NCBI RefSeq assembly: GCF_009469695.1
Contig: NZ_SSSR01000022.1
Location: forward strand, 1-50,998
Source: Propionivibrio limicola
GTDB taxonomy: Bacteria > Pseudomonadota > Gammaproteobacteria > Burkholderiales > Rhodocyclaceae
DNA length: 50,998 bases
Direction: 5' to 3'
Position numbers and translations under genes: made by a program. The notes under the pieces are model-generated. The model saw only the letters and a list, made by a program, of their open reading frames with translations, made no database searches and had not been told where the DNA came from. Below, one piece after another: positions 1 through 50,998 of the stretch (its first letter is position 1; every line of letters begins with the position of its first letter).

Positions 1-139
1 CGAAAAGACCTCCGTCAGCGAGACTCGTTGATTTGCCGTAGCCGCTTTCTCCGTCTCCATACGCCACCCAAAAAGACAGAAAACTACACAAATCAACGCC
101 CTGTGAACAGCCCCTTTGTAACTGATTGATTGTGAACGG
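1..139. other. left edge, no gene recognised
   Basis: No convincing coding region is seen. The stretch lies beyond the 3' end of the minus-strand IS66-type tnpA remnant and before the window edge. It probably belongs to neighbouring mobile-element debris, but no terminal repeat could be assigned. Confidence 0.3.
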
Positions 140-481
140 CTATTTTGGCATGTTCACGACGGTGGCATTTCGGGTTTGGTGCGATTGCCCTGGACCAACC
201 ACGCGGACGGGAACAAAGGCCGCTGGCAGGGAGGTGGCGGCCGCCGCCGGTGAGGACGGATTGTCGGCGGCGCCAACCTTCGTTACGCCGGCGCCCGCCT
301 CGGCGGCCGCTTTGATCCAGCGCCTGACCAGGTTGGCGTTGAGTTGATTCCGCTGCGCAATCGCGGCCACTGAAATGCCGGGCACCTGACAGGCGGTGAC
401 GACCTGCGATTTGAATTCGGGGCTGTGATAACGGCGACGGCGCCGTGGGGCTTGTGTCGTTGGGAGCATAGTATCCACCAA
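140..481 (-). CDS. IS66-family accessory protein TnpA-like, remnant
   Basis: A 113-residue basic protein with an Arg-rich start (PRRRRRYHSPEFKSQVV) and a helix-turn-helix stretch (SVAAIAQRNQLNANLVRRW), as in the small TnpA proteins of IS66-type elements. Established knowledge: TnpA accompanies TnpB and the large TnpC transposase. Neither partner is visible here; after residue 113 the sequence runs into unrelated DNA, so the element looks truncated. The first codons lie in one arm of a 17-bp inverted repeat shared with the IS110 side. The family is fairly clear; function is probably lost. Confidence 0.6.
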   Translation of the reverse strand: MVDTMLPTTQAPRRRRRYHSPEFKSQVVTACQVPGISVAAIAQRNQLNANLVRRWIKAAAEAGAGVTKVGAADNPSSPAAAATSLPAAFVPVRVVGPGQSHQTRNATVVNMPK

Positions 482-504
482 AAATTAGTGGACACTATGC
501 TCCC
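462..504. repeat. 17-bp imperfect inverted repeat at junction of two IS remnants
   Basis: The arms at 462-478 and 488-504 (GTGGACACTATGCTCCC on the right) match with one mismatch around a 9-bp loop. The left arm overlaps the start of the IS66-type tnpA; the right arm lies just before the IS110 transposase. It may be the palindromic target or terminus used by one of the two elements. Confidence 0.6.
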
Positions 505-512
505 AAGCTTTC

Positions 513-1662
513 TTGCTGCGTTCAATGTGGTCGGGTTGGACGCTTACGGCGCAGATCACGGCCTGCGCGATTATCGAAGAGGCCGACGGAACGACTCGAA
601 TCGAGCAGCGGCAATTTGGTGCCTTCAAGAAGGACCGACGGGCACTGGCCGAGTGGGCAGCGGCCCTGCGGCCGGACGAAGTCGTAATGGAAAGCACCGG
701 CATTTACTGGAAGAGTCCGTACGTCGCGCTGGAGACGGTCGGCATTCGTGCTCAGGTGGTCAATGCTCGGCACGTCAAGAACGTCCCCGGGCGCAAGACC
801 GATGTCGGCGACGCGCAATGGCTGGCAACGTTGGCGCGCGCCGGTCTGTTGCGAGGCTCGTTCATTCCGCCGGCAAAACTGCGTGAGTTGCGCCTGATCT
901 CGCGCCAGCGGCAGAAGTTGGTCGGGCAATTGGCCTCCGAGAAGAACCGCCTGCACAAGGTGCTCACCGACGGCGGCGTTCGCCTGGGCGTGGTGGTCAG
1001 CGATTTGCACGGGCAATCGGCGCGAGCCATGGTCAAGGCAATCATCCTCGGTCAAGCGCCGCAGGAGGTGCTGAAGTTCGCCAGTCGCGAGGAGTTGTTC
1101 GACGCCTTGCAGGGCGATCTGACCGACAGCCATCGCTTCGTGCTCGACGAATTGATGCGACACGTCGAGGAGATCGAGGCGCGCATCGCACGATTCGATG
1201 CCCGACTTCTCGCCGAACTCAAGGATCAGCACAACGCTCTCGCCCTGCTGCAAACCCTGCCCGGCGTCGACCTTATCGGCGCGGCCATGCTGCTGGTTGA
1301 GATCGGGGGCGATATGACGGCCTTCGGCAGTGCTGACCGCCTGGCCTCCTGGGTCGGCATCTGTCCGGGTTCGCAAAGGCAATCTCTACGTCCGCCGACT
1401 CCTTTGCGAATTCGCTCATGCGGCCAGCCGAACAAAGTCCGTCTTCAAGTCGAAGTTCCAATCGTTGATCGTCCGTCGCGGCGATAGGCGTTCCATCGTC
1501 GCCTTGGCTCACAAAATTCTGCGCACGATCTTCTTCATGCTCAAACGCAACGAACCCTACAGGGATTCCAACACCGATTACGAAGCCATCTCCGTTCAAC
1601 GCAACGCCCCTCGCTGGATCAAGGCCCTCACTCGCTTCGGCTTTATCCCCGCCGCCGCCTGA
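513..1662 (+). pseudogene. IS110-family transposase, degenerate
   Basis: The sequence encodes a DEDD-type IS110 transposase: VMESTGIYW carries the catalytic Glu, KTDVGDAQWL the two later Asp residues, and the C-terminal transposase domain starts at LQTLPGVDLIGAAML. It is broken at least twice. At the N terminus the expected VVGLD segment with the first catalytic Asp is in another frame (about 525-545) from the rest. Near 1368-1380 the reading frame changes after ICPG and rejoins in a second frame at RKGNLYVRRLLCEFAHA, apparently with some codons missing, running to 1662 and ending RFGFIPAAA. It is not expected to make active transposase. It lies just upstream of the hox operon. Confidence 0.85.
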
Positions 1663-1889
1663 TTCGCCGCATCGTCATTTCGATGACCGTCTCCGGTCAG
1701 GCCTTTGCTCGCCTCGAATTCCGGTTCTTTCACGTTAAAGTTCGCCACTCTGAATCGCTCACAAGCGTTCGGGCAATGCCCTCTCACTAACACTCGTCAC
1801 TTACACATAGCGCGCTCATGTGGCGTGGTGTATGTTGTGATGGATGGGGTTTTTTGCGCCAAGCGAGATGTTGCCGGGAGGTGGTGTTC

Positions 1890-3689
1890 ATGGATGATTT
1901 CAAGCACTGTGCCTATCTAGATCCGATTCTGACGCGCTTTGAAAATCGTTCAGACTATCTTGTTCAGATTCTCCGGGAAGCGCAGGACTGTTTCGGGTAT
2001 TTGCATCAGGACGCCATCGACTATCTTGCTACGAAACTGAACTTGCCGCGTGCCCGCGTCGAGGGGGCCGCGAGCTTTTATTCCTTCTTGCATCTGCAGC
2101 CGCCTGGAAGATACCGGGTACTTTTTTCCGACAACATTACTGATCGTATGCTCGGCAATCAGGCGCTGATGGAGCGATTTTGCCGCAATTTGTGGGTTGA
2201 GCCGGGAAAGCCGGCGGAAGATGGGCTGGTGAGCGTTGATTTCACGTCCTGTACCGGAATGTGCGACCAGGGGCCGGCTCTCTTGGTGAATGGCCATGTG
2301 CTGACGCGGATGTCTGTTGAGCGTGTCGACCGCATCAGCGAGTTGATACGGGGTAAGGTCGCGCTCACCGACTGGCCGCACGAATATTTCGTTGTTGCTG
2401 ACAACATTCGCCGGCGAGATGTTCTCCTGGGGGGCGACTGGCAAGCCGGTGAGCCGATTCGCGCGGCGCTGGCGCGGGGCGCTGACGGCGTGCTGGCGGA
2501 AATGAAATTGTCCAACCTGCGTGGCCGCGGTGGTGCCGGATTCACTACGGCGGTTAAATGGGAATCGGCACGTCTGGCGCCGTGTCAGGGCGAGCGCGCG
2601 GAGCGCTACATTGTATGCAATGCCGACGAGGGCGAGCCGGGTACCTTCAAGGATCGCGTGCTATTGAACAGCTATGCGGATCTTTTATTCGATGGTATGA
2701 CGGTGGCGGGGTTTGCCGTCGGTGCGACGAAAGGCCTTGTCTATTTACGCGGGGAATATCGTTATCTGTTACCGAAATTGCTCGCCAACCTTGAGCGGCG
2801 CCGAATTGACGGATTGCTTGGGACGACCGTTTGCGGCCAGGTCGGCTTCGATTTCGATATCGAAATCCATCTCGGCGCCGGCGCGTACGTCTGTGGAGAA
2901 GAAACGGCGCTGATCGAATCATTGGAGGGCAAGCGCGGCGTGCCGCGGGTGCGGCCGCCATTCCCGGTGACGCGCGGCTATCTGGGCCAACCGACGGTGG
3001 TCAATAACGTCGAGACGCTGTGCAAAGCGGCAACGATCGCCCTCAATGGCGGGGCGTGGTTCGCGGGGTTGGGCACCAAGCAATCGACCGGGACAAAACT
3101 GATTTCGGTATCCGGCGATGTCGAGGTGCCGGGGATTTACGAGTACCCGTTCGGCGTGTCGGTAGATAGGGTGCTGAATGATTGCGGTGCCGGCAATGCG
3201 CAGGCCGTGCAGATTAGCGGCGCTTCCGGCGTGTGCCTGGCCGTGCATGAATTCGGGCGTCGGATCGCCTTCGAGGACGTGCCAACGGCGGGGGCTTTCA
3301 TGGTCTTTGGCGCGCATCGCGACATGTTCGAAGTAGCGCGCAATTTTTCCCACTTCTTCGCCCACGAGAGTTGCGGTTTCTGCACGCCGTGCAGGGTTGG
3401 CACGGCGCTGGTTGCCAAGCTGATGGATAAAGTTGCCAGCGGGAGTGGCTCGCAATACGACATCAACGAGATCGTCAGTCTGCAGCGCGTGATGCAGGCG
3501 GCTAGCCATTGCGGTCTCGGTCAGGCGGCGTGCAATCCGGTCATGGATACGCTGCAGAAGTTTCGTCCTGCTTACGAACGGCATTTGCGGGCGCTGGATT
3601 TCGAACCATCTTTCGATCTGGACGAATCGTTGGCGACGTCCCGGCAGTTGACGGGCCGGGACGATTCGGGGGCCCATTTCGGGCAGTAA
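1890..3689 (+). CDS. hoxF: NAD-reducing hydrogenase diaphorase subunit HoxF
   Basis: Large diaphorase subunit (599 aa) of the cytoplasmic bidirectional [NiFe]-hydrogenase; it binds FMN and exchanges electrons with NAD+/NADH. Residues 1-160 are a NuoE-like domain and the rest is NuoF-like, with the FMN/NAD motifs GRGGAGF (about 211) and NADEGEPGTFKDR, and the [4Fe-4S] motif CGFCTPC (about 495) plus a later Cys. The NuoE part keeps only SCTGMC near 120; the first Cys pair is absent, so its [2Fe-2S] cluster is doubtful. The ATG at 1890 is chosen because GGGAGGTG lies just upstream; an in-frame ATG at 1818 would add 24 unlikely residues. First gene of the hox-hyp operon. It aligns along its whole length with the Cupriavidus-type HoxF as I recall it. 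Confidence 0.95.
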   Translation: MDDFKHCAYLDPILTRFENRSDYLVQILREAQDCFGYLHQDAIDYLATKLNLPRARVEGAASFYSFLHLQPPGRYRVLFSDNITDRMLGNQALMERFCRNLWVEPGKPAEDGLVSVDFTSCTGMCDQGPALLVNGHVLTRMSVERVDRISELIRGKVALTDWPHEYFVVADNIRRRDVLLGGDWQAGEPIRAALARGADGVLAEMKLSNLRGRGGAGFTTAVKWESARLAPCQGERAERYIVCNADEGEPGTFKDRVLLNSYADLLFDGMTVAGFAVGATKGLVYLRGEYRYLLPKLLANLERRRIDGLLGTTVCGQVGFDFDIEIHLGAGAYVCGEETALIESLEGKRGVPRVRPPFPVTRGYLGQPTVVNNVETLCKAATIALNGGAWFAGLGTKQSTGTKLISVSGDVEVPGIYEYPFGVSVDRVLNDCGAGNAQAVQISGASGVCLAVHEFGRRIAFEDVPTAGAFMVFGAHRDMFEVARNFSHFFAHESCGFCTPCRVGTALVAKLMDKVASGSGSQYDINEIVSLQRVMQAASHCGLGQAACNPVMDTLQKFRPAYERHLRALDFEPSFDLDESLATSRQLTGRDDSGAHFGQ

Positions 3690-3705
3690 ATCAGGGAGTT
3701 CTGCC

Positions 3706-4434
3706 ATGACTACAGGCACCATGCTGATCGACGGCGTACCCGTCAGCTTCGAATACGGCCAGACGATCATGGAGGCGGCGATGGCCGCCAAAATTTTCAT
3801 CCCGCATCTTTGCCACCATCCCGAATTTACGCCACAGGGCAGTTGCAAGCTGTGCACGGTCAAGGCCAGTGGCCGCTACGTGTCGGCATGCACGATGAGT
3901 GCCAAGGACGGGATGGAAGTCGAGAACAACACCCCGGACCTCAACGACAAGCGGCGGACGCTGCTGCAGATGCTTTTCGTCGAGGGCAACCACTTCTGCC
4001 CGTCGTGCGAGAAGAGTGGCAATTGCATGTTGCAGGCGTTGGCCTATGAACTGGAAATGCTATCGCCGCGTTTCGAGCAGTTTTTTCCGAACCGACCGGT
4101 CGATGCCTCGCACCCGGATTTCCTGCTCGATTTCAACCGTTGCATTCTTTGCGAGCTCTGTGTGCGGGCCAGCCGCGATGTCGACGGCAAGAACGTGTTC
4201 GCGCTGGCCGGGCGTGGCATCCACAAGCACCTGATCGTCAACGCCCGCTCCGGCCAACTGGCCGATACCGATTTTTCGTTGCAGGACCGGGCCGCGCATG
4301 TCTGCCCGGTCGGCGTCATTCTGGAAAAGCGCAAGGGATTCGCCGTGCCGATCGGCCAGCGGCAATACGACGAGACGCCGATCGGCCAGCAGATGGACGA
4401 GCTGGCGGCGCGGTCGGCGAAAGCGGAGGAGTGA
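3706..4434 (+). CDS. hoxU: NAD-reducing hydrogenase diaphorase subunit HoxU
   Basis: Small diaphorase subunit (242 aa) that links HoxF to the hydrogenase dimer through Fe-S clusters. It resembles the N-terminal part of NuoG: a ferredoxin-like [2Fe-2S] domain with CKLCTV and a downstream Cys (SACTMS), then HFCPSCEKSGNC, typical of the His/Cys-ligated [4Fe-4S] region, then CILCELCVRASRD for a further [4Fe-4S] cluster, and a last Cys in HVCPVG. The length matches the family. It follows hoxF by 16 bp and precedes hoxY by 3 bp, consistent with tight co-translation. Confidence 0.95.
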   Translation: MTTGTMLIDGVPVSFEYGQTIMEAAMAAKIFIPHLCHHPEFTPQGSCKLCTVKASGRYVSACTMSAKDGMEVENNTPDLNDKRRTLLQMLFVEGNHFCPSCEKSGNCMLQALAYELEMLSPRFEQFFPNRPVDASHPDFLLDFNRCILCELCVRASRDVDGKNVFALAGRGIHKHLIVNARSGQLADTDFSLQDRAAHVCPVGVILEKRKGFAVPIGQRQYDETPIGQQMDELAARSAKAEE

Positions 4435-4437
4435 ACT

Positions 4438-5001
4438 ATGGACGCGATGGATGCGGTTGCCGTGAAACCCAAAGTGCGCGTTGCCACCACCTCGCTGGCC
4501 GGCTGCTTCGGCTGCCACATGTCGTTCCTCGATATCGACGAGCGGCTGCTCGAACTTGTCGAACTGGTCGAGTTCGACCGCTCGCCGCTCACCGACATCA
4601 AGCATTGCGGGCCGTGCGATATCGGCCTGATCGAAGGCGGCGTGTGCAACTCCGAAAACGTGCATGTGTTGCGCGAGTTCCGCAAGAACTGCAAGGTGCT
4701 GATCGCGATTGGCGCCTGCGCGATCAATGGCGGTCTGCCGGCGTTGCGGAACAGCTTTGATATCGGTCGCTGTCTGCAAGAGGTCTATCTGACCGGGCTT
4801 AACGTTGAAAACGGGCAGGTGCCGAACGATCCCGAGTTGCCGTTGCCGCTCGATCAGGTGCATCCGATTCATGAAGTCGTGCGTATCGACTATTTCATCC
4901 CCGGTTGCCCGCCGTCGGGCGACGCGATCTGGAAATTCCTGACCGATCTGCTGGCCGGACGCACGCCGCGGCTGGGGCATCCCTTGCTGCGTTTTGACTG
5001 A
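4438..5001 (+). CDS. hoxY: NAD-reducing hydrogenase small subunit HoxY
   Basis: Small hydrogenase subunit (187 aa) carrying the [4Fe-4S] cluster next to the active site. The Cys motifs are in the expected places: LAGCFGCHMSFLD near the N terminus, GACAINGG in the middle and PGCPPSGDAIW near the C terminus. There is no Tat signal, as expected for the soluble cytoplasmic group 3d enzyme. It starts 3 bp after hoxU and ends 12 bp before hoxH. Confidence 0.95.
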   Translation: MDAMDAVAVKPKVRVATTSLAGCFGCHMSFLDIDERLLELVELVEFDRSPLTDIKHCGPCDIGLIEGGVCNSENVHVLREFRKNCKVLIAIGACAINGGLPALRNSFDIGRCLQEVYLTGLNVENGQVPNDPELPLPLDQVHPIHEVVRIDYFIPGCPPSGDAIWKFLTDLLAGRTPRLGHPLLRFD

Positions 5002-5013
5002 GGCGATTGAATC

Positions 5014-6510
5014 ATGAGCTTCGAACTGGAAACCGCCCGTGCCGATGCCGGCAACCTGCGCCGCGTGGCCATCGATCCCGTCTCGCGCGTCGAGGGGCAC
5101 GGCAAGGTGACGCTGCTGATCGACGACAACGACGAGATTCAGCAGGTGCGCCTGCATATCGTCGAATTCCGCGGCTTCGAAAAATTCATTCAAGGGCGGC
5201 CGTATTGGGAAGTGCCGGTCATGGTGCAGCGCCTGTGCGGCATCTGTCCGGTGTCGCACCATCTGGCCGCGTCGAAGGCGTTCGACCACGTCGTCGGCGC
5301 GCCGGTGCTGACGCCGACAGCCGCGGTCGTGCGCCGTTTGATGCATTACGGCCAGATGCTGCAGTCGCACGCGTTGCACTTTTTTCACCTCTCGTCGCCT
5401 GACCTGTTGTTCGGCTTCGCGAGCGATGTCGGCCGGCGGAATATCGTCGGCGTGGCAGCCGCCTATCCGGAAATCGCCAAGCAGGGCGTGCTGCTCCGCA
5501 AGTACGGGCAGGAAGTGATTCGCCATACCGCCGGCAAGCGCATTCACGGCACCGGGGCCATTCCGGGCGGCGTGAATCGGTCGCTGACGGTTGATGAGCG
5601 CGATGAACTGTTGGCCGGTATCGACCAGATGATCGCCTGGAGTCGCGAGGCGGTGGTCATGGTCAAGCGCCTGCATGCCACCGATCCGGTGCTCTACGAC
5701 GATTTCGGCACCTTCCGCTCCAACCTCCTGTCGATTGTCCGCGATGACGGAGCGCTCGATTTTTACGATGGCGTCCTGCGTGCGCGCGATGCGGATGGCG
5801 GCATTCTTCTCGATGGCGTCGAGGCAAAGGACTACCACCAGTGGATCGGCGAGGAAGTGAAACCGTGGAGTTACATGAAATTCCCGTTCCTCAAACACTT
5901 GGGAACGGAAGCCGGCTGGTACAAGGTCGGGCCGCTGGCGCGCGTCCAGAACTGCGACTTCATCCCCTCACCGCTGGCCGAGGCTGAGCGACGCGAATTC
6001 ATCGATTACGGCAAAGGACAATTGATCCACGCACCGTTGGCCTACCACTGGGCGCGCATGATCGAGATGCTGTACGCCGCCGAAACGATCAAGACGCTGT
6101 TGCAAACCGATGATCTGCTGGGCGGCGATCTGGTGCGCGAAGGGGCGCATCAGCCGGAGGGGGTCGGCATCATCGAAGCGCCGCGCGGCACGCTGATCCA
6201 TCACTACGCTGTGGGCGACGATGATCTGGTGACCATGTGTAATCTGATCGTGTCGACGACGCACAACAATCAGCCGATGAACGAGGCGGTGCGGCGCGTT
6301 GCCAGGCAATATCTGAACGGACGCAAATTGACGGAAGGGCTGCTCAATCACATTGAGGTGGCAATTCGCGCCTTCGATCCGTGTCTGTCCTGTGCGACGC
6401 ATGCGCTCGGCAAGATGCCGCTGCAAGTGGTTTTGCAGGACAGGGCGGGAAGCGAACTCGACAGGCTGGAAAAAACCGGCGCTGGCGAAATCTCGGGCCG
6501 AAGAGAATGA
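5014..6510 (+). CDS. hoxH: NAD-reducing hydrogenase large subunit HoxH
   Basis: Catalytic [NiFe] subunit (498 aa). The N-terminal nickel motif RLCGICPVSHH holds C75 and C78; the C-terminal motif DPCLSCATH holds C457, C460 and H463. The 35 residues after H463 are the extension normally removed by the dedicated protease after metal insertion. That protease, HoxW, is encoded next and overlaps the hoxH stop codon as ATGA. Together with HoxY it oxidises H2 or reduces protons; the HoxFU partner handles NAD. Confidence 0.97.
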   Translation: MSFELETARADAGNLRRVAIDPVSRVEGHGKVTLLIDDNDEIQQVRLHIVEFRGFEKFIQGRPYWEVPVMVQRLCGICPVSHHLAASKAFDHVVGAPVLTPTAAVVRRLMHYGQMLQSHALHFFHLSSPDLLFGFASDVGRRNIVGVAAAYPEIAKQGVLLRKYGQEVIRHTAGKRIHGTGAIPGGVNRSLTVDERDELLAGIDQMIAWSREAVVMVKRLHATDPVLYDDFGTFRSNLLSIVRDDGALDFYDGVLRARDADGGILLDGVEAKDYHQWIGEEVKPWSYMKFPFLKHLGTEAGWYKVGPLARVQNCDFIPSPLAEAERREFIDYGKGQLIHAPLAYHWARMIEMLYAAETIKTLLQTDDLLGGDLVREGAHQPEGVGIIEAPRGTLIHHYAVGDDDLVTMCNLIVSTTHNNQPMNEAVRRVARQYLNGRKLTEGLLNHIEVAIRAFDPCLSCATHALGKMPLQVVLQDRAGSELDRLEKTGAGEISGRRE

Positions 6511-7004
6511 AGCCGATTCTGCTCTTTGCCATCGGCAATGAAAGCCGTGGCGACGACGCGCTCGGGCCGAGGCTGGCGCGAGAGATAGAGACTTGGCTGG
6601 AGAAATCGCAGGGGGATGCACCGGTCGAAGTCATCGAAGAATTCCAGCTGCAGATCGAGAATACATTGGATATGCTCGGGCGCGATCTGGTGCTGTTCGT
6701 CGATGCCGGTCAGGGGCGGGCGGCGCCTTTCTCCTTTTACGAAGCCCGTCCGGCGCCGTGCGATGCTCACACTTCGCACGCATTGACGCCGGAAGCGCTG
6801 CTTGGCGTATTCGACAAAGTGCATGCAATAGCGCCGCCAGCGGCGTTTGTGCTCTGCGTGGCCGGGGTTGGCTTTGGCTTGGGTGAGCCGCTTTCCGGTG
6901 CGGCTGCAAGCAATCTAGAACGGGCTACCGGCTTCTGCCGGCAACTGTTCGAGCAGCCGACGCCGGGCGAATGGCGGCGCTATACGGAGATCGATCATGC
7001 ATGA
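6507..7004 (+). CDS. hoxW: hydrogenase maturation protease HoxW
   Basis: A 165-aa HycI/HupD-family endopeptidase that trims the HoxH C terminus. It begins MKPILLFAIGNESRGDDALG, the family's glycine-rich opening with the acidic nickel-sensing residue; the second acidic site is in LFVDAGQ and the His is in TSHALTP. The ATG at 6507 overlaps the hoxH stop (ATGA), which favours this start over an upstream in-frame ATG at 6381 inside hoxH. Its end overlaps hypA by 8 bp. Confidence 0.93.
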   Translation: MKPILLFAIGNESRGDDALGPRLAREIETWLEKSQGDAPVEVIEEFQLQIENTLDMLGRDLVLFVDAGQGRAAPFSFYEARPAPCDAHTSHALTPEALLGVFDKVHAIAPPAAFVLCVAGVGFGLGEPLSGAAASNLERATGFCRQLFEQPTPGEWRRYTEIDHA

Positions 7005-7338
7005 AATGTCGCTGGCCGAAGGCGTGCTGCAGATCATCGAGGAAACGGCCGAGGTGGAGGGTTTTCAGGCGGTTCGCAAAGTGACGCTTGAAATCGGACA
7101 ATTGGCCGCCGTTGAGCCCGAGGCGATGCGCTTCTGCTTTGATGCGGCGATGCGCGGCAGCCTCGCCGAAGGCGCGGAACTCGAAATCGTCGAGGTGCCG
7201 GGCAGTGGCTGGTGCGTCGAATGCGCGACGACGGTGCCGATGCCCGAAATCATCGCCGCCTGCCCGTATTGCGGCAACTGCCAGTTACAGGCGACCGGCG
7301 GCATGGAAATGAAAGTGACCTCGCTGGAAGTGGAGTAG
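6997..7338 (+). CDS. hypA: hydrogenase nickel incorporation protein HypA
   Basis: A 113-aa nickel chaperone acting with HypB to load Ni into HoxH. The N-terminal MHEMSLAE contains the conserved His2 nickel ligand; the zinc-binding pairs are CVEC and CPYC. Length and motif spacing are normal. The start overlaps the end of hoxW. Confidence 0.95.
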   Translation: MHEMSLAEGVLQIIEETAEVEGFQAVRKVTLEIGQLAAVEPEAMRFCFDAAMRGSLAEGAELEIVEVPGSGWCVECATTVPMPEIIAACPYCGNCQLQATGGMEMKVTSLEVE

Positions 7339-7368
7339 GGAAAACAGCGAAAAACAGGAGAAATCGTC

Positions 7369-8283
7369 ATGTGCACGACGTGTGGCTGCCAGAGCGGCGA
7401 GATTCATAACGATAACGACGAGCATGAACACGTCGGGCCGGATGGCCTCGTTTACCGGCACACGCACCATTCTCCCCATGGCCATGCGCGCGATCATGAA
7501 CAGCACCGCAAGCATGCGCATGAATCGACCCGGCTGGTGCAGATCGAGCGCGACATTCTGGCCAAGAACAACGCCTTCGCCGCCGCCAACCGCCAGCGCT
7601 TCGAGCAGGACGGCGTGCTGGCGCTGAACCTCGTTTCCAGCCCCGGCTCGGGTAAGACCGCGCTGCTGGTGCGGACCATCGCTGCGTTGCACGATAAAAC
7701 GCCGCTGGCCGTCATCGAAGGCGACCAGCAGACCAGCCTCGACGCCGAGCGCATCCGCAGTGCGGGAGCGCAGGCTGTGCAGATCAATACTGGCAAAAGC
7801 TGTCACCTTGATGCGCAGCGCGTGCAGGAGGCCTTGGGCGAACTGAACCCCTTGCCGGAATCCATCATGTTCATCGAGAACGTTGGTAACCTCGTCTGTC
7901 CGGCGGCGTTCGATCTCGGCGAAGCGGCGAAAGTCGTCATCCTCTCGGTCACCGAAGGCGAGGACAAGCCGCTCAAGTACCCCGACATGTTTCGCGCCGC
8001 GCGCCTGATGCTGCTCAACAAGTGCGACCTGCTGCCGCACCTGCAATTCGACGTACAGCAGGTGCTCGGTAACGCGCGCCGCGTCAATCCGGCCATCGAG
8101 GTGCTGCAAATCTCGGCGACGACTGGCGAGGGAATGGCGGCCTGGCTGGACTGGCTCAGGCGGGAACTCACCGCCGTACTGGCGAAGCGCAACGAGAGCA
8201 TCGCCGCACTCAAGCGCCGTGTGGCGGAACTGGAAGCGCAATTGGAAACGCAACTTCGGGCGCAGCAGACGGCTGCCGAATGA
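7369..8283 (+). CDS. hypB: hydrogenase nickel incorporation GTPase HypB
   Basis: A 304-aa GTPase driving nickel delivery. The N terminus MCTTCGC is the CxxCGC high-affinity nickel motif, followed by a His-rich stretch (about residues 14-50, with [13 protein letters not shown]) suited to nickel storage. The SIMIBI GTPase part has the P-loop [11 protein letters not shown], a later [10 protein letters not shown] and NKCDLL (NKxD type). After the GTPase core the chain ends in a charged heptad-like tail (about 275-300) that may form a short coiled coil. An AGGAG ribosome-binding site precedes the ATG. It overlaps hypF by 4 bp. Confidence 0.95.
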
Positions 8284-9377
8284 GCGTTACCGTCATCGAT
8301 TTGCCGATTGCCGCACCCGGCGTTCTCGCGCTCGGCGCCTGGCTGAAGAGTTCGGTCTGCGCCGTGCGCGGCAACACGGCGTTCGTTTCCGAAACGATCG
8401 GCGATCTGGTCGATGCCGGGGCGTGCGAGGCGCTGGAGCGGACGGTCGGCCAACTCTGTGCCGAGCAGCGCATCGAACCGGCCATCGTCGCGCACGACCT
8501 GCATCCCGATTTTTTCAGTACCCGGCTGGCCTTGCAGATTGCCGAGCGATGCGGCATGCCGGCGCTCGGCGTGCAGCATCACCACGCCCACATCGCCGCG
8601 GTGTGCGCCGAACATGGCGTGAGCGGTCCGGTGCTCGGGCTGGCGATGGACGGTGTCGGCCTCGGCAGCGATGGTCAGGCGTGGGGCGGCGAACTGCTGC
8701 GCCTCGACGGTGCGTGCTTCCAACGTCTCGGCCATTTGCAGCCGCTGCGTCTGCCCGGTGGCGACCGGGCGGCGCGTGAGACGTGGCGGATGGCGGCCTC
8801 GGCGCTGGCCAGTCTCGATCGACCGCACGAAATCGCGGCGCGTTTTGCCGATCAGCCGGCCGCGCCGACGGTCGCGGCGATGCTCGAACGCGATTTCAAC
8901 TGCCCGCCGACGACCAGCCTCGGGCGCCTGTTCGACGCCGCCGCCGGTCTGCTCGGCCTCTGCCCCGTGCAGTCGTTCGAGGGCGAAGCGGCGATGGCCT
9001 TGCAGGCGCTGGCCGAACGGCACGGCAAGGTCGTGGCGTTGGCCGACGGTTACGCGTTGGGCGAGACGCTGGATTTTCGCCCGCTGCTGGCGGTGCTGGC
9101 CGGAGATGTCGATATCGGCTATGGTGCCGCGCTGTTCCACGCCACGCTGGCCGCCGGTTTGGCCGACTGGGTGGCCGAGGCGGCTGAACGGCAGGGGATT
9201 CGCCGGGTGGCCTGCGGCGGCGGTTGTTTCCTTAACCGTTTGCTGGTGCAGCGGTTGTTCGGCTTGCTACGCGAGCGCGGGATCGAGATGCAGACCGCCC
9301 GCCGCCTGTCGCCGGGGGATAGCGCCTTGTCGCTCGGGCAAGCCTGGGTGGCCGTCCAACATTTGCAGGAGAGATGA
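8280..9377 (+). CDS. hypF: short HypF-like carbamoyltransferase (Kae1-like domain only)
   Basis: A 365-aa protein matching only the C-terminal Kae1-like half of HypF. The metal-binding HHHAH is at 100-104, followed by [20 protein letters not shown] and a late [11 protein letters not shown]. Usual HypF proteins are about 750 aa and also carry acylphosphatase, zinc-finger and YrdC domains; none of these is present. Established knowledge: a shortened HypF1 exists in Cupriavidus necator and supports maturation, so this gene is plausibly functional in making the CN ligands of the active-site iron with HypE. ATGA overlap with hypB; hypC follows after 3 bp. Confidence 0.88.
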
Positions 9378-9380
9378 ATC

Positions 9381-9614
9381 ATGTGTCTGGCCATTCCGGC
9401 GCGCGTCGAGCAGTTGGTTGGCGACGACGTTGCCATCGTCGATTTCGGCGGCGTGCGCAAGGAGATTTCGCTGTCGCTCGTTGATAACGTCAATGTCGGC
9501 GACTACGTCATCGTGCATGTCGGGTTTGCCTTGCAGAAGCTTGACGTCGAGGAGGCGGAGCGGACGCTGGCGTTATTCGCCGAGATGAACGCAAGCCAAG
9601 CCTCGTCCGTATGA
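9381..9614 (+). CDS. hypC: hydrogenase assembly chaperone HypC
   Basis: A 77-aa HypC/HybG-family chaperone with the invariant N terminus MCLAIP (Cys2 binds the Fe(CN)2CO unit and the large-subunit precursor) and the beta-barrel core [16 protein letters not shown]. It works with HypD. The stop overlaps the hypD start by 4 bp. Confidence 0.96.
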
Positions 9615-10720
9615 AATACATCGACGAATTTCGCGACGGCGCACTGGCGCGTCAGCTGGCGGCGGCGATTGCTGCCGAAGTGATGGGCGGGCGGCCGTAC
9701 CGTTTCATGGAATTTTGCGGCGGCCACACGCACACCATTTCGCGCTACGGCCTTACCGATCTGCTGCCCGACGCAATCCGCATGATCCACGGACCGGGTT
9801 GCCCAGTGTGCGTGTTGCCTATCGGGCGTATCGATCAGGCCATCCGGCTGGCGCTGGAGCAGCGCGTAATTCTGTGCAGTTATGGCGACTGTCTGCGCGT
9901 GCCGGCGTCGGGCGGTTTGTCGCTGCTCAAGGCTAAGGCGCAGGGGGCGGATGTGCGCATCGTCTATGCCGTGACCGATGCGCTGGAACTGGCTCGGCGC
10001 AATCCGGACCGGCAGGTCGTCTTTCTCGCCATCGGTTTCGAGACGACGACGCCGCCAACGGCAGTGGCCGTTCGGCAGGCGGAGGCCGAGGGGCTCGCGA
10101 ATTTCTCGCTGCTCTGCAACCATGTGCTGACGCCGCCGGCGATGCACGCGATTCTCGATCATCCCGCCGGGACGCGGCTTGACGGATTTGTCGGGCCGGC
10201 GCATGTGTCGACCGTGATCGGCAGCCGCCCGTATGAACCGTTCGCGCGTGAATACGGCAAGCCGGTGGTCATCGCCGGCTTCGAGCCGCTCGACGTGCTG
10301 CAGGCCATCCTGATGCTCGTGCGCCAGACCAATTCGGGCCGCGCCGAGGTGGAAAACGAATTTGTGCGGGCGGTGACGCCGGAGGGTAACCGCAAGGCAC
10401 AGGCACTGATGGACGAGGTATTCGAGTTGCGCGACAGCTTCGAATGGCGAGGTCTTGGCACCTTGCCGCGTAGCGCCCTGAAACTCCGTCCGCGTTTTGC
10501 CGCACTCGACGCCGAGGCGCGTTTTGGCGTCGAGTATGTCGCGGTGCCTGACAACAAAGCGTGCGAATGCGGCGCCATCCTGCGCGGCGAGAAACGGCCG
10601 GCGGAATGCCGGATTTTCGGCTCGGCCTGCACGCCGGATCACCCGGTCGGCGCGTGCATGGTGTCCGCCGAGGGGGCTTGCGCCGCGCATTACACGTATG
10701 GGCGGTTCAGATCTGTTTGA
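9611..10720 (+). CDS. hypD: hydrogenase formation protein HypD
   Basis: A 369-aa iron-sulfur scaffold on which the Fe(CN)2CO group is assembled. Typical motifs are [24 protein letters not shown] and, near the C terminus, the Cys residues of the [4Fe-4S] cluster ([17 protein letters not shown]). Length is standard. A 121-bp gap with a long hairpin repeat separates it from hypE. Confidence 0.96.
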
Positions 10721-10729
10721 GGTGAACCG

Positions 10730-10820
10730 CTTTCAACGCAGAGATCGCAGAGGTGCAGAGAACGCAGAGATTTCAAAACTCTGCGCTCTCTGTATCTCGG
10801 CCTCCCCTGCGTTGAAAGAG
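10730..10820. repeat. long imperfect hairpin built of GCAGAG-like units
   Basis: Left arm about 10730-10769 and right arm about 10779-10820 form an imperfect stem of roughly 40 bp around ATTTCAAAA. Each arm is made of short repeated units (CGCAGAG, GCAGAG; CTCTGCG on the other side), with TTTCAACGCAG outside mirrored by CTGCGTTGAAAG. It sits between hypD and hypE. It could limit read-through or protect mRNA ends; it resembles intergenic palindromes spread through some proteobacterial genomes. Confidence 0.75.
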
Positions 10821-10841
10821 TTTTAATCGTTGGAGAAGTGA

Positions 10842-11864
10842 ATGAAGCTGGATCTACGCCACGGACGCGTTGAAATGAACCACGGTAGCGGCGGTCGCGC
10901 CATGGCCGAGCTGATCGAGCAGCTTTTTGCGAAGGCGCTGTCCAATGATTATCTGGCGCAGGGCGACGATGGTGCGGTGCTGCCGGCGATGTCTGGCCGG
11001 CTGGTGATGTCGACCGACAGTCACGTTGTTTCGCCGCTGTTCTTTCCCGGTGGTGATATCGGCAGCTTGGCCGTGCACGGCACGGTCAATGACGTGGCGG
11101 TGATGGGCGCGAAGCCTTTGTATCTCGCGGCCTCGTTCATCCTGGAAGAAGGCTTTCCGCTCGCCGATTTGCAGCGCATCGTCGAATCGATGGCGCGTGC
11201 GGCGGCCGCGGCGGACGTACTGGTGGTGACCGGCGACACCAAGGTCGTGGAAAAGGGAAAGGGCGATGGCGTGTTTATCACGACGACGAGCGTCGGCGTG
11301 GCGCGCGATGGCGTCGAGCTGTCCGGAAACCGTGCCCGGCCGGGCGACAAAATCCTGCTCTCGGGTACGATCGGCGATCACGGCATGGCGATCCTCTCGC
11401 AACGCGAGGGGCTCAGCTTCAAAGCGCCCATCGTTTCCGATTCGGCGCCACTCAACGGCCTGATCGAATGCATGCTCGACAGCGGCGCCCAACTGCGGGC
11501 GTTGCGCGATCCGACGCGCGGCGGGCTGGCGACGACGCTCAACGAGTTGGCCACGCAATCAGGCGTGGGCATGCGGCTGGACGAAGCGGCCATTCCAGTC
11601 AAACCGGTCGTGGCGGCAGCGTGCGAATTTCTCGGCCTTGATCCCGCTTATCTTGCCAACGAAGGCAAGCTGATCGCCATTTGCGCTCCGGCGGATGCCG
11701 AGCCGTTGCTGAACGCGATGCGGCGTCATCCATTCGGGCGGGAAGCGGCGATCGTCGGCGAGGTCGTTGAGGATCGCCACCGTTTCGTCCAGATGACGAC
11801 GCCTATGGGGGGGCGCCGCATCCTCGACTGGCTGAGCGGTGAGCCGCTCCCGCGCATTTGCTGA
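10842..11864 (+). CDS. hypE: hydrogenase expression/formation protein HypE
   Basis: A 340-aa PurM/ThiL-fold enzyme that dehydrates the C-terminal thiocarboxamide to thiocyanate, the source of the CN ligands. The C terminus is PRIC, with the required terminal Cys; the N-terminal MNHGSGGRAM and GDDGAVLP and the middle DPTRGGLATTLNE are typical. An apparent GGAGAAG ribosome-binding site precedes the ATG. Last maturation gene of the operon, separated from hypD by the hairpin. Confidence 0.96.
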   Translation: MKLDLRHGRVEMNHGSGGRAMAELIEQLFAKALSNDYLAQGDDGAVLPAMSGRLVMSTDSHVVSPLFFPGGDIGSLAVHGTVNDVAVMGAKPLYLAASFILEEGFPLADLQRIVESMARAAAAADVLVVTGDTKVVEKGKGDGVFITTTSVGVARDGVELSGNRARPGDKILLSGTIGDHGMAILSQREGLSFKAPIVSDSAPLNGLIECMLDSGAQLRALRDPTRGGLATTLNELATQSGVGMRLDEAAIPVKPVVAAACEFLGLDPAYLANEGKLIAICAPADAEPLLNAMRRHPFGREAAIVGEVVEDRHRFVQMTTPMGGRRILDWLSGEPLPRIC

Positions 11865-11870
11865 AAACCG

Positions 11871-11906
11871 GCAGGAATTGCAGGAATTGCAAGAGTCGCA
11901 GGAATT
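11871..11906. repeat. four tandem 9-bp units, GCAGGAATT type
   Basis: Units at 11871, 11880, 11889 and 11898; three read GCAGGAATT and the third is GCAAGAGTC. They start 7 bp after the hypE stop. No hairpin partner is obvious on the other side, so this is a minisatellite-like stretch rather than a terminator. Confidence 0.8.
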
Positions 11907-11992
11907 GTGGGGTGGGCGTGTCTATCATGGAAACGTTCGGAGGATCTGTGCGTGTTTCCGCCGGGTCTTCGCTTTTTCGAAAGGAGTTCGCC

Positions 11993-12433
11993 ATGCGTAA
12001 AGAACGTAAAGGACGTAAAGGAATCGGCAAAAAAATCGCCAACCCTCTCGCCGTTGCGGCCCTCGGTCTATTTTGCGGCGCGTTATTCGCCGCCGAGCCC
12101 GGGGTGATGAAGCAGGAGTTCAATGGCACGCCCTTCATTTCGGGCGGCGTCGGTGAGGAGGAGCTGGAACAGATCAATGCGGCAAAAGGCGAGTACAACG
12201 TCCGCTTGCTGCTGGCCGAAAAGTCCGGCGCCTATGTGACCGGGGTTCAGCTTGCCATCTTCGATGGCAAGGGAAAGAAAGTCCTTGATGCGTGGGATGC
12301 GGGTCCGTACCTGCTGACGCGCCTTCCGACCGGTACGTATCAGGTGAGTGCCGCGTATGACGGGCAGACTCAGCAAAAGCGTCTGGACGTCCGCGCTGGA
12401 ATGCCGCAAGCATCAATGGTGTTCCATTGGTAG
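11993..12433 (+). CDS. small secreted protein, carboxypeptidase regulatory-like fold
   Basis: A 146-aa protein with a strongly basic N region (RKERKGRKGIGKK), a hydrophobic stretch and a likely signal-peptidase site after ALFAA. The mature part (NVRLLLAEKSGAYVTGVQLAIFDGKGKKVLD, then LPTGTYQVSAAYDGQTQQKRLDV) has the pattern of a carboxypeptidase-regulatory or Ig-like beta-sandwich. The start at 11993 is chosen because AAGGAG lies 6-11 bp upstream; an upstream in-frame ATG at 11858 would begin inside hypE. It is probably periplasmic; the role is unknown and it is not clearly tied to the hydrogenase. Confidence 0.75.
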   Translation: MRKERKGRKGIGKKIANPLAVAALGLFCGALFAAEPGVMKQEFNGTPFISGGVGEEELEQINAAKGEYNVRLLLAEKSGAYVTGVQLAIFDGKGKKVLDAWDAGPYLLTRLPTGTYQVSAAYDGQTQQKRLDVRAGMPQASMVFHW

Positions 12434-12657
12434 CTCTGTGGCAGCGCTATCGCTTCTGGTACGGAGGTTCGTTGCATCCGCATGGTGTTTTATGTCTTTG
12501 TTTTTTATGTCATTGCGTTTTTTTATCGGGCAGTTGCCGGCTTGTGCAGAATCAGTAAAATCGCGCTTTCCGAGAATCGGTGCCGTTGTGATCCGACGTG
12601 CTGCTGCACGGTTCTTGCTAATGTTTTGTCTATTGGTTACAAGCCAGGATAGGTGCC

Positions 12658-13632
12658 ATGAGCAATGTGATCTCCTTTAGCCACAAGCCGCTGCCCGACG
12701 AAGTTCCCGAGGAGGGGACACGCCGTTTGTTCAATGGGCTGGAACGGGTTTTTTACGACGGCTACTGGGTCAAGACCTATCCGGTGCCGGCCAATTCGCT
12801 GGACGCCAAGCGGCGCCTGATCGAGGCACTGACCCGGCGCCTGTTCAATCACACCGAACACGGGCTGAACGTGCCGGGCTTCCGGCTGGCCGAAGCGCGC
12901 AAGAGCTATGAAGCTGAAACCGACCCGGCGCGTCGACGGGTCAAGGCAGCGATGCTGGCTGGTGCGATGTTCAACCGGGCGACCGATATCTTCCGCAAAC
13001 TCGTCGAACTGCAGGCCGAGGGCGTCGAAATTCCAGCCGACGATGGCCTGATGCAGGAGTGCGGAAAGTGCCTGATGGATGCCATGGAGCTCGGGCGCTT
13101 CGTTCTGCATCGCAGTGGCGAAGAGGGCATCGACGAACTGTGGGGCGAGCCGTTCCGTGCCTTTTCGGTGCCCGTCGAAGATTTTTATGAGAGCCGCTAT
13201 ATCAAGATGGGTCAGAGCATGCGGGATATCGACCGGATTGCCGATGCGATGGTGACGAATTTCTCGGCCATCCCGGCGTTTTCCAGCATCGAACCGCTGG
13301 TCCGCAAGTTTGCCGAGGCGGCGAGGGTCAAAACAGAAACCTTGCGCACTGACCCGGATATTTTCGATGTGTGGGCTGATCTCGTCAGCGCAGCCGAGCG
13401 CCTGGCCAATTTCGCGCCGCACCCGCAGCCTCACGCGCTGGATGATGCCGACTTCGTTCAGCACAACATTTCAGACGGCTTGCAGCTCATTCGCTGCGGA
13501 CGTGACCTGATTTTCTATATCACCCGCGCGCGAACCCCCATGCCGAAGAGCACGCGCGAATACATCGATCGTTGCACCATCTATCTGGAAACCGGTCTGG
13601 CGCCGGTCATGCCGGCTCCGTTGCCGGCTTGA
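12658..13632 (+). CDS. conserved hypothetical protein
   Basis: A 324-aa protein with no signal peptide or membrane segment, likely cytoplasmic and mainly helical. I do not recognise a catalytic motif. It begins MSNVISFSHKPLPDEVPEEG and contains Arg/Glu-rich helices (LDAKRRLIEALTRRLFNHTEHG). The codon usage and GC look native and the ATG is unambiguous. It stands alone, 224 bp after the small secreted protein and 375 bp before an AraC gene. Confidence 0.75.
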   Translation: MSNVISFSHKPLPDEVPEEGTRRLFNGLERVFYDGYWVKTYPVPANSLDAKRRLIEALTRRLFNHTEHGLNVPGFRLAEARKSYEAETDPARRRVKAAMLAGAMFNRATDIFRKLVELQAEGVEIPADDGLMQECGKCLMDAMELGRFVLHRSGEEGIDELWGEPFRAFSVPVEDFYESRYIKMGQSMRDIDRIADAMVTNFSAIPAFSSIEPLVRKFAEAARVKTETLRTDPDIFDVWADLVSAAERLANFAPHPQPHALDDADFVQHNISDGLQLIRCGRDLIFYITRARTPMPKSTREYIDRCTIYLETGLAPVMPAPLPA

Positions 13633-14007
13633 CCAGCCCGCGGCTGGCGGTGATTGCCGTTTCAGGATTGGCGTCGTCGCCCCCGCTGTCGCCATTTCCT
13701 TCCTGGATGCATAGAAAGCAGAAAAACGAAAATCCAGGAGCAGTATTTTGAAATACGCATCGACGGGGTCTTCGTACTCTTCGATGAAATGCATCCCAAA
13801 CGATACCGTTTGCAATAGACAAAAATAACTATCGCGGGATGAAAACAGGGGGCTCGGCGATTTTCGAGCCAGGATGGGTCAGGGAAAGCTCCGTCTGCGC
13901 GATCGGGATTCTTGCCCGCAGGATTGGGCTTTTTGCGTTAATAGGCGTAAATTGTCCAGCCGCTTGTGGCATTTGTTTCCGGGCGCGGTTGTCGAGACAG
14001 GTGATTT
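13633..14007. other. intergenic region upstream of first AraC gene
   Basis: No supported gene. It contains a small palindrome, GGCTCG at 13851-13856 and CGAGCC at 13865-13870, that could be an operator for the downstream AraC-type gene. No strong sigma-70 promoter is evident. Confidence 0.4.
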
Positions 14008-14898
14008 ATGGCTAAGCAAAGAGAATTGGTTGGGGCGCACAGTTCTCACATTCTTGGGGGCGACGGCACTCCGGTTCTGATTCGACACCAACAATGGAAA
14101 GGTCTTGTCCTAGAGCGCAAGGAAATACCGATCCGAGCCGAGTGCGGGCCGCAGTTTTCCGGTATGCCGGTCGTGATCGCATCGCAGTATTCCCCCGGTC
14201 GCCGTTGGTACCGCTGTAGCGGTCAGACGCAGGAAGTCCCGATGGTTGCGCCAGGCATCGATACCTTGGGCGCCACCTATGAACGGGACTATGGCCGGTG
14301 GGAGTGTGATCCCGGCGGGGAAACCATTTGTTTGCGTTTGCCGCCGGACATCATCCAGCGCTATCTGCAAGAAGATGCATACCATTTCGACCTGGAAACG
14401 AAATACTCCTATCGGGATGATGTGCTGGTGAAGGCCATTTACGCGCTGGCCGATGAAATGCAGCGGGATTTTCCGAACGGCATGCTTTATGCGGAAGGAA
14501 TGTCATTGATGGTCGTCGGCTGGTTGGCGCGGCATCATGCCCGCAAACCCGCGCAACCGGCCTTGCAAGCGCGGGTTTTGTCGGCCGTTCAGCAGGCGAA
14601 GGTGCGCGAACTGGTCGATACCCATCTCGATTCGGAATTGAGCGTTGAGCGGATGGCCGCCGAAGTGGGCATCAGCCCCTTTCATTTTTCCCGGTTGTTC
14701 CGGGCGACGTTCGGTGTGCCGCCTCACCGCTACGTGCTGCAGATGCGGATTGCGCGCGCGGCGCACTTGCTGCGTTCGCAGCGGCAGAGAACCGTGGCCG
14801 ATATCGCGCTGGAGGTCGGCTTTGCCAGTCAGGCGCATCTGACGCATGCCTTCAAATGCCACATGGGACAAACGCCGGCGCGCTGGAGAACAGCTTGA
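14008..14898 (+). CDS. AraC-family transcriptional regulator
   Basis: A 296-aa regulator. The C-terminal about 100 residues form the double helix-turn-helix: LSVERMAAEVGISPFHFSRL is the first, VADIALEVGFASQAHLTHAF the second, ending GQTPARW. The N-terminal about 190 residues are an effector or oligomerisation domain without a recognised family name, with YERDYGRWECDPGG in the middle. That segment matches YQREWGRWDVTPGR in the AraC protein at 34989-35885, so the two are paralogs at the two edges of the hydrolase island. The MHS transporter gene follows after 73 bp and is a natural target. Confidence 0.88.
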   Translation: MAKQRELVGAHSSHILGGDGTPVLIRHQQWKGLVLERKEIPIRAECGPQFSGMPVVIASQYSPGRRWYRCSGQTQEVPMVAPGIDTLGATYERDYGRWECDPGGETICLRLPPDIIQRYLQEDAYHFDLETKYSYRDDVLVKAIYALADEMQRDFPNGMLYAEGMSLMVVGWLARHHARKPAQPALQARVLSAVQQAKVRELVDTHLDSELSVERMAAEVGISPFHFSRLFRATFGVPPHRYVLQMRIARAAHLLRSQRQRTVADIALEVGFASQAHLTHAFKCHMGQTPARWRTA

Positions 14899-14971
14899 GG
14901 CGTAGGCTGAACTGACTTTAGGCATCTCCGGATTTGTTTTTCAATCCGTACATATTCCTCAGAAAAGACCG

Positions 14972-16282
14972 ATGCCAATTATTCATCCGCAGGATTTTTA
15001 TCGCGCGCAAGCCCGCAAGGCGGCGTGGGCAAGCTGGATCGGGAGCGCGCTCGAGTATTACGATTTTTTCCTCTACGCGACAGCGGCGGCTTTGGTGCTG
15101 GGGCCGTTGTATTTTCCGGCGTCTGAGCCGGGGCTGACCGCACTGGTGACGCTCGCCTCGGTCGGTGTCGGCTATATCAGCCGGCCGGTCGGGGCATTGC
15201 TGCTCGGCCCTCTCGGTGATCTGTTGGGACGTCGGCTCGTATTGAGCATCACCTTGCTGTTGATGGGGAGCGCGACATTTCTGATCGGCATTCTCCCCAC
15301 GTATCAGGAAATAGGTATTGCGGCTCCCATCGCTCTGGTGGTGCTGCGTTTGCTCCAAGGCTTTGCCGCTTCCGGCGAACATGCGGGCGCGAGTACGCTT
15401 GTGCTGGAACTTATCGGTACGAACAAGCGGGGTCTATACACGAGCTTTGCGCTCAGCGGTACTTTGGCCGGCCTCATTGCCGCGTCGATGGCGTTTTTGC
15501 TGGTTTCAACCTTGTTGACGGAAGAAGACCTGCTGGCGTGGGGATGGCGAATTCCGTTTCAGCTTAGCGCGATTGTGGTCGCCGCTGGGGTTTGGGTGCG
15601 ATTCCGGTTGCCGGAAAGCCCAGCGTTTTTGTCCGAGAAGCGTACTGACAGTGATCGATCAGGGCCGTTGAAGTATTTGTGGCGCTACTGCAAGACCGAG
15701 ATATTGCGTGTGGTTTTGGCGGCTCAAGTGTCTGTGGTCAGTAGCATTGTCGGCGTTTTTTCGCTGTCATGGGCCGTCAATCATTTGCACATTTCCCGGC
15801 CGACAATGCTTGGAATCACGTTGTCGAGCGCCTCGGTTGGCGTATTTGCGGTGCCTGCGCTGGCCTATTTGTCCGACCGTATCGGCCGTAAACCGGTTTT
15901 CATTTTTGGCGCAATGGGCTCCGGAATCCTGATCTGGCCCTATTTATGGGCGCTCGGTCAAATGAATATCCCGCTTGCGTTTCTCTTCGGCATCCTGCTG
16001 GCGGGCGTTGCCTATAGCGCGGCGAATGGTGTCTGGCCGTCTTTGTATAGCGAAATGTTCAGCACCAAAGTCCGCTTGTCAGGCATGGCCATCAGTACGC
16101 AAATCGGGTTTACGCTGGCGGCTCAGGCGCCGGCCGTGGCGGCCGTCCTGACGCGATACGATCCTTCCGATTGGATGCCTGTGGCGTTGCTCGTTACCGT
16201 CTCGTGCGCAATTTCCATTGCCGCCGTGTGTACTGCCACCGAAACGAGCCGGATAGAATTGTCGGAACTTGGCCGGAAATAG
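14972..16282 (+). CDS. MFS transporter, metabolite:H+ symporter (MHS) type
   Basis: A 436-aa inner-membrane permease with about 12 hydrophobic helices. The N-terminal ARKAAWASWIGSALEYYDFF and the loop GDLLGRRLVL (MFS motif A) followed by FAASGEHAGAS are hallmarks of the MHS subfamily, whose known members carry dicarboxylates, aromatic acids, betaines or shikimate. The substrate cannot be read from sequence. Its position next to an AraC gene and upstream of secreted hydrolases suggests uptake of a small acid released outside the cell; this is inference. Confidence 0.88.
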   Translation: MPIIHPQDFYRAQARKAAWASWIGSALEYYDFFLYATAAALVLGPLYFPASEPGLTALVTLASVGVGYISRPVGALLLGPLGDLLGRRLVLSITLLLMGSATFLIGILPTYQEIGIAAPIALVVLRLLQGFAASGEHAGASTLVLELIGTNKRGLYTSFALSGTLAGLIAASMAFLLVSTLLTEEDLLAWGWRIPFQLSAIVVAAGVWVRFRLPESPAFLSEKRTDSDRSGPLKYLWRYCKTEILRVVLAAQVSVVSSIVGVFSLSWAVNHLHISRPTMLGITLSSASVGVFAVPALAYLSDRIGRKPVFIFGAMGSGILIWPYLWALGQMNIPLAFLFGILLAGVAYSAANGVWPSLYSEMFSTKVRLSGMAISTQIGFTLAAQAPAVAAVLTRYDPSDWMPVALLVTVSCAISIAAVCTATETSRIELSELGRK

Positions 16283-16324
16283 CGTGTTTCTTCGCGCCGA
16301 ACATGAACGAAAGCTGATTGGTTA

Positions 16325-17980
16325 ATGACCATAGACAATTCTAACGACCCGTATTTGCGAAGCATGAACCTTCTTGCCGGCGGGGTGCTTCTCTTGCTGC
16401 TTCTTGTGCTTGCTGGATTTCTCCGATATTCGTGGGTGGCGGAAAAAGAGTCGGCGATACGAGAGCTTTCGACGCCCCTGAGATTTGCCGCCCAGTATTG
16501 TGAAGGCTATTTCAAGCGTATCGAAAAGCAGCATCGAATATTGGGGCTTGAGTTATTGCAGCAAAACGGACAAGTGGCTCCGGATAAGGCGATTGTCATT
16601 TTGAATAACTACAAGGGAATTAATCATGACCAGCGGTGGTTTTCTTTAGTATCAGCAAGCGGTGAAGTTATTGCCGAGACAGATACGCAACTTAACAAGC
16701 AGAGACCCTATTTTTTGTCCGAAATACCGGTCAAGCAGCTACCGGATAAGCCAGCTCCTGATTTGCGACTGGAACTTGAAACCGTGGCTGATGCTGTTCC
16801 AGAAGAAAGTCTGGTACTCCCTTTCCGTTATGCGATTCGCGACAGTGGAGGCGAACTCAAGTATGTGGTTCGCTCACGACTGAGGCTCAGCATGATTCAG
16901 GATTTCTGGAAGACAGCTCTGATTCCGCAGGAATCGGTGATTGGTTTCATGCATCACCAGGGACATTTGATCAATAGCTACTCAGCGAATCCGGGAGGGC
17001 TCACCGGGAGAATGTTCAGCAATAGTGCGGAAGCGTTGGCAAGCTACCTTCAGGCCTCAGGGTTTCCGACCAGCGGCTCTGTCGAGATACCTCGTGACGG
17101 AATGGATTGGAATCTTTTGGTCATGTATCAGAAATTGACCTACTATCCCCTCACCGTGTTCGTTAGTGTCCCCATGTCTTATGTCGGCGTTGGCTGGTGG
17201 GGCAGGGTGAAAATTCCCCTGATTCTGGCTTGTGCCCTGTTTGCGGTAGGTTTTGCCGCTTACCGGTTAATGCTCTCCAAACATGTAGCCGAGCGTCGTT
17301 TTTTTCGCAGGCAGACGCAGCTTAAAGACGTTGCTCAAGGCATCCTGACAGCGCAAGAAGAGGAGCGCGCGCGCCTCTCGCACGAGCTTCACGATGAAGT
17401 GGGTCAATCGTTGACGGCGCTGAAGATTACCCTCAACCGTGCCCAACAAAACCTGGCCAACCATGAAAAGGCATCCGCCCTGCTTGGAAGCGGGCAAGAA
17501 ATGGTCGAAGAGATGGTGGGCGGGATACGGGAAATCGCCTACCGCCTGCGCCCCTCCGAGCTTGACCAGCTCGGGCTGGTGGCGGCGCTCCGTTCCCACA
17601 TTGACAAGACCATCCGGCCGCTCTTTCCGAATGTCGCCTTGTCGGAAAACGTCGGCCACCAGCGCTTCAATCACGACCTCGAACTCTGTTGCTTCCGGAT
17701 TGCCCAGGAAGCCCTGACCAATTGCCTGCGCCACGCCAAGGCGACGCAGATCGACGTTTCCCTGGATTACCAGGCCCCCCGGCTGACCCTCGCCATCAAA
17801 GACAACGGCGTCGGCTTTGACGCCGCATGCTACTCCTCGGCGCAAGCCGCCTCCGGCTCGCTCGGCCTTATCGGCATGCGCGAACGGGTGGCCGCCAACG
17901 GCGGGCAACTCTGGATCGTCGCCTTGCCCGAAGGCGGCACCCAAGTGACCGCCCACTTCCACCAGATTGGAGAACTTTAA
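16325..17980 (+). CDS. NarX/LuxR-type sensor histidine kinase, copy 1
   Basis: A 551-aa membrane kinase. TM1 is at about 17-38 and TM2 at about 297-317, enclosing a roughly 255-residue periplasmic sensor of unrecognised family. Then comes a HisKA_3 domain with ERARLSHELHDEVGQSL (phospho-acceptor H356) and a HATPase_c domain with N-box EALTNCLRHAKA and DNGVGFD. The stop overlaps the downstream regulator start (TAATG). From about residue 338 on it is almost identical to the kinase at 25805-27388, while the sensors are clearly diverged. Confidence 0.93.
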   Translation: MTIDNSNDPYLRSMNLLAGGVLLLLLLVLAGFLRYSWVAEKESAIRELSTPLRFAAQYCEGYFKRIEKQHRILGLELLQQNGQVAPDKAIVILNNYKGINHDQRWFSLVSASGEVIAETDTQLNKQRPYFLSEIPVKQLPDKPAPDLRLELETVADAVPEESLVLPFRYAIRDSGGELKYVVRSRLRLSMIQDFWKTALIPQESVIGFMHHQGHLINSYSANPGGLTGRMFSNSAEALASYLQASGFPTSGSVEIPRDGMDWNLLVMYQKLTYYPLTVFVSVPMSYVGVGWWGRVKIPLILACALFAVGFAAYRLMLSKHVAERRFFRRQTQLKDVAQGILTAQEEERARLSHELHDEVGQSLTALKITLNRAQQNLANHEKASALLGSGQEMVEEMVGGIREIAYRLRPSELDQLGLVAALRSHIDKTIRPLFPNVALSENVGHQRFNHDLELCCFRIAQEALTNCLRHAKATQIDVSLDYQAPRLTLAIKDNGVGFDAACYSSAQAASGSLGLIGMRERVAANGGQLWIVALPEGGTQVTAHFHQIGEL

Positions 17981-18621
17981 TGGCCACGCGCATCGTCGTC
18001 GTCGATGACCACCGGCTGGTAAGGGCCGGCATCGTCGCCCTGCTCGAAGACATTCCCGAAGTAGAAATCGTAGGCGAAGCGTCGGACGGCACACAAGCCT
18101 TGAAGACGATCGCCGAACTCGAACCTGACTTGCTGATCCTCGATCTGTCGATGCCTGAAATGTCCGGATTCGAAGTACTCGAGCGGATTCACGAAACCCA
18201 CCCGCGCGTGAAGGTCATCATCCTCTCCATGCACGACAGCGCCGAGCACGTCCATCGCGCCCTCAAACTGGGCGCTTCCGGATACCTGCTCAAGGACGTA
18301 CTGCCGGACGAACTGGTGCTGGCGATCGACGCGATCAAAAAAGGCCGCACCTGGCTCTCCTCCGCCATCTCCAAGACCGTCATCGACGGCTACCTGGGGC
18401 GGAACGGCGAGGAGGGCGCTTTGTCGCCGCTCACCGAACGACAGAACCAGGTCTTGAAAATGATCGCGGAAGGTCAAAGCACCAAACAGATCAGCGGCCA
18501 TCTGAACCTGAGCGTCAAGACGATCGAGACCTACCGGGCGCAGATCATGGAGAAGCTCGATATCCACGATATCGCCGGCCTCGTGCGTTATGCGATCCGC
18601 CAGGGGATCGTTCCGCTCTAA
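17338..18621 (+). repeat. direct repeat, kinase core plus regulator, copy A
   Basis: This is near-identical to 26746-28029, offset 9,408 bp, in the same orientation. Identity is almost complete from about 17600 to 18415; synonymous differences cluster at both edges (for example around 17370-17410 and 18418-18480), the pattern expected of a gene-conversion tract. Confidence 0.9.
17980..18621 (+). CDS. NarL/FixJ-family response regulator, copy 1
   Basis: A 213-aa cytoplasmic DNA-binding regulator. The receiver domain has acidic D9-D10 (VVVDDH), phospho-acceptor D55 (LILDLSMPEM) and a Lys in GYLLKDVLP. The LuxR-type helix-turn-helix is at about 150-205 (LTERQNQVLKMIAEGQSTKQISGHLNLSVKTIETYR). 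It is translationally coupled to its kinase. It differs from the copy at 27388-28029 by only two residues (I/V at 44 and N/S in the HTH domain). It is the best candidate to bind the 41-bp element that starts 15 bp after its stop codon and recurs three more times. Confidence 0.95.
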   Translation: MATRIVVVDDHRLVRAGIVALLEDIPEVEIVGEASDGTQALKTIAELEPDLLILDLSMPEMSGFEVLERIHETHPRVKVIILSMHDSAEHVHRALKLGASGYLLKDVLPDELVLAIDAIKKGRTWLSSAISKTVIDGYLGRNGEEGALSPLTERQNQVLKMIAEGQSTKQISGHLNLSVKTIETYRAQIMEKLDIHDIAGLVRYAIRQGIVPL

Positions 18622-18635
18622 AACCCCTATGGTGA

Positions 18636-18701
18636 TCGGGGATTTCGAAGTTGAATTCGGGGAACTCCCTGATGCCCGTTTTACCTTCTCACTACTACGA
18701 T
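18636..18701 (+). promoter_or_regulatory. repeated 41-bp element plus -10 box, copy 1
   Basis: The element is 18636-18676: outer dyad arms TCGGGGA and TCCCTGA, inner ATTTCGAAG and AATTCGG, ending GATGCC. Exactly 19 bp later comes TACGAT (18696-18701) as a -10-like box. No good TTGACA is present, which suggests an activator-dependent promoter. It lies 206 bp upstream of the first metallo-hydrolase gene. Confidence 0.8.
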
Positions 18702-18806
18702 GTTTTCCGCAGGGCGTGCGCAGTTGAGTCCTGCTTTCCTTTTCGATGATGGTTTTGTCGGGAAACGAAGTTTGTTTCCATGACTGAAGTTGATTTGTGA
18801 AGGGAG

Positions 18807-18905
18807 TTGGTGGCGGGGTGCGTGCGGCGTGCCGCAAGCGGCCGGCCAGACAGAGAGGTCCTCGATGGATTTCTCAACAACATCGATCAGCAGAGGGTGA
18901 AATGA
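18807..18905 (+). other. possible leader ORF upstream of metallo-hydrolase 1
   Basis: A 32-codon frame with TTG/GTG start after GGGAG, ending in a TGA that overlaps the ATG of the next gene. Its end REVLDGFLNNID resembles REGLAGLLNNID in the equivalent leader at 21692-21775. The leader also has a small stem (GGAAAC 18761-18766, GTTTCC 18774-18779). Coding status is uncertain. Confidence 0.3.
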
Positions 18906-21148
18906 CAGAAAAAACAAAAGGGGACGTTGAGGTAGCTCAACAGTCGCAATCGACTGGATTCGACAGCATTCTGACCGGGAAAATCTCGCGCCGCAGCTTC
19001 GCCAAGCTGCTTGGGATGCAGACAGTTGTTGCTTCCACGGTAACGCTTTCGGGTTGTTTGGGCGGCGGAAGCGATTCGGACTCCGATAGCAGTACCTCCG
19101 ATGCGGGCACACAGCCGCTCACGCGTGCCGCATTTGTCGCCACGATTTCCGACCACTTCAACTGGATCCATTCGTCCGAATACATTGACGCCTATAAGGC
19201 GGTTCAGCCGACCTTCGTTGACGTGATTTACGGCGCAACGCCGTATGCGAAGCAAATCGAGACCGCCCTGGAAGAGTCGATTATCAGCAACTCTCAGGGC
19301 TATTTTTATCCGACAGAGAACATTACCCGCGAGGATGCAGCCGACATTTATGTGAAAGCGTTCAAGATTCCGGCCGCGACTGGCAATCCGCTGAGCGGAT
19401 TCACTGACGCCAGCACGATCAGTGCCAGTAAGCTAAATAGCGTCAAGGCGATTGTCGCGGCGGGCTACATGAGTGGCACGAGCACCACGCTGTTCTCGCC
19501 GAAGGGTACGTTGTCGGCCAACGACGCCAAAACGATCCTGGCCAAGATCACGTCTTCCCTGGTGGCGCCGCCGCAGGTCATGTGCAAGCCGGGAACCACG
19601 GCTCCCCGGCGCTACGTAGCGATTTCGACTCCGACAGAGGGGGCGACGATCTATTACAGCTACACCTACGACGGCAGCGAACCAGCCGACCCGACAAGCG
19701 CCTCGGCAAGCTACGACTTCAGGCAAAACGGCGTACTCCAGTTCGTCAATCCCTTGTCATCAACGACGAATTCCCGGCTGTACCGCCTTAAGGCGGTGGC
19801 GATGAAGAATGGCATGGCAACCAGCGCGATTCGTGAGTTCTCATGGAACATCGTTCGCCCAAATACGGGGGCATTCCAAGCCAAACTGGTACATGCCGGG
19901 ACGAGTACCAGTCCGACGGTATGGAAGATCAACAACCCCGCCGAGTTTTATCAGGCGCATGTTTTTTACATCGAGGGTTCAGCGCGCGGCGTGGTGTTTG
20001 ATGCCGGCGAATACGGCTATCAAAAAGCCAACATGAAGGACTTCATCGACTCAATCGCCACCAAGCCCTACGACATGGTGCTTGGCCACAACCATCCTGA
20101 CCATGCCGAACAGGTTTACAACTTCACGTCGGCTGGCATCACGTTGTATGCCTCGGCTATCGAAAAGGCTTCACTGATGGCCTCGAGTCGAGCGGACTTC
20201 CAAGCGGCGGGTGCCGCCGCTGTTGCCATCAACGACGGTCAATCGCTGGATCTTGGTAACGTCCAGGTTACGGCGTTCAATGCCCCGGGACATACCAACG
20301 GCCTGCTCACTTTGTTGATCAATCAGACCGGCTGGGTTTACGCCTCGGACCATTTCTGCTGCAACCGTGCCTATACGGCCGATACGACCCAATACAACGG
20401 AGTAAAGGTCGATCTGATGGTGTCGCTGAACCAGCAACTTGTGGCCAATTACCTGAAGAGCAGTTCCAGCGGATTGCTCAACGAGGTGACCAATGCCCAC
20501 CAGGAAGTTCCCGTCGGCATGGAAGGCGTCAGGAATTTCCAGAAATGTTTCCAGCAGTTGGTCGATCAAGGCGATGCAGTGTCGGCGCCTTCGATTCGCG
20601 GTGGTGTTGCGGGTAATTCCCGAATGTCCCTCGTCTCGTCGTACTCCACACCCTTCGAGGGAATGTGGCGGGACAAGAACTGGATGGCCGTTGGCAACCC
20701 ACTGGGCAGTGGCTGGAACAAGCCCGTCGACTACTTCACTGCACCCACGACGGCTTATCCCTGCGGTGCGACGATCGACTACAACACGGCCGACGGTTAC
20801 AAGAAGTACTCGGTGCTGAGCAACGTCGAAATCAGTGGAGGTACGCTGGTTGGCGTCGATGTTTACTGGGCGGCTCCCTCCAACGGCGTGCCAAACAAGC
20901 TGTCGAACAAGTTCGATCCCTGGACCTACGCGTACACGATCAACGTTCCGACGGCGACGAACAGCATCACGTTCAAGCCGACGGCGATGTCGAACAAGAT
21001 CACGTCGATGAAGGTCAATGGTTCGGCTGTGACGCAGGGTTCCAGCGTGACCTTGTCGGTGTCTGCCGGAACAAGGATTACGGTGAACATTATTGCGGCC
21101 GACGGAAGTACATCGAGCTCTTATACCTTCACGGTGGCGAAGGTTTGA
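18902..21148 (+). CDS. Tat-exported SLH/metallo-beta-lactamase-fold lipoprotein 1
   Basis: A 748-aa exported hydrolase-like protein. The Tat motif SRRSFAK (29-35) is followed by a lipobox LSGC with C52, so it is a Tat lipoprotein. Then: SLH-like region about 73-220 (ITREDAADIYVKAF, FSPKGTLSANDAKTIL); a chitobiase-C-like beta domain about 235-310 (TYDGSEP); a metallo-beta-lactamase fold about 325-600 with HNHPDH (396-401), GHTNG (463-467) and ASDHF; and a C-terminal cadherin-like beta-sandwich from about 660. The ATG at 18902 follows GAGGGTG. Reaction and substrate are unknown; lactonase or esterase chemistry is possible. A tatA gene follows. Confidence 0.85.
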   Translation: MTEKTKGDVEVAQQSQSTGFDSILTGKISRRSFAKLLGMQTVVASTVTLSGCLGGGSDSDSDSSTSDAGTQPLTRAAFVATISDHFNWIHSSEYIDAYKAVQPTFVDVIYGATPYAKQIETALEESIISNSQGYFYPTENITREDAADIYVKAFKIPAATGNPLSGFTDASTISASKLNSVKAIVAAGYMSGTSTTLFSPKGTLSANDAKTILAKITSSLVAPPQVMCKPGTTAPRRYVAISTPTEGATIYYSYTYDGSEPADPTSASASYDFRQNGVLQFVNPLSSTTNSRLYRLKAVAMKNGMATSAIREFSWNIVRPNTGAFQAKLVHAGTSTSPTVWKINNPAEFYQAHVFYIEGSARGVVFDAGEYGYQKANMKDFIDSIATKPYDMVLGHNHPDHAEQVYNFTSAGITLYASAIEKASLMASSRADFQAAGAAAVAINDGQSLDLGNVQVTAFNAPGHTNGLLTLLINQTGWVYASDHFCCNRAYTADTTQYNGVKVDLMVSLNQQLVANYLKSSSSGLLNEVTNAHQEVPVGMEGVRNFQKCFQQLVDQGDAVSAPSIRGGVAGNSRMSLVSSYSTPFEGMWRDKNWMAVGNPLGSGWNKPVDYFTAPTTAYPCGATIDYNTADGYKKYSVLSNVEISGGTLVGVDVYWAAPSNGVPNKLSNKFDPWTYAYTINVPTATNSITFKPTAMSNKITSMKVNGSAVTQGSSVTLSVSAGTRITVNIIAADGSTSSSYTFTVAKV

Positions 21149-21191
21149 GCGCTGGCGGGGCGGTAAGCCCCTGATCCATCGGGTGGTAAAG

Positions 21192-21222
21192 GATCGCCTG
21201 ATTCGCGCTGAATCAGGCGATC
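21192..21222 (+). other. conserved hairpin between metallo-hydrolase 1 and tatA
   Basis: A perfect 13-bp stem (GATCGCCTGATTC with its complement) and a GCGCT loop. There is no following T tract, so it is more likely a processing, stability or attenuation element than a simple terminator. The equivalent hairpin at 24184-24214 has a compensating base-pair change. Confidence 0.75.
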
Positions 21223-21320
21223 TTGTGAATGGATCGGGAACGTCCGCCCGCTATTCTCGTTTGTTGCAAGTGCGATCTGGTCCGTATGCGGGTCGATGAA
21301 TTGATTTTCAGGGGGAAACC

Positions 21321-21509
21321 ATGGGTAGTTTCAGCATCTGGCACTGGATGATCGTCTTGGTCATCGTCATGCTTGTTTTTGGTACAAAGAAGCTGCGGAA
21401 TGTTGGCGAAGACCTCGGCGGGGCGGTCAAAGGCTTCAAGGAGGGCATGAAAGAAGCCGAATCCGTCAGCAATGCGGGTGGCTTGCCGCCTCAGCATTCC
21501 CGCTTTTAA
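21321..21509 (+). CDS. tatA: twin-arginine translocase TatA-like, copy 1
   Basis: A 62-aa TatA/E-type protein: a short N terminus (MGSFSIWHW), one hydrophobic helix ([11 protein letters not shown]), the FGTKKL hinge, and an amphipathic helix ([19 protein letters not shown]). TatA forms the pore-like oligomer that moves folded Tat substrates. It is placed directly after a Tat substrate gene, away from tatBC, and its first 50 or so residues are nearly identical to the copy at 24307-24543. The ATG follows a GGGGGAAA stretch. Confidence 0.93.
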
Positions 21510-21521
21510 TCCATGTCAGGG

Positions 21522-21587
21522 TCAGGGATTTCGAAGTGAAATTCGGTGAAGTCCCCGATGCCTGTTTTATCTCCTCGCCACTACGAT
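21522..21587 (+). promoter_or_regulatory. repeated 41-bp element plus -10 box, copy 2
   Basis: The element is 21522-21562 (TCAGGGATTTCGAAG start; GTCCCCGATGCC end), followed after exactly 19 bp by TACGAT (21582-21587). The outer arms are TCAGGGA and TCCCCGA. It lies 205 bp upstream of the second metallo-hydrolase gene, the same spacing as copy 1. Confidence 0.8.
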
Positions 21588-21691
21588 GTTTTCCACAGGG
21601 CGTGAGTAGTTGAGTCCTGTTTTCCCTTTCGATGAGGTTTGGTCTGGAAACGAAATGCGTTTCCATGGTTGAAGTCGATACGTGAAGGGAG

Positions 21692-21775
21692 TTGGTGGCC
21701 GGTTCCATCCAGTGCGTTGCGGACGACCGGCTATACAGAGAAGGCCTTGCCGGACTTCTCAATAACATCGATTAG
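21692..21775 (+). other. possible leader ORF upstream of metallo-hydrolase 2
   Basis: A 27-codon frame starting TTG/GTG after GGGAG and ending REGLAGLLNNID then TAG, 12 bp before the next ATG. It is collinear without indels with the leader at 18807-18905. The leader also keeps the stem GGAAACG (21646-21652) with CGTTTCC (21658-21664). Coding status is uncertain. Confidence 0.3.
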
Positions 21776-21786
21776 CAGAGGGTGAG

Positions 21787-24138
21787 ATGAAAGAAAAAAC
21801 AAAGGGGGACGTTGAGGTAGCTCAACAGTCGCAATCGGAAGGCATTTTCTCGGAAAAAATCTCGCGCCGGAGTTTCGCCAAGCTGTTGGGCGCGCAAACG
21901 CTGCTCGCCTCCGCAGTGACCCTGACCGGGTGTGGAGGAGGGGACGACGATGATGATCCAGCAGCGAGTTCGGATACCGATACCGGCACTCAACCGCTGA
22001 CGCGCGCCGCGTTCGTCGCGACGATCTCGGATTACTTCGACTGGGCGCATTCGTCGGAATACATCGACATGTACAAGGCGGTGCAGCCGACCTTTGTCGA
22101 TGTCACGATGGGGGTGACTGCCTACGCCAAGCAGGTTGAAACGGCCCTGGAAGAATCGATCATCAGCAATGAGAGCGGCTACTTCTATCCTGAGACGCTC
22201 ATTACCCGTGAAGACGCGGCGGACATGTATGTCAAAGCCTTCCGGATTGCCGCCGCAACGACAAATCCGTTGTCGGGCTTTACCGATGCCAGCTCCATCA
22301 GCAGCAGCAAACTCGCCAGCGTCAAGGCCATTGTCGCCGCCGGTTACATGAGCGGTACGAGCACGACCCTCTTTGCGCCAAAAGGCAATCTGACGGGCAA
22401 TGAGGCGAAGAAAATCCTTGATGTCATTACATCCGCGCAGGTTGCTCCGGTGCACTCCCTGTGCAAGCCTGGAACCACGGCTCCGCGGCGCTATACCACC
22501 TATTTCTGCCCCACTCCCGGAGCGCAGATTTATATCACCGAAACGACGGATGGATCGGAGCCACCCAATCCCGATACGACATCGACAACGCAGACGATTA
22601 CGCCTATGTCGATTACGAATGCGTACTATGCGGGCGCGACCATCAAGTACGATTTCACGACGCTGGGTTCCCGGCAGTACAAGTTTGGCGGTTTGAACGC
22701 GACTGAGGGTGGGATCAGAACGGTCCGGGTGAAAGCCGTGGCGGTGAAGAGCGGCATGAAGGCGAGTGCTGTCCGCGAATTTTCGTGGGTGATTTATCGC
22801 CCGAAGAATTCCCCGTTCGAGGCCAAGCTGGTGCATGCCGGAAGCGCGACCGAGCCAAAGGTCTGGAGGATTTACAACCTCACCGAATCCGTTCAGGCGA
22901 ACGCCTTCTATGTCGAAGGCAGCACCCGCGGCATGCTCGTCGATGCGCTCGAACTGGATGTGGCAGGCGGTGCAACTTCTTACAACCCCGGCAACTACAA
23001 CCTCAAGACCTTCCTCGACAGTATTGCCACGAAGCCCTACGACGTGTTGATCGGGCACTATCATGGCGACCACTCCGCCCATATGGTGAATTTCACCAGC
23101 GCCGGGATCAATTGCTACGTTAGTGCCCAGTGTCAGGCCGAATTGCTCGTGCAAACGAGTGCTCAGGCGATTAACAACCGGTGGGCCGAAGCCGCCTCAT
23201 CAGCCTATTGCAAGGTGCTCACCGACGGCCAGGAATTCCCGCTGGGTAACGTGACGTGCTCGGCATGGCAGACGCCGGGGCACACGAATGGCCTGACGAC
23301 CCTGCTCGTCCATGAGCCGGGTTGGGTTTACGCCTCGGATATGTGGGGTTGCAACCGTCCATACACGTCAGATACCACGTACTATGGCCAGATCAAGTCC
23401 GACCTGTTCCTGTCGATGTGCCAGCAGGTGCTGGTGAATTACCGGAAGAAGATTCCGTCCGGGATCATTACCGAAGTTACCAATGCGCACCAGGAAGCCC
23501 CGGTGGGCATGGTCTGCATCAACAACTTCCTGCAGTCGTACCAGAATCTGGTTGACAACGGCATTTCAGCGGTCAAGCCGTCGATTCGTAACGGCACGAA
23601 GGGAAATAACGGGATGCTCAACGTCGGTGACCCGTGGCGGAACAAAAACTGGATCGCCCTTGAGCCCGGTCAGCAAGTTTCCGCTACGGCATTGACGATC
23701 CTGAGCTCGCCGACCAATTCCACGTTCCGGCCGGCCTCCGCGCCGATTCCGGTCGACTACAACGCCGCCGATGGTTACAAGAAATATTCGGTACTCAGCA
23801 ACATCGAGATCAGCGGTGGTGATTTGGTCGGGGTCGATCTCTACTGGGGAGCGCCGCAATCGAACGGTACCGGAACGGTGGCCTGTAAAGTACCGAACAA
23901 GTTCGATCCCTGGACGTATGCCTATACGATCAACGTTCCGGTGGCAAACGGCAGCATCACGATCAAGCCGACTGCCATGTCGAACAAGATCAAGTCGATG
24001 AAGGTGAATGGAAACACGGTTGCACAAGGGGCAAGCACCACCGTCTCCGTTTCCGCCGGCACCAAGATCACCATCGACATTGTTGCGGCAGACGGAACCA
24101 CGTCGAGCTCCTATACCTTCACGGTTGCAAAGGTTTAA
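21787..24138 (+). CDS. Tat-exported SLH/metallo-beta-lactamase-fold lipoprotein 2
   Basis: A 783-aa paralog of the protein at 18902-21148, with the same domain order. Tat motif SRRSFAK has its arginines at 27-28; lipobox LTGC has C49. Next come an SLH-like region about 72-220, a chitobiase-C-like part (ETTDGSEPPNPDT) with about 30 extra residues compared with paralog 1, a metallo-beta-lactamase fold with HYHGDH (425-430), GHTNG and ASDMW, and a C-terminal cadherin-like sandwich ending SYTFTVAKV. The metal ligands look intact. The first 15 codons are almost the same as in paralog 1. tatA, tatB and tatC follow. Function is unknown beyond a probable exported metal-dependent hydrolase. Confidence 0.85.
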   Translation: MKEKTKGDVEVAQQSQSEGIFSEKISRRSFAKLLGAQTLLASAVTLTGCGGGDDDDDPAASSDTDTGTQPLTRAAFVATISDYFDWAHSSEYIDMYKAVQPTFVDVTMGVTAYAKQVETALEESIISNESGYFYPETLITREDAADMYVKAFRIAAATTNPLSGFTDASSISSSKLASVKAIVAAGYMSGTSTTLFAPKGNLTGNEAKKILDVITSAQVAPVHSLCKPGTTAPRRYTTYFCPTPGAQIYITETTDGSEPPNPDTTSTTQTITPMSITNAYYAGATIKYDFTTLGSRQYKFGGLNATEGGIRTVRVKAVAVKSGMKASAVREFSWVIYRPKNSPFEAKLVHAGSATEPKVWRIYNLTESVQANAFYVEGSTRGMLVDALELDVAGGATSYNPGNYNLKTFLDSIATKPYDVLIGHYHGDHSAHMVNFTSAGINCYVSAQCQAELLVQTSAQAINNRWAEAASSAYCKVLTDGQEFPLGNVTCSAWQTPGHTNGLTTLLVHEPGWVYASDMWGCNRPYTSDTTYYGQIKSDLFLSMCQQVLVNYRKKIPSGIITEVTNAHQEAPVGMVCINNFLQSYQNLVDNGISAVKPSIRNGTKGNNGMLNVGDPWRNKNWIALEPGQQVSATALTILSSPTNSTFRPASAPIPVDYNAADGYKKYSVLSNIEISGGDLVGVDLYWGAPQSNGTGTVACKVPNKFDPWTYAYTINVPVANGSITIKPTAMSNKIKSMKVNGNTVAQGASTTVSVSAGTKITIDIVAADGTTSSSYTFTVAKV

Positions 24139-24183
24139 GCATCGTCGGGGTGATTAACCCGCGGTGTTTGTGGCTGTAAAGAG

Positions 24184-24214
24184 GAGCGCCTGATTCGACG
24201 CGAATCAGGCGCTC
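24184..24214 (+). other. conserved hairpin between metallo-hydrolase 2 and tatA
   Basis: A perfect 13-bp stem (GAGCGCCTGATTC with its complement) and a GACGC loop, in the same position relative to tatA as 21192-21222. The third pair is G-C here and T-A there, a compensatory change that supports selection for the RNA fold. No T tract follows. Confidence 0.75.
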
Positions 24215-24306
24215 TCGTGAATGGGGAAAAAACTGCTGTTCACGTTTAGTGCAATCCGAATACGGTCAGTGGCCGGGTAGAGGAATTGATTTTCTGGAGA
24301 ACACTC

Positions 24307-24543
24307 ATGGGTAGTTTCAGTATCTGGCACTGGGTGATCGTGTTGGTCATCGTGATGCTCGTCTTCGGTACCAAGAAGCTTCGCAACATCGGCGAAGACC
24401 TTGGCGGTGCGGTCAAAGGATTCAAAGAGGGGATGAAGGAGGCTGAAACAGCGAGTAATGCTGGCGAGTTGTCCCTTCAGCCGGTCTCCGGTGGACAAAC
24501 CATCGAGGGCGAAATCCGGGAAAAAACTAAAAGCATGCTTTAA
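24307..24543 (+). CDS. tatA: twin-arginine translocase TatA-like, copy 2
   Basis: A 78-aa TatA/E protein with the same N-terminal helix and amphipathic segment as copy 1 and a longer polar tail ([12 protein letters not shown]). The ATG at 24307 is preferred over an in-frame ATG at 24286, because it matches copy 1 and follows TGGAGAAC. It begins the tatA-tatB-tatC group and directly follows the second Tat substrate. Confidence 0.93.
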
Positions 24544-24544
24544 G

Positions 24545-24568
24545 GTAAGGGCGCGTTTGCGCCCTTAC
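24545..24568 (+). other. hairpin between tatA copy 2 and tatB
   Basis: A perfect 10-bp stem GTAAGGGCGC / GCGCCCTTAC with a GTTT loop, starting 1 bp after the tatA stop. No T tract follows, so partial termination or 3'-end protection of the abundant tatA message is plausible. Confidence 0.6.
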
Positions 24569-24620
24569 GCCAGGCGGCCTTTTCGGCTATTCGATTTCCC
24601 TTATGTAGAGTGCCTAAAAA

Positions 24621-24962
24621 ATGTTCGGCATCGACTTTTCCGAATTGATCGTTATTGCCATCGTCGCGCTTGTGGTGATCGGCCCTGAACGCCTGCCCCG
24701 TGTCGCCCGTACGGTCGGGCATCTGTTCGGACGCACACAGCGTTATGTCAGCAAGGTGAAGGCCGACATAAGTCACGAGATGCAACTCGACGAACTCCAG
24801 AAGTTAAAAACCGAAACGCAGGAATCGCTACGCGCTATCGAAAATGGTATTTCCCGGGAAATACAGGCGGTAGGGCAGGCCGGGGCCGAAGCCGTCCAGT
24901 CGGCCGATTCGATGCTTCAGGAGGCCACGCCGGGCATCCTGCGTTCCGCAAAACAAAAATGA
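24621..24962 (+). CDS. tatB: twin-arginine translocase subunit TatB
   Basis: A 113-aa TatB: MFGIDFSELIVIAIVALVVIGPERLPRVARTVG has the single membrane helix and the GPERLP hinge typical of TatB, followed by a long charged amphipathic helix. With TatC it forms the receptor for twin-arginine signals. It precedes tatC by 16 bp. Confidence 0.96.
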   Translation: MFGIDFSELIVIAIVALVVIGPERLPRVARTVGHLFGRTQRYVSKVKADISHEMQLDELQKLKTETQESLRAIENGISREIQAVGQAGAEAVQSADSMLQEATPGILRSAKQK

Positions 24963-24978
24963 AAGGGGCGAGTGTCCG

Positions 24979-25710
24979 ATGAGTCAACTTGAGGAATCTT
25001 TTCTCGGCCATCTTTTTGAACTGCGCGACCGTCTCATACGGTCGTTGCTTTCTGTGGGGCTGGTTTTTATTTGTCTTTTCCCTTGGGCAAAAGACCTTTA
25101 TTCGCTTCTTGCCCAGCCACTTCTGGCGTCGTTGCCTCAGGGCGGTCAAATGATCGCGACCGACGTGATCGGCGTTTTCATGGTGCCGATGAAGGTGACG
25201 CTCATGGTGGCCTTCCTGATCGCGTTGCCTTTTGTGCTGTACCAGGCGTGGGCATTCGTGGCGCCCGGTCTGTACTCGCATGAAAAGCGCCTGGCGGTGC
25301 CGCTTGTCGCGTCGAGCGTGATCCTGTTCTTTGTCGGGATGTCTTTTGCGTATCTCTTCGTTTTCCCGACCGTGTTCGGGTTTATGGCCAAGGTCGCCCC
25401 GGACGGCGTGGCGTGGATGACCGACATTGAAAAATACCTTTCCTTTGTGATGGGCACCTTTATGGCGTTCGGCATGACGTTTGAAATGCCGGTGATCGTG
25501 ATTGTCCTTGTCAGAATGAATATCGTCGGACTCGCCACGCTCAAGGAGTGCCGCTCATATGTAATCGTCGGCGCGTTTGTTCTGGGGGCCATATTGACTC
25601 CGCCGGACGTCATTTCGCAGCTCATGCTGGCGATCCCGCTTTGGCTGCTCTATGAGCTTGGGATGCTGGTGGCGCGTTTCACCGGTTGTGAAGGTGGCGT
25701 AGCCACTTGA
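24979..25710 (+). CDS. tatC: twin-arginine translocase subunit TatC
   Basis: A 243-aa polytopic membrane protein with six predicted helices. Family motifs are the N-terminal FLGHLFELRDRLIRSLL, FVAPGLYSHEKR and FGMTFEMPVIV with its conserved Glu. It recognises the RR signal together with TatB. The start has a weak GGGGCGAG ribosome-binding site. A histidine kinase gene follows. Confidence 0.96.
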   Translation: MSQLEESFLGHLFELRDRLIRSLLSVGLVFICLFPWAKDLYSLLAQPLLASLPQGGQMIATDVIGVFMVPMKVTLMVAFLIALPFVLYQAWAFVAPGLYSHEKRLAVPLVASSVILFFVGMSFAYLFVFPTVFGFMAKVAPDGVAWMTDIEKYLSFVMGTFMAFGMTFEMPVIVIVLVRMNIVGLATLKECRSYVIVGAFVLGAILTPPDVISQLMLAIPLWLLYELGMLVARFTGCEGGVAT

Positions 25711-25728
25711 TGGCCTGATAGCAATACT

Positions 25729-25804
25729 ATGAAAAAAAATGACGCTGCTGCCCCCTACGGACGGGGAATGAACCTCTGGGCGGGCCTCGTCCTTTTTTTT
25801 TGTC
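25729..25804 (+). pseudogene. out-of-frame 5' part of histidine kinase copy 2
   Basis: An ATG at 25729 opens MKKNDAAAPYGRGMNLWAG, the counterpart of the N terminus of kinase copy 1 (PYLRSMNLLAG). It reads into a run of nine T (25793-25801) and then leaves the kinase frame. With eight T the frame would continue as a normal first membrane helix into the frame that is open from 25805. Confidence 0.75.
25793..25801 (+). repeat. T9 homopolymer tract in kinase coding start
   Basis: Nine consecutive T inside the codons of the first membrane helix. Loss of one T would fuse the 25729 frame to the 25805 frame. It is either a slippage site controlling expression, a recent mutation or a sequencing error. 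Confidence 0.8.
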
Positions 25805-27388
25805 ATGTTTTTCCTGGCTGTCTTTCTCAGATATTCGTGGGTTGTGGAGAGAGAGCACAAAGTTCAGGAGCTGTCCGGCATCCTGCGTTTCGGTTCCGAA
25901 TTCTGCGAAATCTATCTCGAACGGATAAAGGCGACGCATAGAAGGTTCGCGAATGAGGTGTTGCAGATTGAAGGGCTGGTAGAAGCAGATAAAGCCCTGG
26001 TCATGCTTAATAACTACAAGAGAACCAATCCGGATCAGCTTGGTTTTGTTTTATTTTCTGCCCGTGGCGAAGTAATCGCTGATACCGATGCCTTGATTGA
26101 TAAGCCGCAGATTCTGCTTTTCTCTGATATGCCAATCAGGCAGTTTCAGGTGGACAAGCACCGTGAAGAACGTCTTGAGTTTGAACCCATGGCGTCAGAA
26201 ATCTCGGGTGAGAGCTTGATCCTTCCGCTTCGATATGCGGTGCGTGATACCGACGGGGAGCTGAAGTACGTTGTCAAGTCGCGGCTTCGTTTAGGACTGC
26301 TGCAAAATTTCTGGAAAACGGCTCTGGTTCCGCAAGAGTCGGTGCTTGGGCTTGTCCATGATGGCGGTTATTTGATCAACCGGTACTCGGCTAATCCCGG
26401 CGAATCGGTTGATCAAGCTTTTGGGAAGCCCAGCGCTGACGCGTTGGTGAGCAGCCTTCGACAAACAGGCTTACCAACAAACGGGGATTTCCAAATCAGG
26501 CCTCTTGGAGCCGATTCAGAACAACTGGTGATCTTCAGGCGTCTTTCCTATCATCCGGTCACGATGTTTGTCAGTATCCCGATGTCGTCCATCTGGATGG
26601 GATGGTGGAACAGGGTAAGAGTTTCATTTTTTCTGTCGATAGCTCTAATCGTTGTCGGTGGTGTCGCCTACGGACAAATCATCAAGAAGCGCCGGGCAGA
26701 GCACCTTGTTTCCGAAAAACAAACAGAGTTCGAAGACGTGACCCAAGGCATCCTGACAGCGCAAGAAGAGGAAAGGGCGCGCCTGTCGCACGAACTCCAC
26801 GATGAAGTGGGCCAATCGTTGACGGCGCTGAAGATAACCCTCAACCGTGCCCAACAAAACCTGGCCAACCATGAAAAGGCGTCCGCCTTGCTGGGGAGCG
26901 GGCAAGAAATGGTCGAAGAGATGGTGGGCGGGATACGGGAAATCGCCTACCGCCTGCGCCCCTCCGAGCTTGACCAGCTCGGGCTGGTGGCGGCGCTGCG
27001 CTCGCACATTGACAAGACCATCCGGCCGCTCTTTCCGAATGTCGCCTTGTCGGAAAACGTCGGCCACCAGCGCTTCAATCACGACCTCGAACTCTGTTGC
27101 TTCCGGATTGCCCAGGAAGCCCTGACCAATTGCCTGCGCCACGCCAAGGCGACGCAGATCGACGTTTCCCTGGATTACCAGGCCCCCCGGCTGACCCTCG
27201 CCATCAAAGACAACGGCGTCGGCTTTGACGCCGCATGCTACTCCTCGGCGCAAGCCGCCTCCGGCTCGCTCGGCCTTATCGGCATGCGCGAACGGGTGGC
27301 CGCCAACGGCGGGCAACTCTGGATCGTCGCCTTGCCCGAAGGCGGCACCCAAGTGACCGCCCACTTCCACCAGATTGGAGAACTTTAA
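25805..27388 (+). CDS. NarX/LuxR-type sensor histidine kinase, copy 2
   Basis: The intact frame gives 527 aa: the remains of TM1 (MFFLAVFLRYSW), a periplasmic sensor, TM2 near residues 270-295, HisKA_3 (ERARLSHELHDEVGQSL, H332) and HATPase_c (EALTNCLRHAKA, DNGVGFD). The natural start is probably at 25729, separated by a -1 shift at a T9 tract; starting at 25805 leaves TM1 very short and without its usual upstream residues. The sensor aligns with copy 1 end to end (FWKTALVPQESV versus FWKTALIPQESV) but is well diverged, while the kinase core is almost identical. TAATG overlap with the regulator gene. Confidence 0.88.
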   Translation: MFFLAVFLRYSWVVEREHKVQELSGILRFGSEFCEIYLERIKATHRRFANEVLQIEGLVEADKALVMLNNYKRTNPDQLGFVLFSARGEVIADTDALIDKPQILLFSDMPIRQFQVDKHREERLEFEPMASEISGESLILPLRYAVRDTDGELKYVVKSRLRLGLLQNFWKTALVPQESVLGLVHDGGYLINRYSANPGESVDQAFGKPSADALVSSLRQTGLPTNGDFQIRPLGADSEQLVIFRRLSYHPVTMFVSIPMSSIWMGWWNRVRVSFFLSIALIVVGGVAYGQIIKKRRAEHLVSEKQTEFEDVTQGILTAQEEERARLSHELHDEVGQSLTALKITLNRAQQNLANHEKASALLGSGQEMVEEMVGGIREIAYRLRPSELDQLGLVAALRSHIDKTIRPLFPNVALSENVGHQRFNHDLELCCFRIAQEALTNCLRHAKATQIDVSLDYQAPRLTLAIKDNGVGFDAACYSSAQAASGSLGLIGMRERVAANGGQLWIVALPEGGTQVTAHFHQIGEL

Positions 27389-28029
27389 TGGCCACGCGCA
27401 TCGTCGTCGTCGATGACCACCGGCTGGTAAGGGCCGGCATCGTCGCCCTGCTCGAAGACATTCCCGAAGTAGAAATCGTAGGCGAAGCGTCGGACGGCAC
27501 ACAAGCCTTGAAGACGGTCGCCGAACTCGAACCTGACTTACTGATCCTCGATCTGTCGATGCCTGAAATGTCCGGATTCGAAGTGCTCGAGCGGATTCAC
27601 GAAACCCACCCGCGCGTGAAGGTCATCATCCTCTCCATGCACGACAGCGCCGAGCACGTCCATCGCGCCCTCAAACTGGGCGCTTCCGGATACCTGCTCA
27701 AGGACGTACTGCCGGACGAACTGGTGCTGGCGATCGACGCGATCAAAAAAGGCCGCACCTGGCTCTCCTCCGCCATCTCCAAGACCGTCATCGACGGCTA
27801 CCTGGGGCGGAACGGCGAGGAGGGCGCGCTGTCACCGCTCACGGAAAGACAGAGCCAGGTTCTGAAGATGATCGCGGAAGGCCAAAGCACCAAACAAATC
27901 AGCGGCCATCTGAACCTGAGCGTCAAGACGATCGAGACCTACCGGGCGCAGATCATGGAGAAGCTCGACATCCACGATATTGCCGGCCTCGTGCGTTACG
28001 CAATCCGGCAGGGGATTGTTCCGCTGTAA
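26746..28029 (+). repeat. direct repeat, kinase core plus regulator, copy B
   Basis: Second copy of 17338-18621. The two copies flank the metallo-hydrolase and tat genes, so recombination between them would delete or loop out 9,408 bp. Confidence 0.9.
27388..28029 (+). CDS. NarL/FixJ-family response regulator, copy 2
   Basis: 213 aa, two residues different from copy 1 (V44 instead of I; S instead of N in LTERQSQVLKM). Receiver acidic pair D9-D10, phospho-acceptor D55 and the LuxR-type HTH are unchanged, so both regulators should recognise the same DNA. The third 41-bp element starts 14 bp after its stop codon, as copy 1 does after the first regulator. Confidence 0.95.
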   Translation: MATRIVVVDDHRLVRAGIVALLEDIPEVEIVGEASDGTQALKTVAELEPDLLILDLSMPEMSGFEVLERIHETHPRVKVIILSMHDSAEHVHRALKLGASGYLLKDVLPDELVLAIDAIKKGRTWLSSAISKTVIDGYLGRNGEEGALSPLTERQSQVLKMIAEGQSTKQISGHLNLSVKTIETYRAQIMEKLDIHDIAGLVRYAIRQGIVPL

Positions 28030-28042
28030 AGCGCGATTTTAA

Positions 28043-28108
28043 TCAGATATTTCGTAGTTGATTTCGGGCAAATCCCCGATGCCTGAATTTCCCCTCTATC
28101 GCTAGGAT
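28043..28108 (+). promoter_or_regulatory. repeated 41-bp element plus -10 box, copy 3
   Basis: The element is 28043-28083 (TCAGATATTTCGTAG start; AATCCCCGATGCC end) and TAGGAT (28103-28108) follows after exactly 19 bp. The left arm is the most diverged of the four. It lies 225 bp upstream of the first serine-hydrolase gene, so the leader is again long; the 28109-28313 stretch holds no other supported gene. Confidence 0.72.
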
Positions 28109-28327
28109 GCACTACGTAGATCGTCGTCTGGTAGTGCAGGTATTTCGTTGCCTTTATCCGGATAATTCTGAATAAAAGGAATCCGGATTTGCGATGCGTG
28201 CCACCTTTTTCGCTGGCTGATTATCAGACTGATCTGCTTTGTAACCATGAATCAGGGGGCAGACAGAAGACAGAAATTGCTGACATTTTTTTGTCCTACG
28301 AATATTTGTTAATCAGGGGAAATGTTT

Positions 28328-29296
28328 ATGAAAAGCGTATCTATTGGGAAGGCATTGGCGGTGGCGGTGGCCGGATCCTCGTTGATCTTGTCGGGCTGTA
28401 ATGGCGGTGGGAGTGATAACGATGAAGTAGCGGCAACGCCAGCTGAACCGACGCCGGCAATTGAGAAATTTTTTCCGGTAGTAAAAGAGGCCGCGCCAGG
28501 GTTGGATGGTTACACGATATATCGCCCGGCTAAACTCTCCGATGTGGGAAGCAAGGTTCCTGTCCTCGTTTGGCAAAACGGCGCCTGCAAGAAGAGCAAC
28601 CATCAATACTGGGATGTTCTGGGTAATATTGCGGCTCGTGGATTCGTCGTGGTGGCCTATGGAAGCAATAGCCAGCCGGTGATTACGGAGTCAAATACCG
28701 TTACGCCCACCAGAGTTTGGGATGCATTGAATTGGGTAACCAATAAAGCCAGTTCAAATTCCGGTTATGAATTGATTGATAGCAGCAAGATCGGTACATT
28801 TGGTACATCGTGCGGCGGACTTGAAGCATTGTTGGGTGGAGCCGACTCACGTGTTAAATCCGTTGCGGCGCTAAATACCGGTTTCTTTGATGCAGGCACA
28901 ACAAGCAGTATCAATATGGGTGGGTATTCGCCCGCAAACATGAAGAACCTGCATAGTCCGTTGCTGTTTATCGGCGGTGGTCCGTATGACGTTGCTTACA
29001 AACAGACCCATTCGAACTATGACGTTTCGACAGTGCCGACTGTCCTTGCCGAGAATTATCAGGGGGGGCATTCCGGCCTGTGGGCCGGAATCAGATATTC
29101 CTATACGGATTCCACCAATACCGTTCCTTCCGCTGCCACGGTCGATTACACAATTACCACTGAATCGATTAACGCGGTGGTTCGCTGGTTCGATTACACC
29201 CTGAATGGTGTCAAGTCGCAGGCCTCCTATTTCTTGGGCAGCGATTGCGGCTTGTGCAAGGTGAGCGGCTGGTCTGTTCAGTCAAAGAATTTCTAA
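28328..29296 (+). CDS. secreted alpha/beta-hydrolase lipoprotein
   Basis: A 322-aa serine hydrolase of the alpha/beta fold (dienelactone-hydrolase or chlorophyllase-like style). Signal peptide with lipobox LSGC, C24. Nucleophile elbow GTSCGG with S161, then a plausible acid D221 (GGGPYDVAY) and H248 (GGHSGLW). The ATG at 28328 is chosen over 28322 because AGGGGAA lies 8 bp before it. It is paired with a paralog 24 bp downstream. Substrate unknown; an ester or polyester bond is plausible. Confidence 0.82.
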   Translation: MKSVSIGKALAVAVAGSSLILSGCNGGGSDNDEVAATPAEPTPAIEKFFPVVKEAAPGLDGYTIYRPAKLSDVGSKVPVLVWQNGACKKSNHQYWDVLGNIAARGFVVVAYGSNSQPVITESNTVTPTRVWDALNWVTNKASSNSGYELIDSSKIGTFGTSCGGLEALLGGADSRVKSVAALNTGFFDAGTTSSINMGGYSPANMKNLHSPLLFIGGGPYDVAYKQTHSNYDVSTVPTVLAENYQGGHSGLWAGIRYSYTDSTNTVPSAATVDYTITTESINAVVRWFDYTLNGVKSQASYFLGSDCGLCKVSGWSVQSKNF

Positions 29297-29320
29297 TCTA
29301 ACCTGCCTAGGGAATTAATC

Positions 29321-30280
29321 ATGAAGAAAATTGTTTTGGGCGTAGCCATGGCAGCGGCGGTTTGCGGTTCAGCGGCGTTCGTTGTGGCCGCAACCTCGAC
29401 TTCAACCCCGGCGATCAGTAAGTTTTTCCCGGTAATTCGCGAAGCGGCTCCGGGTCTGGATGGATACACCGTATATCGCCCGACGGATCTTTCGGCCGTG
29501 GATAGTGGTGCGAAGGTGCCCGTCCTTGTCTGGGGGAACGGGGCATGCAAGCTGAGCAACCAACAGTATTGGGATGTTCTGGGGGCCGTTTCGGCGCGCG
29601 GCTTCGTGGTCGTTGCGCATGGCAGCCCGTCCCAAGAGGCTACAAAGGACCCGGTGACTACGGATCCCGCCAAGATGACAAAGGCAATGGATTGGTTGGT
29701 CAAAACCGCTCCTTCGAAATCTGGTTATGAATTGGTGGATACAAGCAAAATCGGTGTTTTCGGTACGTCCTGTGGCGGTTTGGAGGCTCTGCTGGCAGCT
29801 GCTGATTCGCGAGTCAAATCTGTGGGCGCTCTGAATACTGGTTTCCCGGAGGCAACCGTAGTGGCTGGAACGACTACGGCGGGTGCAAGTCTCGTGAATG
29901 TTCCGGCGGTGACTTATAGCCGGAATGATTTGAAAAATCTTCATCAACCGGTCTTATGGCTGGGGGGCGGCGAAAGGGATGTGGCCTATGCGAACAGACA
30001 GGCGAACTATGATTTGACGACCGTGCCGACGGTTCTTGCCGAGAATCCTCGGGGCGGCCATTCCGGTTTGTGGACGGGTTTCCGCTATTCGGCGACAGAT
30101 TCGGCAAATGTCATCCCAACTGTGGATTACACGATCACCACGGAGTCAATCGAGGCAGTTGTTCGTTGGTTTGACTACACCCTGAATGGCAATACATCAC
30201 AATCAACCCACTTCCTGGGAACAGATTGCGGCCTGTGCACCACTACCGGCTGGACTGTGAAGTCGAAGAACTTTAACTAA
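29321..30280 (+). CDS. secreted alpha/beta-hydrolase, non-lipidated paralog
   Basis: 319 aa, tandem paralog of the preceding gene with shared blocks (FFPVIREAAPGLDGYTVYRP, GTSCGGLEALL with S150, GGHSGLWTGFRYS). The signal peptide ends near VVAAT and has no lipobox Cys, so the product should be free in the periplasm or exported further. Four Cys near the C terminus and middle (NGAC, DCGLC) are shared by the pair and may form disulfides. A terminator follows directly, so the two hydrolases form one transcription unit from promoter copy 3. Confidence 0.82.
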   Translation: MKKIVLGVAMAAAVCGSAAFVVAATSTSTPAISKFFPVIREAAPGLDGYTVYRPTDLSAVDSGAKVPVLVWGNGACKLSNQQYWDVLGAVSARGFVVVAHGSPSQEATKDPVTTDPAKMTKAMDWLVKTAPSKSGYELVDTSKIGVFGTSCGGLEALLAAADSRVKSVGALNTGFPEATVVAGTTTAGASLVNVPAVTYSRNDLKNLHQPVLWLGGGERDVAYANRQANYDLTTVPTVLAENPRGGHSGLWTGFRYSATDSANVIPTVDYTITTESIEAVVRWFDYTLNGNTSQSTHFLGTDCGLCTTTGWTVKSKNFN

Positions 30281-30295
30281 AGTAGCAAAAACGAG

Positions 30296-30332
30296 GCCCG
30301 CTAACATTCAGGTGTTGGCGGGCTTCTTTGTT
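30296..30332 (+). terminator. rho-independent terminator after hydrolase pair
   Basis: Stem GCCCGC (30296-30301) extended by TAACA, loop TTCAGG, TGTTG, GCGGGC (to 30323), then TTCTTTGTT. It closes the two-gene hydrolase unit. The rest of 30333-30631 shows no gene that I can support. Confidence 0.85.
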
Positions 30333-30631
30333 CACTGATCGCACGTATTTGCAAAAACGCTCCCCATTTTCTGAAAGACGAGGGTGTTGGCTCACCGTAG
30401 TCTTTGCTCCGTTGGTGGTTACGGCTCCGGGGGATACCAAGAGAGTCCGAACGCCAATTATCGATATGGATAAGGGACTGAGGGATGGTCCCGTACCGAT
30501 TTGCGGGGAACGGGGGGCGTTGGTCGATCGGTGCTTCGGAGAACGTTAAGGGCATCGGTAGGCGTTGGTCTTCCGTCGTGGTTGCAATCGGTTTTCTTTA
30601 TCTCGATTGTCATCACTTACGGAGAAAAATA

Positions 30632-32464
30632 ATGAATCACAGGAGTCAAGCAAGATCAGCCATGAGTCTGGCGATTGCGGGGTGCTTTGCCCTTGCCTTG
30701 GGTGGTTGTGGCGGGGACAGCGACAGCAGTAGCAGCAGTACGACGACCGCGCCAGTGGAAACGGCGTGCGCGGATTTGCTGACGCAATTCAAGATGGATG
30801 GTGTCACGCTGACGAAGGCGGAAGCTGTCGCCGCGGCGGCCAACATTGTTGGTATGAACACTACCGGGCAGAATACGGAGAACTCCGGGCCGATGCCTGC
30901 GCACTGCTTGATACAGGGCAAGGCGGATGCGCGGACCAGCACTGTCGACGGTAAATCGTATGCGATCGGTTTTGAAGTCCGGATGCCGACAACCGGCTGG
31001 AACGGGCGTTTCTTCTTCCAGGGCGGTGGCGGCTCCAATGGTGCGTTGGCCATGGCCTATGGCAACCTGCGTGGAAATATCCTCGATTCAAGCGGCAAGC
31101 CGACAGATAACGCATTAAATCGCGGCTTCGCTGTCGCATCCACGGATGGTGGCCACCTCATTGAGGCGGGCACGGACGCCAATGCGTCGAATGCCTTTGG
31201 TGTCGATCCCCTGGCGCGTCTCGATTTCGGCTACAACGCCGTGGCCCGGACGACGACCATCGCCAAGGCTCTGATCGCCAAGCGCTTTGGAAAATCGGCT
31301 GACCACTCCTATTTCGTCGGCTGCTCCAACGGCGGTCGCGATGCGATGATGGCTTCGCAGCGGCTTCCGGATCAGTTCGACGGCGTGTTTGCCTTGAATC
31401 CGGGATTCCAGATGCCGAAGGCCGCGGTCAATCAGGCCTGGGATACGCAGCAGTTCAACAGCGTGAGTCCGGGTACGATTTTTGATGCGTTCAGTCAGGC
31501 CGATCTTGATGCGGTTAGCAAGGCCGTGCTCAATGCTTGCGATGCCGATGATGGTGCCAAAGATGGCCTGATCTTCGATCAGAAAGCCTGTGCAGCGAAG
31601 TTCAATCCTGATACGGCGCTTGCCGGTGTTCTGACTGCGCCGCAGTTAGCAGCGCTCAAGAAGGTCTTCGGCGGTGCCAAGGATTCCAGCGGTAATGCTA
31701 TTTATTCCGACTTCCCGTGGGATGCTGGTATCAACTACAAGGATTGGCGTGACTGGAAACTTGGCATAGGAGCTCCCTCGGTAGGTGTTGCTAAAGGGGC
31801 TGGGAAGGCGATTTCGATTGGTGCCTACTCGTTGCCTGCTGTCTTCATGCAGCCGAGTGCGCCGATTACTGGCGATACCGTTTTTAACTCCTCTAATGGT
31901 TTTGCGTTCCAGTTGAACCTCAAGACCCAGACCAATCTGTCCGGTACGGTTGACCCCGAGTTGATCTATGCGACGAGCGGTATTTACAACGTCCCGTCGA
32001 TCAACAAGACAGCCTACAGCGGTGGATTTATCGCGGCCAACAGCACGAACTACGATACGTTCAAGGCTCGTGGGTCGAAGCTGATCGTGGCGCACGGTAC
32101 CAGCGACGGTGTGTTCTCCTCGAACGACACGAAGAGCTGGTATGAGACGTTGTCGACCAAGTACGGCAGCAATACGCAGAGCTTTGCCCGTTATTTCCAG
32201 ATTCCGGGCATGAACCACTGTGCCGGAGGAGCGACCACCGACAAGTTCGATATGGTCACAGCGCTGGTCGACTGGGTTGAGAAGGGAACAGCACCGGAAT
32301 CCGTTGAGGCCTCGAGTCGTGATCAGAGCTATCAGTATGCGTCCGCTCCGTGGTCGACGACCTACAAGCCGACGCTGATCGCCGCGGGCATCACCCGTCC
32401 GCTCTGCGCCTATCCGAAGCAGGCGAAGAGCACCGACCAAGGTGCGACCTGGACGTGCCAGTGA
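30632..32464 (+). CDS. tannase/feruloyl-esterase-family lipoprotein
   Basis: A 610-aa secreted esterase. The signal peptide ends in lipobox LGGC (C26), followed by a Ser-rich linker. The family's CS-D-HC signature is visible: GCSNGG at 230-235 with S232 beside C231, and PGMNHCAGG near the C terminus, where the catalytic His neighbours a Cys. Established knowledge: members hydrolyse gallate, ferulate or related aromatic esters, and MHETase belongs to this fold group. The ATG at 30632 follows GGAG; an upstream in-frame GTG/ATG lacks a signal peptide at its end. It is a single-gene unit with its own terminator; I do not see the 41-bp element before it. Confidence 0.87.
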   Translation: MNHRSQARSAMSLAIAGCFALALGGCGGDSDSSSSSTTTAPVETACADLLTQFKMDGVTLTKAEAVAAAANIVGMNTTGQNTENSGPMPAHCLIQGKADARTSTVDGKSYAIGFEVRMPTTGWNGRFFFQGGGGSNGALAMAYGNLRGNILDSSGKPTDNALNRGFAVASTDGGHLIEAGTDANASNAFGVDPLARLDFGYNAVARTTTIAKALIAKRFGKSADHSYFVGCSNGGRDAMMASQRLPDQFDGVFALNPGFQMPKAAVNQAWDTQQFNSVSPGTIFDAFSQADLDAVSKAVLNACDADDGAKDGLIFDQKACAAKFNPDTALAGVLTAPQLAALKKVFGGAKDSSGNAIYSDFPWDAGINYKDWRDWKLGIGAPSVGVAKGAGKAISIGAYSLPAVFMQPSAPITGDTVFNSSNGFAFQLNLKTQTNLSGTVDPELIYATSGIYNVPSINKTAYSGGFIAANSTNYDTFKARGSKLIVAHGTSDGVFSSNDTKSWYETLSTKYGSNTQSFARYFQIPGMNHCAGGATTDKFDMVTALVDWVEKGTAPESVEASSRDQSYQYASAPWSTTYKPTLIAAGITRPLCAYPKQAKSTDQGATWTCQ

Positions 32465-32596
32465 TGTAGTTCGAACCGGGACAATGCCCATTGCCTGAAA
32501 CGATCGACCGTTGTGGCGGAGGGACTTGTCTGCCGGCCGGTTGGGCGGTGAATTATGGCCTCGCCTGACCGGTTCGGTAATATAGACGGTAAAAAG

Positions 32597-32625
32597 AAGC
32601 GCCCCCACAAGGGGCGCTTTTTCGT
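32597..32625 (+). terminator. rho-independent terminator after tannase-like gene
   Basis: Stem AAGCGCCCC / GGGGCGCTT with loop CACAA and tail TTTTTCG. Strong GC stem of at least 7 bp. Confidence 0.88.
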
Positions 32626-32750
32626 ATGGGGCGAGCCGGTTTCGGCTCTCGCTATTCCCACAATTCTCCTGCTGATTCCTGACCGTCGAGGCGCCGTGCC
32701 CGCAATCAATCTTTGCGTCCGTACGCAGAGATTTTTCGCGCGCGTTCTTT

Positions 32751-32776
32751 TTGACAAACGGTCAGCCGTTTTCTGG
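32751..32776 (+). promoter_or_regulatory. possible promoter/operator upstream of alpha/beta-hydrolase lipoprotein
   Basis: A TTGACA (32751-32756) overlaps a perfect palindrome AAACGG-TCAG-CCGTTT (32756-32771). The -10 region is poor. It is the only regulatory-looking signal in the 390-bp gap after the terminator at 32597. Confidence 0.3.
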
Positions 32777-32855
32777 CAGACCGGAGCGATGTGGATGGCT
32801 ATCCTCGTCACACGGTCGGCATAACGGCCGTCAATAATCAGAGGAGGGGTCAATC

Positions 32856-34724
32856 ATGGTTTGCTCGGCGAATGCTGAATTGAACGCCAAGGGGCGGCTC
32901 ACGTGTCAATCGAGTCTGCGCCTCATGGTTTTGTGTAGTGTGCTTGGTGTTACTGCGTTGCTTCCTGCATGTGGCGGTGATGGCGGCGACAATTCCGTGG
33001 CCACCACGCCGCCGGTGGTTGTCGATAAATATCCGAACGTTCCGACGCCAACCGTAACCGCGTTGCCAAGCTCCGGCGTTTCGGCAGATCGCGATTATCC
33101 GTTCCTTGCCTCCGATTTCGATCCCAAAGCCTTTGGGTTCGTCGAGGAAGAGTTTCTGTTTGATGGCAAGGCCAACGTCTATGACCTGAAGACTTCGAGG
33201 ACCGACGTATTTTCTCTCGCTAATAATTACCCGGTGACCCAGAATGCGAAAGTCGTGTCCACTGGCAACCCCTACCGCACGCGGATGATAGTCCTTCGTC
33301 CTTCGGACCCGGCCAAGTTCAACGGCACGGTGATTGTTGAATGGGTCAATGCTTCAAATACTTGGGATACGCCGATCCATTTGTTCGAGCAGAAGAACAT
33401 GGTTCTGCGCAAAGGTTATGCGTACGTTGGTGTGACCGTGCAGGATATGACGATTTCCGGCACGAATGGCCTCAAGGCCTGGAGTCCAAAACGCTACGGT
33501 ACGCTGGACGTCACCAATGGCGGGAAATTGGTCAATGAAGAGCTTTCGCTGGATATCTTCTCGCAGGCAGCAAAAGCCGTGCGCGCCGACAGCAAAGTCA
33601 TGGGCGGGATGAGCGTCAAGAAAGTTCTTGCGGTAGGCGAGTCGCAATCGGCCATGCGGCTGGGTGTTTACCTGAATTCGGTTCACCCGCTCACCGGCAA
33701 TATTTTCGATGGCGCGCTGGTGACTAACAGCGGCCCGGCGCAGCGCACCGATCTGTCAATTCCGATTATCAAGATTCTGACCGAATCCGAATTCGAAACG
33801 GCGACGACCAACGAAACCATGGTTTTGCAGTCCGATACGGACAAGTACAAGACGTGGTACGTCGCGGGATCGACGCATTCGAATCTGACCAGCTTGCTGC
33901 CACGTACAGTCATGTACGTTCGCGATTTCAATGGCAAGATGATCAGCGACACCTGTGCTGTGCCGATGAATAGCCGCGTGAATCTCGGCCATATCTACAA
34001 TGCCGGTATCGTTGCGCTCGAGAAATACATCGACAAGGGCACCGCGATGCCGACGAGTCCGCAATTTCAATACACCGCGAGTGCGACTGCTCCGAGCCTG
34101 ATGCGGGATGCTGACGGCCTCGCCTTGGGCGGTATCCGGGTACCGGATGTCGTTGTGCCGGTAGCGCTCAACTCCGGGGTCAATACGGCGTGTCCGGGGC
34201 TCAGTGGTTCGCACGTGCCATTTACCAAGGCAAAACTCGATGCTCTGTACTCGACGCATGCCGATTACGTTAGCAAAGTCACGACTGCCGCGAATCAGTC
34301 GGTGGCCGACGGCTTCATGTTGGCGGAAGATGCGCAGGACGTGATCAACACCGCCAGCGCGTCGATTCATGGCTACAAGTTGAATTGCGATGGTGACGGT
34401 ACCACCAACTTGTGCGGAGACCGCGGTCTGTTCCCGCAAACCCCGTCGATCCACAACCTGCGTTGGCACATCTATCTGTATTACCTGCCTAACCGGGCCA
34501 AGATTCTTGCTCCGGTCGACGAAGCCGCACTCAAGATCGCTTCGGGCTACAACGCGACCGATGCAGCGACGAAGAAGATGTACTTCAGTCAGGCGATCGC
34601 GTTGCTGGAAAATTATTCGGATCTGATTCAGGCGGAAGCAACTGGCGGAACGCTCTCCAAGGATTCCGCCACCTATCTGTCCGGTCAGGCCAGCCAGCTG
34701 ATTACCGAGCTGCAGAAGCTTTAA
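32856..34724 (+). CDS. secreted alpha/beta-hydrolase-domain lipoprotein
   Basis: A 622-aa protein like the family annotated as alpha/beta hydrolase domain-containing (Pfam Abhydrolase_10, from memory). N-terminal signal with lipobox LPAC (C39). Characteristic blocks are GTVIVEWVNASNTWD and the nucleophile region VLAVGESQSAMRLG (S263). The C-terminal half includes SIHGYKLNCDGDG and LRWHIYLYYLPNRAKI. GGAGGGG precedes the ATG. The exact reaction is not known to me. It is the fourth serine-hydrolase gene in the island and a separate unit between two terminators. Confidence 0.8.
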   Translation: MVCSANAELNAKGRLTCQSSLRLMVLCSVLGVTALLPACGGDGGDNSVATTPPVVVDKYPNVPTPTVTALPSSGVSADRDYPFLASDFDPKAFGFVEEEFLFDGKANVYDLKTSRTDVFSLANNYPVTQNAKVVSTGNPYRTRMIVLRPSDPAKFNGTVIVEWVNASNTWDTPIHLFEQKNMVLRKGYAYVGVTVQDMTISGTNGLKAWSPKRYGTLDVTNGGKLVNEELSLDIFSQAAKAVRADSKVMGGMSVKKVLAVGESQSAMRLGVYLNSVHPLTGNIFDGALVTNSGPAQRTDLSIPIIKILTESEFETATTNETMVLQSDTDKYKTWYVAGSTHSNLTSLLPRTVMYVRDFNGKMISDTCAVPMNSRVNLGHIYNAGIVALEKYIDKGTAMPTSPQFQYTASATAPSLMRDADGLALGGIRVPDVVVPVALNSGVNTACPGLSGSHVPFTKAKLDALYSTHADYVSKVTTAANQSVADGFMLAEDAQDVINTASASIHGYKLNCDGDGTTNLCGDRGLFPQTPSIHNLRWHIYLYYLPNRAKILAPVDEAALKIASGYNATDAATKKMYFSQAIALLENYSDLIQAEATGGTLSKDSATYLSGQASQLITELQKL

Positions 34725-34758
34725 TCAAAAGCCGCATCGTCCATCACCCTGCCTTATG

Positions 34759-34792
34759 CCCCGTCACCGGTCATCGGTGGCGGGGTGTTTTT
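34759..34792 (+). terminator. rho-independent terminator after alpha/beta-hydrolase lipoprotein
   Basis: An 11-bp stem (CCCCGTCACCG with CGGTGGCGGGG, one G-U pair), loop GTCAT, then TGTTTTTG. Confidence 0.88.
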
Positions 34793-34988
34793 GTTGCCGG
34801 AACCCGAACAGCAATGCTGAATTGCCGAATTCGATAGGGATGGACTGAATTTCTTGGTTAACCCGGATTTACCGGCTAGTCTTTGCCAGCATCATCATTT
34901 TCAGGTCGGGGACGGGCAGATGCCGATTTTTGTCGGAACAGGCCAGGTGCCTTGAAATGTTCAAAAAGAATAATCGAGGGTTAGGCTT

Positions 34989-35885
34989 ATGGTGAGTGAG
35001 TGCTCTGAATCGATTCTGACGCCATCAATGTTGTGTACCGACGAGGTTGGCAAGCCTTTGTTGAGTATGCCGGAATCATGGAGTGGCGTCCCCTTGAATC
35101 TTTATCGCGGCTTGGGGCAGTCGCAACGGGGGCCGTGTCATGTGGAGAGTCCTGTAATCGTTTTATGCGAAAGCGGCTGCGAGGGGGCGCGTTGGTATCG
35201 GCAAAACGGCAGGGTGATTGAACTACGAGCCAATGGTGTCGGGGCATTCGACTTTATCGGGCGGGACTATCAGCGCGAGTGGGGGCGCTGGGACGTGACG
35301 CCTGGTCGTACCGTGGGTGTGGAACTGACTCCAGCAGTTGTCAGCCGATTGGCGCCTGAAGCGCTCGATTTCGATTTGTCGACGATTTACGGCGTCTTCG
35401 ATCCAAAGCTGCAATGGCTGGTCCTTGAGCTGCTCGAGGAGTCGCTGCGTGGCGCACTTGGCGGCGCGCTCTATGTCGAGGGCCTCTCAAGCGCGCTGAT
35501 TGCCCGCCTTGCAAGTTGCTATGGGCATCGGAAAACGGCCGACCGCCCAGTCGGAAGTCTTTCGGCGATTGGCCGTCGCCGGATAGCGGAATTCATCGAG
35601 GCGCATCTGGGCGATGAGCTCAGCGTCGTCGCTCTGGCGAAGGAAGCGGGGTTGAGCCCGCATCATTTTTCCCGCTGTTTTACGGCAAGTTTTGGCCAGC
35701 CCCCGCATCGTTATGTTCAGCAGCGCCGCGTCGAAGCCGCGCGGCGCATGTTGGTGCTATCCTCCCGCTCGCTGGCCGAAATCGCCATGGATCTAGGCTT
35801 CTCCAGTCAGTCGCACTTCTCGCAAGTCTTTCGTCAGCACACCGGGATGACTCCGACACTCGCGCGTTCAGTTCGAATCGGATAG
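34989..35885 (+). CDS. AraC-family transcriptional regulator, paralog
   Basis: 298 aa. The C-terminal double helix-turn-helix reads LSVVALAKEAGLSPHHFSRCF and LAEIAMDLGFSSQSHFSQVF, followed by GMTPTLAR. The N-terminal effector domain shares the YQREWGRWDVTPGR block with the AraC protein at 14008-14898. It stands between the hydrolase genes and the type II secretion operon; likely targets are the neighbouring hydrolase genes (inference). Confidence 0.88.
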   Translation: MVSECSESILTPSMLCTDEVGKPLLSMPESWSGVPLNLYRGLGQSQRGPCHVESPVIVLCESGCEGARWYRQNGRVIELRANGVGAFDFIGRDYQREWGRWDVTPGRTVGVELTPAVVSRLAPEALDFDLSTIYGVFDPKLQWLVLELLEESLRGALGGALYVEGLSSALIARLASCYGHRKTADRPVGSLSAIGRRRIAEFIEAHLGDELSVVALAKEAGLSPHHFSRCFTASFGQPPHRYVQQRRVEAARRMLVLSSRSLAEIAMDLGFSSQSHFSQVFRQHTGMTPTLARSVRIG

Positions 35886-35982
35886 CAGGATTCTTATAAA
35901 ACAGCCGCAGTTTTCTGGTAGCTCTGAACAGCATGAGGGGGCTACTCTCGCCCCGGCTATCAGTTTTCCCAAAAGAAAACAG

Positions 35983-36048
35983 TCGGGGATTTCGAAGGGA
36001 CGAATCCGGGAATCCCTGATGCCTTAGAAGAAGCGACTTGGGTAATCT
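35983..36048 (+). promoter_or_regulatory. repeated 41-bp element plus -10 box, copy 4
   Basis: The element is 35983-36023 (TCGGGGATTTCGAAG start; AATCCCTGATGCC end); here the dyad arms extend to TCGGGGATT and AATCCCTGA. TAATCT (36043-36048) follows after exactly 19 bp. It is 176 bp upstream of gspC, inside a 333-bp gap that holds no other supported gene. Confidence 0.8.
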
Positions 36049-36218
36049 GGTGCGCAGACAAAATGAGTTCGACAAGTAAATGCGAGCTCTAAAAAACGAA
36101 CGCCGAAAAAGAGTGACAGCTATAAACTAATACGGCGACAAGGGGGACAGGGTGTGATGCCAGGGGGGGGAGTAGTGCGAAGTGGTGCAGCGCGGGATTT
36201 TGCGGTGGGGAATCTGTT

Positions 36219-37022
36219 GTGGTGGTAGTGGATCGGGCCTGTGCCTTGGCCGCGAAGATTCCACCGTGGCTGGAGCGCCTGTTGTTGGTGGTGGTGATCT
36301 GGCAGGTCGCGGGGGTGTTCTGGTGGGCTTTTGCGCCTTCGACGGAGGGCGGCGGTCTGGCGTTGCCGCGGCCGGTTCCCGCGAATAATGTGTCACGCGA
36401 AGCATTCCTCCGCTGGTACGGTTCGGATGCCAAAGCCGGAGCTCCGGCGGCAAGCGACTACAGTCTGATGGCCGTCATTGCCGGCAAGAACGGGGCGGCG
36501 CTGCTGAAGGGCAGCGATGGCACGAGCGTCGCCGTGCGCGTGGGCGAGGAGATCCGCCCGGGAAGTCGGCTGGTGGCGGTCGAGCCTTTGGGGGCGATGA
36601 TCGAGCAGGGCGGCGTCAGACAGGAAGTGAAATTGCCGCAGGCCGGCACGCAATCCCTTTTTAGCCGTAACGACCAACCGGCGCCGGCGTCATCCGTCAA
36701 ACGCGCCGTACTCAAGCCGGTCCGGATTACGCGCGGGCAGATGATGTCCGTGATTCAGAGCGGCAATGTGGCGCACTGGGACAAAGGAATGTCGGTGGCG
36801 GCCGATGGCGGCATACGTATCGACAAAGCCGCGGCCCAGCCGTTTGCCAAGCTGCTCCAGTTCAACGATGGCGACATTCTCAAGCGCATCAATCAGAGGC
36901 CACTCGACCGGCTTGCCGACATTTCGCTTCTTTCCTTTTATTTCGGGCAACACAATTCGGTGGATATCGAGCTCGTCCGCCGTGGCGCCCCCATGATTCA
37001 GCACTACGACATCCAACCATGA
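36219..37022 (+). CDS. gspC: type II secretion protein GspC
   Basis: A 267-aa inner-membrane protein linking the platform to the secretin. TM helix at about 18-37 (LERLLLVVVIWQVAGVFWWAF), HR domain about 75-140 (YSLMAVIAGKNGAALL, VRVGEEIRPGSRLVAVEPLGAMIEQGG), and a C-terminal PDZ-like domain (about 165-262). The GTG start at 36219 is tentative. The stop overlaps the gspD start (ATGA). First gene of the operon under promoter copy 4. Confidence 0.88.
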   Translation: MVVVDRACALAAKIPPWLERLLLVVVIWQVAGVFWWAFAPSTEGGGLALPRPVPANNVSREAFLRWYGSDAKAGAPAASDYSLMAVIAGKNGAALLKGSDGTSVAVRVGEEIRPGSRLVAVEPLGAMIEQGGVRQEVKLPQAGTQSLFSRNDQPAPASSVKRAVLKPVRITRGQMMSVIQSGNVAHWDKGMSVAADGGIRIDKAAAQPFAKLLQFNDGDILKRINQRPLDRLADISLLSFYFGQHNSVDIELVRRGAPMIQHYDIQP

Positions 37023-39196
37023 CCGTGAAGCCTTTTTTTCGCTCGACCCTCATCGCGCTCCTGCTGGCCTCCTGCCTGACGACGGCTCGCGCCTCCGACG
37101 AGCAGGTGACGCTCAATTTCGTCAATTCCGATGTCGAATCGACGATCAAGGCCGTGGGCGTCATTACCGGCAAGAATTTTGTGATCGACCCGAAGGTCAA
37201 GGGCACGATCAACATCGTCTCCAACCAGCCGGTGGCGCGCAGCCTGATCTATCCGATCCTGCTTTCGGCGTTGCGCCAACAGGGCTTTACTGCCGTGGAA
37301 AACGACAGCATCGTCAAGGTCATGCCGGATGTCGATGCCAAGACGCAGTCCGTGCAGGTGTTTAACCGGCGCGGCAAGACGGCTGGCGACAAGGTCGTTA
37401 CCAAGGTTTTCCCGCTCACGCATGAGTCGGCGACGCAACTGGCCAACACGCTGCGTCCGCTGGTGTCGGTCAATAACCTGATTGCGGCCTATAACGGCGC
37501 CAATACGCTGGTGGTGACCGACTATGCCGACAACGTCGCCCGTATCAGCCAGATCATCGACAACATCGATCAGCCGGGGGCGAACGACGTTTTCCCGGTT
37601 CCGGTCCGATACGCCTCGGCCCTTGATGTCGCCCAATCCATTGGGCGCCTGATGCCGGAGATTTTCGTTCAGGGCGTGGCCTCACCGATGGCGGTTGCGG
37701 AGGGCGTCAAGCGCACGGTGATTGTCCCGGATATCCGCAACAACCAACTGCTTGTCCGCAGCGAGGCTCCGGCGCACACGAAACAGATCAAGTCGCTCGT
37801 CGCCAGCCTCGATACTCCCGCGGCTTCGGGTAGCAACATCAACGTCGTCTATCTGCGCAACGCGGAAGCGGTCGCCTTGGCGAACACCCTCAAGGGGATT
37901 CTGACCGGTCAGGATACCGGTTCGACGACGGGTTCCGGCTCCACCGGCAGCTCAAATTCCAGCTCCAGCGGCCTGGGAAGCACAACCTCCGGGTCGAGTA
38001 CCACAACGGGTTCGACGGCCACGACTGGATCACTGACGACGACGTCATCCATGACATCCGGCTCGACCAACATGAGCGGCTCGGCGCCGCAGTCGGCCGG
38101 CGCCAGCATCCAGTTTGGCGGTGCAACGGTTCTCCTGCGCGCGGACAGCACAACCAACGCTCTCGTCATTACGGCGCCTGACCACATTTACAACAGCCTG
38201 CGTGCCGTGATCGACAAGCTCGATGTGCGCCGGGCACAGGTCTATATCGAAGCCCTGATTGCCGAAGTCAACATCACCAAGGCACGCGAACTCGGTGTGC
38301 AGTGGGTGGCGGCCGGCGGCGACGATTCCTTTGGCGCTGGCGTGATTTCGTCGATCAGCCCTGGATCGGCCAGCTTGGGCTCGCTTTACTCCAATTTCGC
38401 GGCCGGCACGTTGTCGATCCCGAATACGTTTACCCTCGGCCTGTTCAACGGCGACCCGACCAGCGGTACCGCTTCGCTGGGGATGCTGGCCTCGGCGCTT
38501 GAAACCAACGGTGGCGGCAACGTCCTGTCGGCGCCTAATCTGTTGATGCTCGACAATGAAGAGGCTCGTATCATGGTCGGCCAGAACATTCCGATCCTGA
38601 CCGGTTCCTACACCACGACCTCGGGCAGTTCGACCAACCCGTTCCAGACCGTCGAGCGCAAGGACGTTGGTATCGTGCTCAAGATCAAGCCGCAGATTTC
38701 CGATAGCGGCACGATTGCGCTCAAAGTCGCCCAAGAGGTTTCCAGTGTCGACAACACAGTCGATACCGATGGCGCCGGCCTGGCGACCAAGGTGCGCCAG
38801 ATCGACACCAAGGTGCTGGTCGACGACGGACAGACGATCGTGCTCGGCGGCCTGATCGAAGAGCGTGTGAATGAATCCAAATACAAGGTGCCGCTGCTTG
38901 GCGACATTCCGTATGTCGGCGCTCTTTTTCGCTACGAAGATTTGTCGCACGAAAAAGTTAACCTGATGGTTTTCCTGCGACCGGTGATCCTGCGCGACGC
39001 TAAGACGACCCAAGCGCTGTCGTCGGAACGTTACGAATATCTGCGCGCCGAACAGGGGCGATTCTCGACGCAGGGCTATCTGCCCAGCTTGCAGCTGCCG
39101 GCTCAGACGGTCGCCACGCCTGCAGTGCCGTCGGTCGTTGCGCCGTCGGCTGTCGATCTGCGGCGCGATGCCCGGACGGAAGGTTCGACGAAGTAG
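37019..39196 (+). CDS. gspD: type II secretion secretin GspD
   Basis: The 725-aa outer-membrane secretin. Signal peptide 1-26, N0 domain (VTLNFVNSDVESTIKAVGVITGKNFVID), N1-N3 repeats, then the secretin core (LSAPNLLMLDNEEARIMVGQNIP, VPLLGDIPYVGALFRY). An unusually long Gly/Ser/Thr-rich insert (about residues 299-358) interrupts the N3 domain; shorter loops are normal there. No pilotin gene is seen nearby. Confidence 0.96.
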   Translation: MTVKPFFRSTLIALLLASCLTTARASDEQVTLNFVNSDVESTIKAVGVITGKNFVIDPKVKGTINIVSNQPVARSLIYPILLSALRQQGFTAVENDSIVKVMPDVDAKTQSVQVFNRRGKTAGDKVVTKVFPLTHESATQLANTLRPLVSVNNLIAAYNGANTLVVTDYADNVARISQIIDNIDQPGANDVFPVPVRYASALDVAQSIGRLMPEIFVQGVASPMAVAEGVKRTVIVPDIRNNQLLVRSEAPAHTKQIKSLVASLDTPAASGSNINVVYLRNAEAVALANTLKGILTGQDTGSTTGSGSTGSSNSSSSGLGSTTSGSSTTTGSTATTGSLTTTSSMTSGSTNMSGSAPQSAGASIQFGGATVLLRADSTTNALVITAPDHIYNSLRAVIDKLDVRRAQVYIEALIAEVNITKARELGVQWVAAGGDDSFGAGVISSISPGSASLGSLYSNFAAGTLSIPNTFTLGLFNGDPTSGTASLGMLASALETNGGGNVLSAPNLLMLDNEEARIMVGQNIPILTGSYTTTSGSSTNPFQTVERKDVGIVLKIKPQISDSGTIALKVAQEVSSVDNTVDTDGAGLATKVRQIDTKVLVDDGQTIVLGGLIEERVNESKYKVPLLGDIPYVGALFRYEDLSHEKVNLMVFLRPVILRDAKTTQALSSERYEYLRAEQGRFSTQGYLPSLQLPAQTVATPAVPSVVAPSAVDLRRDARTEGSTK

Positions 39197-39200
39197 CGCC

Positions 39201-40688
39201 ATGAATGCACCCCTCGTTCCCTACGCTTTCGCCCGCGAGTTCGGGTTGTTTGACGCCGTTGGCCCGGATACGGCGGATAACGCCCGTGGCGTTCGGCGTG
39301 TCTATTTTCGCGAAGGCGGTGACCTTGGCGCGCTGAGCGAGCTGCAGCGCCACAGCCCGCAGTCGTTGGAGGTTCAAGTTCTTGGCGCCAGCGACTTTCA
39401 GGAGCGACTGGCACGCGCCTTCAACGACGGCAGCACCGGCGCGGCGAGCATGGTCGACGATCTGGCGGATATGGATGATCTGGCCAACCTGCTCGAAGAG
39501 ATGCCGGAACTCGAAGATCTGATGGATGCCGACGAGGATGCGCCGGTCATTCGCCTGATCAACACGCTGCTGGCGCAGGCCTTGCGCGAGAACGCCTCGG
39601 ACGTGCATTTCGAAATGTTCGAAGCGCGGGCCATCGTGCGCTTCCGCATCGACGGCCAGCTGCGCGACATCATCGAGCCAAAGCGCGGTCTGCACGCCGC
39701 CATGGTTTCGCGGATCAAGGTCATGGCCGGACTCGACATCGCCGAAAAGCGCCTGCCGCAGGACGGCCGCATCGCCCTGCGCATCGCCGGCCGCCCGGTC
39801 GACGTGCGTGTGTCGACGCTGCCGACCGGCCACGGCGAGCGCGTCGTGTTGCGCCTGCTCGATAAATCGGCCGGCCGCCTCGAACTCGAAAAGCTCGGCA
39901 TGCGTTCCGAGACGCTGAAGCGGTTGCAGAACCTCCTGCAGCAGCCGCACGGCATCCTGCTCGTTACCGGCCCGACCGGCTCTGGCAAGACGACGACGTT
40001 GTACGCCGCGCTGTCCGGTATGGACAGCCGCACCACCAACATCATGACCGTCGAAGACCCGATCGAGTATGACCTCGATGGCGTCGGGCAAACGCAGATC
40101 AACGCCCGCATCGACATGACCTTCGCCCGCGCCCTGCGCGCTATCCTGCGCCAGGACCCGGACGTGATCATGATCGGCGAAATCCGCGACAAGGAAACGG
40201 CGCAGATCGCCGTGCAGGCCTCGCTGACCGGCCACCTCGTGCTGGCGACGCTGCACACCAACGACGCGCCGAGCGCCATCACCCGCCTCGTCGACATGGG
40301 CATCGAGCCGTTCCTGCTCGCCTCGTCGACGATCGGCGTGCTGGCGCAGCGGCTGGCACGCCGGCTGTGCCCGGTCTGCCGGCAGCCGTACGAGTCCGAC
40401 GCTGGCGAAATGGAGCTGCTCGGCGTGTCGAGCCCCGTTACCCTCTACCGGGCGGCGGGATGCGATGCCTGCAACCATACCGGCTATCACGGCCGCAGCG
40501 GCCTCTACGAATTGCTCGTGGTGGACGACTCGGTACGCGCGCTTGTCCATCAGGGCGGCAACGAGCGGGATATCCGGGAACAGGCGGTTGGTAACGGCAT
40601 GGTGCTCTTGCGCGCCGATGGGGTTGCCCGCGTCCTCGCCGGCGAAACGACTCTTGAAGAAGTCCTGCGCGTGACGCGGGAGGGATGA
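39201..40688 (+). CDS. gspE: type II secretion ATPase GspE
   Basis: A 495-aa cytoplasmic hexameric ATPase. Walker A GPTGSGKTTT at about 257, Asp box and Walker B (DPDVIMIGEIRDKETAQIA), His box (GHLVLATLHTND) and the tetracysteine zinc motif CPVC...CDAC (about 390-425). The ATG at 39201, five bases after the gspD stop, begins MNAPLVPYAFAREFGLFD, a proper N terminus; an upstream in-frame ATG lies inside gspD. Confidence 0.96.
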   Translation: MNAPLVPYAFAREFGLFDAVGPDTADNARGVRRVYFREGGDLGALSELQRHSPQSLEVQVLGASDFQERLARAFNDGSTGAASMVDDLADMDDLANLLEEMPELEDLMDADEDAPVIRLINTLLAQALRENASDVHFEMFEARAIVRFRIDGQLRDIIEPKRGLHAAMVSRIKVMAGLDIAEKRLPQDGRIALRIAGRPVDVRVSTLPTGHGERVVLRLLDKSAGRLELEKLGMRSETLKRLQNLLQQPHGILLVTGPTGSGKTTTLYAALSGMDSRTTNIMTVEDPIEYDLDGVGQTQINARIDMTFARALRAILRQDPDVIMIGEIRDKETAQIAVQASLTGHLVLATLHTNDAPSAITRLVDMGIEPFLLASSTIGVLAQRLARRLCPVCRQPYESDAGEMELLGVSSPVTLYRAAGCDACNHTGYHGRSGLYELLVVDDSVRALVHQGGNERDIREQAVGNGMVLLRADGVARVLAGETTLEEVLRVTREG

Positions 40689-40695
40689 ACGAGCA

Positions 40696-41775
40696 ATGAC
40701 GAGCCCCCTTCATTTTCCCATCCTGCGCGTCCTCCTGCCGGCCGACGAAGCGTGGACGATTCTGGACTGGTATGGATTCGCTGCCGACGGCACGCTCAGC
40801 GCGCAAGGCGAAAGTGTTCTGGCGGAAGTGCCGGCGGCGGGCGAGCTGGAGATTCTTCTGCCCGCCCGCTGTGTCTCCCTGCACCGCCTGACCCTGCCGG
40901 CGCAGGCCGGCAAACACCTTGACGCGTTGATCGGGCAGGCGCTTGAAGACCGCCTGCTCGGCAACAAGAGCGACGTGCTGGCCATTCCCGGACCGCAGCA
41001 GGGCACGGAGCGGCGCGTCTGGGTGTGTAGCCGCCGCTGGCTGGAAGGCGCATTGGAGCGCCTCGCGGAGGCCGGCTTGCATCCGACCCGGCTCATTCCG
41101 GAGTATGAACTGCTGCCGGAAACCACAGATGCGACCACCTGTGCCATGGCGACGGGCGGGACGATCTTCCGCACGTCCTCCGGCCAGTTCGGCATCGTGC
41201 ATGACGAAGAGTCGATCCCCGCGCTGACCGGCGGTGCTCCCGTGCAAGTGCTCGACAGCATTGACTGTCGCCCGTGCCCGGCCAGTTGCCGGGGGAGTTT
41301 GCCCAAGTCGTTGGGCCGCTTCGCCAAACGCGGATTCGACGTGAAGTTGCTGCGTAAATCGGCGGTGCTGTTGGCGACTTCAGCCGCGCTGCTGCTGCTC
41401 GGCACGGTGATTCATTGGCGTCAGCTGGAAAGCCGTGAAGCGCGGCTACAGCATGAAATTCGTCAGACCTTCGCGACCGCCTACCCCGGCACGCCGATCA
41501 TCGATCCCCTCCTGCAATGGGAAAGCAAGCAGCGCGAGGGCGGGCAGGGACGAGGGGATGCGCTCGATGCGGTCATCCACCTCGCGGCACGCCTCAACGC
41601 GCCGATCCGGCCGCGCCGGATCGAATCCGGGGAAGGTTTTGTCCGCCTGACGCTGACCGATAGCGAAGTCGCGCAATTCAAGATGCAGCTCGACGCGTTC
41701 GGCAAGCCGGAAACGAGTCCGGCCGAATCGGGCTTTACGCGTCTGACCTACCGCCTTGACCGGGCATCACGTTAA
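40696..41775 (+). CDS. gspL: type II secretion protein GspL
   Basis: 359 aa. The cytoplasmic actin-like domain (about 1-210) binds GspE; a single TM follows at about 220-240 (SAVLLATSAALLLLGTVIHW), then a periplasmic ferredoxin-like domain. The sequence is weakly conserved as usual for GspL, so the call also rests on its place before gspM and gspN. Confidence 0.85.
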   Translation: MTSPLHFPILRVLLPADEAWTILDWYGFAADGTLSAQGESVLAEVPAAGELEILLPARCVSLHRLTLPAQAGKHLDALIGQALEDRLLGNKSDVLAIPGPQQGTERRVWVCSRRWLEGALERLAEAGLHPTRLIPEYELLPETTDATTCAMATGGTIFRTSSGQFGIVHDEESIPALTGGAPVQVLDSIDCRPCPASCRGSLPKSLGRFAKRGFDVKLLRKSAVLLATSAALLLLGTVIHWRQLESREARLQHEIRQTFATAYPGTPIIDPLLQWESKQREGGQGRGDALDAVIHLAARLNAPIRPRRIESGEGFVRLTLTDSEVAQFKMQLDAFGKPETSPAESGFTRLTYRLDRASR

Positions 41776-41784
41776 CGGAGCGCC

Positions 41785-42285
41785 ATGTCCATGCCTGTCC
41801 AGGAAAAAATCCTCGTTTGGTGGCACGCCCGTTCCGACCGTGAGCGCAAGATTCTGCTCGCGTGGAGCGTATCAGCCGCACTTCTATTGCTCTGGTTCGG
41901 CCTGCTTTCGCCACTCTTCCAACGTATTGCGACGCTCGAAAAGCGGGTGCCGCAGCTGGAGGCCCAGCTCAACCGCATGCACCTGCGGCCGGTGGACGCG
42001 CCGCGCGCCGCGAACACCGCCCGCCCGGCCGGCGAAGACCTGCGCAGCACGCTGTACGGTCTGCTCGCCGAGCGCAAACTGAGTGCCGAACTGCGTGCAC
42101 TTTCCAATTCACGCGTCGAGATGCGTCTGCCGGAGCTGCCGGTGAAGGAAGCGCTTGAAGTGCTTGATTCGTTGCGCCAGGAGGCGGGCGCGCGTGTCGC
42201 CGTGTTCAACGTGAGGACGGAGGTTGCCTCGGGCAGTGCCAGCGGCATGTCGCGCATCGTCGTCGAACTGGAGCGTGCGCCATGA
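41785..42285 (+). CDS. gspM: type II secretion protein GspM
   Basis: A 166-aa bitopic platform protein: a short cytoplasmic start, TM at about 28-47 (ILLAWSVSAALLLLWFGLLS), a coiled-coil-like stretch (LEKRVPQLEAQLNRM) and a small periplasmic domain (EALEVLDSLRQEAGARV). It overlaps gspN by 4 bp. Confidence 0.88.
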   Translation: MSMPVQEKILVWWHARSDRERKILLAWSVSAALLLLWFGLLSPLFQRIATLEKRVPQLEAQLNRMHLRPVDAPRAANTARPAGEDLRSTLYGLLAERKLSAELRALSNSRVEMRLPELPVKEALEVLDSLRQEAGARVAVFNVRTEVASGSASGMSRIVVELERAP

Positions 42286-43010
42286 AATATGTTGCGCGTC
42301 CCGGGCGGCGTTCGCTCGTCGTTATCAGCCTTTTGCTGGTCGTCTTCGCTGTGGTCAGGGCGCCGGCCAGTCTGATCACCCTGCTGCTGCCGCCGAGCAT
42401 CCAGCTCAGGAACGTGGATGGCTCGTTCTGGAATGGACAAGCGTCTGCCGTGGGCGTTGGTGGGACGATCGTGCAGGAGCAGGTCGAGTGGCGTTTCCGG
42501 CCGCAGGCCATGTTGGGGGGCAAGCTTGCCTGGGTGGTCAACGGCCGTTTCGCGGACCAGGCCAGCCACCTTGACCTGGTGTTGCACCCTAGAGGCGTTG
42601 AACTCAAAGGCGTCAGCCTTGTCGTGCCGCTCGAACCGTTCGCCGCGTTGCATGCGAAACTCAAGCTCGCCCAGCTTGGCGCAGTGCTGCGCATCACCAC
42701 GAAGGCGCTCGGCATGGACGCGCCGATCGCGGCCACGGTCGCCATAGACCACCTGTTCACGCCCGTGGCGCCGCAAGGCGAGCTTGGCAGTTATCGGCTG
42801 GATTTGAATGGGGAAGTCGATGGCAAGGGAAGCTGGCAGGTGACTACGGTGGCCGGCAACCTGCAGGCCGCCGGTCAGGGCGCGTTCGATGCGGCGCGAG
42901 GCAAGATCAGCGGGCAGCTGACGTTAACGCCGCAGACGCCGATGCCCGGCCTGACTCCCGTGCTGTCGAGCCTGCCCAAAGTCGGGGACGGATTCCAGTT
43001 GGCGTTCTAA
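42282..43010 (+). CDS. gspN: type II secretion protein GspN
   Basis: 242 aa: one N-terminal TM (SLVVISLLLVVFAVVRAPASL) and a periplasmic beta-rich domain with LRNVDGSFWNGQASAV, the family's most conserved stretch. GspN is present only in some type II systems. A 151-bp gap with a long hairpin repeat separates it from gspF. Confidence 0.87.
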   Translation: MKYVARPGRRSLVVISLLLVVFAVVRAPASLITLLLPPSIQLRNVDGSFWNGQASAVGVGGTIVQEQVEWRFRPQAMLGGKLAWVVNGRFADQASHLDLVLHPRGVELKGVSLVVPLEPFAALHAKLKLAQLGAVLRITTKALGMDAPIAATVAIDHLFTPVAPQGELGSYRLDLNGEVDGKGSWQVTTVAGNLQAAGQGAFDAARGKISGQLTLTPQTPMPGLTPVLSSLPKVGDGFQLAF

Positions 43011-43037
43011 TTTTCAGTCGAGACAAACGATGCGTTT

Positions 43038-43128
43038 TCACCACCAAGCCGCCAAGAACACAAAGTTTCACCAAGGAAATCGGAGCTCTTTCTTGGTGCC
43101 TCTTGGTGCCCTTCGTGCCTTGGTGGTT
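43038..43128. repeat. long imperfect hairpin of CCAAG/CTTGG units inside gsp operon
   Basis: The left arm about 43038-43079 (CACCACCAAG, GCCAAG, CACCAAGG) mirrors the right arm about 43091-43128 (CTTGGTGCC, CTTGGTG, CTTGGTGG). It is of the same architectural class as the 10730-10820 repeat (short repeated units in both arms) but with a different unit. It lies between gspN and gspF. Confidence 0.75.
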
Positions 43129-43161
43129 CGCTTTTCTTTCTGATTGGAATAAGAGGATCTC

Positions 43162-44364
43162 TTGCCGGTATTTCGCTACAAAGCCATTCCACTCGCCGGG
43201 GGGCGGTCGGTTTCCGGAAAAATGGACGCCGACAGTGCTCGTCAGGTGCGCGCCCAGCTCAAGGAGCGCGGCCTGCTCGTCTCCGAACTCGAAGCGGAGA
43301 AGGCGGGCGCGTCCGAGCGTAGCCGGCTGCGCCTCGGCAATGCACTGCTGACCAGTTTCTCGCGTCAGTTCTCGGCTCTGCTCGATGCAGGATTGACGGT
43401 CGATGAAGCGCTGAACGTCCTCTCCGACCAGTCCGACAACGACCGGGAAAAACGCCTGATCGCCGCCTTGCGTACCGACATTGCCTCCGGCCTCTCGCTG
43501 TCGGCGGCGATGGGCAAATTGCCCAAGGCCTTTCCGTCGTTCTACCCGACGCTGATCAAGGCCGGCGAGGAATCCGGTCGCCTGCCGAGCGTCATGCAGC
43601 GGCTCGCCGTCTATCTCGAAGAACGGGCCGAGCTGATCTCGCGTGTCGCGCTGGCCTTCATCTATCCGGCGGTTGTGTTTGGCGTTTCGGCGCTCGTCAT
43701 CGTCGGCATGCTGACCTGGGTTGTGCCGCAAATGGTGCAGGTTTTTCAGGGGGCGAAGCAGACGCTGCCGCTGATGACGCGCATCCTGTTGGCAACGAGT
43801 GCCTTTGTCGGCGAGTGGGGACTCTGGTTCTTGCTGCTCGCCGTTCTGGGCGGTGTCGGTTTTGCCTTGGCCATGCGCAACGAAGCCTTCCGCCTGCGCG
43901 TGCATGCCTGGCGCCTTAGGCTGCCGCTTTTCGGGCGTTTCGAACGCGCGGCCAACACCGCGCGTTTTTCCAGTACGCTGGCGATTCTCGTCGGCAGCGG
44001 CGTGCCCTTGCTTTCCGCCTTGGCGGCAGCCGAGGGCGTCATGACCAACCGCGTGCAGCGCGCCGCGGCCAATGCTGCCGCCGGTCAGGTGCGCGAAGGC
44101 ATGGGGTTATCGAGGGCGCTGGCCGGCACGCGCGAGTTTCCGCCAATCCTCATTCACCTCACGGCCAGCGGCGAAGCGACCGGGCGCCTCGACCGGATGC
44201 TCGAACGGGCGGCGCAGGAACTCTCGCGTGAGCTTTCACGGCGCATCGAAGCTTTCACCAGCCTGCTCGGCCCGGCCGTGGTCCTGTTCATGGGCGGCGT
44301 TGTCCTCTTCATCGTGCTCGCCATCCTGCTGCCGGTGTTCGAAATCAACCAGTTCGTCAAATAG
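43162..44364 (+). CDS. gspF: type II secretion platform protein GspF
   Basis: 400 aa with two T2SF domains and three TM segments (about 165-190, 215-240, 370-395). It begins PVFRYKAIPLAGGRSVSGKMDAD after a TTG start preceded by AGAGGA; no better start is available in frame. GspF anchors the assembly ATPase and the pseudopilus machinery. Confidence 0.94.
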   Translation: MPVFRYKAIPLAGGRSVSGKMDADSARQVRAQLKERGLLVSELEAEKAGASERSRLRLGNALLTSFSRQFSALLDAGLTVDEALNVLSDQSDNDREKRLIAALRTDIASGLSLSAAMGKLPKAFPSFYPTLIKAGEESGRLPSVMQRLAVYLEERAELISRVALAFIYPAVVFGVSALVIVGMLTWVVPQMVQVFQGAKQTLPLMTRILLATSAFVGEWGLWFLLLAVLGGVGFALAMRNEAFRLRVHAWRLRLPLFGRFERAANTARFSSTLAILVGSGVPLLSALAAAEGVMTNRVQRAAANAAAGQVREGMGLSRALAGTREFPPILIHLTASGEATGRLDRMLERAAQELSRELSRRIEAFTSLLGPAVVLFMGGVVLFIVLAILLPVFEINQFVK

Positions 44365-44391
44365 TTAAATAGAAAGAGAAACGGAGATCCC

Positions 44392-44820
44392 ATGAAGAAC
44401 CGTAAAGCGCAGGGTTTTACCCTGATCGAAATCCTCGTCGTCGTCTCCATCCTCGCCATCCTCGGCGCGCTGATCGTGCCGAAGATCATGGATCGGCCGA
44501 ATGATGCGCGCGTCGTCGCGGCCAAGCAGGACATCGGCACGCTGGTTGCTGCGCTCAAGCTCTACAAGCTCGACAACGGCCGCTATCCGAGTACCGAACA
44601 GGGACTCAAGGCGCTGCTCGAAAAGCCGACCTCCGAGCCGGTGCCGGCCAATTGGAAGACGGGCGGCTATCTCGAGAAAGCGCCGAAGGACCCGTGGGGG
44701 CATGAATACCTCTTCCTCAATCCGGGCCTCAAGGGCGAGATCGACGTCATGAGCTACGGCGCCGACGGTCAGCCGGGCGGTGAGGGGTTCGATGCCGATC
44801 TCGGCTCGTGGATGCTGTAA
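44392..44820 (+). CDS. gspG: type II secretion major pseudopilin GspG
   Basis: A 142-aa pseudopilin. Prepilin peptidase site KAQG/FTLIEILVVVSIL with Glu at +5, a hydrophobic helix, and the globular GspG domain with RYPSTEQGLKALLEKP and the Ca-binding-like C-terminal loop (SYGADGQPGGEGFDAD). A GGAG ribosome-binding site precedes it. Confidence 0.96.
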   Translation: MKNRKAQGFTLIEILVVVSILAILGALIVPKIMDRPNDARVVAAKQDIGTLVAALKLYKLDNGRYPSTEQGLKALLEKPTSEPVPANWKTGGYLEKAPKDPWGHEYLFLNPGLKGEIDVMSYGADGQPGGEGFDADLGSWML

Positions 44821-44833
44821 ATCCGTCAGCGCC

Positions 44834-45328
44834 GTGAAGCAGGTTCGCGTCCGTTTTCTGGAGCAGGGATTTACCCTGATCGAAATCCTCGTCGCCTGCG
44901 CCATCATGGCGATTACCCTCGGAGTGGCCATGGTCAAGCTCGAACCGTCCGACAGCCAGCGACTGAACAGCGCCGGCGAGAGTCTGCTCGGGCGACTGGA
45001 GGCAGCGCGAGACGAAGCGGTTGTCGGTGGCCGGAATGTCGCCTTCTCCAGCGACGGGCAGGGCTACCAGTTCTGGGCGGCCGATGCTGAGCGCAACGCA
45101 TGGGTCGCCTTGCCGGATAACGATACCGTGGCTTCCGGCCGTCTCGCGCCGGGGGTTTCTCTGAGCGCCATTCGCGTCAATGGCTCGCCGCGACCGCTCG
45201 GCGAGCGGTTGGTCTTTTCATCCTCCGGTCTGGCCGAGTCGTTCTCGCTGACGCTCTCGTCCGGTAACGCCTCCCTCGATATTGAAGCCGATGCACTCGG
45301 ACGCCTTGAAATCCGCCGCCCGCTCTGA
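44834..45328 (+). CDS. gspH: type II secretion minor pseudopilin GspH
   Basis: About 165 aa from a GTG at 44834. Prepilin site LEQG/FTLIEILVACAIM, followed by a GspH-type domain (LLGRLEAARDEAVVGGRNVAFSSD). An in-frame ATG at 44780 inside gspG is the alternative; the GTG gives a normal short leader (VKQVRVRFLEQG). The end overlaps gspI. Confidence 0.88.
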   Translation: MKQVRVRFLEQGFTLIEILVACAIMAITLGVAMVKLEPSDSQRLNSAGESLLGRLEAARDEAVVGGRNVAFSSDGQGYQFWAADAERNAWVALPDNDTVASGRLAPGVSLSAIRVNGSPRPLGERLVFSSSGLAESFSLTLSSGNASLDIEADALGRLEIRRPL

Positions 45329-45686
45329 CGGCTTTACGCTGCTCGAAACGCTGGTAGCGCTGGCCATTATCGGCATCGCCATGGCGGCCGCCATGCGTTC
45401 GACGCACTTCGCCGTCGATACCGTGGCGGACCTCAAGACGCGAACGGCGGCCGCGTGGGTGGCGCAGAACGTGGCCAACGAACTGGTCGCCACGCGCCTG
45501 TTTCCCGAGGCGGGAGCCTCCAGCGGCGAAGCGCGGCAAGGCTTGCAGGCGTTCAACTGGCGGCGCGAAGTCAGCCTGACCCCGAATTACAGTTTCCGGC
45601 GCGTCGAGATCAAGGTGTTCGTTCCCGAACGGCCGGATCATGCCGTCGCCCGACAGGTGAGCTATGTGGCACGCCAGCAGAATTGA
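45291..45686 (+). CDS. gspI: type II secretion minor pseudopilin GspI
   Basis: 131 aa. Leader MHSDALKSAARSDG then FTLLETLVALAIIGIA with the conserved Glu at +5 of the cleaved form; the globular part has WVAQNVANELVA, typical of GspI. The ATG at 45291 lies inside the end of gspH; a TTG at 45282 is the alternative. It overlaps gspJ by 23 bp. Confidence 0.92.
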   Translation: MHSDALKSAARSDGFTLLETLVALAIIGIAMAAAMRSTHFAVDTVADLKTRTAAAWVAQNVANELVATRLFPEAGASSGEARQGLQAFNWRREVSLTPNYSFRRVEIKVFVPERPDHAVARQVSYVARQQN

Positions 45687-46293
45687 CCGCCAGCGGGCGT
45701 TTACGCTGATCGAGGTGCTGGTGGCGCTGGCCGTTTTCGCCATCGCCAGCCTGATTGCTTATCGCGGTCTCGATGCCGTGGCGTCGACGAAAAGCACGCT
45801 CGATCAGGAAATCCGCTTCTGGCGCGAATTGGGACTCGTCTTTGACCGGATGGACACCGATTTCGGCCAGAGCGTGCCGCGTCCGCTGCAGGTCGGTTCG
45901 GATACGCTCACCATCCCGTTGCGCGGCGGGCGTGCGGGGGATGCGGACCACCCGGGATTTTTCATCGAACTGGCGCGCCTCGATGGGAACCGTGCGCCGG
46001 TGCATGTGATCTACCAGTGCGAGCGCGGCGAACTGACGTTGAGTCTGCTGCCGATCCGATGCCGTTCCGGTGTTGCCAATTCGCCGGCCGCTGGCGAAAG
46101 AGGTGCGGTGACGATAAAGCCGACGCGTCTGCTACAGCATGTCGAACAATGCGATGCGGCCTTCCTCAACGGTGCCAACGCGTGGCTCGACGAGTGGCCG
46201 GGCGATCAGTCCCTGGTGAAACCGCGCGCCATCCGCGTCCGCGTGACGCAGAGCGGGCGGGGCCAGTTCGAACGCGTATTCGTTCTGCCATGA
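45664..46293 (+). CDS. gspJ: type II secretion minor pseudopilin GspJ
   Basis: 209 aa. The leader ends DRQRA just before FTLIEVLVALAVFAIASLIAYRGLDAV, a GspJ hallmark; the -1 residue is Ala rather than the usual Gly, which prepilin peptidases sometimes accept. The globular domain has ELGLVFDRMDTDFGQSV. It overlaps gspK (ATGA). Confidence 0.93.
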   Translation: MWHASRIDRQRAFTLIEVLVALAVFAIASLIAYRGLDAVASTKSTLDQEIRFWRELGLVFDRMDTDFGQSVPRPLQVGSDTLTIPLRGGRAGDADHPGFFIELARLDGNRAPVHVIYQCERGELTLSLLPIRCRSGVANSPAAGERGAVTIKPTRLLQHVEQCDAAFLNGANAWLDEWPGDQSLVKPRAIRVRVTQSGRGQFERVFVLP

Positions 46294-47216
46294 GGATTGA
46301 GCCCAGTTTTCCCCAGCGACAAAAAGGCATCGCCGTGATTACGGCCATTCTGGTGGCCGCCCTTGTCGCCTCGCTGGCGTTTGCCCTGAGCGCGCGGGAA
46401 CGCCAGTGGCTCAATCTCGTGAGCAACCGCAACGACCTGGCGGCGGCCGGGTCGAGCGCGCGCAGCGCCATTGATCTGGCGCGGCTGACGTTGCGCGACG
46501 ACATGCGCAACAACCAGAGCGACCATCTGCTGGAAGCGTGGACGGTTCCCGTGCCGCCGATCAACGTCGAGGAGGGCAAGGTTGGCGGACGCCTCATCGA
46601 ACTGCAGGGCCGGTTCAATCTCTATAACCTGCAGAGCGGCGGCAAGGTGAGCGAGGAAGGGCTGGTGGCGTTGCAGCGTTTGTTGACGACGCGCAACCTG
46701 TCGACCGGCTGGGCGGAAAAGCTGGCCGAAGCGATGGCTTCCCAAGTGGCGTTGTGGCAGAAAACGCAGAAAGCCGATGCGACGGCGGCAAGGCTCACCA
46801 GCAAGATCCTGCTGGTTGCGAACCTTTCCGAACTCGCCGAACTCGCCGGCCTTGACCCCGAAAAAATGGCGGCGCTGGAGCCGCTGGTGACGTCGCTGCC
46901 CGATGCGACCTCCGTCAACGCCAATTTCGCGCCGCCGGAAGTGCTGATGGCTGTAACGCCCGGGCTGTCGATTCGGGAGGCCGAGCGCCTTGTCAGCCGC
47001 CGCGTGGCGACGCCGTTCAAATCGGGGCAGGATTTCGTCAATGCGCTGCCCGAGAGCATTCGCCATACCACCAAGCCGGCGAATTACACCGTTGAAAGCC
47101 AGTATTTCATCGCCGAAAGCGAAGCCTGGTTCGGCCGTGCCCATCTTCAACTGCAAGCGCTTCTCTATCGGCAGCGCGGAAAAGTGCCGGATATCCTGTG
47201 GATTCGACGGGTCTGA
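46290..47216 (+). CDS. gspK: type II secretion minor pseudopilin GspK
   Basis: 308 aa. The leader ends RQKG, followed by IAVITAILVAALVASLAF; as in other GspK proteins the +5 Glu is missing. The large globular part (LQGRFNLYNLQSGGKVSEEG; SVNANFAPPEVLMAVTPGLS) caps the pseudopilus tip. The ATG at 46290 overlaps the gspJ stop. Last gene of the operon; no gspO prepilin peptidase is seen. Confidence 0.94.
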   Translation: MRIEPSFPQRQKGIAVITAILVAALVASLAFALSARERQWLNLVSNRNDLAAAGSSARSAIDLARLTLRDDMRNNQSDHLLEAWTVPVPPINVEEGKVGGRLIELQGRFNLYNLQSGGKVSEEGLVALQRLLTTRNLSTGWAEKLAEAMASQVALWQKTQKADATAARLTSKILLVANLSELAELAGLDPEKMAALEPLVTSLPDATSVNANFAPPEVLMAVTPGLSIREAERLVSRRVATPFKSGQDFVNALPESIRHTTKPANYTVESQYFIAESEAWFGRAHLQLQALLYRQRGKVPDILWIRRV

Positions 47217-47287
47217 TCAGAGTCTGATCGAACTACGATCAGTCCGGCGTCGGCAAAATGCCGAACTTCCTATCCAAAGTGCATCTG

Positions 47288-47310
47288 CCCGAAAAGTGTC
47301 GGGTTTTTTT
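47288..47310 (+). terminator. rho-independent terminator after gspK
   Basis: A 5-bp stem CCCGA / TCGGG with an AAAGTG loop and a T7 tail, 71 bp after the gspK stop. Confidence 0.8.
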
Positions 47311-47428
47311 ACATGCTTTTTGGATTTTTCCAGGTGATGTTTTCAAGCTATTGATTGAATTGGATAAATTTATTTGGCACCGAATGTGCTAGGAGACGAG
47401 CGGAAAAACAAGAACAAGGGAGTTGAAA

Positions 47429-48118
47429 ATGAAGAATACGGCATCCGTGGCCCTCGCTGTCGCCGCACTTGGTGTTCTGGCCTCGTCGCCGGTTCAAGCT
47501 GATCCAGTGTCGTTCAACATTTCTGCCGCGTCGATTACCTCTGGGGCAGGATACGGCGTCGATACCGGCCTTGGCTCTAGCGCGGAAAACGGCGGCACCT
47601 TGCTCGACGTTGTTTTCTCAACGACGTTTGTCGCCCAAACCTTCTCGCTCAGCGATGTTGGCGAATCGTTCTCTTTCGGGCTGGGCACGGTGAATTTCCG
47701 AGAGCCGGATATCGGGCCTGGTGCCAACAAAGGCATCCACAACAACGAAATAGATGGCTTGGATGTGACAGCGACCTTCACGTTTGCCGATCCGCTGGGC
47801 GTGCTTTCCAGCCTGACCGCGATTGGCATTGCAACGACCGGGGAGATCACAGACAGCCCGGAAGCGATGGACTACACGCTCACGTGGTCCCCCATCGTGA
47901 CCAACTTTGGCGACGGCGGGCAGTTCAGGATTTCGTTGAACGAGCTCTCGTTCGACAACACGGGAACTGAGACCCAGACGGCAACGGTCACCTTGTTGGC
48001 CGCGCCTCAGGTTGCGCCTCCAGCGGTGGTCGAGGTGCCCGAACCCGCTTCGCTGGCGCTGTTCGGCCTTGGCCTGCTTGGCCTCGGCTTCTGCCGGCGC
48101 CGTGGAGTGGGTTCGTAG
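47429..48118 (+). CDS. PEP-CTERM sorting-domain protein
   Basis: A 229-aa exported protein. Signal peptide (VALAVAALGVLASSPVQA) and, at the C terminus, VPEPASLALFGLGLLGLGFCRRRG: the PEP motif, a membrane helix and a basic end, as processed by exosortase. The middle is a beta-rich acidic domain of unknown role. An AAGGGAG ribosome-binding site favours the ATG at 47429. Possibly a surface or biofilm-matrix protein; no exosortase gene is in the window. Confidence 0.88.
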   Translation: MKNTASVALAVAALGVLASSPVQADPVSFNISAASITSGAGYGVDTGLGSSAENGGTLLDVVFSTTFVAQTFSLSDVGESFSFGLGTVNFREPDIGPGANKGIHNNEIDGLDVTATFTFADPLGVLSSLTAIGIATTGEITDSPEAMDYTLTWSPIVTNFGDGGQFRISLNELSFDNTGTETQTATVTLLAAPQVAPPAVVEVPEPASLALFGLGLLGLGFCRRRGVGS

Positions 48119-48157
48119 GCTGAAAAACTGCCTCTCAACGGGGCAGCGGTTCTGGCA

Positions 48158-49225
48158 TCAGGCTTTCCGTTCTGCCGGCATTTCCAGCAGTTCGAGCAGA
48201 CGGAAGGCCTGTAATGTCAGATCGTCCGAATTCGGACGGAAGGAGAACGGTAAGGCTTGCGGGAGCTTGGGGTACAGGCTGTGGCTGCTGCGCTGGTAGG
48301 CCGGGTCGTAGTGCTGTTCGATCAGTTCCTGGAACAACTCGGCCTTTGCGCCGGAGTCGATTAACGCGTGCCAGTGGACGATGGTTTTCCGCCCATGCAA
48401 TTCCGTGAGGCGTGAAAGTAAATCCTTGAACTGCGCGGGTTCGGCAAACAGCGAACCATAATCGTCGCAGAGAAAGTCCACTCGGTCTTGAAGGTCGGCC
48501 TCGATGCGAATGCACCGGGCGCCGGCCAGCGACCGCATCATCGCGTCTGGCAGTTGCACGAAACCGATCTTCTTGCTCTCCGCCTCGACGAACACCGGGC
48601 GCGCCGGATCGAGCCGCTTGAGCGCCTGCACGAGCTGGCTGTCGAATCCCTTCTGGGTCGGCTGGCGCTCGCCCGGCAAGGCGCCGAGCAACGAGCCGCG
48701 ATGCTTGGCCAGTTCCTCCAGATCGAGCACCTGCGCGCCGCAGTCGGCCAACGCCCGCAGCAGGCGCGTCTTGCCGCTGCCGGTCATGCCGGCTAGCACC
48801 CGGTAATCGAAGCGGCCGGGCAGGGTGGCCAAATCTTCCAGCACCTGATGCCGATAGGCTTTGTAACCGCCCTGTAGTTGCTTCGCCTTCCAGCCGATCA
48901 GGCTGAACCAGGTCGTCATCGAGCCGGAGCGCTTGCCGCCGCGCCAGCAGTAGATCAGCGGCTTCCAGTTGATCGGCTTGTCGGCGAAGAGCGTTTCCAG
49001 ATGACGCGCGATATTCTTCGCCACCAGCGCCGCGCCGAGCTTGGTCGCCTCGAACGGCGACACCTGCTTGTACATCGTGCCGATCAGCACGCGTTCTTCA
49101 TTGGTCAGCACCGGGGCATTGATGGCGCCGGGGATGTGGTCCTCGGCAAATTCGAGCGGCGTGCGTACGTCGATGACGCAATCGAAGCGGGAAAGTTCGT
49201 CCAGCGAGGCAAGTCGGTTTTTCAT
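48158..49225 (-). CDS. mnmH: tRNA 2-selenouridine/geranyl-2-thiouridine synthase
   Basis: 355 aa, also called SelU or YbbB. The N-terminal rhodanese domain carries the active Cys in LIYCWRGGKRSG (C93); the C-terminal P-loop domain has GMTGSGKT (146-153). It replaces sulfur by selenium at U34 of some tRNAs through a geranylated intermediate, using selenophosphate. The start at 49225 gives MKNRLASLDEL; upstream in-frame codons overlap selD. It is divergent from selD with a 48-bp shared promoter region, consistent with joint selenium metabolism. Confidence 0.95.
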   Translation of the reverse strand: MKNRLASLDELSRFDCVIDVRTPLEFAEDHIPGAINAPVLTNEERVLIGTMYKQVSPFEATKLGAALVAKNIARHLETLFADKPINWKPLIYCWRGGKRSGSMTTWFSLIGWKAKQLQGGYKAYRHQVLEDLATLPGRFDYRVLAGMTGSGKTRLLRALADCGAQVLDLEELAKHRGSLLGALPGERQPTQKGFDSQLVQALKRLDPARPVFVEAESKKIGFVQLPDAMMRSLAGARCIRIEADLQDRVDFLCDDYGSLFAEPAQFKDLLSRLTELHGRKTIVHWHALIDSGAKAELFQELIEQHYDPAYQRSSHSLYPKLPQALPFSFRPNSDDLTLQAFRLLELLEMPAERKA

Positions 49226-49273
49226 GGAAGGCCAAACAACGGATAATCCCGCCATTGTAATTGAGGAGCTCCC

Positions 49274-50317
49274 ATGGACACGATTCGCCTGACCCAGCTT
49301 TCCCACGGCGGCGGCTGCGGCTGCAAGATTGCGCCGGCCGTTCTCGCCGACATGTTGAAGTCGATGCCGCAGATGCAGTGCTTCCCGAATCTGCTGGTCG
49401 GCACCGAAACGGCCGACGATGCGGCGGTCTATCGGCTGAACGACGAGCAGGCGCTTGTCGCCACCACCGATTTCTTCATGCCCATCGTCGACGATCCGTT
49501 CGACTTCGGCTGCATCGCCGCGACCAACGCCATCTCCGATATCTACGCCATGGGTGGCAAACCGATCCTCGCGCTGGCCATCGTCGGCATGCCGGTCAAT
49601 ACCTTGCCGATGGAAGCCATCCAGAAAATCCTTGCCGGCGGTGCCAGCGTTTGCGCCAGCGCCGGCATTCCGCTCGCCGGCGGCCATTCCATCGACGCGC
49701 CGGAACCGATCTACGGCCTCGTCGCGCTCGGCCTCGTGCATCCCGACCGCGTCAAGCGCAACAGCAGCGCCAGGGCGGGCGACGTGCTTATTCTCGGCAA
49801 ACCGCTCGGCATCGGCGTCCTCGGCACTGCCATGAAGAAAGGCGTACTCGACGCCGACGGCTACCGCCAGCTCATCGACACGACGACGCAGCTCAACACG
49901 ATTGGCGCCGAACTCGCGGCGATGGACGACGTGCATGCGCTCACCGACGTGACCGGCTTCGGCCTGCTCGGCCACCTGCTCGAACTGTGCCGCGGCGCCG
50001 ATCTCGGCGCGCTCGTTGAAGCGAACAAACTTCCGCTCTTGGCGGCCGCCATCGGCTTCGCCCAGCAAGGCATCGGCCCCGGCGCGATTGCGCGCAACCT
50101 CGACAGCTTCGGCGCCGATGTCGCGTTTGCCGACGATGTGCCCGACTGGCAGCGCCGCCTGATGGCCGACGCGCAAACGAGTGGCGGGCTGCTTGCCGCC
50201 GTCGCACCGGAAAAGGCCGACGAAGTCCTCGCCCTGTTCCACGCGCAAGGCTTCGCCTCCGCCGCCGTCATCGGCCGCATGCAGCCGGGCGAGCCGGTCA
50301 TTTCAGTTGCCCAGTAA
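49274..50317 (+). CDS. selD: selenophosphate synthase SelD
   Basis: A 347-aa PurM-fold enzyme making selenophosphate from selenide and ATP. The N-terminal active loop is HGGGCGCKIA: the catalytic position is Cys (C15/C17 region), not selenocysteine, and K18 is present. Later motifs are ATTDFFMPIVDDPFDFG and DVTGFGLLGHL. GAGGAG precedes the ATG. It supplies the divergent mnmH gene product. Confidence 0.96.
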   Translation: MDTIRLTQLSHGGGCGCKIAPAVLADMLKSMPQMQCFPNLLVGTETADDAAVYRLNDEQALVATTDFFMPIVDDPFDFGCIAATNAISDIYAMGGKPILALAIVGMPVNTLPMEAIQKILAGGASVCASAGIPLAGGHSIDAPEPIYGLVALGLVHPDRVKRNSSARAGDVLILGKPLGIGVLGTAMKKGVLDADGYRQLIDTTTQLNTIGAELAAMDDVHALTDVTGFGLLGHLLELCRGADLGALVEANKLPLLAAAIGFAQQGIGPGAIARNLDSFGADVAFADDVPDWQRRLMADAQTSGGLLAAVAPEKADEVLALFHAQGFASAAVIGRMQPGEPVISVAQ

Positions 50318-50326
50318 GGAATCCGC

Positions 50327-50677
50327 ATGAACCAGAATTTTTCCGATACCGTCATCCTGTTCAACAACGACGGCCTCGGCTACGCCGACGAGGCGTTGCG
50401 CCACAAGCTCGCCACCAACTACCTGCGCACGCTGCTCGAACTCGGCCAGCGCCCGCAAGCCATCCTCTTCTACGCCGCCGGCGCCAAACTGGTGGCGACC
50501 GGCTCGCCCTGCCTCAAGGAACTGGCCGAACTCGCCGCCCTCGGCGTGCCGCTCATCGCCTGCCGCACCTGCCTCGACTTCTACGGCCTGATGGACGCCG
50601 TGCGGGTCGGCGAAATCGGCAACATGATGCGGATCGTTGAGGCGCAGGCCAAAGCGGGGCGGGTGATTACGGTTTGA
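50327..50677 (+). CDS. DsrE-like selenium-metabolism protein (YedF type)
   Basis: A 116-aa small cytoplasmic DsrE/F-fold protein starting with VILFNNDGLGYADEALRHKL and containing CRTC (C79, C82). It resembles the YedF-type proteins commonly encoded beside selD and thought to handle reactive selenium or sulfur. The TusA-like N-terminal half found in full YedF is missing. It follows selD by 9 bp, so it is probably co-transcribed. Confidence 0.78.
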   Translation: MNQNFSDTVILFNNDGLGYADEALRHKLATNYLRTLLELGQRPQAILFYAAGAKLVATGSPCLKELAELAALGVPLIACRTCLDFYGLMDAVRVGEIGNMMRIVEAQAKAGRVITV

Positions 50678-50712
50678 GTCGGCGCTTTTTGATGTAAATC
50701 TGGAAAATTGCA

Positions 50713-50922
50713 ATGTTGGTTCTGCTCGATCAAGACGGCGTGCTGGCCGACTTCGACCAAGGTTTCTACGCCGCGTGGCAATCGCGGATGGGACACAAAT
50801 ACCCCGCCCGTCACCCGAGCCTGCGCCGTTCGTTTTACGTGCGCGACGAATACCCGGAAGAGTTCCGGGAGGACGTCGAGAGTATTTACACCGCGCCAGT
50901 GTCACCAGCGGTTGTAAATTGA
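50713..50922 (+). pseudogene. 5'(3')-deoxyribonucleotidase-like protein, C-terminally truncated
   Basis: It begins MLVLLDQDGVLADFDQGFYAAW, with the DxDG motif of HAD-type NT5C nucleotidases. Only about 62 native residues remain of an expected 180 or so; after position ~50899 the reading runs into an IS21-like terminus and stops. Likely a disrupted gene. Confidence 0.8.
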
Positions 50923-50998
50923 CACAGGCCAGCGATTGAAAGTTGATACACCGAACTGAGAAGATCGGCGGTTTTTGAGGCGCCGGTGATCACGAACG
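50900..50998. mobile_element. end of an IS21-like element
   Basis: It starts near TGTCACC at 50900. Two 21-bp imperfect direct repeats with a period of 24 bp follow (50905-50925 and 50929-50949: CCAGCG-TTG-AA-TTGA-AC), a structure typical of IS21-family termini with multiple transposase-binding repeats. The rest lies outside the window, so the family call is moderate. Confidence 0.6.

Follow-up and report, generated by a model that had tools for sequence, protein, structure and literature searches.

A probable paired-dyad promoter element associated with LuxR-type response regulators in a Propionivibrio limicola secretion island

Four copies of a 41-bp element lie in the window, the 50,998-nt stretch of Propionivibrio limicola DNA analysed here, at 18636, 21522, 28043 and 35983, as an earlier note on this sequence had claimed; all are on the + strand and constant in length. 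Each copy is composed of two adjacent dyads at a fixed distance from a -10-like hexamer, a core-promoter spacing that recurs outside the window, and the palindrome of the second dyad is associated with one family of LuxR-type response regulators. We propose, with a probability of about 0.77, that the element is a paired site for dimers of the two regulators RR1 and RR2, which would activate four promoters upon phosphorylation.

Anatomy and rarity of the element

The left and right arms of the earlier description are both present, but are rather a pair of adjacent dyads whose centres are spaced by 22 bp: dyad A is TCRGGGATTTCGAAG-like, and dyad B is a TCAGGGAnTCCCTGA-like palindrome, matched at 13 of 14 positions in element 4. 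A -10-like hexamer begins exactly 19 bp past GATGCC at all four sites, and TTGACA is indeed absent, the -35 slot matching it at only one or two of six positions. The right arm, which had been placed on the -35 position, is close to it without covering it; palindrome B ends one base before the slot and abuts it, and only the trailing TGCC of the element falls inside. The order is dyad B, the abutting non-consensus -35 slot, 17 bp and the -10-like hexamer.

18636..18676, + strand: element 1, ahead of MBL1; dyad A 18636-18650, dyad B 18658-18672, -35 slot 18673-18678 (TGCCCG), -10-like TACGAT 18696-18701
21522..21562, + strand: element 2, ahead of MBL2; dyad A 21522-21536, dyad B 21544-21558, -35 slot 21559-21564 (TGCCTG), -10-like TACGAT 21582-21587
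28043..28083, + strand: element 3, ahead of the hydrolase pair; dyad A 28043-28057, dyad B 28065-28079, -35 slot 28080-28085 (TGCCTG), -10-like TAGGAT 28103-28108
35983..36023, + strand: element 4, ahead of the type II secretion operon; dyad A 35983-35997, dyad B 36005-36019, -35 slot 36020-36025 (TGCCTT), -10-like TAATCT 36043-36048

An IUPAC pattern with up to three mismatches matched three of the four sites (site 3 is more divergent) and nothing else in the window, with no match in 100 dinucleotide shuffles and no place beyond those three sites in the 3.1-Mb genome. A looser pattern recovered all four sites plus one extra place with three mismatches, which scored 8.3 bits in a five-site matrix, compared to 56.8 for site 3 and 58.4 for site 1. 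In leave-one-out matrices the held-out sites scored 56.5, 52.7, 40.6 and 23.1 bits, and the best other place in the window stayed below 4; no further close copies of the element were found across the 3.1-Mb genome. The single palindrome at one mismatch occurs in the window only at 4928, 20529 and 36005, of which the first two lie within ORFs and were rejected as additional sites. An exact palindrome elsewhere in the genome (C32:36613) lies in an ORF of the stretch examined and was not counted as a target. Pairs of 15-bp sites in the window showed no 22-bp excess at a loose threshold, which was too low to inform.

Regulators, targets and the proposed activation

The element follows each of the two near-identical LuxR-type genes, as previously described, with the RR1 stop 14 nt before element 1 and the RR2 stop 13 nt before element 3. 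The genes of the island are as follows.

16325..17980, + strand: HK1, histidine kinase (HisKA_3 and HATPase_c)
17980..18621, + strand: RR1, response regulator of 213 aa (REC and GerE)
18902..21148, + strand: MBL1, metallo-beta-lactamase-like (SLH and cadherin-like Pfam matches)
21321..21509, + strand: tatA-like ORF after MBL1 (by eye)
21787..24138, + strand: MBL2, paralogue of MBL1 (64% identity)
24307..24543, + strand: second tatA-like ORF, after MBL2 (by eye)
24621..24962, + strand: TatA/B-family protein, tatB-like
24979..25710, + strand: TatC
25805..27388, + strand: HK2, histidine kinase (Pfam HisKA_3 and HATPase_c)
27388..28029, + strand: RR2, response regulator, 99% identical to RR1
28322..29296, + strand: hydrolase 1, alpha/beta-hydrolase-like (below Pfam cut-offs; lipobox-like site by eye)
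29321..30280, + strand: hydrolase 2, with DNA-level similarity to hydrolase 1
36219..37022, + strand: GspC-like, first gene of the type II secretion operon (weak match, below cut-off)
37019..39196, + strand: GspD secretin
39138..40688, + strand: GspE ATPase
40696..41775, + strand: GspL

The four targets agree with the earlier description, the MBL and serine-hydrolase calls coming from matches below curated cut-offs. MBL1 carries, by eye, a twin-arginine motif and a lipobox-like site, and no MBL1 relative at E <= 1e-60 was found among 299 other genomes of the order. A second tatC is present elsewhere in the genome, and the island hydrolases adjoin an MHETase-like esterase.

RR1 and RR2 belong to the NarL/FixJ (LuxR-type) regulators, with Response_reg and GerE Pfam matches above cut-off, and their HisKA_3-type partner kinases are encoded directly upstream. 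The final ~214 residues of HK1 and HK2 are identical, whereas the sensor halves have diverged. The best PDB sequence matches of RR1 are VraR and NarL (5hev, E 2.2e-35; 1a04, E 6.9e-35), which align over both receiver and HTH, a likeness by protein sequence.

We infer that dimers of RR1 and RR2 bind each 41-bp element head to head as a site pair, with two dimers on one helix face centred about -65 (A) and -43 (B). Site B, abutting the -35 slot, would compensate for the poor -35, and the promoter would fire once the kinase has phosphorylated the regulator. The outputs would be two Tat-exported MBL-like lipoproteins, the exported hydrolase pair and the type II secretion operon. Because RR1 and RR2 are 99% identical while the kinase sensor halves differ, cross-talk may allow two signals to feed one set of four promoters.

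BvgA is likewise a NarL/FixJ-type regulator, and its partner, the hybrid kinase BvgS, contains both a receiver and a phosphotransfer domain. By contrast, HK1 and HK2 are plain HisKA_3 kinases, their only Pfam matches being HisKA_3 and HATPase_c rather than those of a BvgAS-type hybrid; the likeness to BvgA is one of promoter layout. At the BvgA promoters of Bordetella, as described in passages of PMC7250471, dimer centres are 22 bp apart on one helical face, and the proximal site abuts a non-consensus -35 with 17-bp spacing. The window elements share the 22-bp centres, the abutted non-consensus -35 and the 17 bp to the -10, and the likely mechanism is activation by two phosphorylated dimers, because this layout is that published for BvgA-activated promoters. 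Moreover, the primary fha site in these passages resembles B as an inverted repeat whose left arm is A-rich and contains G and whose right arm is of the TTTCCT type. The two systems differ in the number of sites, two dyads here compared to three or six dimers at the promoters described for BvgA, and in the palindrome, which here has a one-base centre and a GGGA/TCCC core.

The same regulators might instead bind and repress, with B blocking RNA polymerase at -35 and phosphorylation altering the occupancy. Position alone would suit either sign, and B does touch the -35 slot; nevertheless, the poor slots at all four sites (one or two of six matches to TTGACA) are as expected for a need for an activator, and the 22-bp phasing with a proximal site abutting -35 is the activating layout in the passages of PMC7250471, which leaves repression roughly a one-in-ten prospect.

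CrbS/CrbR of Pseudomonas also employs a LuxR-family response regulator, which activates via the ACTU motif; like our element, this motif lies upstream of the target genes as an imperfect inverted repeat (PMC5715377). The matched ACTU sequences shown there have arms other than the TCAGGGA of our element (e.g. TAC...GTC), and the hybrid SLC5-type kinase CrbS and the acetate genes targeted by CrbR are both unlike the island. Neither the palindromes nor the A-box string was found in the bacterial regulatory literature searched, which mostly excludes subscription papers, and the motif may already be published.

The element and its regulators outside the window

The promoter reading is supported by 25 two-dyad elements from other genomes, picked blind to the -10 with a centre spacing of 20-23 bp allowed. 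At +31 from the centre of B, the offset seen in the window, the hexamer matches TATAAT at a mean of 2.76 of six positions (at least four in 11 of 25), whereas 2000 shuffles gave a mean of 1.49 (sd 0.20, largest 2.16); all other offsets between 12 and 49 stay at or below 2.04. The dyad centres are 21-22 bp apart in 22 of the 25, compared to 22 bp in the window, and the TTGACA match has no peak at the -35 slot. In fourteen of the 25 the -10 match covers three positions or fewer, and chance may account for some of these elements.

Sequences outside the window also back the proposed tie to the LuxR-type regulator family. Across 80 named loci that encode relatives of the regulator in the window, the palindrome at 13/14 or better has 10 matches in the 11.8-kb near zone (150 bp after the stop) compared to 8 in the other 1126.6 kb, a 120-fold difference, and 12 permuted half-sites gave no near-zone match. 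Seven of the 10 come from loci not used for shaping the pattern, including Xanthomonadaceae and Nitrospirota. At 12/14, there are 19 near-zone matches and 75 elsewhere. The strict palindrome occupies the 150-bp zone at just 10 of the 80 loci and, judged from these sequences, is absent or diverged in many relatives. None was found near the regulator at several close relatives of 61-64% identity (L016, L087, L088), and in the congener with the closest regulator (G006, 68%) a 13/14 palindrome follows the next gene instead of the regulator. The full element follows the regulator gene in another genus (G043) and in the congener G013, where the regulator was read by eye. A Rhodocyclus strain in culture (L089) carries the element as well. 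A stricter element pattern gave eight places in five of 395 family genomes, compared to two for the reversed control; one of the eight (G014, L177) was set aside as probably chance, lying within an ORF.

These loci also bear on other candidate binders. The window holds two AraC-family genes (14008-14898 and 34989-35885), the latter ending 97 nt before element 4, and either product could be imagined as the binder. AraC-type sites are typically direct repeats, however, whereas B is an inverted repeat, and at loci elsewhere it is the LuxR-type response regulator that the palindrome accompanies, in more than one phylum, which makes an AraC-type binder improbable. We consider it just as improbable that another DNA-binding protein, or a function at the RNA level such as a hairpin or attenuator, accounts for the element; the palindrome and the predicted downstream leaders of 164-207 nt would suit it, but the fixed distance upstream of the -10-like hexamer would place the element outside the transcript.

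The four copies are not independent, since sites 1-3 are joined by duplications: sites 1 and 3 lie at the end of a 1352-bp repeat (17325-18676 and 26733-28083, 96% identity), and sites 1 and 2 at the start of a 992-bp repeat (18636-19614 and 21522-22493, 75% identity). The least probable reading is that the element merely survives from the segmental duplications by which the island was built, whose two repeats meet at site 1: site 4, alone among the four, belongs to neither repeat; sites 1 and 2 share 35/41 positions and 51/60 of those following compared to 75% over the 992-bp repeat; and the same element stands next to related regulators in further genera and phyla.

Targets and wider meaning

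The term "secretion regulon" fits the island, with its Tat lipoproteins and Tat translocase, hydrolases and type II secretion system, but does not describe the element in general. The expectation that relatives would carry it ahead of tat, gsp or secreted hydrolase genes failed, with no tat and no gsp among 21 downstream genes elsewhere; these are mostly signalling or transport genes, together with three matrixin-like proteases and one beta-helix protein. The tally omits two G122 elements (L075, L076), for which the stretch examined shows no gene immediately downstream on the same strand, and L093, where an aminotransferase is far from the site.

Returning to paired-site activation, we tentatively suggest, at somewhat less than even odds, that the regulator family travels with its own promoter as a portable cassette. 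Its order would be the kinase gene, the regulator gene and, near the stop, a fixed onward-facing two-dimer promoter, such that any gene landing downstream would come under the sensor's control; loci in several phyla would then have unrelated targets. In the window, the cassette would have been copied, its output half staying near-identical while the sensors diverged, and its promoter used four times, with two signals driving the Tat, type II secretion and hydrolase genes.

Altogether, the paired site would provide an operator code, open to testing, for one group of LuxR-type response regulators across several phyla, and targets would therefore be predictable from sequence in uncultured bacteria. 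It would also extend the BvgA-type promoter layout to environmental bacteria. In the island, one signal would govern the hydrolases along with the Tat and type II genes for their own export; since the same paired site is present at all four promoters, with the twin response regulators as its probable binders, the hydrolytic enzymes may be induced jointly with the two export machines.

Anatomy and descent of the element

All four 41-bp elements described in the earlier note were found when the sequence of the window was checked, and the 19 bp that it had reported between GATGCC and the -10-like hexamer are exact in each.

Elements and neighbouring genes (the MBL, hydrolase and GspC assignments are matches below curated cut-offs)
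16325-17980 and 17980-18621: histidine kinase HK1 and its partner LuxR/NarL-type response regulator RR1
18636, + strand: site 1, -35 slot TGCCCG; target MBL1
18902-21148: MBL1, metallo-beta-lactamase-like protein
21522, + strand: site 2, -35 slot TGCCTG; target MBL2
21787-24138: MBL2, metallo-beta-lactamase-like protein
25805-27388 and 27388-28029: histidine kinase HK2 and its partner LuxR/NarL-type response regulator RR2
28043, + strand: site 3, -35 slot TGCCTG; target hydrolase pair
28322-29296 and 29321-30280: hydrolase pair
35983, + strand: site 4, -35 slot TGCCTT; target type II operon
36219-37022: GspC-like gene, first of the type II operon

Comparison with relatives made the two-dyad structure of the element plain: the right arm is part of a 15-bp palindrome B, often exactly TCAGGGAATCCCTGA in relatives, and the left arm forms another dyad, A (TCRGGGATTTCGAAG), of lower symmetry. 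In the window the two dyads are spaced 22 bp centre to centre; among 25 elements from elsewhere, for which 20-23 bp were allowed, 22 have a spacing of 21-22 bp. The -35 slot starts directly after B and is separated from the -10-like hexamer by 17 bp in the window. If the hexamer is placed at -12 to -7, the centres of B and A fall at -43 and -65, respectively. The predicted leaders span 164-207 nt.

The core promoter was examined in 25 two-dyad elements from loci outside the own genome, picked by A and B scores alone, with duplicates removed. At +31 from the B centre, which is the window offset, the mean TATAAT match is 2.76, compared to at most 2.04 at the remaining offsets from 12 to 49 and 1.49 in base shuffles (sd 0.20, largest 2.16 among 2000). 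The match is at least four in 11 elements and below four in 14; a few of the 25, such as those at loci L007, L104 and L140, may be chance. The first base of the -35 slot is T in 22 of the 25, and the TTGACA match has no peak at this slot.

A strict pattern with up to three mismatches matched three of the four elements and nothing else in the window (none in 100 shuffles), and the same three without further match in the 3.1-Mb own genome, where a looser pattern gave all four plus one weak place. Leave-one-out scores range from 23.1 to 56.5 bits, against less than 4 bits at every other window position; weaker copies may occur elsewhere in the own genome, where the search used patterns. The four copies are not independent witnesses, since sites 1-3 are carried by two repeats: sites 1 and 3 lie at the end of a 1352-bp repeat (17325-18676 versus 26733-28083, 96%), and sites 1 and 2 at the start of a 992-bp repeat (18636-19614 versus 21522-22493, 75%). 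Only site 4 is outside both. Despite this duplication, the element looks constrained, because sites 1 and 2 share 35 of 41 element positions and 51 of the next 60, compared to 75% over the 992-bp repeat and 20 of the 60 bases before. Between sites 1 and 3, 33 of 41 element positions are the same, as are 27 of the next 60.

Regulator link and comparison with BvgA

RR1 and RR2 are REC and GerE proteins, 99% identical to each other. HK1 and HK2 are 69% identical overall, with an identical terminal stretch of about 214 residues, and over 17400-18599 the DNA has 89-100% identity to the second system's copy in 100-base windows. Between 17325-18621 and 26733-28029, the kinase output halves and response regulators are near-identical in DNA, and the sensor halves have diverged. 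The output half is either recently duplicated or kept uniform by gene conversion. We infer that one operator code is fed by two sensors.

When named genomes were scanned with an alignment built from six relatives, 80 regulator loci were retrieved, via patterns that take in part of the HTH recognition region. Within 150 bp past the regulator stop (11.8 kb), the palindrome at 13/14 or better occurs 10 times versus 8 in the remaining 1126.6 kb (120-fold enrichment); at 12/14 the counts are 19 versus 75 (24-fold), and at 14/14 two versus two. Twelve permuted half-sites gave no match near the stop. Three of the ten near-stop loci (L086, L089 and L090) belong to genomes already used in shaping the pattern, and seven are new (Dokdonella, Luteimonas, Lysobacter, unplaced Pseudomonadota, Thermodesulfovibrionales, Wallbacteria and Methylomirabilota). 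The strict palindrome is absent from these 150 bp in 70 of the 80 loci, and the close relatives L016, L087 and L088 have no palindrome near the regulator gene. In a congener with the closest regulator (G006, 68%) and in genome G203 (65%), it follows the next gene, not the regulator itself; a full element lies 3' of the regulator gene in genome G043 and in another congener, G013 (regulator read by eye). The exact palindrome occurs in 67 of 198 related genomes, versus 18 for a reversed control counted by hand. In bins of Dehalococcoidales and Nitrospirota, tandem LuxR-type regulator genes have elements between them or next to them (L119, 10733 and 11595; L121, 6355).

According to the published account of BvgA promoters (PMC7250471), head-to-head dimers follow each other at 22-bp intervals, the proximal dimer abuts a -35 that is non-consensus and has 17-bp spacing, and a consensus -35 there comes at the expense of regulation; the window elements agree with this account on each sequence-visible point. 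Because of this match in layout, we hold that phosphorylated RR1 and RR2 would bind the element as two dimers and, once bound, activate the promoter. The system thus appears to work like BvgA but not to be BvgAS, because Pfam revealed no receiver or phosphotransfer domain in HK1 or HK2. BvgS has both.

Targets within and beyond the window

The earlier note had proposed a secretion regulon, which fits the four targets in the window but not those elsewhere: no tat or gsp gene is found among 21 genes that come first after an element there or, at some loci, after a palindrome alone. These 21 encode GGDEF-EAL proteins, chemoreceptors, a K+ transporter, an ammonium transporter, regulators, a heme-oxygenase-like, a periplasmic binding and a molybdopterin-binding protein, unknowns, one beta-helix protein and three matrixin-like proteases. 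The protease genes (L097, L099 and L100, in Lysobacter, Luteimonas and unplaced Pseudomonadota) are large and lie 3' of the regulator and its palindrome, not of a full element; in L097 a small ORF intervenes. The general arrangement is regulator, promoter and local target. In genome G122 (L074-L079) the exact palindrome occurs six times, mostly as part of a full element, and the genes that follow include chemoreceptor, K+ transporter and GGDEF-EAL genes; this set is a possible model regulon.

In the window, MBL1 and MBL2 are large, with SLH and cadherin-like Pfam matches, and a search of 299 other genomes of the order with MBL1 found no relative at E <= 1e-60. By eye, a twin-arginine motif precedes a lipobox-like site in both MBL proteins, and lipobox-like sites are also seen in hydrolase 1 and the tannase-family and Abhydrolase_10 proteins. 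Each MBL gene is followed by a tatA-like ORF (by eye), with a tatB-like gene and tatC farther on. Dedicated export machines are plausible, because the own genome has a second tatC and six secretin genes, the window's included. The tannase-family protein (30485-32464) has its best PDB matches in mono(2-hydroxyethyl) terephthalate hydrolase (8ekg, E 3.7e-93) and adjoins PETase- or BHETase-like hydrolases (weak matches) and the Abhydrolase_10 protein. The island may serve the breakdown of aromatic esters or polyesters.
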